A program made the position numbers and the translations under genes. A model generated the notes under the pieces. It had not been told where the DNA came from. It saw nothing but the letters and a program-made list of their open reading frames with translations, and ran no database searches. DNA of 64,000 nucleotides, taken from Saururus chinensis (taxonomy: Eukaryota; Streptophyta; Magnoliopsida; Piperales; Saururaceae). Below are positions 1 to 64,000 of this stretch, piece after piece. Numbering within the stretch: the stretch's first letter is position 1; each line of letters begins with the position of its first letter. Location of the stretch: assembly GCA_035235625.1 (NCBI GenBank), contig CP141149.1, positions 13,767,893 to 13,831,892 of the forward strand, in the 5' to 3' direction.

Positions 1-1755
1 TCCTCTTACTTGCACACATAACTGAGACCCAAAACTTATGTAATACATCTACAAGATTAGAAGTTGGACTGGCCACATTGGATTTGTTTCAGGCTTGGAA
101 TCAGATGTTATTTAATCTCTGTAATTCAATCAACATGTGCGATACACATTCACACATGCAGAACATATAGTTAAGTGCCACATTTCCTCACACATGTGTT
201 TGTCACTGTAAGTAGCTCATTAACATGAATAAGGTATTCCTCAAAGAAAAGATTATTCCAATCCTCTATCTAAATTCACACTTCCTTTGGCACTTTTCAC
301 ATGTGTAAGTGATATATCAAAACTAGTAAAAAAAGGGGAGTGCAAAACAAAATTCTAATTTTGATCAAGATGATTAAGCTTAGCCTTTAATATGTTTATT
401 GATAAGCTGACATGTATATAAACAATAATCTTTATGACGAAGAGCATGCAAAGGTGCCGTATAATGTGATTAAATAAAAAAGTAGACATTCATAAAAATA
501 CATAGCAAACACAAATCTATAATAATGATCATGAATATCTCTAACATCCACAAGTTGAGGTCCAGGACAGCCAAAACCCAAAACTTAATCCCAACCGAAT
601 TCATGTTTTGATCAGAATATCAAGTTGCACAAATATCACTTCAACTAACATACTTAGCAGCATTCATGTATGTAAAAAGGGTATGCCAAAAAGCCCTAAC
701 GTAATGCATTATTAGACACTCTGGATAGCCATGGAATTATGGTTGGCAAGTCTTCATATCAATGGTTACGAATCTCCATTAACATATATACCAGTAATCC
801 TTCAAATTGGGATTTTGGCTGATTTTCATTATTTTTCATTTCTTTCATAAGAATGAATACCAGCCATAGGTCCAGTTTGGTTTCCTTTTTTGTTTTCTTT
901 TCTTTTTTGCTTTGTAAAAATTGAAAGTCAAAACTGACCAACCTGAAAGATGAACTAGTTGAGCCTAGTCTGAGTCATCAAAATGGATGTTTTCCCTCGC
1001 TTGTGCCAGTGAGAAAAAAGACGAAAACCTTGTAGATGAAAATTTGTTTACTAACTGGAATTACTTTCAACACAGAAAAATGCTCCCGAAAACTACAAAA
1101 TAATACAAATTTTCCTTTTCTCTTAAAAACTAAGGAAACAGCTCTTTTTTATTGTTCCTCCTACTGGGGGATCAGACGCAGGGAGACTACTTATATGGTA
1201 TCCATTACTCATAATGGCCCCCAAATATATCTGAAGCATAAAACCCATATTCTTGATCACTAAAAAGATACGACAGAGAATCATACATTAGGTGGAGTTT
1301 CAATAAGAAAATCTAGTTGGTTTGAGATTAATTAGCACTGGCAAACAGCAGTCAAGTATGCAGAAGATGGACCAAAATGTAACCAGAAAAATAAAATAAA
1401 AGGCTAGTATCGAATATACCAAATGAATATTCTTTTCTTATAAGGGAAAAAGGATTTTCAGAAAAATATTACCGTCGATATTAGTACTATATTTAAAATT
1501 TGGCAACGGGTCAAAATTATTAGAGACGAAGGTGTCAGATGATTCTAGCTGAGCAAAGTCCATAAAAACTTTATTTCCGAAACAACATTCAAAACACTTT
1601 GAAACATCTGACATTCAAGAGAAAGATGTGCTTCCCATTCCATCTAAGCATGCTAAAAAAATCCTTAATCAGCCTATACTACAGCCTACCAATTCGACTG
1701 CATTCTCCTTCTCCTGATCCTCCAAAATGGCGTCCACCACGACCATATACTCCGC
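1..1755. other. No gene recognised
   Basis: AT-rich sequence with only short open frames and no recognisable protein family on either strand. It could be intergenic or intronic sequence of a gene beyond the left edge. I see no repeat array or transposon terminus in it. Confidence 0.5.
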
Positions 1756-1761
1756 TTCCTT

Positions 1762-1768
1762 TATAAAA
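1762..1768 (+). promoter_or_regulatory. Candidate TATA box
   Basis: A TATAAAA lies in a pyrimidine-rich context, about 320 bp upstream of the ATG at 2081. A GA-rich stretch follows, as in many plant 5' leaders. The assignment rests only on motif and spacing. Confidence 0.3.
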
Positions 1769-2040
1769 ACCCAACCATCATCTCCTCCATACACCTAAAT
1801 AGTATGGAACCCCATCCAGCATTAGCACATTCCCAATCAAATATACCAAAAAACAAAAAGAAGAAGAAGAAAAAATGGTGGGAAGAGTAGCCAAAACCTT
1901 TAATAGACGGTTGATGGTTTTCCTGATTAGTGTTCTCGGGTACCCGAGTTGAGAAAAAAAATCAAGTGCTTTCTTCATTTTGGTCGACCCAACCTGCACC
2001 CAGTTTAGATAGACCCTTCAGTCCATGCAGAAGAGAAATT

Positions 2041-2063
2041 GAGCGAGAGAGAGAGAGAGAGAG
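2041..2063. repeat. (GA)n microsatellite
   Basis: About ten GA units just upstream of the possible start codons at 2081 and 2108. GA runs are common in plant 5' UTRs. Confidence 0.85.
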
Positions 2064-2080
2064 ATGGAAGCAGATTAGAG

Positions 2081-2365
2081 ATGGTGGATACCTTTCGACG
2101 GGGAGCCATGGCGGAAACAGTTTCAGGTAAGCAGCAGCAGCAGCAACAAAGTACCAACCAAACTGACTCCAACTGCTGGAAGAGGACGATCGGCTTCTTG
2201 TCTTCTGAAAGTCAGAAACAGAAGAGGCTCAGGATACGGCTTGGTTCTATGGACTTGGTGCTGGTGGCCGAACGTCCTCGGCCTCAACGCGGGAAATTGG
2301 TCAGCTCATTACTCTTAGTTGTTGCATTTTTTAATACACCCGTTAGTAGGACTCCATTAGTTTAA
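2081..2365 (+). CDS. Hypothetical small ORF or first exon, unrecognised
   Basis: An open frame of about 94 codons starts at ATG 2081. It contains a six-Gln run encoded by CAG/CAA at about 2132-2149 and a basic segment (KQKRLRIR). I do not recognise the family. Alternatively the ATG at 2108 opens a short first exon, MAETVSG, with a good donor (AG|GTAAGC) at 2126/2127, or the minus strand has a first exon MAPRRK (2109-2092) with donor AAAG|GTATCC, because both starts share the CCATGG at 2106-2111. The TATA box and GA leader favour the plus strand. No downstream exon could be linked: the next 2 kb is a MITE and a LINE relic. It may be a gene broken by insertions or a chance ORF. Confidence 0.25.
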   Translation: MVDTFRRGAMAETVSGKQQQQQQSTNQTDSNCWKRTIGFLSSESQKQKRLRIRLGSMDLVLVAERPRPQRGKLVSSLLLVVAFFNTPVSRTPLV

Positions 2366-2591
2366 TTAGTTATGAAGGCAGACATTAATTTGCTGACTCA
2401 CACTTAACGTTATTACAACTATTAGTAAATTTTTTCAATGAACATTTTTTTTTAATTTAATTGTTAAGAGGGCACTACCAATAGGAGTTTAATGGGAAAT
2501 TAGAGCATTCTACTTTAGAACTTATGTAAATAATTTGTGTGAGGAAAAATAAAAAATCAAATTAGTTATTTCAAAGGGCCAACTTAAATAT

Positions 2592-2772
2592 TACTTCCTT
2601 CATCCTACATTTGTTTCATATTAATAGCTCTATTTTATTCAATTTAAGTAATTTTGGTGCATAAAAAAGAGTATTATTAGTTTATTTTTCTTTCTCTTGA
2701 ATGTGGGTTTCACCATTTAATAAAAATTATTATTTTTTCAAATATAGTTATTAATATAGAATAGAGGGAGCA
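2592..2772. mobile_element. MITE copy 1 (TA-flanked, mariner/Stowaway-like), about 180 bp
   Basis: The ends are CTTCCTTCATCCTA and a degenerate complement around TAGAGGGAG, flanked by TA-like dinucleotides. The interior shares the AATAGCTC start and the GTTTCACCATTTAATAAAAA segment with the copies at 7283 and 53119. The terminal form resembles the CTCCCTCCGTCC ends of plant Tc1/mariner-type MITEs. Confidence 0.7.
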
Positions 2773-2809
2773 TTAAAATTTGAGGAATACAAATTGACCC
2801 AAATAAAGG

Positions 2810-3990
2810 ATCAACTCTGCATTAAAATTGATTTAATGAAAGCCTTTAACAAAGTGTGGTGAGACTTCATTCTCAAGGCGGTTGATGATTTTGGTTGCCA
2901 CTTCTCCTCCATTTAGTGTTCTTCATAATATGGCTACAATTATGATTTTTCTTAGCTTCCCTTTGTCTCCTTTACTTTTTATTATTACTTCTTCTCAACT
3001 TATTCATAATTATATTCATCAAGGTCCTATTTCGGCACCTTCATTTGCATATGTTTCTCAATTTCTCACCTATAGCGAGGATTCCAAGTGATACTCCCCT
3101 ATGGTCTTCATTATGCTGCCCTTAGCAAGAAGGCCAATTTGGTCTTCATTCTACTCTTGAATGGTGCAAGGCTGGTCTCTCAAAACTTTTCTTGTGTATC
3201 CTCACTGATAAGGAGCTTCTTATGGGTCAAATAAATTCACTCTTATTACTTGGCCACTTCAACCATAAAAATAATTTCGAGCCCTTCATTCTCTTATGCT
3301 TGGAGATGCATTCTTGGTATGTGGGATCCTCTCATGCCTCTTATATCCTACTGCATCAGTCATGGCCTTTCCATTCGGTTTTTTACCTACCCATGGTGAG
3401 ATAATTTTACTTTAGTTCATGAATTCATTGATTGAATTATTACACAATTGGGCAGCCACATTACTTCACTTATCTTGGACTCCAACTCCATTGTCCATAG
3501 TTATTGGAGTTCAACTTCAATGCAAGTTCTCACCAAGCAGCAACTCTTGTAGATTTGAATTGAATCACCGCCTATCTAAGCCAAGATCACAATTTGATCA
3601 TATGGTCTCTATCACCTTTGAAGTTATTCTTCATTGAATCAGCCTATAATGCCCTCCTCTATCCTATCAAGTTGATTGGGCTGCTTCTTCAGTTTGGTAT
3701 CAATTATCATATCAGTATTCTATGCCACTCATTATTGCTTGGAGAATGTCTAGTCACCGTGATAGGCTTCACCTGATATCTACATTGTCAATAGTTGCAT
3801 TCTTTATAAATCTGAAGCGGATATTTTCTCCCAGCTATTTTACTCGTGCCTCTATCTTGTGCCTCCTTCGTATCCCTTTGCACTTACCGGACTAGCCAAC
3901 AGTCCCTTGAATAATGGTGAGATATTGTAGAGCTAATGTGATTGCGGCTATCGTTGGAGAGAAATGATTCTCTATGTGTTTTTATTGAGG
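2810..3990 (+). mobile_element. LINE (L1-like) reverse-transcriptase relic
   Basis: Degenerate plus-strand frames show KIDLMKAFNKVW, then FPLSPLLFIITSSQLIHNYI. These match the LKIDLxKAFDxV and DPLSPLLF motifs of plant LINE reverse transcriptases. Near 3790-3870 CILYKSEADIFSQLFYSC matches the zinc-binding zf-RVT tail (CxLC...E...HLFFxC). Many stops and frameshifts are present, no reading frame exceeds 80 codons, and the catalytic YADD box is not visible. It is an old 5'-truncated, internally deleted copy of about 1.2 kb. Confidence 0.65.
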
Positions 3991-4619
3991 ATTTTTTTTT
4001 TAGTTTTTTCTATATTACTTAGCTTGATATACAAATATTCTATATTTTTTAGATTTTAACACTTAATCTCATATGGCCTAATTTAGGATAAATATACCCT
4101 TAGGTCACAACTAAACCTATATCCAAGTTCTTATTTCATTATTGGTAATAAATTACCGACAATGGCACAAATTTGTATGTGCAAAATCAAAACACTCAAC
4201 ATACAAAAAATAAAGCACCTACATAAATATGATCGATGGAAAGTAAAATATTTTTCTATCTCAATTCTGTGTTTCAGAGATCAAACCAGAACCGAGCCAC
4301 TTCCTGGTTTCAATCCAAAAATTGGTTTATAGTTAAAAAAATTACGAAAATAACAAAATTCAAAACAGGGAATTAAATGAATGTTTTGGCAATCTGGAAC
4401 ATTGGGTTACGTTTAGAATAGATTGAAGGAATCTAGAGACCTGCAGTAAATGGGGATTTGATGCGGTAAAAAGAAACGATTTTTATGAGTACAATGAATC
4501 TAAAGGAAATTGGGTAGAGTACATCCACTCTGCATGACTCACAAGACTTCTGAAAATGTGAGAACGAGAGGATGACTCCCACTAAACATATCAAAGATCT
4601 CATGTTCCGCATGGCCCGT
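3991..4619. other. No feature seen
   Basis: AT-rich sequence between the LINE relic and the minisatellite. It has no supported gene. Confidence 0.5.
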
Positions 4620-5520
4620 GTCCAATACTTAATCCATATCGCATATATGATAACACGATATGTCCATAAAATATATTTTTGATAATACGATATGTATTCT
4701 TTAAGCCAATAACCCATGATATGATATCCTCTATATCGCATATACGATAATACGATATTTACCAAAATGTGTCATTGATAAGACAATATTCGCTATAGCA
4801 TATTATCAATTACACGTTATTCTCCATAGTGTGTTATCTATAATATGATATTTGGCATAGCGTGTTATTAATAACATGATATGCCAACAAGACATATTAT
4901 TTATTTTTCTCTATATTACATATACTTTAACATGATATTCGTCATAGTGTGTTATCAATACTATGATATTTGGCATAGTGTGTTATCGATAACGCAATAT
5001 GTCAATAAGACGTATTATTTACTTTTCTCTATATCGCTTATACTATAACATGATATTCATCATAGTATGTTATCGATAACAAGCTATTCTTCATAGCGTG
5101 TTATCGATAACATGATATACCAATAATATGTGTTATTGATAATACAATACGGTACGATGTGCTCTATATTACATATACGATAATACGATATTCGCCAAAG
5201 TGTGTTATCGATAACACAATATTTGTCATAGCGTGTTATTGATAACACGATATTCGTCATAACGTGTTATTGATAATACGATATTCGTCATAACGTGTTA
5301 TTGATAATATGATATGCCAATAATATGTGTTAATGATAATATGATATATCACATATACTATAACACGATATTCGCTATATCGTGCCAACAATACGTGCTA
5401 ATGATAATACGATATATTGCACATACTATAAATATTTGTCATAGCATGTTATCAATAATACATTATTAGTCATAGCATATTGTTGATAACACGATATTTG
5501 TCAATATTTGTTATTGATAC
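4620..5520. repeat. AT-rich minisatellite with palindromic units
   Basis: About 25 diverged tandem units of roughly 30-35 bp. The clearest stretch, 5215-5310, repeats the pattern GTGTTATYGATAACACGATATTCGTCATA. Each unit holds a self-complementary core (TGTTATCGATAACA) followed by a CGATATTCGTCATA-like spacer. Longer super-units also recur, for example the CTATATYRCATATACTATAACA blocks at about 4910, 5030 and 5345. No coding potential. Confidence 0.85.
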
Positions 5521-7282
5521 AATTGCTCATTAAGTGAGGGATAAAAACCTCTGAGATTGTGTAAATGCTTATATAATATGTTCTATATAATAAACCTTGC
5601 ATATAAAAAACCATACTAGAGTCTCTCTTTGCACAATAGGGTAGGAGGCTATCATGGCTATTCTACAGTGTTCTTCGTTGGTATGTAAATGCTTCTCCAT
5701 TCTTATATAGTCATTCTCTTCCTGAATAGTCCCTCAAGATTTATTTTTTGAGTTGCAGTGTCATCTTGATTTTCTTTTGTAAAGATAAATAGTTTACATG
5801 GTTAAATTTTTTTTAACAAAAATTAGAAAAGAACGATTGTCGATGAAGTGAGGGAGGCCGACAATTGCCAAATAGAAATTAGAATTTGTTATTCATGAAA
5901 ACTATCAAGTGAAAATCACAAATCGTCACTAAACTCCAATATCCTCTTTGTTTATGCGTCACAACTAGTTTATACGATTTTAAACCCTAACCCTTGTTGT
6001 AAGGGTATTTTAGTCTATTTTTTTAAAATATCGTGTAAACCCAGGTTCCATAAAATATTTTTTTACAAAACTAAGAAATATAAAATATTTATATGTTAGG
6101 CCAGGTAATATGGAGAAAAAAAAATTTGGCTTAGTAAGACTGGATATTGCACACTATTATATATGTAGAGTCAAATGAGTTGTTGATTAGCATCATGTAG
6201 CCATACAATCCTTTTAAATGGTTGGGTGGCATATTTTTTACTAGAGCAAAATTAAAAGGAAATAGGTAATAGGGATTCTTTCTAATAAAAATCCAAAGTT
6301 ATAATAAATTAGAAGCTATATGACTCAGTCTTTGGTTAAAACCTATTAATTATCCATATTTTATTATTATCAAAAGTAAATACTATTAAAATTAAATTAT
6401 ATTATTGTGTATGATATAATTTTACTATTGATAAATATGAATAACTACTAAGTCTTAACAAAAACTATCCCTAATTAATATGTACTAGGTGATACACAAA
6501 TTGGCATGCACCCAACATTTTACGCGCCATGAGATGTATCATAGGGCAGGCAGGTGGATCAACAAAGTCCAACGCAAGTGAGCTTACGCCGGGCACATAT
6601 AAATAGGATCCAAACTAAAACATTGATATCCAATTATGGATGTCCACAATTCCCTGGTGAAAGTATATGGCGAAGATAATTTGTCTGAGACGATGCACCA
6701 CACTCGACGAAATCTATTGGATGATATGAATAACCACAAAGGCTTGGCGACAAATCGCAAGGGCATGGTCCTATGAATTTAAGCCCATATTAATACCTGA
6801 GCTAAGTAATCACATAGTTCAGAGTTGATCCCAAATTTTACTCTTTAATATTCTCGTACTCCTATATTCATGACTCATCTAGATCCTAAGGGGCACACAT
6901 AAATTAGAATATTAATGTAATATTTCTAGCTTTTTAGGGCTTTCATTTCTTATTGTTTTCATTTCCATAAAAAATGCAACTTACATAATTTCTATTAGTT
7001 TTTAGTTTAATTTTAAGTTGTCTTAGAGAGTTTGTAAATAGATTTTTTTTTTCTAAGAGATTTACACTTAAAACGAGGCATGTCATAAAAGGATGAGTAT
7101 ATACATAAATTTATACATAATAAGATACAAAAATATTTGCCTGTATACGGTCCTGGCATGGTTTTGCAAAACCCAAGGCAAAATTGGGCCGTATCACATC
7201 AACATAAAGGCAACCTCCACTCCAAAAACCCAAAAAGACAGCAGAACTATTACTGAGACTTCCCAAAGATACCAATAATATA
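5521..7282. other. Intergenic, no feature seen
   Basis: AT-rich sequence with short frames only. It has no recognisable transposon ends or protein families. Confidence 0.5.
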
Positions 7283-7480
7283 TATTCCCTCCGTCCTAAA
7301 ATAATAGCTCCATTTGAGAAAAAAATTTGTTGCATATTAATAGCTCCATTTTGTTAACTTTTAAGTGGTTGGGTACTTGAAAGGGAGTATCACAAGCTTA
7401 TTTTTCTTCTATGAGTTTCACCTTTCAATAAAAACCACCACTTTTTTAAATGAAGCTATTAATATAGGACGTAGGGAATA
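7283..7480. mobile_element. MITE copy 2 (same family), about 195 bp
   Basis: Starts TTCCCTCCGTCCTAAA after TA and ends GGACGTAGGGAA before TA. The interior (TAAGTGGTTGGGTACTTGAA, then GAGTATCACAAGCTT) is nearly the same as in the copy at 53119. It lies just past the 3' end of BRCC36. Confidence 0.85.
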
Positions 7481-7506
7481 TTATATATACTGAAAGAAAT
7501 GTCAAC

Positions 7507-10500
7507 CTACACTACATCACCACTCCCACGGTTCCCTTTTGATCTGCTATAATAGAATTTAACATCTTTCACGGGTCTCAATGCATTGCTACTGATCTCT
7601 GGTACAGGATGCAAGTCTTTCATACCAGAAGATGACCCACCTCGAGGCTCATGTTTCGCAAACTTCAGTGGAGATTGTGGAGACATCTTATGGGAGTCGC
7701 TGCCTCTACCAGAAAGCTCGGCTTCCAAAAGTTTGGCCTCCTCTTTAAGCATGACTAACTGCTTGCCAAAGATAGCACACTTTCAGTTCTGAGATCATAA
7801 GTGAAACTTTCTAGGGGGACATTAGCATTCTAATTACCCGTATCTCATTTTCCTGGAGACGCTTTTGCATAACATTTAGTGCTGGGCTTAGACTGCGACA
7901 ATCAAGAAGGAAAACTCTCAAAAGCCAAAAATAACCTGAAATGGTGTACTATTTCAACAAGAACTGTCTAGAAAGAGTCATTTTCTCTAACCAGTACTCA
8001 ATTAACTTGCACATAGAAGACATGTAAGTTGACGAATGGTGCATGATATCCAGTGGGTGCACTTTTCCATCCCTAATACAGGACCAAGAAAATAAATCAA
8101 ATAACCCAAAAGAAAATATTAGCAGCACAGAAGAATAAGAGATCAAAATGCAAACAACAATCTACCGCATGTTCTGCGTGACAGCTTGACGGTAAGCAGC
8201 TCCCTCTTCCTCAAATAATACACGTTGCATCTGAGTAAATGCAGTTAATGGACAGTCGAGTTTTACTAGAGACTGACTGGGCACTACATGTAAAGGAATT
8301 TCCTTCCTGACGAACTCTGCACCACTGTAAATAGAGCCAATTAGACAAGAAAATTGCAATTCATTGCTTACAAAAGGGCCTTGGCCCATGATGAGCTCCT
8401 ATAACTTCGTTATAATGGAGTTGAACATAATTTCTCCAGAAACAATAAACAAGGAAATAAAACTATTGGATTCAACTCCTTAAAATTTTTTACAATTATG
8501 TATTAGTCAATATTTCTAAAAATACTTGTCCATATAAAAATAAGGAAATGTCTATTTGGTAAACACAACTAATCTAGATAGTATAAGCATCTGTAAAAAT
8601 TCAACAAACATTCAATTTTATCTGCAGTTTTTGTTGGACAGAACTCAAGCTAACAGTGAATAAAATATAAAGGATGTTATGTCGTCCACTTTTTAGCAAA
8701 CAGCCAACTTAGGAGACCAAATTTGCTGCACCATCTGTCTCTCTTTATTATGTTTCCCAGCTTAATGACAAAGGTTTAAAAACCATAGGGTCCCTCAAGG
8801 TCAGGCCTTTAGTTGGATACTGCCTCGTATATGTAAGTTATTAAATGAATGAGCAAAGCTTTCCTTTGTAATGCTATTTATCAAGGTAAGAACATGATTT
8901 GCTCATACTGCCAACTAGAGATTCATCTAAAGCATTTAGAAATTCATTAGAACAGATAATGGACACTTGGTCCGCAATAATTGCATGTCAGATACAATCA
9001 AGAGTACTGATGGAGTGTCCAAGGGGAAAAAAGGTACCAATGGGGTGGCTACTGAGTGTGAAGTGCACTCGTCGCTCGGTACATCCATCAATAAGTTATG
9101 CATGATTTCCATTATTTTATGTCAGCTGCTTAAATTTATCCATGATAGATATATTCATTAGCATTTTTATAAAGTAACTTTCCATTACTTGTCTCTTTCT
9201 AACCTGAAGAAAACGCAATTGTGATTGATCTAAACTAAAAATTTACTTGCTTGAATTTGAACTTTAGAGAACTACAAGAAATAAAGAGGACACTATTTTT
9301 ACCTAACAAGTAAAAAGAATACTCGTTCAATAAGGAAAAATTGTAAGAAACAAATTTTCCTGAACGAAGTAGCACATACCTCATATCCAAGTTAGACAGG
9401 TACATGGCCTCCTGCATACCTGAACTCAGATCTGTCGACTCTTCATCGCTTGCAAGACTCTGCGACTTGTCAGGGTAGTAAGGTAGAGCCAAGGTTGTAG
9501 AGTGTCCTCCCTTTTTCTCTTTCTGAGAAGCATCAGCATTAGTAAAGAACTGTTCTAATTCCGAAGATCTACCCCGACCCTGACAAAGAAAGGGGTTGGT
9601 TGGACGAAATTCAGTAAATGCATGTATTCCAAGCTGAAATTTTTTTATTTTTCAAAAAAAAAAGATATACTGCATAGTATTACATCCGAAAAAAAAGCAT
9701 AATATTTCTGCATTTTATAATTTTACTATTTAAAATTACGGGCCATCCTTCAGTACCTTATTTCTTTTCCAGATATATCACTGTGTTTTGATGCATAGGC
9801 TATAAGGATTAGACATAAGATGGAGTTTCAATTTTTACTTTATTTGGAAGCCAGTTTTATTTTATTAGATTCCTAGTTTGATAGAAATTTGATTTGGAAT
9901 GATTGAGATTTAATTCAGAAATTTTTATGTTAGTTACGTCTAGTGTCCATGTGTATGATTCCTATTTAATTCTAATTACTTATTGTAACATCTATGTAAG
10001 CCTATTTCAAGGCCTCCAGTATATTAATGAAAGTCATAGATGAATTTGAGCTTCCAATTGTGAATTTCACCGCTGAAAGAGAATTCTCCATGTTTGGTGC
10101 TGACTCCAACCTTGCCTTCTGGTGGGGACTCTGGAACTTTATCTCCATCCAGTGCAGGCTCTGGCAGACATCCCTTGGGGCGGACTCCAAGGATTCTATA
10201 CCCTTCCCTACACTCCCTTGACTTCTGTTTGCCCTTTGATTTTCACACTTCCTTGTTCGCACAACATTGTCCCACATCATGTTTACATGACAATCCGCAG
10301 ATATTATGTTCTCTAAAATTTGATCGAACTTTCAGCAGGTGGAAAAACTAGATCTTGGGCGCGGCGCTAGCTCACTAGACTACCAAAAAAAGTAAAATGT
10401 GCGAACCAGGTTTTTATTCAGACTATGGCATACCTTTACTGATCCTGAATCACCTGTATCCTGATAGTAGGCTTCAGTTGGAGTCCCTTCACTTACTGAC

Positions 10501-12227
10501 ATCATACTTCTTGATAAAGATGATTCACCTTCTACATTTGATGTATTAACTAATTGAACATTTGCAGACACATTCCGCTGCTTCCCATTTAAGGACTGGA
10601 ATGCAATAACCTGGATTCTTCCAACCTGACATAGTTGCAAGTCGCAACAATTGTAGTAGATAAAAAAACTGTTGGAAGATACATAGGAAGAAGATTACAG
10701 GAGCAGTAAAAAATTTACAACTAATATGCATACCTTCTGAGCATCTTCACTAAAGCAAGAAAATATCAGCCCAATAAATCCAGAATCTAGAAGTTGATAC
10801 ATTGCCTGTGTACGCACATCTACAGAATTGCAAGTCTTCAAGTCAAAATAAAATAAGAAAAAATCACAAAATAGATATATAGAAACAAAATCATGGTTAA
10901 ATAAAGTTCCATTGGATCACATAAGGCACTCAAGATGAAATGGGAACAATAATAAAAAAAACATTACATATACTCCCTCCGTTCCATTTTAATACTCCAC
11001 ATTTGAAAATATGTTGATATTTAAGGAAAACGGGACAGAGGGATATGAAGCGCTCATTTTCATTTCGCAGTATACGTTCAGCTTGATATTCAATAAGAGA
11101 CAACATTGTCAAAAATCAGACCATTAAAATGGTACAGAGGGATTTAATGAAAGCAAAAACTTTAAACCTTCAATAACCTCTGAATGTTCTAAAGTAGAAT
11201 ATAGATAATGGTGTCTTATGTATAAACTTACCCACATGAGATGGAAGAACTGTGATGTGGGGATGGGAATGGTACCATCCAATAACCCTAGTTGTTCGTC
11301 CAGTTATCTGTGTCATACTGTGCTAAAAGATTAAGTTCAACATCATCACAGCAATGCAGCAGCAAAGTATTCAAGGTCACATTGCAACCAAATTTCAACA
11401 TCACATAAAAGAAAAGAAAGATCTTGATTAATTATGAACAAGTGCAAATGGATATCTCAGCCTGAGATGACGCAGCTGCCAGTTGTTCAGGATTGGTCTC
11501 AACTCGGTCCTTGCGACGATCAGAACGTGTCTGAGGTGATGCTCCCCAAATTAGAGCAGTCACATCCCCGCTACTCGAGGTCTGAAATTAATCAATCAAA
11601 AAGAACAAAAAAATGATAGACACATTCAATCAGTCAATTCACTTTAATTAATGCCGTTCAAAATATATATAAAAAACAGTCAGTGAGGATGGCCCAGCAA
11701 CATGAAGTTTTCCTCTCAATAAATTGATAAGACAATTCTAAATTGTTCAATCCACCAACATCACTAATTCCGTACCCTCATCCTAGATCACAAATAAAGA
11801 AGAAATCAAATGCGAAGAACATCCCACGGTCAACATAGTAACTCTTCCAACTCAAATCGTTCAATCTGCTCTGCCATACAAGTATAACTCAAAAAATCTT
11901 TTCAGAAAACACCCCATATTCCTTCTCCCAACAATTAAACAGAACAAAAGGCAACAACTCATGAACAAAAACTTCACTTTCCACCAACCACCAGTCGCAG
12001 CAGTTCATGTAACCAAGCAACGATTTTGAACCAGACCCACTATCATCGACCTCGCAAAGAACAAAAAGGAGTGGGTAAAACAGAAAAGGTGTGGGGAAAA
12101 AAATCAGAAACTTTACCTCAATGTCCCCCAGAAGAAGACCCATGATCTCCTCGGTCTCGGTGGACAGTGCATGCGTGAGGCAAGTCAGCCAGACTTCCTC
12201 CGACATGTTCACCATCGTAAGGGACAT
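7507..12227 (-). CDS. BRCC36: Lys63-specific deubiquitinase BRCC36-like (JAMM/MPN+), 10 exons
   Basis: Exons, by splice sites and frame: 12227-12117, 11581-11456, 11319-11232, 10819-10734, 10625-10434, 9579-9380, 8324-8166, 8072-7992, 7892-7838, 7758-7507. They give 449 residues with an unbroken frame. The JAMM zinc-protease centre is complete: Glu27 (in TEEIMG) and HSHPHITVLPSHVD at 96-109 (His96, His98, Ser106, Asp109). Other family hallmarks are the RRKDRVE stretch, DVRTQAMYQLLDSGFIGLIF and a C-terminal helix-rich part (MQKRLQENEIRLVMLKEEAK). In the family this metalloprotease cleaves Lys63-linked ubiquitin in BRCA1-A/BRISC-type nuclear or cytosolic complexes. It is longer than the roughly 400 residues usual in plants, because of a linker around residues 150-265 and a polar tail. 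Introns are GT-AG except intron 2 (AT-AC). Introns 3 and 5 contain transposon remnants. The start is the first ATG of exon 1, with a second ATG at codon 5. Confidence 0.93.
9820..10330 (+). mobile_element. Possible LTR fragment inside BRCC36 intron 5
   Basis: Sequence unlike the flanking intron. It contains TTACTTATTGTAACATCTATGTAAGCC, then GGCCTCCAGTATATTAATGAAAG, a layout typical of the R region of a plant LTR, followed by about 300 bp of unrelated sequence. No clear termini or target duplication, so the family and limits are uncertain. Confidence 0.35.
10971..11045. mobile_element. Short MITE copy 3 inside BRCC36 intron 3
   Basis: Begins TA-CTCCCTCCGTTCCATTTTA and ends GGGACAGAGGGA-TA. 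The ends are those of the MITE family seen elsewhere in the window; the body is short (about 75 bp). Confidence 0.65.
11320..11455 (-). other. Probable U12-type AT-AC intron (BRCC36 intron 2)
   Basis: Exon 2 homology ends exactly at GCT GAG (QAE) and resumes at AGT ATG ACA CAG (SMTQITGR). Between them the intron begins ATATCCATTT, one base off the U12 donor consensus ATATCCTTT, and ends TTTTAGCAC. AACTTAAT, resembling the U12 branch site TCCTTAAC, lies about 10-15 nt before the end. No GT donor near the boundary keeps the frame, and reading through reaches a stop within ten codons. Length 136 nt. Confidence 0.8.
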
Positions 12228-12480
12228 TTTATCTCTTCCCCTTCTTCCGAGCGATCCAGACCCGAATTCCTCCGCAGATCTTCGCCGGAGAGGAAGAGGA
12301 AGCAGCGGCTTCGGCCTTTCGGGGGTCTGTCCTGGGGCAAGGCGCAGAAACTCGGTTAGTTGAGTTCAGAGTTCCGACTGGACCGGTACAATCGAGTACC
12401 ATCACATGCCCACGAGTGGGTGTTAGAGGCGAGCGTGTTAAGTATGGAACGCGTCTATATGTACCTTAATTTTTTTATAC
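12228..12480 (-). promoter_or_regulatory. BRCC36 5' leader and proximal promoter region
   Basis: About 250 bp, relatively GC-rich for this window, separate the BRCC36 ATG from the MULE left end. I see no convincing TATA box, so core promoter elements may lie in or beyond the MULE terminus. This is inferred from position only. Confidence 0.4.
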
Positions 12481-12490
12481 ATTATTTTGA

Positions 12491-12573
12491 TTGAAATAAC
12501 TAAAATGTCTACTATTTACCAAAGTAGACGAGTGGCTTGCAAACGTATAAAGATATTTAACACAACTACCCTT
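12491..12573 (+). repeat. MULE left terminal inverted repeat (partial)
   Basis: Matches the reverse complement of 47816-47914 with two small gaps. Shared landmarks are GAAATAACTAAAATG, TACTATTTACCAAAGTAGAC, GGCTTGCAAACG and CAACTACCC. Confidence 0.8.
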
Positions 12574-12928
12574 AATGTTGTAAACCGCCCTCAACCCCTC
12601 TTCCTGCTCGTTCATCTCTCTGTCTTTCCTCGTTCGTCTATCTGTCTTTCCTCATCACGACTGCTCACCTACTGAAACCCTAACCGCCTTCACCACTTCT
12701 CGGAGACTGTCCTCTCTCGCTTCCCATTCGTTTCTCTCTCTTTCTGTCTTCTCTACTCCTCATTGCCTTTTAGAGCCCTCATCTTACCCTCACTGCCCTC
12801 ATCTTGCCCGCTCGTACTCATTGCCTCTTGGAGCCCTCATCTCACCTCCCAGAGTCCTCAATCATCCCCTCTTGTGGCACGATCTCCATCCCCTCTCTTA
12901 TTGTTGCAATGAAGGTTGCTATCATACC
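12574..12928 (+). other. Pyrimidine-rich leader-like MULE interior
   Basis: CT-rich sequence just inside the left TIR, with repeated GCCCTCATCT-type phrases. By position it would be the 5' region of the captured ULP1-like gene. The coding start is not recognisable, and the adjoining exons have been displaced by LTR insertions. Confidence 0.35.
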
Positions 12929-13045
12929 CTGACACTCACCCGACCTGAGCCGAACTTAGTCCAAGGAACGGTCAAAACACTTGAGGGCGGTGAAGTGTTA
13001 AATTGCGGAAGACTTGACCCCTCTAACGTTAGCAAATCTAAGACC
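12929..13045 (-). mobile_element. Family A LTR fragment (terminal part)
   Basis: Aligns with the first 150 bp of the A copy at 21758: GACCTGAGCCGAACTTAGTCC parallels GACTTGAGCCAAACCTAGTCC, then GCGGAAGACTTGACCCCTC parallels AGCAGAAGACTTAGCCCCTC. It is the 3' end of an LTR in minus orientation. Old and short. Confidence 0.7.
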
Positions 13046-14265
13046 AATAACCATGAAGAATTACTTGGGTGACACTTTGATGTTCAGCCTCACATTCACT
13101 TCAAATAGGAAAACCCCCCTATGCCTCTTTAGGAGATGATGAAAGGCCTGGGCAGGGAACATGTTTCACGTAACATCACATTCAAAATACTTATTGAAAC
13201 ATGTTATCTCAAATAACTTCTTCTGCACTTTGTGTTTGTGAAAGTGATATTTTAATTGTCCAATGTAATAATAAGTAGACTTGCACTAGGGAACCCCTTC
13301 ATATAGCTTACTAGGGACATGTTTCCCCTTTGTGTTTGTTTTTCTTGTAGCCTTTGACATTTCTTAAACAAAGATATCATATTAAAATCAGTGACAAAAT
13401 ATAAGGTTGTAGAGAGATCTTAGATTATAATCAATCAAAAGGGGAAATACTGAAACATAAGATCAAGCTATTAGTTCAAGTACTTATATATGAAAAAGAG
13501 AAACCATGCCTCAAACAACTAATTATTGATCACTAATTAAGGAGGTTTTATAACTATACAATACACAAAATTTATTATTCTATATTATCCAATTTTCTAG
13601 TTATTTAGTTTTATAGTTTTCCAGTTTTATAGTTATCCAGTTTTATAGTTTTCCAATTTTATAGCTATTCAGTTTTATAGTTCTCGAGTTTTTTAGAAAT
13701 GTTACCTCCGTAGGAGATGCAACAAAAGTCATATACTATCACACAAAATAACCAATCTAATCACACTAGCCCTAACATCCACCTAGCCCAATGTGAGTAC
13801 CCCACTAAGAACAAGCAAATATAAGATCAGTTCTCGTGTGTAAGTTTAGTTAGGTAAATTTTATCATTGAAACTTTCCCACATTTTGGTTATACCACATT
13901 TTGGCTCCCACATGTGTAACTTGCAAATGACTAGTTTTATAGTTAACCAGCACTTCTTAAATTTCCAGTTTTATAGTTTCCCAGTTTTGAAGTTATCCAA
14001 TTCACAAATTTCCTATGAAAAATTACTTCCATTCATAGAAGATGCAACAAGAGCTATACATAACTGATAAGCAACAAAAAAAAGAGAAAAGAGAGTATAA
14101 ATATGCAATAGCGATTTGCCCTCATCCATGATACAAGCACCTCTACCCGAGCAACCACAAAAAATAAATCGAGAATCAACACATGAATAATATTTATCAG
14201 GAAAAATATACATAGAAGCAATAACTTACTAGAGGGGGATGGATGGCATGCACGGTGGTTGCAAC
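13046..14265. other. MULE interior with short AT repeats
   Basis: No protein family recognised. Two clusters of a 14-16 bp unit, CAGTTTTATAGTTTTC, lie at 13600-13690 and 13930-14000. Two similar segments ending in GATGCAACAA(A/G)AG lie at 13700-13730 and 14025-14055. The AGTTTTATAGTT unit, read on the other strand, recurs in the MULE parts at 32.0, 37.5, 40.0 and 46.3 kb. Confidence 0.4.
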
Positions 14266-16038
14266 TGTAAGATCCCTAAACCCTAAACCATTTTATTTAA
14301 TTTGTTTTGGTTATTATTATGTAGTTAGTGTTAAATTTGGTTGATTTTGTCTTGTTTTGGGATTTAAGGTGGTTAACTATGGTTTTAAAAAGCAATTCCT
14401 TCATTTTATTGGTTTTTATGATAAACTAACCATTCAAATTTTTTTGGAATCTTTGGCGATTTTTTTGAAAGAGTTAGGGGGCGGGTTCTGTTGTGGACCC
14501 CACGTTCATAAATTGGGATGATAGGTCCCATAAGACCCTAAGAATATATTATTTAAATAATTAAGTGTATCAAAATTTTAAACTTCATTTTGGTCTCAAA
14601 ATAAACAAATTACCCATTTTTAGTGTTAAATTCTATTTGTACCCCAATTTCCTATTAGGTATACACCATGACTTACTATAAATAGAAAGGCACAACCTCA
14701 TTCCAATTTGGGAAGGGCTGAAATTCTGAGGTTAAGATGCCCTAATCCCCATTCTATAAGAGGAAAGTTCGATTAAGGTAAGATTAGCTTAATTTCTTCA
14801 TTAATCACCTAGGGTTTTGCCTAATCTTTCTTAATCCCATCTCTTCCAAAGTTAAATCTTGATTTTTACCACCAAAATTTCTGATTATAATTTTTATTTC
14901 AAACCTCTAATGAGGGATTTTTGTTTTGGAACAAAACAAGCCCTAAATCTATGAGTTTTTAGGTGATTTAACCTTCATTAATCGGATTTATCAAAGTATT
15001 AACAAAACCCTAATGTGGGTAGGGATTTGAAGAGGTTGGAGCGTCGATTTCAGACCAAAAAACTCACTGAAGGTAAGGGTTTTCTTCCAAAATAGATCTG
15101 TGTTTTTGGATTTGAAGTTTGGCGAAGGTTTGTGTGGGTTTGCATGAAGTTGAGCTTTAATGGTGGGTTATGTAAAGCTTAATCTTTCTTGTGATAACTT
15201 GTGTTTTAGTTGATAAATGACTAGATTTACCATTTTCTAAGTTTAGATTTTATTATAATGATGTTTGGAAGTGAGATTTGAAGGTTTAAGTCGGATGTGT
15301 GTATTTTCGGTTTTAGCTTCGAAAGGAATAAGACGAACAAGAACTGTAGATCTGGTGTTCAAATGGCCCTGCAGGGCATTTGAATGACAACACTGCAGTT
15401 TTGGTCATTTTAGTTATTTTTCTCATTTTCATGTTTTTCTTCTTAAGTACCATTTATTATGATTATGATGAGTGATTTATACTTGAAAATGCTACTGTGA
15501 GGATATGAATATTATGTTAAGAGCTATGATGATGTTCAAGTGTGAAGTGGATTTATTCAGTTTAACTGTTATGATTTTTTATCCTAAATTCATGTTGAGT
15601 GATTCTTCATGTTTTTACTTAGGATTTCCAGCATGAGAATGGACTTGTATGCCACCACGTGTTATGATTTAAATTATGGGTGCATGATGGTACCATGTCT
15701 AGCTTAAAGCGTAGAAATGAATATGCTTATCTAAGTCTAGCATGAGGTTTTATTTAACTCGAATTGTGTTTTTCGATGGTTTTCAACCATGATTTCAGTA
15801 AGTAGGAGCCATGTTTAAATTATGATTGCATGTGTGTAGTATGTCAATGAGTTATTATTCATAATGCATATTCCTGTGCTTAGGATTGAGTGCTACTACC
15901 ATGCACACACACACACATGTGGGGGTAATTATAGTGATTATTTGACACTTATGATTAGAAATGATGCATGTATGGGTAATGGGAGCATGTTTCATGAATT
16001 AGGATTCATGTAGTTATTGCTCACATATGTACCATGTT
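14266..16038 (+). mobile_element. Family A long LTR, 5' part, truncated
   Basis: Starts TGTAAGATCCCTAAACCC and follows the other A copies through the promoter region (ACTATAAATAGAAAGGC near 14676), the AAGGTAAGATTAG leader and the palindromic module at 15358-15384. Homology stops at about 16038 (TACCATGTTGC). It is closest to the A copy at 25298-27453, which lies in the opposite orientation. Family A resembles long-LTR Tekay-type chromoviruses in length, termini and primer site; that placement is inference. Confidence 0.75.
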
Positions 16039-16111
16039 GCCGGAAGGTCCTCCTGCCTGACACGTTTAGGTTGTCCCTTAACCAAGCGACACTCTTCTAA
16101 GCCCTTCTCTC

Positions 16112-16448
16112 TGTTGTGCACGGGTGCACTCGGCTCAGTACTTACCTTTATTTCAGTACTTTATTTCTGTTCCTTAGCCTAATTTCCCTTATGTTAGCAG
16201 TTGACTGTTATTTGTATTTTGAATGAACTGTAATAGGTACACTAGTGGACCACGGGTGAATCGGCCCCACTAGTGGCATGATCCCCAATGTGGGAGGGCG
16301 CGACTCCCACTCCCCATAAAGGGTCGTCTCCCTCCTTGGTTAGGCATGCTTATTGAATTCCAATTATTTTCTCCCCTTTCTTCCTACTTCTTTCCGTTTC
16401 TCTACGTAGAACTCCTATGTACCTCCTGTGCCCACTCCGGGCACAACA
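16112..16448 (+). repeat. Chromovirus 5' LTR
   Basis: 337 bp, TGTTGTGCAC to GGGCACAACA, with perfect TGTTGTG/CACAACA termini. Followed by the primer site. Confidence 0.93.
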
Positions 16449-16449
16449 T

Positions 16450-16461
16450 TGGTATTGGAGC
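16450..16461 (+). other. Primer-binding site, initiator tRNA-Met
   Basis: TGGTATTGGAGC one base after the 5' LTR, close to the TGGTATCAGAGC complement of plant initiator tRNA-Met. Confidence 0.85.
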
Positions 16462-19400
16462 TCTTACGATCCCCGGCCATGGATCGAGGCAAACAAGCTG
16501 CCACAGCCCCGGAAAGTCAGCCCGAGAAAGAGGCTCTCACCTCTGCGAACAGTCCCAAAGCAGCGCCTGAATCGAGCGGTAAGCTTACGATGACACAACT
16601 CATGGCAGAGATCAAGGCTTTGAGCATGGGAGTAGCCAAGATCGATGTTTTGGGCTTGGCCGTTGCCCAGCTTCAAGTAGAGTGCGCAACACCCCTTCTG
16701 GCCAAGCTGCCACCAGTTTCCATGGAGAAGGGGGGTCCATCCCAGGCTCCTAAACCTCTCCGCTCTAACTTTCCAGTGTCGACAGACCGTGATATGCACT
16801 TTTCCCAAGACACTCTACGCTTTGGCACTGTCGACCAGGCCATGGATGGGAGGCGTCAGGCCTGGGACTCGCGAGGCACACCAGGTGTTCGGGAAAATGC
16901 CCCAATGGTGCCGCCTCCCCGAAACTTGTACCAGGAGATGGAGGATGACTGGGAGGAGTACCCAGGGCACCGCGAAGCACCCTATGGTGGGGCGGAACCT
17001 CATTTGGCCCGCCTACAGTTCCCACGTTATAATGGGGACGACGACCCAGTTGAATGGCTGTACAAGGCAGAGAAGTTTTTTGCCTACCAAGGGACACAGT
17101 TGGAGGCTGAACGACTGCGCATAGTGGCTTTCCACCTAGACGGGAATGATTCGGTATGGTTTCAGAGCTTTGAGAAGGAGGTGCACTACCCCACTTGGAC
17201 TGCCTTCTCCGATGAATTGTGCATCCAATTCATCCCAAATGAGTTCCAAGACTTCAACAAAATGCTCTCCTCTTTGCAATAGACATCCACCGTTTGAGCA
17301 TACTACATGGAGTTCATGAAGGTGGCCAACCGCCTCCCTGATTGGCCAGTGGCCGCCTTGGTGGGCACGTTCAAGAGAGGGCTCAAACTAGAGATTTCTG
17401 AGGAGATGCGCCATTTTCCCTGTTCCAGCATGCGGGATGTCGTGCGTCATGCACACATCGAGGAAGAGAAACTGGCTAGACAGAGGCGTGGGGGCAGGTT
17501 CGGACCTTTTCCTCGGGCTGTTGTGACTGCCTCCCCTATTGCCGCCTAGCCAGTAGCTCAGTGGCTGGCCGTGCTGGCCAAGCATCTCCTCAGACCGGCC
17601 CGATTGTCTGCCATCTTGGTCCAGCTCAAATGGAGGAACATCATTCGAAAGGGCTTTGTTTTCACTGCGATGAGAAGTTCGTTCCCGGGCACCGTTGTTC
17701 CGTCAAGGGCAGTCTCTTAGTGGAGGAGATCGATGAAGAGACAGAGGTGACAGATGGGCCTGACTCTTCGTACCATGCTGACACACTGCCGGAGATTTTT
17801 GTGCATTCTTTTTCAAGGACATTCACTCCGCGCATTATGCGAGTACAGGGTTACCTCAAGCGGCAGCAGGTCGCCATTCTGATTGACAGCGGGTCTACAC
17901 ACAACTTCATTAACGACAAAGTTGCCCAGTGGCTAGGCTGCTTTGTGTCTGACTTGATGCCCTTTAACGTATTGATTGGCGATGGCAAGCACCTCCGGAG
18001 TTCCAGGGTCTGTACCCAGGCCGTGCTCTCCATTCAGGGCCACACATTCGTGACCAACCTCTTCTTGCTTCCGACGAAGGGGGTGAACGTGGTGTTAGGG
18101 GTGCAGTGGCTCCAAGAGCTTGGGGACGTTCTCTGGAACTTTAAGGACCTGGTGATGGATTTTGCAATTCATGGGCAGCGGGTGCGCCTCCAAGGCTCTC
18201 AGCCAGGCACTCTCCTTTCTGCTTAGTCGATGGGGTCCTTATTCCGGTTTGCATCGCAGGGGCTACTCCTACAACAGCAGGCATCGGTGGACGTTGTGCA
18301 AGATGAATTGCTGCAGGATCTTCTTGACCTCTTGGCGGAGTATGGTACGGTGTTCGTTGAACCGTAGGGCCTTCCTCTGGTGCGGTTGCATGATCACTCT
18401 ATCCCTATCATTCCAGGTGCTTTTCCAGCCAATGTCCGTCCATATTGCTATCCGTACATTTAGAAGGCTAAAATAGAACGTCTGGTGGCTGACATGCCTC
18501 ATTCTAGTATCATTCGGCCGAGCACGAGCTCCTTCTCTTCCCCGGTGTTGCTGGTTTGTAAGAAAGATGGTACTTGACATTTCTGTGTTGATTACCGGGC
18601 TCTCAATGCTATCACAGTGAAGGACAAATATCCTATCCCGGTGGTGGAGGAGTTTCTTGATGAGCTATCGGGCGCTACTGTCTTTAGCAAACTCGACCTT
18701 AGGTCGGGTTACCATCAGATACGGGTACAGGCCGCCGATGTGCACAAGACTGCTTTTCGAACTCATGACGGCCACTTCGAGTTCCTGGTTATGCCGTTTG
18801 GCCTTACGAACGCCCCATCTACATTTCAGAGCCTTATGAATGATCTCTTCTGGCCCTTCCTTTGCCGCTTCATCTTGGTTTTCTGCGATGATATCCTTGT
18901 CTACAGCAAGTCATGGGGGAACATTTGGAGCATCTCAAGTTTGTCCTTACTATTCTGAAAGATAATTCCTTGTTTATTAAACGTTTGAAGTGTTCATTTG
19001 GCAGCCCATAGGTGGAATATTTGGGTCATATCATCTCTCGTGATGGCGTCGCTACTGACCCCTCTAAGGTGACCACCATGCTGTCTTGGCTGTCTCCTGC
19101 TTGCGTCCGAGCTCTTCGGGGCTTTCTAGGCCTTACTGGCTACTACCGGTGATTCATTCCCCACTATGGAAAGATCACTCGACCCCTTACTAAGTTTATG
19201 TGGAAGGGGGCCTTTCTCTGGTCTCAGGCTACCCAAGAGGCCTTTGACGCACTGAAACGGGCTATGGCATCTGCTCCTGTTCTCATCCTTCCTAATTTCA
19301 GCCGGCCTTTTGTGGTGGAGACCGATGCTTTTGATACAGGCTTAGGGGCGGTGCTACTCCAGGAAGAGCGTCCCATTGCCTACTTCAGCAAGGCTTTGTC

Positions 19401-21056
19401 TGGCCATTCGTTGTCCCTGTCTGTCTACGAGAAAGAGATGCTGGTCATTGTCCTCGTAGTTGACAAGTGGCATCCTTATTTGTTGGGATGCCGGTTCTTG
19501 ATTCGCACTGACCACCAGCCCCTCAAGTATTTCCTCGAACATCAGGTGTCCACTCCTTCACAGCAGCGGTGGGTTAGTAAGCTCCTTGCTTATGATTATG
19601 AAGTGGTGTACAAGAAGGGCTTTGATAACACTGTGGCCGACTCCCTTTCTCGTCGGGCCTCTCCAGACTGACCCAGCGGCCCGGCCTTTCTTTGCATGGA
19701 AGGATGCCCTCCTCTTTTGGAAAGACCTCTTATGGGTTCCTGAGGTTGTTGATCTACGATGGCGTATCATCTCTCATTTTCATGACTTCCCTATGGTTGG
19801 TCATGAGGGTGCCCTCCGCATGTATAAGCGGGTCAGTCAGAGCTTCATGTGGCAAGGCATTCACTAGGCTGTTACTGCATATGTGGCTGCTTGTGATGTC
19901 TGTCAGTGAGCTAAGGCCACCACGGCGTGTCCTGCGGGGTTGCTTCAGCCATTACCTATTCCATATAAGGTATGGGAGGATGTTTCCATGGACTTTGTGG
20001 AAGCTTTACCCATGGTACAGAGCAAGTCGGTCATTATGGTGGTGTTGATAGGTTGTCCAAGTACACACATTTCTATGCTTTGAGCCACCCCTACACCGCC
20101 AAGTCAGTGGCGGAACTCTATGTCCAGGAGGTGGCCAAATTACACGGTATGCCTCGCACTATTGTTTCTGATCACGACTGGGTTTTCATCTCTCAGTTTT
20201 GGCAAGAGTTTTTCACCTTACAGGGCACTTCCCTGCACATGAGCACCGCATATCACCCTCAGACGGATGGTCAGACAGAGGTCGTGAACCGATGTTTGGA
20301 GCAGTACTTGCGCTGTTTCACCATGTCTCAGCCACGCCGTTGGCTTTTAGCTTCTTCCATGGGCAGAGTGGTCTTATAACACCGCCTACCACACTCGTGC
20401 CGGCTTCACTCCTTTCGAGGTCCCATATGGGAGGCCGCCCCCGACAGTGTTATTGTATGTTCCCCATCACTCCTCGATGGCTGAGGTTGATTATATGCTT
20501 CAGACACGGGACAAGGTACTTTGTCAGCTTAAGGATAACTTGTCATCGGCTCAAAACAAGATGAAGTAGATCTACGATACTCATCCCACGGATTGAGAGT
20601 TCACGGTGGGCAACTTAGTTTATGTTTCTGTTCTTCCTCAGCGCCAGGTCTCCTTGTTTCAGCCTGAGCACTCAAGCTTGCCCCCCGTTTCCATGAGCCA
20701 TATGTTATAGCAGAGCACATTGGTTTGGTTGCTTACTACCTGACTCTTCTGCCTGGGTCGTTGGTTCACCCTGTCTTTCATGTATCCAGGCTGCATCGTT
20801 GCATAGGCAACCCGTCTTTGGCCACGATGTTCCACCACCTCCTTTGATGGGTCCTGTTGTTTCTGCTGAACCGGTTCCTACAGCGCTGCTTGATAAGTGT
20901 CGTGTCTGCTGCTCTGGTCGTATTATCACGGAGGTTTTAGTTTCTTGGCAGGGCCAGCCACTTGAGGATGCTACTTGGTTGTCTGAGGATGAGTTTATGT
21001 TCTGGTACCCTTCATGGTCGCCTTGAGGTCAAGGCGTGAGCAGAAGCGTGGTGGAG

Positions 21057-21381
21057 TGTTGTGCACATGTGCACTTGGCTCAGTACTTACCTTTATTTTT
21101 GTTCCTTAGGCTAGTTTCCCTTATGTTAGCAGTTGACTGTTATTTGTATTTTGAATGAACTGTAATAGGTACACTAGTGGACCATGGGTGAACCGGGCCC
21201 CACTAGTGGCACGATCCCCAATGTGGGAGGGCGCGACTCCCACTCCCTATAAATGGTCGTCTCCCTCCTTGGTTAGGCATGCTTATTGAATTCCAGTTAT
21301 TTTCTCCCCTTTCTTCCTACTTCTTTCCCTTTCTCTGCGTAGAACTCCTATGTACCGATCATGCCCACGCCGGTCACAACA
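21057..21381 (+). repeat. Chromovirus 3' LTR
   Basis: 325 bp, TGTTGTGCAC to GGTCACAACA. It contains TATAAAT near 21248. It is preceded by a purine-rich tract and followed by the CTCTC duplication. Confidence 0.93.
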
Positions 21382-21738
21382 CTCTCACACCACGGAAGTC
21401 TAAAGTACTCCTGTTAAAGTCTTTATGATATATGTCAACCCTTCAACAGAGGTTAACACGTTGTCAACCCTTGAATCTCTTATCGTGAGATCACCACTAG
21501 TGCCGATGTGATCCTATCTAGCTATCTACACAACCATTGGACACTAAATCATAATACCTAATTGCACTAAGCAACACAACTAACCAAGCAAAACAAACAC
21601 ACAATGAAACAAGCAACAATCAAGACAAAGAACTAACGGAATTTACATCGCTAGTTATGTCTAGACCTTGATCATCTCACAACCCATAAACCCTTAAAAC
21701 TTGTTACTCAATTCTTATTTACTCTTGGACAAAGTGGT
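21382..21738 (-). mobile_element. Internal region downstream of family A primer site
   Basis: Read on the minus strand, this follows the PBS of the family A element at 21758-25297. With 16039-16111 it makes only about 430 bp of non-LTR sequence before the next LTR-derived block, and no protein domain is visible. It looks like a heavily deleted or non-autonomous interior. Confidence 0.5.
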
Positions 21739-21750
21739 GCTCCGATACCA
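21739..21750 (-). other. Family A primer-binding site (initiator tRNA-Met)
   Basis: Reads TGGTATCGGAGC on the minus strand, 7 bp beyond the CGTGACA end of the LTR. One mismatch to TGGTATCAGAGC. It shows that the adjacent 3.5 kb block is a 5' LTR in minus orientation. Confidence 0.85.
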
Positions 21751-21757
21751 AAAACTT

Positions 21758-24700
21758 TGTCACGTCCCGACACCGCCCGACTTGAGCCAAACCTAGTCCA
21801 AGGGTTGGTCAAGCTCGCGGGGGCGACAAAAAATTGAGCGAGATTAAAGGATAGCAGAAGACTTAGCCCCTCCTACGGGCGGTTTAACTAGCAGAGTTGC
21901 ACATCTTGAGTCCTTTAAGTGAGTAATAAGTAGAACAAAAGAGGACTTTAACTCTGAACTAGTTCATAAGTCTTATACCCACATACTTAGAATCCCAAAC
22001 CAACACACATGGCTCGAATCAAAAAGTTTCAAACAAATCTAAAAATATAAGATATACATGAGTCTGAAACAATAACCACCATACATTATGTTTTATTATT
22101 ATAACAGAGTAAATCGGAAAAACATAACAAAGTCTAGAGGCATCCACACCTAATCCCATGTGCTCCCCGACTGTTTCTCATACAGAGGGTCCTGCCCAAC
22201 TGCATGTCGAACCATGTAGCCCCAAAACAGAAACAAAGAAAGTGGGGTGAGTAAAACTCAGTAAGGTTTGAATACGGCGACAATAATCAAAAAACTATCA
22301 CGGCATGGGAACATAGCAATTCAAATTCATAATTGACATGGTATACCCTTTTTCTAATCATTCCCTTGCTAACTCCTATTTATCCATAAACATAAAAGTT
22401 GGCATGCATATGACACACCTATCAAAGTCAAGGAATAAATAATCATATCATAACTTAGCATCTCTCCTGCATAAGTAATAATCATCATCTAATCAAATTA
22501 AGCATAATATCACCATAAACAGCATGAGAAGTGTCTTTTACACACTTTCTGATCATGCAACCATATCACATAAACTTGCACAATAGTGTCTCATTCACAC
22601 CATTCAGATCATACAATCATATCACATAAACTTGCATAATAGTCTCAATCACACGATTCAAATTGTGTATTCATATCACATCAACTTGCATGAGGAGTGT
22701 ATTTAACACATAATTCAGATCATGCATTCATATAAATCTCATACATTCCATAGCTCATTCACCTGCACGACAAGTGTCTAAACCACACTACATCAAGATC
22801 ATGCATAATAAATAGCATCCACATGTGTCACATAATCTCAAATATCCCTACACAAGTTGTGTAATCTGGGCATAATATTATCTTATACACATGCATTATC
22901 ATCAAACGGTGAATGTCTCCATCATGGAGATGAATACAATCATATCACCCGCTTTGGACGTAATCTGATTTCCTATTCAGAAACCTAGGGCATTGCCCAC
23001 TATAGACACAGTCTGAATTCCATATGGAAAACTAGGGTGTAGGGGTAGTCAGCCCCTCTGCTCGCTTTGGACAATCCACATGAGAAGTCCAAATTAACTA
23101 GAGCAAGTTTGTTTGCTCTGGAGAGTCTGGGTCAAGAACATCCGAATTAACTAGAGCAGTGTGTTCACTCTGGACATCTCTGCGGTGGAAGAGTCCAAAT
23201 TAACTAGAACACATGGTAGTTGGTGCACAGAGGCATACCATTCTGGATTCTCAGGGTCCAGGTTTGACTATCTTAATAAATAAATCTCAATCGCATTAAT
23301 AATTCAAATTGACTCAACCCGGGGAGTATACATGTTCCACACAAGAACTTAAATTGAAATCAAGTCCTTTTGGACCAACCAAGTTTTAATTAAGCCAACG
23401 ATCGATTAATCCAACACACAATCTCACATCATTGCATAGAATCAATCAACCATGGCTAATCATCGATAAATACTCATTCATAAAACTTGTTTCATGATGC
23501 ATGAATTCATGATACAAACGTGAGCAAGTTCTAAGTGAATTCCCATACATGGAACATACTCTCATTATTCCCCACTTGCATCATATTCGAATTATAACAA
23601 CCACAATTTCATAGCACATACCCCACATGTGTGTGTTTATATATTTTTAGACATATGGCCATGCTTTGACAATAGCTCATAAGGCAATCCACACATGCTT
23701 TGATAAAAATCTAATCATAATTATCAACTAAAATCATGGGTGAAATCCAATGTAAAACATCATTCCATTCATATAGAATCAAATGTTCAACTCTTACAAG
23801 CATGATTATTCTATACATGAAGCTAGAACATGATATCACTATTTACCTACAATTTATTCATATTATAAGATAACATATCATCTCATTATCATACAATAAC
23901 CCTACTGGAAACATATTTAGAACATAAAATTTTCATTACCCATAAGTTCAAGATAATCAATGTTAACATGTCTAACTATTCACATGTAATTTCACAAAAT
24001 ACTTAAGCATGTTTCATAAATATCAACATAAGTAGCATACCCTTCCAGTAGCTTAATATAGCTCAAAACACTCCACATAAAGATTAGAAACATCACTTGG
24101 GAGCAAAAACACCAAAATTAACATAACAAACAAAAGGGCCAAATCTGTCGTGTAGTTGATCGATCAGCCTAGCAGGTTGTTTGATCGGCCACTAGGCTTG
24201 GTCAATCGCCGACAAGGTAGATCGAGGTCTTCTTTTGTTTGAAATTCAAAACCGAAACACCATTAATGGAGCTTAAAATTTTCATTTCAAGCCTCATACA
24301 CCATAAAAATTAAATTAATCATTCCAAACATTAAATCAACTTATTTCAAATCAAAACCCTAAGTAATCAAGTTAAAAGATTAACTTTTTGTAAATCCACA
24401 ATTAAAGCCCTAAATATGAAACTCATTCAATTAAAACACATAAAAATCGAGATTTGCATACATATTAAGGCTAAGATGAAAACCTATTACCTTTCCACTT
24501 AATTTGAGTCAGATTTACACTTAAATCACCTCTGATACCTTCCAAAAGCTTTTATGTTAAAACATACCTAAACTTGATTTAGACTTGAAAATCATAAAAA
24601 AAATCCTAGATCTAGAGCTTAGGAGGCATAAAATCAAAAATTTGAAGGTTAGGGTTTGAAGTAGAGGAGTAAAACAGTGATTTAATGCTTTGGAAACAGA

Positions 24701-25297
24701 TTGAATCAATGAAGGAAGACAAAATTAAGAGGATTTTAAGAAAAACCCTAAAGATTAAACATAGATTAAGAAAATCTTACCTCTAATCACTTCATCTTTG
24801 GGCCTAATTGGGGATTAGACTCCAAATCTCCTGGCTTAGCCCTATACCAAATAGGAAAGGGTCAGCCCATTTTCCCTTTATAGGAAGGGATGGTGGGCTA
24901 TACTTAATTAAAACTTGGGGTAGGAATAGAATTTTTAACTAAAAGTAATTATTTTGGCCATTTAAACTCTTATTAGGGCTAGAAAAATTTTAAATTTTTT
25001 TTGTAATGACTTCCATTGATGTTTAGGACATTTTGGATCAAAAACCCCAAAATCGACTATGGGGCCCACAGGGGTCCCACCAAACCCTAATTTTTAAAAA
25101 ATATACAACAATTCAAAAAATTCACAAATGGTTTGGATTTACTTAAAACTCACAAATATGAATTTATTTTTCTTTAAAACCTTTAGAAATCACCTTTATT
25201 TTAAAAAATCATCGAAATTGATCAGAATCGGCTTAAACCACATAAAACTAATTAAACATAATGAATTTAAAACCGATTCAAGTTCAGGTATCTTACA
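21758..25297 (-). mobile_element. Family A long LTR, full length (5' LTR)
   Basis: 3540 bp on the minus strand, from TGTAAGATACC at 25297 to CGTGACA at 21758. It has the same order of landmarks as the copies at 27481 and 41727, a diverged array of about 60 bp units at 22500-22810, and the palindromic GATCGATC/GATCGGCC module at about 24155-24240. A primer site follows directly. Compared with the neighbouring copies it looks like an independent insertion into the A copy on its right. Confidence 0.85.
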
Positions 25298-27453
25298 CAA
25301 TCTCCTCAAGAAGACCTAGAGCAATGTGTTCACCTAGACATCTCTTACAACAAGGAGAGTTTGATTTCCACATGGGAAACTTAGAATACATGGTAGCCAG
25401 TGCACAAAGGCATACCACTCTGGATTCTGAGGGTCCAGACGACTCTATCAAGAAATCTCAATCACATTCGAAACAATTCGACTCAACTCAACCCAACTCA
25501 ACCTGGGGAGGATGTTCTAATCAGGAATTCAAATCGAAATCTTGTCCTTTCAGACCAACCAATTTTTGACAAGCCAACGATTGATTAATCCGGCACGTAA
25601 TTTCACACCATTGCATCTAATCAATCAACCATGGCTAATCTCAATAAAGTGTTATTCATAAATCTATTTCATGATGCATGTAACATGGTACATATGTGGG
25701 CAATACATACATGAATCATAATTCATGAAACGTGCTCCCATTAGCCCCACATGCATCATTTCTAATCATAGTATCAACCATCACCATAATTATCCCCATA
25801 TGTGTGCGTACATGACAAAAATATTCAATTCTAAGCATATGAACATGCATTGTAAATCACCCATCAACGTACCACACACATGCTCTTGAACATTTAATTA
25901 TGGCTCTTTACTAAAATCATGGGTGAAAACCATTGAAAAATATCATTCGAATCAATTGCAACCTCAAGCTAAACTTAGGTAAACATATTCACACCACATT
26001 TAAAGCTAGCATGACACCATTATTCACCTATAATGTAATCATATTATGTGAAGGCATATAATTCCATTCTCATGCTATAATGTTTCTAGAATCATACTTA
26101 AAATATGATTATTCATTCAACATGGATTCAAGATAAGAATTTATAACATGCTTAACCAAATAACATAAAATCCACTTAACACTTAACCATTCATCATAGC
26201 CTCCAACATCAAATTCATACCCTTCCAGTAGCTTATCCTAGCATGATTTACTCACCATAAACATAGGAAATGATACTTAAGAGTAAAAACACAAAAATAA
26301 GCAAAATCACAAAAATCACAAATCTATTGTGTTGGCATTCGAATGCCCTGCAAGGCCGTTCGAACACCAAAACTGAAGTTTTGGTTTGTCTTTTTCATTT
26401 CGACTTCAAAACAAAAAATACACATATATATCTTAAACCTTTAAATCTCACTCTCAAACTTCATAATAATGAAATCTAAGCTAGGAAACAACAATTCTAG
26501 TCATTTACAACCAAAAACACTAAGAAATCATAAGAAATATTAAACTTTTCTAAATCCATCATTAAAGCTCAACTCCATGGAAACCCACATAAAACTCAAT
26601 TAAACATCAAATCTGAAATCACAAATCTATTTAGGACGAAATCCCTTACATTCAGTGACTTTCTTGACTTGAAATCGAGGCTCCAACACCTTCAAAATCC
26701 TACCCACAATAGGGTTCTGTTAATACTTGCATAAATCTGCTTAAAAATAGCCAAATCTCTTGAAAACTTGTAGATCTAAGTTCAAAAATAAATTTTTTTT
26801 CATAAGGGTTTGAAAAAGAAATTGAAATAAGTAGCTTTATAGGTAGAAATTAAAATTAAACCTTAGTAAAAGAAAAGATTAGAAAGTGTAGGAGACACCT
26901 TAAGAAATTAATGGATGATTAAGCTAATTTTTACCTTAATCACCTTTCATTCTTTGGAAATGAGGATTAGGGTCTCCTAACCTCCATATTCTAGCCCTTT
27001 CCAATTGGTAAAATGATTGTGCCTTTTTATTTATAGTAGGCTTTGGGGTACACCTAACAAATAAGTGGGGTATAAATAAAATTTAACACTAAAAATAAAA
27101 AATTTACTTATTTTAAGACCAAATTGATGTTTAATAATTTTAAAATATCTAATTACTATCTTAAAATATTTCTAGGGTCATTTTGGGCCTATCATCCCAA
27201 TTTTGCACATGGGGCCACAGTGGATCCCTCCCCTTAACTTTTTGGGAAAATAGTCAAAAATTTTAAAAATTCTAAAAAATTCAAATTGACTTATTTTAAC
27301 ATAAAAATCATCGAAGTGGGGAAAATTTTGATTAAAACCTTAGTTAACTACATTAATTTAAAAAATAGTCAAACTCAATTAAAGTTAACATTAAACCACA
27401 CAATAATCACTAAATAAAATAAATTAAACCGATTAGAGTTTAGGGATCTTACA
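25298..27453 (-). mobile_element. Family A long LTR, 5' part, truncated by the neighbouring copy
   Basis: Minus-strand LTR start TGTAAGATCCC at 27453, running through a leader and a palindromic module at 26335-26366, then ending at 25298 where the full A LTR begins. The remaining third of the LTR is not found next to it. Subfamily as at 14266. Confidence 0.8.
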
Positions 27454-27480
27454 TTCCCCATAAGGATTTTACCCAAATTA
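27454..27480. other. 27 bp spacer between opposed LTRs
   Basis: Short sequence between the outward-facing starts of two A LTRs on opposite strands. It is likely a scrap of the MULE or of the original target. Confidence 0.5.
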
Positions 27481-30400
27481 TGTAAGACCCTCATCTCTAA
27501 ACCGGTTTTTGGTTTTCTTTTATTATCGGTTATCGTGAGGTTAACGTGTTTTCTAATTTATTCGGTGGTTTTGTAAATAAATAGTGTTTATGATGGTTTT
27601 AATCAAAATCAACTTTAAGATTAGTGGTTTTAAGTGATTTTGAATTAAATATGAATTTTTAGGATTTTTTAAAATTTTTACTATTTTTCAGAAAATTAGG
27701 GTTTTGGCGAGACCCTGTGGGCCTCACCGTCAAAATTTTAGTTTTTACGTCAAATGGACCCAGATATCAACTTAAGGTTATACAAAAATTTTTAAAATTT
27801 TCTCAGATTTAATTAGTGCTCAAATTTGTAAAATACCCATTTTTAGCCTATTTTTCTATTTACACCCCACAATTTACCCATACACACCCCAAAGCCTACT
27901 ATAAAAGGCCAAACCTGAGTCATTCCCATTTTAGGAATAGGCTGAGGAGGAGAGGTCAGGCCTAATCCCCAATTGGGCCCGGATTAGAAGGTGTTTAAGG
28001 TAAGCTCATTCTAATTAAGCATTAAATCCTAGCTTTCTTCTTAATCCCCTCTAAATCTACCATTTCCCCTTTGTTTAAATTCATTTTTAAACACCAAAAT
28101 TATTGATTTGTATTTTTACTTCAAACCCTAACTCACAAAATCCAATTTTTATGTTCAACAAGCCCTAGATCTAAGTTTTTAATTAGGGTTTTCTTTGTTA
28201 AATCAGTTTTAATGGAGTTTAATTCAAACTCTATGTCTAAGGTTTTTAAGAAGGGTGACCATCAAATCTAAGCCTAATTAAGGGATAAGGTAATAGACTT
28301 TCAAAATTTTAGTCTTTCTATGGTAAAACTCTTAATTTTGTGGTTTATTTTGAATGGAGTTACTTTATTTAGTGTGCTAATGGCATAATTAGAAAATGAT
28401 AATCTTTAATCTCGATTTCATAGGTTTATCTTGTTATGATGTGGTTTAGCATTTTGGAAGTCATGGTGGACTTTTGATGCATTTAGGTTGTTAGATGGTG
28501 ATTTGAAGTGTTATCAATGGAGTTTCGGTTTGAAAATTCGAAAGGAAGAAGATGGTCAGTTCTACCTTGTTGGCGTTTGAACAGCCCCTCTGGGCATTCG
28601 AACGGCAACACTATTGGATCAACAGATTTCTAGTTCAGCCGATCGAACAGCCTGTCGGGCTTTCGAACGGCCAAACTGTAAATTTAAAAATTTCCTATTT
28701 AGCCGATCGAATAGCCTTCTGGGCATTTGGAAGGCTAGACAACAGTTTTGTGTTCTATTTGCATGATGTTTATTTCAATGATTCCACTTTAACTTGTCAA
28801 TTTCATATGAATGTGGAGTATTTTGAGCTATATTATGGTATTGGATAGGCACACTATTGAGGTTATGAAGTTGAGATATAAAATTAGAGATTTGTGGAAT
28901 GACTTATGGTTTGTGGCATGATGTTGGAATTGTCATCTTGAAATTATAAATGGTTGATTTTTTATGGTTAATCATATTTTCAGTAGGACTACAACCTATT
29001 AATGGACTGATTTGGCATGATAGAATGTGGTTAGTTGATGTGTAGATGTTGGTGAATGTCATGGCTTAAGGATGAAATGAATGATCTTATATGTGGTTAG
29101 CCTTTGTGGTTGAGTTTTGATTTGAGTTATGATTTTAATGATTCTTCTTCTATGATTTGTGCTGGAATTCATGATTAGATGTTAATTCACATGTGCAGTG
29201 TGGTAGTGAGGTAATTTCAAGCATGTTGAAATGCACTGAGTGAAGTGCTTCTACTAGGTACACACACATGTGGGGTTTAAATAATGATGTTGAAGCTTGA
29301 TATTATGATTATGAATGATGCATTAGGGGCTGATGAGAGTACTTATCATGGATTAAGATTCATATATGCCATGCCCACGTATGTACTATGCTGCATGCAT
29401 CATGAAAATGGATTTCCAATTGAGGCTTTATCGAGGTTAATCGAATTTGACCGATTGGATACAATGTGGTAAAATTGTGTGCCAGATTGATCGGTCGTGG
29501 ATTAATCAAAAGTTGATTGGTCCGAAAGGACATGTTTTGATTTGAGTTCCTGTGTGGAACGAGTGCACTCCCCTGGTTGAGTCTAGAGAAATGAAAGTAT
29601 GTGGGGACGAGTTGTGTACTTGTCTTGCGGATTGTGAGATTGTTATTATGAGTGTTATCTGGACCCTAAGAATCCAGTGTGGTATGCCATGTGCACCCGC
29701 TACCACGTGTTCTAGGGTTTCTTGTGTAGAAACTCGGGCTCTTTCCTCCGCAGGAGATGTCCCTGGGCAAACACCCCTGCTCTAGATTCTCTGTGTGAGA
29801 ATGGGGCATCCTCGGCCAAGATCGTCCAGGGTGAGCAGTCTTTAGAGATTGACAACCCCGAACTTTCTTGAATTCTTGTGTAGAATTTTGGACCATGACA
29901 AGCCTTCGTGGCCTTGTCGGTGTTCCCGTCTGTGTGACACTAAATTGTGATTACTCCTTGATGGAGGTTGTTATGATGTGATGCATGATGGAATATGTAT
30001 GTTAGAGATACATTCATGCAGGTTGTTATGATGTGATGCATGATGGAATATGTATGTTAGAGATACATTCATGTAGGTTGTTATGATGTGAATGACACTA
30101 TGTGGATTATGCACTATGATGCAGGTTTAAGTGATGTGTATGTGTGATCAGAAAATGATGCACTTTGTCAATCTTAGATCTGAATGAGTTTATCGTTATG
30201 CTATCATATTTTCGATGATGATAGTTATATTAAAAACCATTGCTGAGTTTGTTAAACTCACCCCTTTTTTTGTGTTTTTGCTTTGGGGCTGCGTGGTGCG
30301 ACACGCAGATGGACAAGATCTCCTCTTTGAGGAAAGGTCAGAGATGACTTGGATGTGATCGTGGAGATTCTTGTGTGACTTAATTTCCTTGGTTTATGCT

Positions 30401-30740
30401 TTATTTTTAGAACCTTTGTGTAGGGTTCTCTGTTGGATTTTTATGCTACTTTATACAGTTGTGATGCTTAAGACTTATTTTGAGCCAGTGTGGGCTATAG
30501 TTGACTAAACATGTAGGTTTGAGACAAGTTGTTTACTTTGTGTTAAGCAACTCTCTTTCTTTTCTTCTTATTTACTCTTGCTCAAAGGATTGTGCATACT
30601 CCATAATTCTGTTAAGTTGCCCGTGGTTAGGGTTAAGTCTTCCGCTAAACCGTTTCTCAATTTTCCCTTCGTCGCCCCCACGCGCTTGACCGGCCCTTGG
30701 ACCAGGTTCGGCTTAGGTCGGGCATCGCCGGGGCGTGACA
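27481..30740 (+). mobile_element. Family A long LTR, full length
   Basis: 3260 bp, TGTAAGACCCTCATCTCTAA to GGGGCGTGACA, close to the copy at 41727 over its whole length. TATAAAA lies near 27900, about 420 bp from the LTR start, and GC-rich palindromic modules at 28570-28740. Flanks are AATTA and GACTC, so there is no target duplication. One side may have been rearranged, or the copy formed by recombination between elements. Confidence 0.85.
29960..30082 (+). repeat. Tandem array of about 55 bp in family A LTR
   Basis: Just over two near-identical units containing GGAATATGTATGTTAGAGAT followed by ACATTCATGCAGG. The same array has four units in the copy at 41727 (44160-44385). Confidence 0.85.
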
Positions 30741-30837
30741 GACTCAACCCCTCCTCTCCCATCAATTCCCAAAATTCTTGAAGAAAGACAACCTCCTACT
30801 ACGAATATTTGGGGGGGCGAAGTTATTAATAAGGAAT

Positions 30838-33800
30838 AAGAAGCTACTCTAGAAGATTAAAGTATGTGAAAATTACAAGGATGCCGTCAAGTTGGCAGTA
30901 GTTCTTGTGTTGCAAAGTTTTTTATGGGTAGAGGATGGAACAATAAGGTCAATAGAAGATACATACAGCTTGTAGATGACCTAGATGATTTTGATGAGTA
31001 TCCTTGGGGAAACCTCTACTATTGGGATACATGGCGGGGTTTAGAGCAAGCTATGAGGTCTATGGGAAATGTAAATTACAATGCCTATGGTTTTATGCAT
31101 ACGGTAATGGTAAGTTTTACTTATTTATTGAATTTGTTAAAATATTTTAGTACTTAACTAATGAAGACTTATGTTTTATGTGTAGGCAATGAAGATGATT
31201 CCATTGCTGGGTGATTGTTGTGCAAGCAAAATGAGGAACATTTTTCCTCTTATTTGTTGCTAGGTATATTATAAGAAGCCCAAATTTAATCATATTGAAG
31301 AGGTGGTTTTTAGTGGGAAGGTATATACTAACTTTCCTTTTGTTTAGAATGAACTATGATCTAAGCATGTATGGTACATTTACCTTGCGATATGTATTTG
31401 TATGTAGGTAAAAGTTATAAAGGCCATAAATGTGGATACATAGGACAAAGATTCCAATGAACTAATTCATGAAGCTGCAAGTTTGAAGTCCTTTGAGGAA
31501 TGAGAGAGTAATATTTTCATCATTTATCAGTCTCCACACACCTTGTGATGTTGATGTGATTGCATCTATTGATGATGCCTCCATGAAGGAAGTGGGAGAG
31601 GAAGAGGTGACTCATTCTTCAAAGGAAGATACAACTGAGAATTTGGAAAAATGCAAAGTAGCTGCGGAGACTCTTTGTGGTGGACAATCGTAGGTTGAGG
31701 CTTCCAATTTGCAAGAGGATAGGAAGGGAAAACATACGGTGGGGGATGGGGGTTTGCATGTCACTTTGCTAGACATACTATCTTTTATAAGAAAGATTGA
31801 AAATAAGGTTGATAGAATTTATGAGATAGTTATGTTTTGGTGACAATTGTTATGAACAAGGCATCTAGGGAAAAGGTAAAAAGTAACATTATGTGCAATT
31901 TTTCATTGTAAATTAGCCAAAAATGATACTTGAATGGAATTGAGCTATAATGATGTTTTTGTAGGTGCCTGTTGTTGAAGAACAATTTTTAGATCAAATG
32001 GAGTTTGATTTTCCTACTATTGATGAAGTAAGTACAATGGAAAATTGAAAAGCTATAAAACTAGAAAACTAAAACAATGGAAAATCGAAAAACTATAAAA
32101 ATGAATAACTAGATTATGTACTAATAATTTGATTTACTATGTTTATGTAGAATGTGGCTAAGGAGAGGGTTGAGGGAGAGAAGGAGGAAAAAGAGGTGGA
32201 TGTGGAAATGGAAGATGAGAAGGTTGAGGGAGAGGATGAGGAAAAAGAGGACGATGAAAATGAGGAAGAGGAGGAGGATGCAGATTATAAGGAAAAGGAT
32301 GCAGGGGAAGATGAAAAGGACACCGAGGCAAAGAACAAACTAGATGAAAACAATGGGAGAGTGGAGAAGGATGAAAAGGAGGCCGAGGAGGAGGACTAGT
32401 TGGATGAAAACCAATGGGGAGTGTAGAAGGGTGAAAAGGAGGCTTAGGAGGATGAAAAGCTGGATGAAAAGCAAGGGAGAGTGGAGAAGGATGGTGGAAG
32501 GGTGGAGGAAGAGGAGGTTGGAAAAGGGGGTGGGGTGGGGGATAAAGATGTGGACAATGAGAAGGAAAAGACTATTATTTCCATTGAGGTACTTGTATTT
32601 TTGGTTTATTGAATATATTTGCATATAATATGAATTAATAATTTCATATCTTCTTATGATCATGTAAGATGAAGAAGAGGATAATAAGCCTTTGAGTATG
32701 CGTAAAATAAAAATTACACCAGTGGGAAGGGTGAGGAATAAAAGTAAATATAGAAAGGCCCCCTATACACATCCACACAAAAAGGGGAAAAAATCAACTG
32801 AGAAGGATGTTGATATTCTCCCTAACCCTAAAGGTTGACACCTCTTCAATGGAGAAGTTGAAGATCAATAAATTGCTCATACTAACCGAGGCTGCCTAAC
32901 TAGATTTTACTAACCCTGTTTCATTTAGGGGTGAAGATGAAGAAAAGTTTATGGAGAAGGGTGCAAAAAAGTGAGTTTATTTGTTACTATTCCCAATGGG
33001 GTATTGTGAATAATATTACTTATTTCATTGGCATTGTATTTGATTTGCGGGGTGGTATTTGTAATAAGCATATATACAAACCTTGGGGGCACCCTAATAA
33101 CCCCAACAATCTTGAAGGGTTGTACAAACCCTCAGAGTTGGCTTGGAGATGAAGTATGTATATTGATTTAATTCATTTTAATATATGTTTGTAAAAGCTA
33201 AATTGTAATATCAAGAATTTTTTTAGGTTTTTAAAATCAAACACGTGGAAATTAGGGTATTTGACCCCTTGAATTTATAGTGAGAATAACTTACTCAATA
33301 GTTAGAAATAGTGAAGGAAACCTATATAGTTAGAAAGTAGACATAAAGAGCTTTGAAACTCCACCAAGAACGCACAAGGGAGTTTGGATGAGGGAGATAC
33401 GACTGTTCAAAGTTGAACATATCATATATGGCCTGTTTACCCGATTTAGACTTGTATTTGGGCCGTTTAAGTCATTTTATGCACTCGATTAATTAATGTT
33501 CCAAAATTTATTTTTAAAGGCCCAATTAGGTTGTTGAAGTGAGGGGTTTATCCCAACTTCTAAGGGGATTAGGAACCCTAATCCCTATGCTTATAAAAGG
33601 GCTTCTTAGGGCATAACAAAAATAGGGGGTTTTTGGCCTTAAGGGAGGAGAGAAGGTGGTGGACAACGAGGCTCCGGTGGCGGTGGATCGACGACAAACC
33701 ACAAATTAAGGTAGGATCATTGTCTTTGTCTTCGAATCAAGATTAGTAAAGATTTTATTGAGTAATTTGATATAATTTCTACAATCACTATTCACATAAT

Positions 33801-36800
33801 TATGTTGAACAATGTTCTCCAGTCACTATTTCGTAATTACAATGAACAATGATTCTAAAAACAAAAAAAAAATTAAAATACTCTAATTGAACCGAGTCTC
33901 GTTCAGTGAGTTCAAATAGTTAGATAAACTAAAAACAATTACAAATGATTGTGAGGGAATGTAGAGTATCTTGACCAGTTTCAAGACAGGGGAAAAATTC
34001 CAAAGATTGTAAAATGACTAATCTACCCTTATGAGTTGAATCGTAGAACAATTTTAATGACCCTATTTAGGGGCTCCGGTTCAAGGGCTTATAGTGGGTT
34101 AAAAATCAAGAAAAATTTCATTGATAGGTACATGTGTACCCTAAATTCAGACCTATCCACTAGGTGGGTAAAAATCCCAATATGTAAATAATTGACTATT
34201 TTACCCCAAGGGTTAAGGTAAAACTATTAAATAGAAAGAAAATTACCTCAGGTTCATAACACCAACCCCGTGATTAGTTTCGGACCCATCAAGGTTTAGG
34301 GAAGCCTTGAACAAAATGATATAAATACCCCTATGAATGGACCGGCCTGATTCGCATTATAAAATTAACGGGCCAATGTGATACTGAAACCTTTTTCGAG
34401 GTTAAAGACTTACCCGAGAGCAGAGAGGACCATGTCTAATGTGGGATAATTACCTTAATACCCGTAGGTGCGTTATGACCAGTTTTCATAAAGACTTAAT
34501 CAGTTAACTGAAGGAGGCTTAGTGCACGAGAGCTTGAATATTTCTAATATCATTATCGGGTTTGGTTCTTGATATTATGATCTGCTTGGACCTATGTGGG
34601 TCTATATTTTTTTATGTTTTTCATTGTTTAATGTTTGTTATTGATATTGTGATATTAATTTATCACTAGCTTAAAATTAAAAAAATATTAATCAATGGGG
34701 TTAGATAGCTTTCCATTGGGCGAGAACACCTAATCAAGGTAAAGACAAAAATACCTCAGAGGGATATGAGACTAGTTCATTGAGTGAACAAAGCCTTTGA
34801 CCTGACAATTTGCCTTGGTTGATGAACCGATGGCAATTTTGAGTTCCAACCCTATTCCAGAAAGGACTAATAGGGTTTCGGATAGTCATATGGAATCCTA
34901 GCTTATTGATGAGCAATATAGGGTTCAAAATAGTTTGTTGAGTCTTAGCTCTATTGAGGAGCTGTTGATTTGACCGTGTAGTTTCACCTCCTCGTTGGAG
35001 GGAGCTCTCCTTAAGTTGGACTCATCACTGATCTATTGAGGATCATTTAGTGTATAAGAATTTCAATTAGCTAACATCCTACTTGGTTGGGTTCTCCAGT
35101 CACTTTTGTTTAGGTGCAATTTTGGGTCATGCCTTTCCACTCCAGTCAGGTCCTTTATGGGCTAAGATGGATGGTGGTACTTCCTGGTGGATTCCAGGGC
35201 CACACTATGGATGGTTCCCTTTGGAGGAAGGTCTATGGTGGTTGTATCATTTGTCACTTAGGTTGACATCTAATGTGTCTGTTTGTCTTTGGGAATAGAG
35301 AGGGATATTAATTTTCGAACAATGGTTCTAGAGATAATTTATAACATTGTTTGATATTGCTTGTTTAATTAGAATAAGTGGAACGATTAAAAGACTTGTA
35401 TAAAATATAGGTTGTTTGAAAATACTTAAGCATTGCATGTGTGATGCTATACTTCTTATGATAGTGTAGTTTCTAGGCAGAACTACATCTGGATCCAATA
35501 TTGTTAGAAACATTGGAGATGTTAACTGATGAGTACATACGCAACTAACATCGAGTGATGTTGGCCCGATCCAAAAAATATTAAATTATACTTTTGTTTA
35601 TTTGAAACACTCCTCCAAGGGGAGGAGATGCTTGATTGTTGTTTGCTCTTGTTTGGTTGCAGGTTCTTTAGATGGGGACGTTACGAGATCGGGATGTTGG
35701 TGGCCGTTTGAGGACGACTTTGCACTAGTGGGATTTAGTTTCTTACTTATGCAATCTTGTAAGTAATTGTAATTACTGGCGAGAGAGCTAACTTTACTTG
35801 GTTATTTATATTCGGATAGATGACAGACTTACACTTAGAGGGTTATTTATTTATTTATTTTTGACACGTGTAATAATATTATATGTTTTGTTATTTGTAT
35901 TTTTGAACCCAAGTTATCATGACTTAGATATTTTAGTCGATTGATTTGATTTAAAGAAAAAAAATTATCATGATTTATTGTGTCCTTTATTTAAAAAGGG
36001 TTTTAAAAATCCAGGTCATGACATAAATAAGGAATCTGATTTACTATATTTGTTTCATTTTCATATAGCAATTGATGCTTACGTGAAACTCATGTGCAAC
36101 CATAGGCCTCATTGGATTAAGGACTATACATTCCACTCAGTGCATTTCCTAGTAAGTCTTCTTTTTTATATACAAAAAACTATAAACTGTGAATTGAATA
36201 ACTATCCATAGGATATCCCTGAAGTGGACAACTATGAATTGAATTTTTTGAAGCTGAGTTACATAGTAATGTGTTGGCAAAGATTGCTTGTGCGTGATTG
36301 CAAGGATGCATTAGATAAGTGGATTCAATTTAAACGTGCACATTGCTAGCTGCCAGAGTTAGAGGAATGGGCAGCCATGTGGACAACAGTCCTAGACTAT
36401 TTGAAGAGCTTGTTGAGTATCAATGGAAGACCATTTTCAGAATTTTCAGCTCATTACTTCCCACTCCATGTCAACAATAATAATTGGATTTTGGTGGTGC
36501 TCCGTATATGGGAATGTCAAATTCTGATTTTTGACCCACTTTACTCCGGGGAGGCGTTGGAAAAGTATTATACTAAGTTGAATAAACTACAAGTCCATAC
36601 ACTGCCACTCCTTTATAGGTTTGGATGGTTAGAGTGCAACGAATGGTGGCAGATGGAGATTGTGGAGGTAGTAGGTCACCCCAGACAAGTCAATTGTGAT
36701 GACTGTGGGGTTTGTTTATGCTTATACATGTGGTGTTTGTTACATTGGCATGCTTTTAACTTCACTCGTGAGGACGTGCCCCGGCTAAGGAAGTTGATAG

Positions 36801-36850
36801 CTTACCTTTTATTGACAAAAAAACTTTTACGATATGAATTTAGTCACTTA
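30838..36850 (+). pseudogene. MULE-captured gene: DUF1985-like plus C48/ULP1-like peptidase, decayed
   Basis: Several plus-strand exon-like blocks. 30870-31110 gives YIQLVDDLDDFDEYPWGNLY and GLEQAMRS, typical of DUF1985 segments in ULP1-carrying MULEs. 32154-32580 is a very acidic Glu/Asp/Lys linker. 36053-36830 is the C48 domain: AIDAYVKLMCNHRPHWI, FPLHVNNNNWILVVLRI, ILIFDPLY and CDDCGVCLCLYM. The nucleophile Cys (DDCGV), the Asp (IFDPL) and the Gln (PRQVN) are present. Where family members have HW the sequence reads NW, so the catalytic His appears lost. The gene is broken by in-frame stops and by a 2.8 kb solo LTR at 33204-36023, and its 5' part is separated by the family A cluster. It is probably non-functional; in MULEs such genes are hitchhiking SUMO/ubiquitin-like protease relatives. 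Confidence 0.75.
33204..36023 (+). mobile_element. Solo LTR, family C, 2.8 kb, target duplication TAAAT
   Basis: TGTAATATCAAG to CCAGGTCATGACA, flanked by TAAAT at 33199-33203 and 36024-36028. TATAAAA near 33593 lies about 390 bp from the start, the same spacing as in families A and B. No coding region inside, so a solo LTR is the simplest reading. It splits the captured ULP1-like gene. Confidence 0.85.
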
Positions 36851-36978
36851 TTATATGTTTTCTTTTCATAACATTTAATTGAAATCATAATTAATAGAGT
36901 TGTTGAACCCTTTTTTTAGAGGATGACAACACCCTTCAAGAACAGAAGAAGTGAGCATAATAAATCAAGCATGCCATG

Positions 36979-37356
36979 TGTTGAAGGGTGGGCAGGATGC
37001 AGTCTGATTAGGGAGTGGGAAGCATGTCATGTGTTGAACACTTTTTTCAACGGATGTCTTATTTCTGTTTAGTGATCCCTTAACAGGTCAAAGCTGAATT
37101 AGTTGATTGTTTAGGAGTTAATTCAGATGAGTATTAGATGGGTATAAATGGGAGCTGTAAATAGAACGTAGTTAGTTTTTCTGGAATTCTTCTTAGTAAT
37201 AGAACTTAGTTTAATGTTTTGAGCTTCTGCTTTGCAGACCTGAATTTGGGTAGATATGTGGGTTCAGATCATTCTTTTTTGTTCTATTCAAAATATAAAT
37301 ACAGATTTATTTCTTGTTCTATTTTTTCCTATCACTTTCTGCAAGAGCTTTCAACA
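36979..37356 (+). mobile_element. Small LTR-like insertion between the two MULE genes
   Basis: Terminal TGTTGAA and TTCAACA, a TATAAAT near 37142 and AT-rich R/U5-like sequence. GCATGYCATGTGTTGAA occurs twice, at 36969 and 37023, so the true left end could be 37032. The flanks do not give a clean duplication. Probably an old solo LTR. Confidence 0.45.
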
Positions 37357-37399
37357 GCATCAAATGAGCGATTTTGGGAACGCTGAGAGGGAAAACCAT

Positions 37400-37980
37400 A
37401 GTTCACACAAATAAGCAATTTTGGAAAAAATATAAGAATAAAAACACTAAAAAAGCCTAATTAGATTCACAACATAGGAAGAAAAATGGGATGCACCATT
37501 TATGCATGCATTGACTAAAAAACTGCCAAACTGTAAAACTGGACAATTGACACCAAAAAACTAAAAATTGGAAACAGGAAATTGAAAAACAAGAAAATTG
37601 CATAACTAGAAAACACTTGAAAAACTGTCAAACATGATAAACTAATATCTATACTATAACAAAAACTCATGCAACTTGCAAATATAAATATAATTGATAG
37701 AGAACTAGGGATTTGTATACAATTGATGTTGCAAAAACCCTTTATGTATGTGAGATACACAAAGAAGGAACTATGAATCAATGTATACAAGTAATATCAA
37801 CAAAAAATTGCTTTTGTATACCTTTCATATCCACAAAGCTACATTTGTCTCCAAACATGTATCATATTTCAAACTCTAAATTGAAATATTAGAAACTATC
37901 ACCTCCAACATCCATTTTGGAAGGTTGTGGCATATCTTCTGCACTATGACTACTTGAGGTCATCAACTTTGCTCGTTTAG
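37400..37980. other. MULE intergenic spacer with AAAACTG repeats
   Basis: Spacer between the convergent MULE genes. 37510-37635 is rich in AAAACTGCCAAACTGTAAAACTGG-like units. No gene seen. Confidence 0.45.
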
Positions 37981-40795
37981 GTGTAGGCCCGGACTTTCTA
38001 GGTGTACTTGACTTTTACTTCTTTGCGGAAGCTACTTGTCTCTTTTCTTTATGATTTTTAATTGTTGGAGGTTCTCCTATATCTATTCTACTCCTATCTT
38101 CATTGTCATTGCCATCATGATGCCTAACTACTATGTTATGTCCATACCCCTTACATTTACTGCACTTGACCGTTCTCTTTTCTTCGTCGTGCGAGAGTAC
38201 TCGCTTCTTCTTTGGTTGTCCTACAAGAATCCTTGAATGTCGAGGCTTCAATTGAATTACCCTTACAAAATCTGGTGTATCCCATTGACCTTTATGTAGA
38301 ACAAGGTATATGCTACACTTGTAAACTTCCTTATATGTATCGGCTCTGTAAAATGGAGAGCAATATGTATGATAATCAATACGTCTTTTTGAGCATGCAG
38401 CCAGAGTATGTTCACATGGTAGACCCATAACTGGAATTTCCCACAAGTGCATGTCCTAGCTTCTAAATCAACCTTATCATCATATAGATATGACTTCGTA
38501 TAAAACTCATGTGCACTGATAGGATAGCATGAAAGTGCATGTGCTTCCTTAGCCATTGCCCCAGTCTCATTTTCTGCCCACAAAGTTAATTCACTAGTCC
38601 ACTTACCTGCACATGTGATATGTTGATACCAGATATCTTGAATCTTTAAGCATATACCCTCTAATATGGCCACAATTGGATATTCCTGATGCTCTTTAAT
38701 CATGGAGTTAAAACTGTTACACCCATTAGAAGTCACAATATTATACCTCTTCCTGGGGAAATGTACATTTGCCTATTTTGCTACATCTACATCGATTAGC
38801 TACTTGTGCGCATCTAGATTAATCTGTTGTATAATGGACATTTGCTCATCAAATTCCTGCACACAGTTTGTCTTTGCTACAATGTAGAAGTGGGGGGAGA
38901 TTCCTCGATCTTTAAAATTTTGCATTCATATTGGACCACACATGATAAGCACAATACCCATGTAGACAGTCCAAAAATACTTTTGGAACCTGTGAAATGA
39001 TTGAGCGGTTTTTGTCAGATATGATAACAAGTCCTTCAATATGGCCTAGGACATGCTTCAGACATTTAACTACCCAATTCCATGCTTCGTTGTTTTTTGA
39101 TTCTCTAATCACCAATGCAATGGGGTACACATGATTGTCACTATTCAAAGTTAATGCCACAAATAAGATACCTTTGTACCATTATTTCAAATGTGTGTCA
39201 TCTATGGAAATGACCTTGCACATGTGTCTCTTGAAATTCTCAACACACACGCCAAAGGATACCAAACACCTTAGGAATGATTTGTTTCTAATGTTGTATT
39301 TGATCTCTGTGGTAGTCCCCAGGTTCATCTTTTCCAATTGGTGTAGATATACTGGAAGGTCTTCATAAGACTCCTCAAATGTTCCCTTCAACTTCTCCAT
39401 AGTAGCCTCTTTAGCCTTCTAAGCCTTACGGTAACTTATGAAAACTCCATACTTTACACTAATTTTTATATCGGCTAGTGTGTAAGACCTACATCTCGCC
39501 AAACGACATTATACAACATCAATGATAATCCCACTTTTTCCTTGAAAATGATCTTCACCAAGTAATGTCTTTGATCAATATGGACGGAATTCATTTCCTT
39601 AACTTTGAACATGAAGCATTCACTAATTCTTGAGGCATGTAGTCTCCACGGGCAGTTCTCAACAACACATCTAACAGTATACCTTGATTTATTTGAATAT
39701 ATAATATTGAACTGAATCTTGGTGTATATGGCCATGTTGTGAAGGTGAAGTTGAGGCATGACTTTGTCCTTAAATTGTTGACCAATTTCTATCACTTTTC
39801 GATCATAAACCTTCCCTAATTGCACCCTAAAATCATTGTTTACATAAGGATCCTCCCCAGTAATGTCCATTTTGTGGGTTAAACTTGGGATTTTCATCAT
39901 GTCTCAATATCTTTTTCTTACCACCTTCATTGTTCCTAGAAATTACAAGTGTCAATTATTGAACTACAAACTGCCAAACTAAAAAACTACCAAATTGAAA
40001 AACTGCCAAACCGTAACATCTAGAATTCTTGAGAAAATTTTTTCTCCTTTGTCTGTGAGTTTGTGTATTTGCTTGAATTGCTTTCAAACCGTATGATTTG
40101 CTTTTTGTGTTAACCAATTAAGATTATTGGTCCAACCTTTGTATGAAGGGGGTGGACCACTTAAGGTTTAGGGGCCCCACCCCATTATAAGGGAGGTCCG
40201 CCCCACTAGAATACAATTTTGGAAGAAGAAGAGAGTCCTAGGGGAAGAGGGCAGTGTTAAAAGAGGGTCAAGGAGTAGCCCCTAGATTATAGGGGGCGAC
40301 CCCTACAATTTAGGGGGAGGTTTGGGAAGGCCTTTTTGAGTGTTCCTAGATTGTAGGAGGGGGGATTAGGATTCTAAGGGGATGAGTCCACCCTCTTTGC
40401 TCTAGCCCTCCTATTGGTCCAAAAGCCTAGATACTAGGGGACAAAGTCTATAAAACAAGAGAAGGGGGGCAGACCCTAGCCCTTTTGCTAGGTTGGTCCT
40501 CTCTCTCTCTCCCCTTTTGTTTCTTTCTTTTCTTTGTCCCCTCAAGGGCCTCCATAACTAGTAGCTTTAGAGGGAACAAAACAACCATCTTTGGATTGAA
40601 TTCAAGGCCTAGAAGCTTAGGAGCAAGGGCTAGGAGCTTTGGGGATGAATTGGTAAAGGTAGGTGTATCTTTTTACACCCTTATGCATGAGATTTTCGTA
40701 GATGTAATTCAGCCATAGTTCAGCCTTGCTCTAGGGGTTTTTTTGATATCATGAATCAACCTTTATTAGTCTTGAATGATTGTGATTTTGCCTCT

Positions 40796-40817
40796 TATAT
40801 ATATATATATATATATA
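40796..40817. repeat. (TA)n microsatellite
   Basis: About ten TA units inside the family B LTR. Confidence 0.85.
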
Positions 40818-40959
40818 ACTGAATTGTTCATACATGATTCTGATTTCTGTTAAGTATATTAGCCCAAATTTGTGTAAGCATGTTACTGATTTTTATCATC
40901 TATCTTAGCCCTATATTATGCATGAATGTTTCTAATTCTAGTCAGGTACATTATCATCA

Positions 40960-41275
40960 ATTTGTGTATAAGCTCTGCTAAATTTAATCCCTAGTTTGTG
41001 ACCTTAAATTAGGCCATACTTTTGCCTATTTAATTCCTAACTAGTGGCCCTAGGTTGGGCTATACTTTTGTCATTTAAATCCTTGATTTGAAGCCTTGGT
41101 TTAGGCTGTACTTTTACTTATTTAGATCCCTGATCTGCAGCCTAGTTTAAGGCTATATTTTTTCCCATTTAAATCTCTTAATTGCAGCCTTGTTTTAGGC
41201 TCTAATTTGGCCAAATTAATACCAAATTCTCAGCCTTGAGTTATGTTATAATCATGCTGAGATAATACCTAAATT
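40960..41275 (+). repeat. Degenerate tandem repeats of about 60 bp
   Basis: At least five diverged units built on TTTAATCCCTGATTTGCAGC, then CTAGTTTAGGCTATACTTTTG. They lead straight into the left arm of the palindrome, whose own sub-repeats (GAATTTCAGCCTATGTTGTC) look like a shortened form. Confidence 0.7.
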
Positions 41276-41726
41276 TCAGCCCTAGTTTAGGTTGTATAAT
41301 TGTCTATCTAATACTTGATTCTCAACTTTAATTTAGATTATAATCTTGCTGATTCAATCCCTGATTTTTTAACCTTAGTTCATAATGTATTCATGCTCAT
41401 TGAGTCTCTGAATTTCAGCCTATGTTGTTTTTGAATTTCAGCTTAAAATACCTCTGAAATTTAGCCTATGTTGTCCCTGAATTTCAACCTATGTTGTCTT
41501 TGAATTTCATCTTAAGATGTCTCTGAATTTTAGCCTATGTTGTCCCTAAAATTCAACCTTATTGTGAGAAGTTGAATGCTGATGGTTTTATCAACCTAAA
41601 ATTATCATGTTAGGTGGCTGACTTGAGTTGTTCATCTCAGCCCCAATCTGTTTCATTATAATGTCAAGTCAGCCAACTAGCATGATAATTTCAGGTTGAT
41701 AAAATCATCAGCATTCAACTTATCAC

Positions 41727-44700
41727 TATAAGGACCCTCATCTTTGAACCGGTTTTGGTTTTCTTTAATTATGGGTTATCGTGAGATTTACGCGTTTTCT
41801 GATCTTATTCGGTGATTTCATAAATAAATAGTGTTTGTGATATTTTAACTAAAATTAACTTCAATATTAGTGGTGTTGAGTGATTTTAAACCAAATGTGA
41901 ATTTTTGAGATTTTTTGGAATTTTCACTATTTTCTCAAAAATTAGGGTTTTGGCGGGACCCCTGTGGGCCCCACCGTCAAAAATTTTATTTTTGTATCAA
42001 ATGAACCTAGACATATACTTAAGGTCCCACAAAAATTTTCAGAATTTTATTAGGCTTAAATTTGCAAAATACCCACTTTTAGCCTACTTTTCATATTTAC
42101 ACCCCAAAACTTACCTATGCCTACCCCAACCCTTACTATAAAAGGGTAAACCAGAGCCACTTCCATTTTTGGGAATAGGCTAAGGAAGGAGGGCTGGCCT
42201 AATCCCCACTTAGGCCCGAATTAGAAGCCGATTAAGGTAAGTTTGCTCTAATTAAGCACTAATCCATGACTTTTCTCTTAATTTCTTCCAAATCTACCAT
42301 TTTCCCCTTGATTCAATTCGTTTTTGACCATCAAAAGCTACTGATTTGTGTTTTACTACAAACCCTAACATTCAAAATTTGATTTTTACTACCAATAAGC
42401 CCTAGATCTAAGGTTTAATTAGGGATTTCTTGAGTAAATCGATTTCCATTAGAGTTTAATTCAAACTCATTGTGTTTTCAAGGATTTCAAGAAGGGTGAC
42501 TCTTCAATCCGAGCTTAATCAAGTGCTGAGGTAATGGGTCTTCGAAATCTCTGTTTATCCATGGTAAAACTCTTCATTTTTGGCTTATTTCGAAATGGTT
42601 TACTTGATTTAGTGTGTTAATGGTAAGATTAGAAAATGGAATTATTTAATCTCGATTTCTTAGGGTTTTGCATTATTATGGTTTGGTTTGATATTCTGGA
42701 AGTCAAGGAGGACTTTTGATGATGATTAGGGTGTTAGATGTGGATTTGAAGTGTTATCTATAGTGTTTCGGTTTGATTTTGCGAAAGGAAGAAGATGACT
42801 GTTCTGCCGTGTTGGCGATCGATCGGCCTTGTAGGGCGATCGATCGGCTGAACTGTAAATTTCAAATTTTTGCGTGTAACCAATCGAACGGCCTGAAGGG
42901 AGATCGATCGGCTACACAGGAAATTGTGTGTTGTGCATATGATGTCTATTTTGATGATTCCACTTTAGCTTGCCAATTTTATATGAATGTGGAGTGTTTT
43001 AAGCTATGTTAGGCTACTAGAAATGCATGCTATTGAGTTTATGGAGTTGAGATATATGCTTAGAGATGGTGGAATGACATGCTTTGTGGCATAATGTTGG
43101 AATCGTTATCTTGAAATTATGAATGGTTGTTTCCCTTTGGTTAAGCATATATTTTCAGTTGGACTGATTTGTCATGATAGATTGTGGTTAGTGGTGTGTG
43201 GATGTTGGTGAATGCCATGACTCAATGATGAAATGAGTGATGTTATATGTGTTTAGCCTTTGTGGTTGAGTTTTGAATCTAGCTATGATTTCAACGATTC
43301 TTCTACTATGATTTCCGCTGGAATTTATGTTTAGGTAGAAATTCACATGTGTAGTGTGGTAGTGAGTTGATTTTCAAGCATGTTGATATGCATTATGTGA
43401 AAGGCTTCTACTAGTTACACACACACACACCTGTGGGGGTTAAATGATGATGTTGAAGCTTAATATTGTGATTATGAATGATGCATTAGGGGCTGGTGAG
43501 AGCACTTATCATAATTAGGATTCATGTATGCTTTGCCCACGCATGTACCATGCTGCACGCATCATGAAAATGGATTTCCAAGTGAGGCTTCATCGTGATT
43601 AATCGAATTTGACCGATTAGATGCAATGTGATGAAATTGTGTGCCGGGTTTATCGGTCGTGGATTAATTGCAAGTTGATTGGTCCGAAAGGACATATTTT
43701 GATTTGAAGTTCCTGTGTAGAACGATTTGAAGTTCCTGTGTGGAATGAGTGCACTCCCGGGGTTGAGTCTTGTTTAATGGAATGATGTGGGGACGAGTTG
43801 TGTACTTGTCTTGCGGATATGTGAGAATATTATTATGTGTGTCATCTGGACCCTGAGAATCTAGTGTGGTATGCCGTGTGCACCCCGCTACCACGTGTTC
43901 TAGGGTTCTCGGTGTGAGAACTTGGGCTCTTCCCTCCGCAGGAAATGTCCCTGGGCGAACACCCCTGCTCTAGATTCTCTGTGTGAGAATGGGACATCCT
44001 TGGCCAGGATCGTCCAGGGCGAGCAGTATTAGGGATTGACAACCCCGATCTTTCTTGAATTCTTGTATAGAATTTTGGATCATGACACGCCTTCGTGGCC
44101 TTGTCTATGCTCCCGTCTGTGTGACATTAGTGTGTGATTACTCCTTGATGGAGGTTGTTTGTGATGATATAATGCATGTGGGAATATGTATATTAGAGAT
44201 ACATCCATGCATGCTGATTTTGATATTATGCATGTGGAATATGTATGTTAGAGATACATCCATGCATGTTGATTTTGATGTTATGCATGTGGAATATGTA
44301 TGTTAGAGATACATCCATGCGGGATTGGTTATGATGTGAATGCATGTGGGAATATGTATGTTAGAGATACATCCATGCAGGTTGTGATGATATTATGCAT
44401 TATGATGCAGTGTTAGGTGATCTGAATGTGTGATCAGAAAGTGATGTACCATGTAAATCTTTGATATGAACGATCTCATTGCTAAACTATCGTATTTTCT
44501 ACGTTGATAGTGATATTAAAACCATTGCTGAGTGTTAAAACTCACCCCTCTTTTGTGTTTTGATTTGGGGCTGCGTAGTGCGACACACAGACGGACAGGA
44601 TTGCCTCTTTGAGGAAACGTCAGAGGTAGCTTGGGTGTGATGATGGAGATCGTTGAGTGACTTACCTGCGTTTGTTTCATGCTTTATGTTCGAACCTTTG

Positions 44701-45019
44701 TGTAGGGTTCTTGTTTTGGATTTATGTCATATACTACAGTTGTGATGATTATGACTTATTTTGAGCCGGTGTGGGCTTTACTTAACTAAGTTTGTGGGTT
44801 TGAGATTGTTGTTTACTTTGTGATAAGCAACACCTTTTTCTTCCATTTTATTTACTCTTGCTCAAAGGATTGTGCGCACTCCGTGTTGTTGTTAATTGCT
44901 CGTGGTTAGGGTTAAGTCTTCCGCTAGATCATTTCTAAATTTTCACTTCGTCGCCCCCGCGCGTTTGACCGGCCCCTGGACCGGGTTTGGCTCGGGTCGG
45001 GCATCGCCGGGGCGTGACA
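41727..45019 (+). mobile_element. Family A solo LTR, 3.3 kb, target duplication ATCAC
   Basis: TATAAGGACCCTCATC to GGGGCGTGACA, with ATCAC on both sides (41722-41726 and 45020-45024). The uninterrupted palindrome arm confirms the empty site. Landmarks match 27481-30740: TATAAAA near 42138, leader, palindromic GATCGATCGG modules at 42818-42915, and a tandem array near the end. Confidence 0.93.
44160..44385 (+). repeat. Tandem array of about 55 bp, four units
   Basis: Four units containing GAATATGTATGTTAGAGAT and ACATCCATGC. Only just over two are in the sister LTR at 29960. Confidence 0.85.
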
Positions 45020-47207
45020 ATCACAATAAGGCTGAATTTTAGGGACAACATAGGCTAAAATTCAGAGATATCTTAAGATGAAATTCAAAGACAACATAGG
45101 CTGAAATTCAGGGACAACATAGGCTAAATTTTAGAGGTATTTTAAGCTGAAATTCAAAGACAACATAGGCTGAAATTCAGAGACTCAATGAGCATGAATA
45201 CATTATGAACTAAGGTTAAAAAATCAGGGATTGAATCAGCAAGATTATAACCTAAATCAAAGCTGAGAATCAAGTATTAGATAGGCAATTATACAACCTA
45301 AACTAGGGCTGAAATTTAGGTATGAGTCGTTATCATGTTGATTAGTTCACATACTTAAGCCCTAAATCTGCCTATTATCTTGCCAATCATGAAAGTCAGT
45401 TGCATGCATGATAGGTTGTGTTTAATATTTAATCTTTGGCTACATTAAGTCATATGTTCATTCAGTATTGTGTTAGTTCATAGCAATAGCCATAGTGGTA
45501 ATCTTTCAGACCTTTGTGGTCTCTGTTCCTTTGGGACTTTGACTCCCTGTAAAATGCGCAAACCAGGTTTTTGAGCATCATGGAAGGCTCATCTACCTTC
45601 GGCCAGTGTGTCCATAAGCACAACTAGTACTTATATCTATAGACCCATGACTAATCCAAGTGGATCCCTAGGGATGTTAGGACTTCCCTGCTAGTGTGCA
45701 ATACTCCTTGTGAACATAAGTCAATTTTTTAGATAACATTAATAAGTTTTTTTCTAAATGGTGTAGATATCAGTTGAGTTGTTCAAGTTTTCATTAGTTA
45801 AAGGCCAGTTTGGGAGTATTGTTTATTTGATAACATGTACTCTATATACTACCTTTATGTGGTACCTTTGTAGGATGTTTTGCACATGTTAACAAATGAT
45901 TTCCACTATTTTTGTATGTTATAATCTCTTGATTTAGGGTGGTTTTTCATGCCACCTATTGAGTATTTGCAGAAATACTCACGCATCATTTGATGCAGGA
46001 TTAGCACCAAACACATATTAGCAGGATTTTCTTAGCAGAAGTTGATCAAAATAGGAAGGGTGGCCTTTTGCAGTTAGTAGAACTTTAGTTTCTATTATTA
46101 TGCTTGATTGTATTAAGGCACTGTGTTGCCATAAGTTTTAGTTCATGTTATTTTATGGTGTTAGAGTACTTGCACTTGGCAGAACCCGGATCTTAGAATA
46201 ATAATATTTTGCTTTATTAGGTGAATTATTAATTTGATGAGATGTTTATTTATGCAAAGTAGCACCCAGAGGTTGCATTGCCTCTTGTCTATGTGAATGA
46301 AAACCTGGGGTGTTACATAAACTACCAAACTGAAAAAAGAGATTACTTACATCCTTTTAACTAATGTTTCTAGAACTGATATTTGTGGATGGACTATCCA
46401 TGGTTTTCACTTTTTCATCAAAAATCATAGGCTAACTACAGTTGCTTCTATTTGATCTACATATTCTAAATATATTTTGTATCAATAGTCTCATACATCT
46501 ACATACATGATACAAAATTGCAAACTATATTCACAATATTTTTTATACCTTTTATCATTAGGACAAGGATGATCTTGGGGTTTTGGAAAACTCATAACAT
46601 GTTCTTCTGTACCATAATTCACCCTTCCTATAGGATCATCTTCATTTGCAGATGGTGAAGCATAATAAGTATCTTGCCCAAATTCGAAGTCATTTATAAT
46701 TGTATTTGGGACATACTCATTAATGTTTGAATCGATATCAAACTCTTGCTTTACACTTGCTAGGTCATCATGTGTTACTTTTGAATCAATGTCAATGTGG
46801 GATGTAAGTATTTTCTTCATTATACTCTCCTCTTTTAAATGAAATAACTCATCTAATTGGAGTTTATCTTTGTCACAACTGATATTAACAGTTGTGTTGT
46901 ATGGAACACTAAAAAATGCACCCTTCTCCTCCCATATTGCTCTTGTTCTTCCTATTTTCTCCTCCCACTTTGCACTTTTTCTTCCCATCTCCTCCTGCCA
47001 CTTTGGCACTTTGACATTAATATTCCCGTAAGTAATATTCTCTTTTCTTGCTTTAGTTATCATAAATAGTATTCCATTCAATCGTAACTTATTCTCTCGA
47101 AGGAAGCAATGAAGAGTTCTAGTATCATGTATTTCAAAAGGTGGAAGGTCAATAGGAATTGCAATCAGATATATAAAAATTAACTTTAATGAGTACCCTT
47201 TCTTCAA

Positions 47208-47815
47208 CTATTTACAAACTTCATACAAAAATATCCAAGATAACATCACAAGTCACCTTGCATAGAACTTCAATTAGTTTTATTTATGCATTGTCGCAAT
47301 TATATTTCCTACCACTTGCAACCCAATGGATGTCCCAAACACACAACAAACCTTGTGTGTCCCTTTTCATGCTCTTCTCATATCATATTAGTAATCTATT
47401 TTTTTTACTTTTTCAATTTTTCAATGATCCAATCTTCCAACTTTCCAGTTACCCATAAAACCTTACTAGCAGAAATTACGTAATGCCTAATATATAACTA
47501 ACCCAAAATAACATTTTGCATTGGATAACAACTTTTTCATCATCCCAAATAACATAAACCTATCTACTTGGATGAAGGGAGTAAACTACTAGGTATTCGG
47601 AGCTGGAAGTTGTGAAGTACTAGAGAAAAGAACCTGAGAAGAGAAAGCAACTGGGCAAACAAACATGAGGAAGATGAACTTACCGAGGAGTAGGAAGCCA
47701 TACAGGAGATAAAACCACCGTGAGATGAAGACGTACAGGAGAAGAAGATGACGTCTTCCTAGACTGAATGATCAATGTGACATATTTTTCCCGTCGGCTT
47801 GTCATATGATGGAGA
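47208..47815 (-). other. MULE 5' region of the transposase
   Basis: Sequence between the transposase N-terminal block and the right TIR. It should contain the promoter and leader of the transposase. A possible minus-strand donor (TCGG|TAAGTT) lies near 47682. No further domain seen. Confidence 0.35.
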
Positions 47816-47940
47816 GGGTAGTTCAGTCAAATACCTTTTCACATTTGCAAGCTCCTACGTGAGTAAGTCTATTTTGGTAAATAGTATATAGTTGCTCACA
47901 TTTTGGTTATTTCACTGAAGTAGGAGTCTACTTTGGTCAA
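47816..47940 (-). repeat. MULE right terminal inverted repeat
   Basis: The inner part, 47816-47914, pairs with 12491-12573. The outer end reads TTGACCAAAGTAGACTCCTA inward from 47940. The TIR contains two related sub-blocks, ACCAAAGTAGACTCC and ACCAAAATAGACTTAC. Confidence 0.8.
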
Positions 47941-48069
47941 AAGCTCTTCTTTTATCTATTACTTCAACCCATATTAACCTCATATCTCATTCTTTAATTT
48001 TGAAGGTAGTAAAAAAGTTGATAGTGTCGACTACCATAATAGCTATGTCGGTAGCTCTACCTAGGCCTA

Positions 48070-49170
48070 TGTTACAGGTAGTGTTTGCACATGTGATAGC
48101 CTGGTTGTACCATGCAAATAGCAACCTATTCGCCCTTTTTCCCAAATAGATGCACATTCGAAAACAAAGCAAAATGCAGAGAAAAGATAAGGAAAAAGAA
48201 GAAAAGCCTCCAAAATCTTTATTCAGCACACGAGTTTACACTAACAAGGCCCCTACCTTGTTCCTAAACTCAACACCATCTTAGCTATCTTGCAAACTAG
48301 TCAGCCGCTTGGGTGAATCCTGCCTAAAGCCTTCCTGAGTTGTTGAGTATGGTCCGCCTCTTGGCTGAGTACGCTCCCAACAGCTCCTCTAAGTCACCAA
48401 TGAAGTGTTTGCTGCCCAACAGTTATCTGGAGTTGTAGCCAAAGTTCTCAATCTGCCCTTACAGAATTTATGAGTTCTCCGAATGCTTGAATCCCTATCT
48501 CAAGTAGCCATGACACCCTTTTATATAGGGAAGGGTTGGAAAGCCGATTCCTACTAGGACTTGCCTGCCCATTTGGTTACAAATTCGGAATCCCACATCC
48601 TTGCCCGTATAAAAATAGGAAACCAGTACGTACACATGCCCAAAACCATCTCTAAGGAGTCCTAACCCAAGTAGAAATCCAACAGAGCCCTCCTTTAAGT
48701 GTCCCGCCTTTCTAGTGTTCCTTGGGACTCTTACTCCAACTAGAAGTTCTCCGCTCGTATATCTTCTTATTTCAGCAGAGTCTTGGTTGCATCCACTTCT
48801 CACATAGCGTCCTTGTCTCGTTAGGATTCGGCCATCTTGAGCAATCTGACTTGCACACAACTCTTTATTCATGCTTCCTACTTGTATTAGGAATCTGAGG
48901 AGACTCATAGTATACTAAAAAAAGAATGAATTAATAATCATATCTAGTGTCTCTCCTACTTCAAGTAGGAGTTGTCCATGAAAGTCTCGGCCTTCCTATG
49001 AACTGTCTTACGTACTAACGCCCAGCCTGTCATCGAATCCTATATTGAGTATGACTATATATGAGTCCACCAATGCACTAATGTTGCGGTTTTAGCCTTC
49101 TCTTGTTTATCAGCTCACCAAGCTGAAACTTATCCACCCCTTAACTTATTTCGCAACTAAGTGTCTAACA
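48070..49170 (-). mobile_element. LTR-like block, minus orientation
   Basis: On the minus strand it starts TGTTAGACACTTAG, has CCTATATAAAAGGGTGTCATG at about 48530 as a TATA-containing start region, GCTGAATAAAGATTTTGG at about 48225 as a poly(A) region, and ends ACCTGTAACA. This is a plausible U3-R-U5 order within 1.1 kb. The flanks GCCTA and GCGAG do not match and no primer site follows, so limits and family are uncertain. Confidence 0.5.
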
Positions 49171-49733
49171 GCGAGCTAAGTCTGGTTGGCCATAGCATGG
49201 TACACCCAGGCCAGAGTAGCCTTATCATTGATCGGGGTTTGTGACTTACCATTGATCGATGCCATAGAAGTGAGAAAAGGTAAAGCTGAAATTCAGATTT
49301 TGTAGGGAATATCTGAATAATTTGAAAGGATTTTTCTGAGGTAAATAAGATAATAGGGATTATTGGGGGTGCATATAGCGGTTTCTAAAGACAAAAATAA
49401 ACCCCGTGACGGAATATGACGTACTTAGTACGTTCTCAAGGACATTAGCCGTCAGATCATGTGGGCAGGAATAATCTGACGGCTACCACCCCTGGTTACT
49501 TCCAGCATCGAATTCGTTATACTGGGACAGCTCTGAAAAGTATTGAAGCGGTCAGATGTTCATGGGGCCCGCATGATCGGACGGCCCCCACCCTGAACCC
49601 GCACTGCACACGCAATATAACGGCACGTGGTTTATGATTGCCCACCGTGAAAACCCCGTCGGGAGGTCGTCGGTGTCCATCCCGGCAAAGCCCAAAACCG
49701 GAAAGAATCAAATCAAGAAGCGCACAAAGGGAA
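49171..49733 (+). promoter_or_regulatory. Upstream region and 5' leader of the C53 gene
   Basis: The proximal 300 bp are GC-richer than the surroundings. They contain a 12 bp inverted repeat (49446-49485) and a loosely similar GGTCAGATG...GATCGGACGG pair at about 49551-49583. No clear TATA box. Confidence 0.4.
49446..49485. repeat. Perfect 12 bp inverted repeat
   Basis: TAGCCGTCAGAT and ATCTGACGGCTA separated by 16 bp, about 250-290 bp upstream of the C53 start codon. Confidence 0.9.
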
Positions 49734-52700
49734 ATGCAAGATCAATCGGACATCCGCAATCTTCCGATCGACATCGCCTTCTCCCGTCTAGCAGGTACTT
49801 ATTTCTGTGTTTCTTTTTTCGAATTGTTGATTTTTTTAAAAAAAAATTTTTGTTTTATCTGTTTTTTTCCTCATGAAATTTGATTATTGAATTGCAAACG
49901 TGCTTAATTTGATTTTTTTTGTTTCAATTGTGCGTGGTCGAAGAATGGCTGGTGGATCGAAAGAGAGTTCCGGCGGATTTCCGGAAGCGGCTGAGCGCGG
50001 TGCGGGCGCGGATCTCGTCGGCGTTCTCGTCGCTGCCCAAGGATTTGGACCCCTTTTTACAGACCCTCGATCCGGAATGTACGAACCCCCCTGTCTAGAT
50101 TTACTTACATTCGTGTTCATATGACATAAATTCGAGTTTTTTATTACTGGGTTGCTCTGATTGCATAATTTGCTTCATTTAGCTATAAGAGACCATTAAG
50201 AAGCCGTTGTTGTATAAAAGGCTATGATGCTTTTGCTCGTTGCATTGTATTATGTCTTGAGGTTGTAAAAAATGAAAATATGTGAACCAATAAGTTTGCA
50301 TGTAGATGGATATTTTTTAATGAACGCAGTATAAGGCTATGCTTCATTTTGGCTTGTGTCAAGGCTTGAGAGTACAGTGTGATTTACCAATTGAAGTAGG
50401 AAGACAAAAAAAAGACACTTTGTAAGATATGAGAATTACAAAGTCTTTGGAATGCTAGATGCATTGGGCTTATGTTGTTTTTCCCAATTTTTTTTATTTT
50501 GGACTTTGTGTTCTTTATCAGCAATTGGCTATGTGGAAGCGAAGAAAATATTTGACATTCTCATACAATCGGCTCCAGAAAGTAGGAATATATTTGGCCG
50601 GCTGTCAGGTTCTGCAGTAAGATCAATAGATGATTCTGTTTTCTTTTGTATCTTGGCATTTTGATATACATACATTTTTCTAATTTCTTAAACATTTTGC
50701 TGTCTACTAGGGGGAATGGCAAACCATTGTGCAAGCATTTGAGAAGGATCACATTTACCTCGGGGAGGCTGCTCAGATCATGGTACAAAACGTCAGTTAT
50801 GAAATGTAAGCTACTAATTATCATACTATTTCTGGATCTGTTCAGACGCTGTTATTTTGAGTATTTGACTAATTTTTTCTCTGGGAATATGAAGTCCATA
50901 CCAAAAAAAGCAGGTGCAGAAGATTCAACAGCAACTAGCTGAGCTAGATCGCAAGGAAGCTGACATCAAGAGAAATGCAGCTCTGTCAGCAGCTAAATAT
51001 GCTGAAGCTTGTAAAGAACTTGGACTTGAGGTTGACGTTCTGATTGACAAAAGCTACCTTATATTGCTTGAGTTTTTATGATACAATGAAGCTTCGGCTT
51101 TATTTTTATTATGGTTCTGTGTAACTCAGAATCGGATGTGATGAAGTTGCATCTGAACAGGGAAAGAATGTTCGACTGGAACTATTAGAAACTGCAAAGT
51201 CCCTTCCTACAACATTTTCTGGGATCTTGGAGGTTTTAAATAGTGATTCTGTGTCACTTGCTATGGATTATTACTCAAATTTTGTACGAGATGCACATAC
51301 TGAGATAGAGGTAAGTAGAGAATGGAGTTTAATATAAGAATCATATGAGATATTTATTCATCCTAGAAAAATTGAAAATATAAGGTGGCCTTTTTTTATT
51401 AACCCAGAATAACAAACAACACTTTCACTTTTATTGTTATGTTTTGCTGTCAGCATGGTTATGTGTCAAATGTGCTGGTGAATGTCAATTGTTTTATGAG
51501 CATTTACGTATTCAATTTGTAATGGTGATGACAGAATGCTCCAGTCTCTGTGCTTTCAAATCTTAGAGGTCTTCAAGCCAATCCTCCATTATTGAGTGTT
51601 TCCATTAGTCCTGAGGTATTTGACTCTGTAAAGGACCCGCTTAATCTGAACTCATCTTCTGGGGAACAGTTGCCTGGTCTGGATATGGGAACAGATGCTA
51701 TAGATTGGGACATATCCATAGATAATTCTATAGATTGGGATATTGGAAGCGTGAACCCTATTGGGGAAACGGAAAATGGTTTCCAAATAGTGAATCCTAG
51801 TGAAGATTTGATGCCTTTTGTGGCTGATAATGTTGGAGCTTCGGGCCCCAATTTGTCAGATAAAGCAGAACACGATATTTCTAAGCCTGAGATATGTTGG
51901 GACATTAGTATTGAGAAAATTGAGAATGACATGCTTGAAGATGCCGTGCTGCCTGATGCTGAGATGCAAACTAGCTTGTCTGCTTCAGATTTATTGGCTC
52001 AAAACCCGGATGTTCAAAAAGAAAGAAGCCAATTGCTGGAAACAGAATATAGAAATAAAATCCTGGATGATTTGTTCGAGGTACTTCCAGCTAATCTGGT
52101 TTAAGTGTTAATTTTCCACTTGGATTATCGTATTATATTCTTCAACTTGTTGGTATGAAGTGTGATTGACCTCCCTGTGAGTTTGTTTTCTGTTGAATGG
52201 TAGCTAAAATACGTGTATTCTTCATATGCCTTTTCTGTTTTGTAATGAAGTTAATGTTAAAGGGTAGAAAATGAAGTCCTTAAGTGTAAAGGAAAAGAGT
52301 ATAGTATGTATGGACCTGACTCCATTTTGGTGTGTATTTTACTTGAAAAAAAGCACAGCAATTCACCTTGTCAACTCCCTTCCTTTTATGCTTAGGTCAA
52401 AGCCTTTCTAAATCAACGTTTACTTGAGATGAGTAGTGAAGAGACTTTGTCTTTACAACATCAAGTCCAGGCAATAGCTCCTTTTGTGTTGCAGCAATAC
52501 GCTGCTGATGCAGTTCAGAGTATGCTATCAGATGTGAATTCTGCTATATTAATGCTTACAAACAGGAAGACACGTGACCTTATCATGATTCTCAACTCCA
52601 AAAGGTATACATTTAAGGCCTATGTTTTATATTGTCTTACATGTGCTGGATTTACTGATTTTTCAACATAATCTTCTTTATATGTACACTAGGGCAAATT

Positions 52701-53880
52701 ATGTAGGATTTTAAAAAGGTTTTAATATTTGTAAAATTCTTTGAATACCGTCCTATGTTGTGAAAAAAATTGACAGAATTAGGTTAGTTCAATTTTCATA
52801 TATGTTATTCAAGAGCCGTTTGTTATTTGAATAGAATTCACTATGAATATCTCTAAAGATTGAACGTATGTCAACTTTATTCACAATCTGTTGGTCTTTT
52901 TATTATTCAGAAGCCCAAAATGGCAACAAGTAATTAAGGAAGTTTGGTCCAGTCAAATATACAGAACTCTAATGGATATGCCAAAAAGAAAAATCTTTTG
53001 ATTGTTACGTGTGGATAAGTAAGCAATATCTGTCTTGAGTTTGATATTTCGTTTCATGGGTAATAAGAGAATGGATAATGATATACACTTTGCAAATTGC
53101 ATGTGAGACTTTGTAATGTACTCCATCCTAAATTAATAGCTTTATTTGGGAAAAAAGTTTGTTCCATATGAATAGCTCCATTTTGTTAAATTTAAGTGGT
53201 TGGGTACTTAAAAAAGAGTATCATAAGCTTTTCCTTCTTTTAGATGCAGGTTTCACCATTCAATAAAAACTACAATTTTTCCAAAATGTAGTTATTAATA
53301 TAGGATGGAGGGAGTATTGATTTGAAATGGCTAGATTCTTTCTATTTGGGTTTTTCTCGTATAATCTCTTGTTGATCAAAACAGCCCTAAGAAGTCTTTG
53401 TGGGAACTGCAGATTCCTAGACAGATTAGTTAATTCGTTGGAGGAGAAGAAGCATCATGAGGTAAAGTTGAAAGAGAGTTTGAAGGATTTATCTGCAAGG
53501 CGAATGGAGCTGCAAAATGCTTTATCTTCATCCTGGCCGAAACAAGTAAGTACCAGTTCATCTTTAATATATGTTGGCCGAGGATACTCTCTTCGAAAGT
53601 GTGTTTTTTGGTACTAATGGTGGTGATGGCTATATTAGTATGTATCGTATACGTTTATAATTTCATCTGTTTAACTTGAACACGTTATGGCACTTTCAAA
53701 TATAAATTAAGAGACCTTTTGATTAACTCCGTTTTATGAAAAATGTAGGAGGCTGCCTTGGTGAAAACTAGAGATTTGAAGAAGCTATGTGAGTCAACAT
53801 TATCATCCATGTTTGATGGCCGACCTGTCCATATTATTGGAGAAATCAACACTTTGTTGAATAGTAGCATCACTGCATAA
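49734..53880 (+). CDS. C53: CDK5RAP3/C53-like protein, 10 exons
   Basis: Exons: 49734-49794, 49944-50078, 50522-50616, 50711-50805, 50895-51030, 51161-51310, 51535-52080, 52396-52604, 53413-53545, 53749-53880. All junctions are GT-AG and the frame is unbroken, giving 563 residues, close to the Arabidopsis homologue. Signatures: [67 protein letters not shown], a coiled coil ([20 protein letters not shown]) and a C-terminal helical domain. The acidic middle (about 264-390) carries IDWDI at 280-284 and 290-294 and ICWDI at 344-348, matching shuffled ATG8-interacting motifs. Family role: with UFL1 and DDRGK1 at the ER it links UFMylation and ribosome stress to selective ER-phagy. Intron 8 carries a MITE. 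The start is the first ATG of the conserved N-terminus. Confidence 0.95.
53119..53316. mobile_element. MITE copy 4 in C53 intron 8, about 200 bp
   Basis: TA-CTCCATCCTAAATTAATAGC to ATAGGATGGAGGGAG-TA. Internally close to the copy at 7283, including TTTAAGTGGTTGGGTACTTA. Flanked by TA. Confidence 0.9.
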
Positions 53881-54900
53881 AAGTGATACTTATGTAACTC
53901 AATTTTGACCTTTTTCTGTCCGTTGAGAATAGAAAAAAACATCTATAGACAAGTGATTACTTATTTAAGGAAAAGATGGCTGCTAGTTATTTGGAGAGAA
54001 AGTTTTCACATGGGCCTAATGGTTACCCCTATTACTTAATGGGTCCCGACCTGCATAATTGTACCGTTTAATAAGTGACACATTTTTTTTCCTAAGTCGT
54101 TGTTTGGCTGTAGGACAGTGTTTTAAAAACCACCCGGCCATGAACCTATTTTGTTACCAGTCTGAGTCAATTGATGAGTCATTAATTAAAATTTTATGAG
54201 TTAGAATTTTTATTTTTGATTGATGATGTCAGTAATTAAAATTTCGCGAATTATAATTTTTGTTTTTGGTACACATGGGTTAAAAGTAAATATAGATAGT
54301 TGTTAGGTAGTAAGTGTACCACAAAACAATCATTGCCCACTTAGTGGACTATTCGTTTCAATCATGCTTCAAATCCCACCTTGTGCAAATGTTGTTTGGT
54401 GGAGATGCAACATGTAGTAGTCTAAATCGGACTGGCTTGGGTCAACAGATCATTAATTCGACTGGTCGAGCCAACGCGACTTGGTGGGGTCTAACTGGTC
54501 CACGACCAGGATGAACCAGCCTGTTTTTTTGAGCAGGTAAAACAATGGGACTGACATTATATTTAACAAATTCTTAAAATACCCCTTTTTGTCTCTTTTT
54601 TTTTCTTCTTCTTAGCCTTTACCCGCTCTGCTACTGCACCATTGCCTTGTTTCTGCTACTACCACACTAGCATCTTGTTGCTATCACCGCCACACTAGCA
54701 TCTTGTTACCACCACACGATATGAATTTACTAAAGTTTATATCGTAAATTTATATTGTGGGAAGTGTTGGCTAGCAATTGCTCATGTGGTGCCTACACCT
54801 CCCCCATCTGCCACCTTACTATCACCCTCACCTCTATTACGGTTACCCTCACCACTATTATGGTCAAACTATAGCACATTGTTATATTTAATATATGAAA
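53881..54900. other. Intergenic, no gene seen
   Basis: 3' flank of C53 followed by unassigned repeat-like sequence. Pyrimidine- and CACCA-rich stretches lie at 54620-54860. Confidence 0.45.
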
Positions 54901-55084
54901 AATGCTTCCATGAGTGCAAAAATGCACGTCCAAAGCCCACTTCATCATTTCAAACCTTTGATGTGTAGGGCCCATTTATGGGCCCTATACATTAAAGGTT
55001 TGAAAAAATGGGCCCTACACATCAAAGGTTTGAAAATGATGAAGTGGGCTTTGGACGTGCATTTTTGCACGTCAAAATAGCATT
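54901..55084. mobile_element. Foldback (hairpin) MITE, 184 bp
   Basis: Arms of about 80 bp. GTGCAAAAATGCACGTCC at the left pairs with GGACGTGCATTTTTGCAC at the right, and AAACCTTTGATGTGTAGGGC pairs with GCCCTACACATCAAAGGTTT. The outer ends are AATGCT and AGCATT. Mismatches are few. The loop at about 54977-55008 itself repeats the arm sequence. No target duplication could be fixed. Confidence 0.85.
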
Positions 55085-56090
55085 ACTCTTAATATATATT
55101 ATAGGTAGTAGAGTATAATATTTTGGTGTGTTCACCACCTCCTTCAGTAGCCCTATGACAATATGACAACTATATTTAGCCTTTGATTGGCAGTGACAAC
55201 CAAATCTAAACCCAAGCTAGTTGTGACCACAGTTGCACAACCATCGTGGCTAATGGTTGTTGTTGGATATGACATCCATAATAGCCAAAGTTCAGGCCAT
55301 TGACTAGATCTTCTATCTTCAGTGATGGTTGGCCACGATTAAAATGTGGCTATCATGATCATGACTCACTACAACTAGAAGGTTGCTACTAGTCGATGAC
55401 CAAGCCAACGGGTGGGCATAGAACTTCACATAAGAGTGGAGCAAGAAGGGCTCACAAAGGAGGTCAAATGTCTAGTGAAGGGATGGAGTGGCATTGTAGG
55501 TTTTGTTAGAGGGGCCTAGTGGAGGGGTGCAAGGCTGAAAGGAAGGGAGGGTTTTAGTGAAATGGTGTATTTGACATGTAATAGGCATTATCGTAATGAG
55601 CGGATCTAGTGGAGGGATAAATTTAGCTGTCTGCAATGACAGATAGAATTAGACTCATGGCCAAGCAACAAATAGACAAATGAAGTGGTGGTGGTTGAGA
55701 GGGTGGCCAAATTTTGAAGTGAAATTTTGGTCATTTTTTGTGGAAACAATATTAGTTGCGATGAACCCCTTATTTGTAAGGCAAAATAAATTTAATACTT
55801 AAAACTATATATTGGCTTTCTGGCCGTCCATTCTGATATCGTAGGACCTCAAGAGTTCCATTTAACTCGCACATTGTTCATGGCTCACTGCACCTCCCTC
55901 ACCGGCAGAATCTCAAACATTATATCTTTTGCCACATTGTCCTAGTGGACTGCACTAATCTTATTCAGTCAATTATATACCTATGGACTATGTTCTTTAA
56001 TATTGTTTATTGTATCCTCATATTTTTTTGTCTAAAAGTTTTAGCAGCTACATGGGGCTAGTTCTTTAGGTAATTAGTTTTTAATATGTT
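55085..56090. other. Intergenic, no gene seen
   Basis: Unassigned sequence without domains. It may include an end of the decayed MULE to its right. Confidence 0.4.
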
Positions 56091-56099
56091 TGGCATGTC

Positions 56100-58390
56100 T
56101 GCTACCATGTAACGAATATAATATCCATGGTGTGCAGTTGGGAAAAGGTTCTTCAGCCAAGCCCTTTATTCTAATATAAACAATTGTAACCACTTCAATT
56201 GGAGGATTCACAAATATATACCATTTAAGCAATACAAGAAATCATGTCCACATTTTTTCACTCATTCTCAACCACTACAAATGCATCGTAGAGCATATTA
56301 TTATGCATGTATAGTACAATTGCTATTAATAACTGACTAAGATATTTTTCCTTCAACAAAGTTGCATCCACAGTTAATAATAGCCTAAGTGTTCTTCTAA
56401 AAGCTCTTGCTACTGTCCCAAATATCTAAAATACTTTTTTAAAATCATAACCCCTTATAAGTCAAATAATATCATAAGATCTGATGGGAACTATATTTTT
56501 GTTGGGATTAATTCTTTCTATTTGAACACCATACATAGGTAGTATGTAATAAAATTCATTTGGGTACCCGTCAATTAAATTATACAATGTTTTACTTCAA
56601 TGACAAGAATTTTTGTAGTCAATAGTGACACTCAAATAATTCAAAAACTAGAATAACAAATAATCGAAAGTACAACCTTACTTTGTCATGTCTGTCACCT
56701 ACACGACAACTGGATACATCATGTTTTCATATACATGAATTGTTTACAATCATTTTAACATATACATGATAAGGTAAATCTCGTTGAGAACTAAAGATGA
56801 AAGTGTACACAATGTGTGCCTTACCTGCATGCCAGCATTTTTTGTAATTTACAATGAGACCGCAATACTTCGAAATATACGAAGCTATGTTTTTAGGTAT
56901 AATGTCCTCCAAATACTTGAAAATGCGATAAATTTTTCTTGCAATCCAAAGGTGATATGCTAAAGGATTATCAGTTAACTTCCTTTGAGTATCACACATT
57001 TACCTAGGCACCAACACTGCCATAATCACATCATCTCTAATATTATTTGCCTTTATGTACCACTTGCAATATTGGTCGGAGCATTTAGCCACATATATAT
57101 TCTTGTTCTCATCTAGAACCTGATATGTAAATTTCATCTTTATTGCAAAGCCTATCAACAGACTCTTAAAATATATTAGGCTTTGGAATAGTGCACCCGC
57201 ACCCCATTGAGTAGATTTTAATAGATCTTTGCTTGCAAACCACTAGTCATCATCTTACCCTCACTAATATTTAGTTCAAACGTTGAGATCATTGATTGTG
57301 ACCCACTTTGCCTTAGCCTCAAAGTTAATATTTGTGGGTACCTCACTATGTTTGAATTCTTCATAGTCAATCATATTTTATATCTCAATATTGTCGTTCT
57401 CATTCTAATTTTTCACAACACATCTACAAGTTCATGCTCGTCCACATTCCACGCGCTATATGGGGGGGGTCATAGCTATCATTCTAGAATGAAGTCCTTA
57501 ACACACTCATTGTTGGAGACATTGTTTGAAATATAGTGTGCACACCTTCTATATCAAGTTGTGAAGACATTAGAATGTTGAATGATGTCTAAAGCAAATT
57601 TTTTGAATTGAACTCACCTGGTTCTCCCAATTTACAATGGATACTAACACATTAACGAATATGCAATTTAACTCAATAATGTATATTCGGTTACATGCCT
57701 ACAACTTTTAAATGTGACATCAATGGGGTGATATTCATCAAAGTCATGTTATCGTATCTACACTAACACTAATATGAGAGATATCACATTTGTATATCGC
57801 ATCAATAGTTATACGACAATAAATATATTATATTTCTGTTAACAAGATCATTTCAATTGTTGTGTTATCATAAATGTGATAGTGTAACATTGTGTAATCT
57901 TAAATTAAATATTAATAGCACTAACCTAACTATTTCACAGGTGAATCATTGACTCCTTAAAATTTGAATTCATGCTGGGGTAAGTTGATGCAACCTTATC
58001 CAACGTTGATGATTTTTGTCCATTCATACTCAAATTCCTTTCCCGCGATAGTGATTTTTCTCTATTTACTATCTTGTCCATCTCCACATACAAAAAAATC
58101 TAAGACTTCTTTATTTACCTTCTTATAAATGATAAACATTGACTATATGTCTTCTTCATCGTCTAACTTATATGGTATGGTCGATCTTAAAGGCGGAATC
58201 GTATATTTTAAAGTCACATGACCATATTAGACAACCAGTCTTTCTTTTACATGCACCAAAATCTTACCATAATTCACCGGGGATTATTGTTCATTAGCTA
58301 CACCTTTCAACCAACATATCACTATCATCTATTATCTCTTCATTGTAAGGAACACAAATAGCCACTCGGTCCATTATGTTGGAGAAAGGA
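56100..58390 (-). mobile_element. Second MULE transposase relic
   Basis: Minus strand. Near 58380 MDRVAICVPYNEEIIDDSDM resembles MULE transposase N-termini, and 56999-56727 gives CDTQRKLTDNPLAYHLWIAR, then IIPKNIASYISKYCGLIVNY and KKCWHAGKAHI. These match the region after the MuDR domain (IxxDIxxxYGxxxSYxxAWRAKxxA). Stops and frameshifts are frequent and the catalytic core is not recognisable. No TIRs found. Confidence 0.55.
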
Positions 58391-58863
58391 CAATTTTTTC
58401 AACCAAGATGGAAAAAGGAAGGAAATGATGGGCTTTGGTTCCCCTGTTGACCCATCGGTGATGAAACCTTCCCATCAAAATGCACCCCCACCACCCAACT
58501 TTTCTTTAATGAGACACTAATATAAGGATTTATGACCTAATAGTATTTTTGTCCTACAACATATCATATGACATATTAGGTGTTAAAATTCAAGGAATAT
58601 GAAATTTTTGGACATTTGGTCGTGGAATATGGACAAAAACTCTAGTAAAAGTTAATTAGGTAACATGGAATCCATGTTGCTGATCCGAGATGGAAAGTAC
58701 AAAGTGTTGATGATGATTTTGATTGTCTAAGGAAAGAAATCAAAACAAAATACCATGAGAGTCTAATTGTTTGTCAGCAAAGAATGAAGATGGAGCCTAT
58801 ATTTAACAAAGAGAAACTGAAAAAGACTATTATTGTTGTCCCTTAAGCTGACAATGATACTTA
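58391..58863. other. Intergenic, no gene seen
   Basis: Short spacer between the MULE relic and the 524 bp MITE. Confidence 0.4.
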
Positions 58864-59387
58864 AGGGGTCGTTTGGGTACTGAATTAATTCAATAGCGCA
58901 TTAATTCAGTAGTGAATTAATTCAAAAAATTTACCGACGATTGTGAATTACGTTTGGTATGAGAATTTGTTAAAATAAATTCAAATGTCGCGTTAAACCT
59001 AATTTTAAAACTTTAAACTGATATATATCTCTCTCAAATTCAGATATGTACGTTCTTTGTACCATTACGTTTCTAAATTTGAGCTCTATTAAACAAGATC
59101 CCACAAAGGTAGGTAATTTTGAACTTTCAAAGTGGTCCCTACCTATATGGCATATTTTTCGAGGCTCAAATCGATATAAAAGATAACCGTTGAAAAATAA
59201 GAGAATATGTAATTTTTAAATCGAGGACTAGGAGATTGAATCAACTTAAAATATCCTAAATCTAACTTCAGTACTGAATTTTTAATTTTGCATAGCTTGT
59301 ACACACAAACAAGATTCTAAAAATTTAGTATTGTATTGAGGCTGAATTGACTGAATCTTTTGGTGATTTAGTACCCAAACAGCCCCT
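58864..59387. mobile_element. Non-autonomous DNA transposon (MITE), 524 bp
   Basis: Termini AGGGGTCGTTTGGGTACT and AGTACCCAAACAGCCCCT form an inverted repeat with two mismatches, flanked by TA. Sub-terminal AATTAATTCA repeats and no ORF. The GGGGYYGTTTGG end is shared by Harbinger/Tourist-like and hAT-like MITEs. The TA flanks do not decide between them. Confidence 0.82.
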
Positions 59388-59471
59388 TAAAGAATCACCT
59401 AATGATCTACAAAATCCAAATGAACAAATGACATGACAGAAGAAAAGTGAGGAAGATCTCAACAACTATAC

Positions 59472-59571
59472 TACTTTCATCCTGTAATAGCTCCATTTAG
59501 TTTTTTAAAATAAATTAAAACTAGTTCATTTGAAAAACTAAATAGAGCTATTAATGTGGGACAAAGGAGTA
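59472..59571. mobile_element. MITE copy 5, short subfamily, 100 bp
   Basis: TA-CTTTCATCCTGTAATAGCTC to GAGCTATTAATGTGGGACAAAGGAG-TA. Almost fully self-complementary (AATAGCTCCATTTAG against CTAAATAGAGCTATT). Confidence 0.8.
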
Positions 59572-59841
59572 CTTTTTAAACTTACTAACATAAATTACCA
59601 AAAAGAATAAAAGAAATTACCAACATGGTTCAACACATAATTCAACAAAAAACTAGATTAGCGCTAGCAAGTGGAGATAAGAATAGCAGCTTAATAATAC
59701 AAATCATTGATCGAGTATGAGGGGCATGGTGAGTAATATAGAATATATAGGTGAAAAGCAACGTAACAAATTAGTTGAGGTACATTTACAAGAATGAGCT
59801 GCAAGGACAGATTTTGATGGAAGATAATCTATTACAAGAGC

Positions 59842-60258
59842 TAAATTTTCTATGACCTACATCGTTTGAAATTAATTACTTATGGGCCCTTGGATAATCA
59901 GGGAAGAATGAACCAACTCAACCTGGATTCACAATCTAAATGAAGGAAAATCAGAATATTTAATCAAGATTGAAAAGCTTTAATGATATCAATGAAGTCT
60001 CTTACATCAGCCAGTCAAATTAGAAGTATGAACACCAAATTTAAAGATTTAAAATTTCTATGACCTATATCGTTTGAAATTAATTACGGGCCCTTGGATA
60101 ATCAGGGAAGAATGAACCAACTCAACCTGGATTCACAATCTAAATGAAGGAAAATTAGAATATTTAATCAATATTGAAAAGTTTTAATGATATCAATGAA
60201 GTCTCTTACATCGGCCAGTCAAATTAGAAGTATGAACACCATATTTAAAGATTTAAAC
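59842..60258. repeat. Tandem duplication, period about 208 bp
   Basis: Two copies starting at TATGACCTA (59851 and 60059), differing by one 4 bp gap and a handful of substitutions. The second copy ends about 55 bp from the mTERF stop codon, so the duplication probably covers its 3' UTR or downstream region. Confidence 0.93.
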
Positions 60259-60313
60259 AGACTAAAATAAAGACCATCATAGTCCATTCCATGTATAAGA
60301 AAATTCATTATCA

Positions 60314-62092
60314 TTAGCTTGAAAATAATTGTTTTAATCTTTCCCACTCTAGCAGACCTTCTGGATGCAGATTTACAAGATATCTTACAAATCGTGCCTC
60401 GGAGCAAGCAAGTAAAGTACTCAACGCTAACATAGGTCTAGCTACTCCTCTCTCCTTCAGCCAGTTGTACATTGAAACCCTGAGTCTGATCCTCTCTATA
60501 TCATAGCACAAATATGATGGAAATACTATAATAGAGTTTATTGGATAACCCAAGCAATTTACTAAATAATCAATTTTCTTCTGTATAACATCACGACTTT
60601 GATTTAGCAATGTTGGGACACTTCTAACCATGTTTGAAACATCATGGCAGTCTAAACCAGCATCCACCAGACAGTTGAATCTCTCCTGTAGTTGGTCTCC
60701 TCTGCCCCGAAATTTCTTCAGAGCTTTCATCATCTCCTCAGAGTTCTCAACAAAACCCAATTTCAAAAGGAAGCTTGTTTTATCTGGCAGATGCATAGAA
60801 TCCTCATTCACAATCAGCGTACGTCTGCTTTTAGACCTTGAAGCCAAATTTCTTAACTGGTTCGGGTCTTTTCTTATCACTTCACATATATCATCTCGAT
60901 TAATTTTCAATTTGGATAACACAGACTTAGGCTTCAACAAAGAACAAGAACCCAGAATTTGGGGGTGAGTTTGAACAATTTTTGCAATCTCTTCAGCTCC
61001 CATTCCAATTTCATATAAAAAATGCACAGTTTCCCACAAATTTTTAGCAAATTTACCTGCCAGAACTCGAGGGTATTGCAAAAGCAAACACAAGATCTCA
61101 TCCATTGTAAGACCCAATTTCAATAAAAGTGCAACAATTACATAAATCTTATTACCAGAATCATCAAAGAAAAAACTAGGATGCTCTCGCAGTAACTTCT
61201 CCAAATCCTTGTTACCGCACCCCATCCCACTGACAAAATTCAGCATTCCCAGCATACGATTCCAATGGTAGGTATTTTTCTCATCTAAATAACCTTCAAT
61301 CCAGTCATGGCCAATGTCTAAACTCTTCAACTTCTCCAGAACATCAACAAAATCCTTATTAACACCACCAATCAGAAGTTTCGGACAGCAAGTAACCAAC
61401 TTAATAACACCTGGCTTGCTGAGGCCAAACTCTTCATATGCCTGCAAGTTCAATTTCAATACCCCATAATCATATCTAAATATTTCAATGGCTTCTTTGT
61501 ACATTTTACCAATCTTACTACGCGGAACTCCAAAATTACACAAAACATGAAAATTCTCAAGCATTTGAGTGTCATCACTAAGAAACATCAAATCACGAGG
61601 AAGGAGGGGCATAGCCTCTGAAGGTTTCAAGCCCAGGCTCTCAAAGAAGGGCTCAAATTCATTTATGGGGTGATAACGGAAATATCGGCTCAGCGACCAG
61701 CATATGCCCTGCTCCTTCTCAACCTTTGACATAAGATACTGCAGGAAAGTAGGTGAATTCTTACTAATGTGCTCGGCATCAGTAGGATGGAGGCCTCTAG
61801 TACAGTGAAGATAATCAAATAGAGCATCTTGGGCCTCGTTGCGTGCCAATCGTGAAATCCTGCTCGTGGACTGAGAATCAGATGATGGGTTTGTGCAAGA
61901 AAGAGAAATGTTGGCCCCTGGGGTATATGATCTAGCAGTGGAGTACGTAGATGGACTTCTCCACATGCTATGACATCGATTCATTTGCAAAGTAACAGCT
62001 TTCTCAGGAGTAACAGGAGAAAGACCTGGTTGATTAACATGAATGAACAATTTACAGATAGCAGACATCCTGCGAAGTCGTCTAATCAGCAT
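60314..62092 (-). CDS. MTERF18: Mitochondrial mTERF-family protein, MTEF18/SHOT1-like, single exon
   Basis: 592 residues from ATG 62092 (MLIRRLRRMSAICKL). The open frame extends upstream to TTG at 62155 but has no earlier ATG. The Arg-rich, acid-free N-terminus fits a mitochondrial presequence. From about residue 95 the sequence follows the SHOT1 pattern: YLHCTRGLHPTDAEHISKNS, NEFEPFFESLGLKPSE, PLLPRDLMFLSDD, YKEAIEIFRYDYG, LVTCCPKLLIGG. Repeated helical mTERF motifs (LLxxPxxL) run to the C-terminus, which ends ARFVRYLVNLHPEGLLEWER. mTERF proteins bind organelle nucleic acid and affect transcription or RNA metabolism. Loss of the Arabidopsis orthologue alters mitochondrial gene expression and heat tolerance. 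Somewhat longer than the Arabidopsis protein. The reading frame is intact. Confidence 0.92.
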   Translation of the reverse strand: MLIRRLRRMSAICKLFIHVNQPGLSPVTPEKAVTLQMNRCHSMWRSPSTYSTARSYTPGANISLSCTNPSSDSQSTSRISRLARNEAQDALFDYLHCTRGLHPTDAEHISKNSPTFLQYLMSKVEKEQGICWSLSRYFRYHPINEFEPFFESLGLKPSEAMPLLPRDLMFLSDDTQMLENFHVLCNFGVPRSKIGKMYKEAIEIFRYDYGVLKLNLQAYEEFGLSKPGVIKLVTCCPKLLIGGVNKDFVDVLEKLKSLDIGHDWIEGYLDEKNTYHWNRMLGMLNFVSGMGCGNKDLEKLLREHPSFFFDDSGNKIYVIVALLLKLGLTMDEILCLLLQYPRVLAGKFAKNLWETVHFLYEIGMGAEEIAKIVQTHPQILGSCSLLKPKSVLSKLKINRDDICEVIRKDPNQLRNLASRSKSRRTLIVNEDSMHLPDKTSFLLKLGFVENSEEMMKALKKFRGRGDQLQERFNCLVDAGLDCHDVSNMVRSVPTLLNQSRDVIQKKIDYLVNCLGYPINSIIVFPSYLCYDIERIRLRVSMYNWLKERGVARPMLALSTLLACSEARFVRYLVNLHPEGLLEWERLKQLFSS

Positions 62093-62159
62093 GACGCTTT
62101 GTAGAAACGAGATAAGTACGGAGTATAATTTGTTCCCTCTCACTGCAGATCCCAATGTT

Positions 62160-62620
62160 TGAGCTTTACTCCCCCTCTAGAAGAACCCATATATCCTAGT
62201 CTAAGGCTTACAACAAGATGAACAAGTAAGCAATAGAGCATCAAACTAGCCATCACTATCTCAATCAGCTAGTTCACAAGTTCGAACAGCATTTTGTACT
62301 AAAAATTCCCAGAATTGGACAATAGAAGAAACTCTTAAAGCTGTTTCTGATACAACATTATCACAGAAGACCCAGAATGGAAATGTCAACACAGGAGTAT
62401 CACCTTGGAAACATCCGGGTATGTCAGCACTGCCAAGCAAGAAAGATCGCATTTTTCCGATGAAAACTAATTATCAGAGACATACCCACCTTCGGGAAAC
62501 AAGAGATTTATGGATTTGAAGTGTCACCGCCATTAGAGGACTCTCAAATTGCAACTTGAGGAAACCCTAGAGAGAAAGAGGAGCCAAGTTTTATGCTTTA
62601 CATGAGTTCCAGTTTCAAGC
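62160..62620 (-). promoter_or_regulatory. Likely mTERF 5' UTR with a leader intron
   Basis: On the minus strand CCGAAG|GTGGGTATG at 62490/62489 is a good donor just downstream of a leader-like segment. An acceptor would be needed between about 62200 and 62100. Introns in 5' leaders of single-exon plant mTERF genes are plausible, but there is no transcript evidence here. Confidence 0.35.
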
Positions 62621-62833
62621 TTCTGGATTGGTTAATCGCACACTAATGAGATTTTACACTGTCTAATTGGGAAGTTGTTAATAAAAAGTGATTAACACGG
62701 AAATTGACTCGTCCTGGGACGGTGAGTCAAGCCCGAGTTCAGGGGTCAGTGGCTGGGCCGCGAAAGGGTACCAGCTAGATCCGGGCCTGGGCCATATTCA
62801 TATAGCCCTTTTGTCCAGTGTGGGCCCCAGTAC
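62621..62833. other. mTERF upstream region
   Basis: Upstream flank with a GC-richer stretch at 62700-62830. No defined element. Confidence 0.4.
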
Positions 62834-62940
62834 TACTTTCTCTGTTCTATATTAATCGTTACATTTAATTTTTTTAAAATAAATTAAAATTAATTTATTT
62901 TAAAAAATTAAATGTCGCTATTAATTTAAAATATAGAGAA
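62834..62940. mobile_element. MITE copy 6, short subfamily
   Basis: TA-CTTTCTCTGTTCTATATTAA to AATATAGAGAA. The body is a near-palindrome of AATTTTTTTAAAATAAATT-type sequence, like the copy at 59472. Confidence 0.65.
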
Positions 62941-63929
62941 TTTTGTTTGAATATTAATACCTGTGATTGCTTTTTATGTGGCTGTAAATCTAACTCATCA
63001 TGTGTGTTTAAACGAGGCCCTATATATCGACGGCTATACAGAATCCCCTGGGTTTCTCTGGTGTATAAAATCAATTTCCTTTTCACAAAAAAAATATACA
63101 AACAATCCATAAGAAAAGGTCCCATATAGTTAAGAACGTGAATTCAAGTATTATGCATCTTATATTAAAAACACTTAATTGTATCAAATTAAACTTGGGC
63201 TGGTTGAAATGAGCTCGGCTTTATAGTTTGTAGCTTGATCTCTTACCAATTATCATCTTCTAATGTGCTTTAATATAGAAAAAAAATTATTGTAATGTGT
63301 AACAGCATATTCTATCTCGATCTTCGTTTATCATTTAGATTTTTTTTGGGTGATTTATCCATTAAACGATGAGATGTACATCCAATAAAGTATTCATAGA
63401 GGCTTATGTAGGCTGCAGCATGAGTCATTCTGGAATTATCCTTTACAGATTTAAGTGAGTCAATTTCTAGAAGGACAAAAAAGGGTCAGCAAGTTTTTTG
63501 AGAATTCAATACTTATGTTGAATGTTGTTTTGGGATCTTGACGAATTTGTCAATGAGAAAAACAACCAAGGCTGGTTAGTGATCACAATCCAAATTTCCT
63601 TCTCAATAATAAGTTGGGCTTTGCAGCTTCTCTATTAACTCAATAATTAACTTCTGCTATAACTGACCTGACTACTCAAATTTGAAGCGTACAATTGCAG
63701 ATTGTATTTCTTAAAGAGACCAACTAGTCTGGAGGGAAACGCCATTGAAAGGGAAGGCGTGTGACAGTCACCACACAGGAATCAGGATTGGGTCACCCCG
63801 CAGCAGACAACTCAACTCCAGCCTCCTCCTATCCCATCACCGCGAACAATGCCGGTGACACCCTCATGTGCAAAAGCTTATTAGATGATTAGATATTTAA
63901 GTTTGTCAGATTAATAAATAATACAATTG
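62941..63929. other. Intergenic, no gene seen
   Basis: AT-rich, except for a GC-richer stretch at 63720-63880 without a recognised domain. Confidence 0.45.
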
Positions 63930-64000
63930 TACCCCCTTCATTCCAAATTAATAGCTATTTTAAATTTATTTAAATTATTTTAAAAAACCAAATTGAGATA
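63930..64000. mobile_element. MITE copy 7, cut by the window edge
   Basis: TA-CCCCCTTCATTCCAAATTAA followed by AATAGCTATTTTAAA, as in the short MITE subfamily. The right end is outside the window. Confidence 0.55.

Follow-up and report, generated by a model that had tools for sequence, protein, structure and literature searches.

Do two inverted sequences lying 35 kb apart, with nested insertions between them, bound a single transposable element? The question is raised by a 64,000-nucleotide stretch of Saururus chinensis DNA (the window, here always at its full length), in which 12491-12573 and 47816-47914 had been proposed, from the letters alone, to be inverted copies of each other. Their alignment bears this out, with 68 identities in 100 columns, including 19 gap columns, and a local score of 57. 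The maximum was 32 in 2000 first-order Markov resamplings, and the best score among 1400 other placements in the window, on both strands, was 33. The two ends are thus confirmed as an old terminal inverted repeat (TIR).

The right terminus lies at 47946 (GAGCTTTTGACC...), so the borders are adjusted relative to the earlier ones. The left end was put near 12481 by comparing it by eye with the ends of paralogues, its outermost 20-35 bp being eroded. The 9-bp target duplication of the window (TTTTTTTAT / TTCTTTTAT) agrees at 8/9 positions, lies in a T-rich stretch and is weak and unconvincing; paralogue flanks, also judged by eye, agree at 8/9 (L053) and 7/9 (L051) positions. Queried against the genome to look for a paralogous empty site, the left flank matched the window alone.

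The two ends were initially suspected to come from different families, since the left end looked low-copy (13 matches in the genome, the best non-self match at 79%) and the right end high-copy (576 first-look candidates, 40 of them scored), and neither end was present in the match list of the other. Fetching whole paralogues overturned this. One of them, L058 on C2 (its right part in L018), packs the window's five native segments into about 10.9 kb and, apart from one flipped segment, keeps their order. L057 (with L052) also has all five, with a 7.8-kb gap of its own within segment C. Other copies carrying both ends are L051, L053 and L054, where the ends are 3.7-4.2 kb apart and the TIRs, ∼130 bp long, are identical at 119/132, 111/130 and 70/88 positions, respectively. 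Segment A DNA sits at one end of L045-L048, L050-L054, L056 and L058, and L018 matches the whole 1,629 bp of segment E at 80%. This supports a single MULE in the window, with both ends from the same family. The native DNA amounts to 9,757 bp (taken as 9,762 bp by the k-mer and octamer scripts) of an element span of 35,466 bp, so that the earlier estimate of 9-10 kb was right. The native segments are:

12481-12919, plus strand: segment A, the left TIR (best part 12491-12573) and sub-terminal DNA, defined by paralogue matches and end alignment.
13028-14265, minus strand: segment B, inverted in the window according to paralogues, containing the initial portion of the DUF1985 exon, along with an octamer array (13591-13694).
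30741-33203, plus strand: segment C, with the remaining DUF1985 exon (30741-31154), the ULP gene's acidic, repeat-rich portion and octamer arrays (32039-32070, 32087-32110).
36024-40011, both strands: segment D, with the C48/Ulp1 domain (plus), intergenic octamer arrays (37517-37548, from the octamer scan; 37556-37613, from TRF), MuDR transposase pieces (minus, 39903-38015) and an array at its end (39968-40011).
46318-47946, minus strand: segment E, upstream DNA and probably the start of the transposase gene, with the right TIR (terminus 47946).

The abundance of the family (besides the right-end candidates, 265, 203 and 312 first-look candidates for internal segments) and the separate match lists of the two ends would also suit two copies of one high-copy family lying by chance 35 kb apart, with a mosaic between them. 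This is very improbable, as inserted elements sit at every break between the native segments, and paralogues run through these breaks in native DNA without interruption, or almost without it at 40011, in the repeat array; L058 nearly refutes it. A single interrupted MULE is the reading we retain. The later insertions, put at five or more in the sequence-only reading, number at least seven, with exact 5-bp target duplications at four:

12920-13027, minus strand: 108-bp tail remnant of an R-type LTR, recognized by its likeness to other R elements, with 67 bp matching the end of R 27481-30740 at 77.6% and 48 bp matching R 21758-25297 at 81%.
14266-30740, both orientations: cluster of R-type LTR elements (TGTAAGACCC...GGCGTGACA), not fully resolved, containing the next five features.
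14266-16038, plus strand: R-type member.
16112-21381, plus strand: nested Ty3/gypsy retrotransposon, target duplication CTCTC/CTCTC, frames broken.
21758-25297, minus strand: R-type LTR, then a primer-binding-like site (21735-21750).
25298-27453, minus strand: R-type member.
27481-30740, plus strand: R-type member.
33204-36023, plus strand: inserted LTR (TGTAATATC...CATGACA), target duplication TAAAT/TAAAT, site empty in L057 and L058.
40012-46317, plus strand: inserted LTR-like element (CGTAACATC...GGGGTGTTACA), split by the foldback element.
41265-45323, no strand assigned: foldback element interrupted by an R-type LTR; its 303-bp arms share 97% identity.
41727-45019, plus strand: R-type LTR, target duplication ATCAC/ATCAC, 83% identical to R 27481-30740.

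The LTRs of the Ty3/gypsy element are 93.5% identical over 324 ungapped sites (K2P 0.068); its protease, RT, RNase H and integrase pieces score above cut-off, and gag, at 21.6 bits, below its cut-off of 24.1. Within the cluster, 21382-21757 is placed solely via the primer-binding-like site, the LTR 21758-25297 has no matching target duplication, and R_b has lost its own. The stretch 33204-36023 was at first taken as native, because L056 has left-end DNA (to 12940) followed by a match to 33214-36023. This was ruled out by L057 and L058, which lack the stretch exactly at the TAAAT duplication and so identify it as an inserted LTR. The element at 40012-46317 is flanked by CAAAC/TAAAC (4/5) inside a variable repeat array, and is absent from L039, L042, L055, L057 and L058, which have 0-75 bp of repeat array at the site. 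A target duplication was looked for around the foldback element and none was found.

Ten paralogues both retain left-end DNA and span segment B (L045, L046, L047, L048, L050, L051, L052, L053, L054 and L058), and in every one of them it runs opposite to the window; the same reversal is seen with L040, which has no left-end DNA. In the paralogues 12919 is followed by 14265, and 13028 by 30741. The flip has split the target duplication of one insertion, the LTR element R_a, into two halves:

12915-12919, plus strand: GTTGC, one half, present as a single GTTGC in paralogues (e.g. L045, L046, L052).
14261-14265, plus strand: GCAAC, the other half, displaced when the segment flipped.

Because an LTR end adjoins the segment on either side and the duplication is split, we infer that the flip arose by recombination between two opposed R-type LTR elements. 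It could instead stem from an aberrant transposition, from repair or from a mistake in the assembly: the left hybrid LTR measures just 108 bp, which hides the crossover point, and L041 and L043, both short derivatives, carry a 0.43-kb piece of segment B oriented as in the window. The breakpoints of this piece are common to both derivatives and differ from those of the window, and it is therefore read as a separate rearrangement; it does show that flips occur in the family by other routes too. Such origins are nevertheless unlikely for the window, where an LTR tail and an LTR start, one to each side, adjoin the GTTGC duplication precisely at its ends. Recombination between LTRs is the reading we retain for the flip, which breaks the ULP gene within its DUF1985 exon. 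The sequence-only reading had overlooked the inversion and the split duplication, as well as the octamer arrays and the half of the ULP gene that holds DUF1985.

That reading had also placed a ULP1-like gene and a MuDR transposase in convergent orientation between the ends, and domain matches agree. The C48/Ulp1 domain (37 bits, in 36350-36871) is on the plus strand, and the DBD_Tnp_Mut (52.5 bits, in 39475-39903) and MULE transposase (48.7 bits, in 38912-39181) domains are on the minus strand, so the two genes converge, as they do in L055, L057 and L058. The SWIM domain scores 33.9 bits in L058 and 14.4 in the window, the latter under cut-off. DUF1985 reads across the breakpoint of the window in L045 (42.5 bits) and L046 (54.6 bits; cut-off 35.1), whilst its two halves in the window give 0 and 19.8 bits, i.e. 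the second half alone scores, below cut-off. From order and strand we infer that DUF1985 and C48/Ulp1 probably belong to one gene. Pfam returned nothing in pieces 1413-1679, 2406-2690 and 4819-5130 of L058 or 742-1146 of L057.

The transposase domains and TIRs mark the element as a MULE, but 'KI-type', as it had been called, is not right in the strict sense. KAONASHI (KI) MULEs of Arabidopsis share with this family a ULP gene in reverse to the transposase and a high copy number (PMC2528002, PMC6117577, PMC13317346); however, they are described as non-TIR MULEs in the part of PMC2528002 consulted, whereas the TIRs here are ∼130 bp. With C48 inside a single TIR-bordered element, the better name is ULP1-bearing TIR-MULE, as described for melon in the same source. 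There, citing van Leeuwen 2007, ULP1-bearing MULEs are reported from melon (TIR-MULEs) and grapevine, in both gene orientations. Like the family here they combine a MuDR-type transposase with a Ulp1 gene, in melon also inside TIRs; the copy in the window differs in being swollen nearly fourfold and carrying an inversion, and octamer arrays go unmentioned for them in the sections of PMC2528002 seen. VANDAL/VANC elements, as far as the consulted parts of PMC5735166, PMC10398659 and PMC6446971 describe them, resemble the family in having DUF1985 in an accessory gene (with Ulp1 in KIU) and a short motif in tandem arrays in the non-coding regions of their own family, which here would be a putative protein target. 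VANDAL TIRs are absent or degenerate, whereas TIRs are present in this family. According to the same partial sources, some VANDAL-clade elements in other Brassicaceae do have TIRs (PMC6446971), and a link of anti-silencing to degenerate TIRs is called untested (PMC10398659).

The arrays consist of tandem octamers, (AGTTWTNN)n, in the non-coding DNA of the family. The octamers are new here, although a like motif may already stand in Sasaki 2022 (EMBO J) or Fu 2013. The VANC6 motif AGTTGTCC, as given in the sources seen, is one base from AGTTATCC and AGTTTTCC, both in the window, a likeness that may be chance in AT-rich DNA. A pattern nearer this motif was found at 58 places, with AGTTGTCC in three and AGTTGTAC in one; 3/4 of these, the only four of the 58 checked, lie within 4 kb of a MULE match. 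As controls, the reversed octamer pattern gave 0+0 places and permuted patterns gave 0 (GATT), 2 (TTGA) and 119 (ATGT); the last is uninformative, since all 100 of its listed places belong to the (ATGT)n microsatellite or close variants of it.

By analogy with VANC/KIU, the DUF1985-C48 protein would most likely bind its own family's octamer arrays and thereby counter silencing. That this is a TIR-bearing MULE family with a VANC/KIU-like anti-silencing pair, the protein and a family-specific (AGTTWTNN)n array, is a tentative proposal that we regard as somewhat doubtful. We lean slightly towards the arrays being ordinary AT-rich tandem repeats, functionless and inherited with the family, and the ULP-like gene a passenger. 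Copies are homologous by descent, so that family-wide presence needs no function; the octamer pattern was picked after viewing the data; and, although the array is kept in 6/9 short derivatives, by the same criterion it is absent from the other three (L039, L042, L044) and from L050. On the other hand, related octamers form arrays at four separate non-coding places of one element, and 20 of the 35 octamer clusters examined, drawn from the first 100 among 441 genome matches, lie in or within 12 kb of this MULE family.

Taken together, we are highly confident that the locus is one ULP1-bearing TIR-type MULE, later dead, stretched by nested insertions and with one piece flipped through opposed LTRs. 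The MULE would have inserted just upstream of a BRCC36-like gene, carrying a MuDR-type transposase that faced a gene joining DUF1985 to a C48/Ulp1 peptidase. It later died. LTR retrotransposons and a foldback element inserted into it and into each other; the growth from 9.76 kb to 35.5 kb is shown by target duplications and by paralogues whose sites are empty. Two opposed R-type elements would have flanked 13028-14265, and their recombination would have flipped the piece; the flip cuts the ULP gene inside the DUF1985 exon. In working family members the transposase would cut at the TIRs, and the DUF1985-C48 protein, to judge from its likeness to VANC/KIU, would bind the octamer arrays and counter silencing.

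The element is dead and ordinary in kind, and unusually readable: the target duplication split by the flip makes the order of events legible. It is a clean case of domain-by-domain annotation failing, with one element lying in five pieces over 35 kb, one of them flipped. Should the octamer prove a genuine target, the family would let one ask whether long TIRs and anti-silencing genes can go together. Were the anti-silencing pair true, anti-silencing would not depend on degenerate TIRs, and the window would show the death of such a pair by an LTR-mediated flip inside DUF1985.

The sequences at 12491-12573 and 47816-47914 align as inverted copies over 100 columns, with 68 identities and 19 gap columns (E 2e-9). 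Their local score of 57 compares with a maximum of 32 among 2000 first-order Markov resamplings and with 33 for the best of 1400 other placements within the window. Between these ends, five native segments (A to E) sum to 9,757 bp of 35,466, matching the 9-10 kb that the sequence-only reading had allowed for the element before insertion, and a domain search of the window gave a C48/Ulp1 domain and the two transposase domains on opposite strands, in the convergent layout it had proposed.

Features of the MULE copy and its surroundings in the window
11889-12365, first exon of a host gene that we take to be BRCC36-like (JAB 19.5 bits, just below the cut-off of 22.5)
12481-12919, native segment A
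13028-14265, native segment B (flipped)
14266-30740, cluster of R-type LTRs
16112-21381, gypsy element, duplication CTCTC/CTCTC
30741-33203, native segment C
33204-36023, inserted LTR, duplication TAAAT/TAAAT; site empty in paralogues L057 and L058
36024-40011, native segment D
within 36350-36871, + strand, C48/Ulp1 domain
within 38912-39181, - strand, MULE domain
within 39475-39903, - strand, MuDR DNA-binding domain
40012-46317, LTR-like element flanked by CAAAC/TAAAC, in a variable repeat array
41265-45323, foldback, arms 97% identical
41727-45019, nested R-type LTR, duplication ATCAC/ATCAC
46318-47946, native segment E
51532-52104, CDK5RAP3/C53, host gene (37.2 bits)
60314-62176, 619-aa open frame with mTERF repeats, host gene (139.9 bits)

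Each end served as a query against the full 516 Mb of the genome (11 contigs). The left end gave 13 matches, a list from which the right end was absent; the right end gave 576 candidates, with the left end absent among the 40 scored. Such separate lists could mean that the ends belong to different families, but this is ruled out by whole paralogues carrying both. L051, L053 and L054 each pair DNA of the left end (from within 12476-12919) with DNA of the right end (47269-47946) at a spacing of 3.7-4.2 kb, with inner window pieces between the two, and the flanks agree at 8/9 positions in L053 and 7/9 in L051. L058, on contig C2, covers A through D plus the beginning of E, and the overlapping L018 aligns with the whole of E (1,629 bp) at 80%; the segment order is that of the window, except for the flipped B. 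L057 and L052 (contig C6) form a second large copy, with a 7.8 kb gap inside segment C. The proposal of a single element with both ends from one family was thus borne out.

Among 40 scored MuDR matches (about 40 of the 203-312 candidates per genome search), 19 lay no more than 15 kb from a DUF1985/ULP match that was itself scored: the two shared a strand in 14 cases and stood on opposite strands in five, including the window, although one of these five (contig C3) may span two elements. There are two gene arrangements, the window showing the rarer one among scored matches. By its sequence the element classifies as a ULP1-bearing TIR-MULE, a known kind according to PMC2528002; since KI-MULEs are described there as non-TIR, the earlier label of KI-type does not hold in the strict sense.

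At least seven later insertions were counted, where at least five had been claimed: two R elements at the breakpoints of segment B, the gypsy element, the LTR at 33204, the element at 40012, the foldback and the nested R copy. Four have an exact 5-bp duplication (GTTGC, CTCTC, TAAAT, ATCAC). Such nesting is common in plant genomes. On the minus strand at 21735-21750, 7 bp past the LTR end at 21758, lies TGGTATCGGAGCACCA, a primer-binding-like site, presumably of tRNA-Met type, and for this reason the R repeats are read as LTRs (∼3.3 kb) of a retrotransposon; they also occur within L042, L047 and L048. The gypsy LTR pair differs by K2P 0.068 (324 sites), which at 1.3e-8 substitutions per site and year would place its insertion about 2.6 million years ago. 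The MULE itself has a greater age, as the gypsy element sits inside elements that are in turn nested in the MULE.

Outside the element, three related repeats of ∼165-200 bp (2600-2790, 7280-7500 and 53110-53330; 72-82% alike) have ends that resemble Stowaway-type MITEs. The self-complementary sequences at 54914-55070, 62839-62937 and 59485-59573 (88%, 82% and 80%) look like small foldback elements. Tandem duplications lie at 4633-5519, a diverged repeated block, and at 59836-60257 (two ∼215 bp copies, 94% identical).

TRF, run without a preset motif, found arrays of 8/16-bp period with AAAACT or AAACT as their core at four non-coding sites of the native DNA, the fourth using the variant AGTTTGGN; it also found arrays in the inserted elements, which were unrelated.

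Octamer arrays in the window and their counterparts in L058 (TRF)
13581-13696; L058 889-1238
32034-32113; L058 3043-3206
37556-37613; L058 7024-7121
39968-40011; L058 9447-9562

A scan for runs of the AGTTNTNN unit placed all five window arrays within native DNA, and 20 resampled versions of the window yielded none. At least one array was present in 14 of the 18 longer loci scanned (L039-L058 without L049 and L056; L052 and L057, counted apart, are parts of one copy), and the same scan found none in L039, L042, L044 and L050. An exact search of the genome for three units followed by AGTT gave 241+200 occurrences, overlapping hits counted, and its reversal 0+0. Permuted patterns gave 0, 2 and 119, the last of these uninformative. 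The first 100 hits listed (contigs C1 to C3) reduced to 50 positions after neighbours were dropped, in 35 clusters. Twelve of these had a listed MULE-family match no more than 12 kb away (0.19 expected at random), and all eight fetched from the remaining 23 proved to be members of the family when judged on sequence other than the octamers (control, 0/40 window stretches).

DUF1985 is present in VANC proteins, which bind short motifs repeated in tandem within non-coding regions; for VANC6 the motif is AGTTGTCC/AGTTGTAC (PMC5735166). KIU genes are VANC genes with an Ulp1 domain that act in anti-silencing in Arabidopsis (PMC13317346, review). The window family shares the DUF1985 domain, the array layout and a similar motif with these systems. 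Unlike VANDALs, in which TIRs are degenerate (PMC10398659), it has TIRs, which some VANDAL-clade elements also possess (PMC6446971). The likeness suggests that the family may have, or may once have had, a VANC/KIU-like pair of DUF1985-C48 protein and octamer array, but we consider this somewhat less likely than not, because inheritance alone also explains the arrays.

Segment B is inverted in the window. Ten paralogues contain left-end DNA together with B (L045-L048, L050-L054 and L058), and all ten read it from 14265 to 13028, stopping at 13216 in L050 and at 13077 in L051. Nine then resume near 30741; in L048 an R-type LTR interrupts 24 bp after B. L040, which has no left-end DNA, agrees in orientation, and B is absent from L049 and L056. 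A single reading frame, containing stops, spans the breakpoint in L045 and in L046 and scores as DUF1985 at 42.5 and 54.6 bits, above the cut-off of 35.1, whereas in the window there is no score for the inverted first half and one of 19.8 bits for the second. The C48 domain reads NNNNW in the window and NNNHW in L058, where the His before Trp is presumably the catalytic histidine; L058 also reads FNP for the window's FDP, so it is not intact either. The window transposase gene is in pieces, and this MULE copy is dead.

At the first breakpoint, GTTGC (12915-12919) is followed by an R-type LTR tail, and its reverse complement GCAAC (14261-14265) by an LTR start, whilst L045, L046 and L052 are among the paralogues in which GTTGC stands just once. 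Thus, one LTR element inserted there with a 5-bp duplication, one half of which was later carried elsewhere by the inversion. At the second breakpoint (13028/30741) an R-type LTR end (30740) abuts native DNA. The simplest cause would be that two oppositely oriented R copies recombined with each other, flipping 13028-14265. L041 and L043, short derivatives sharing rebuilt, longer inverted ends, carry 0.43 kb of the segment B region in the window's orientation, opposite to the ten paralogues; their breakpoints are common to both and differ from the window's, and their flip is read as a probable separate, second rearrangement in one derivative line of the family. The split target duplication makes the window copy unusually readable.
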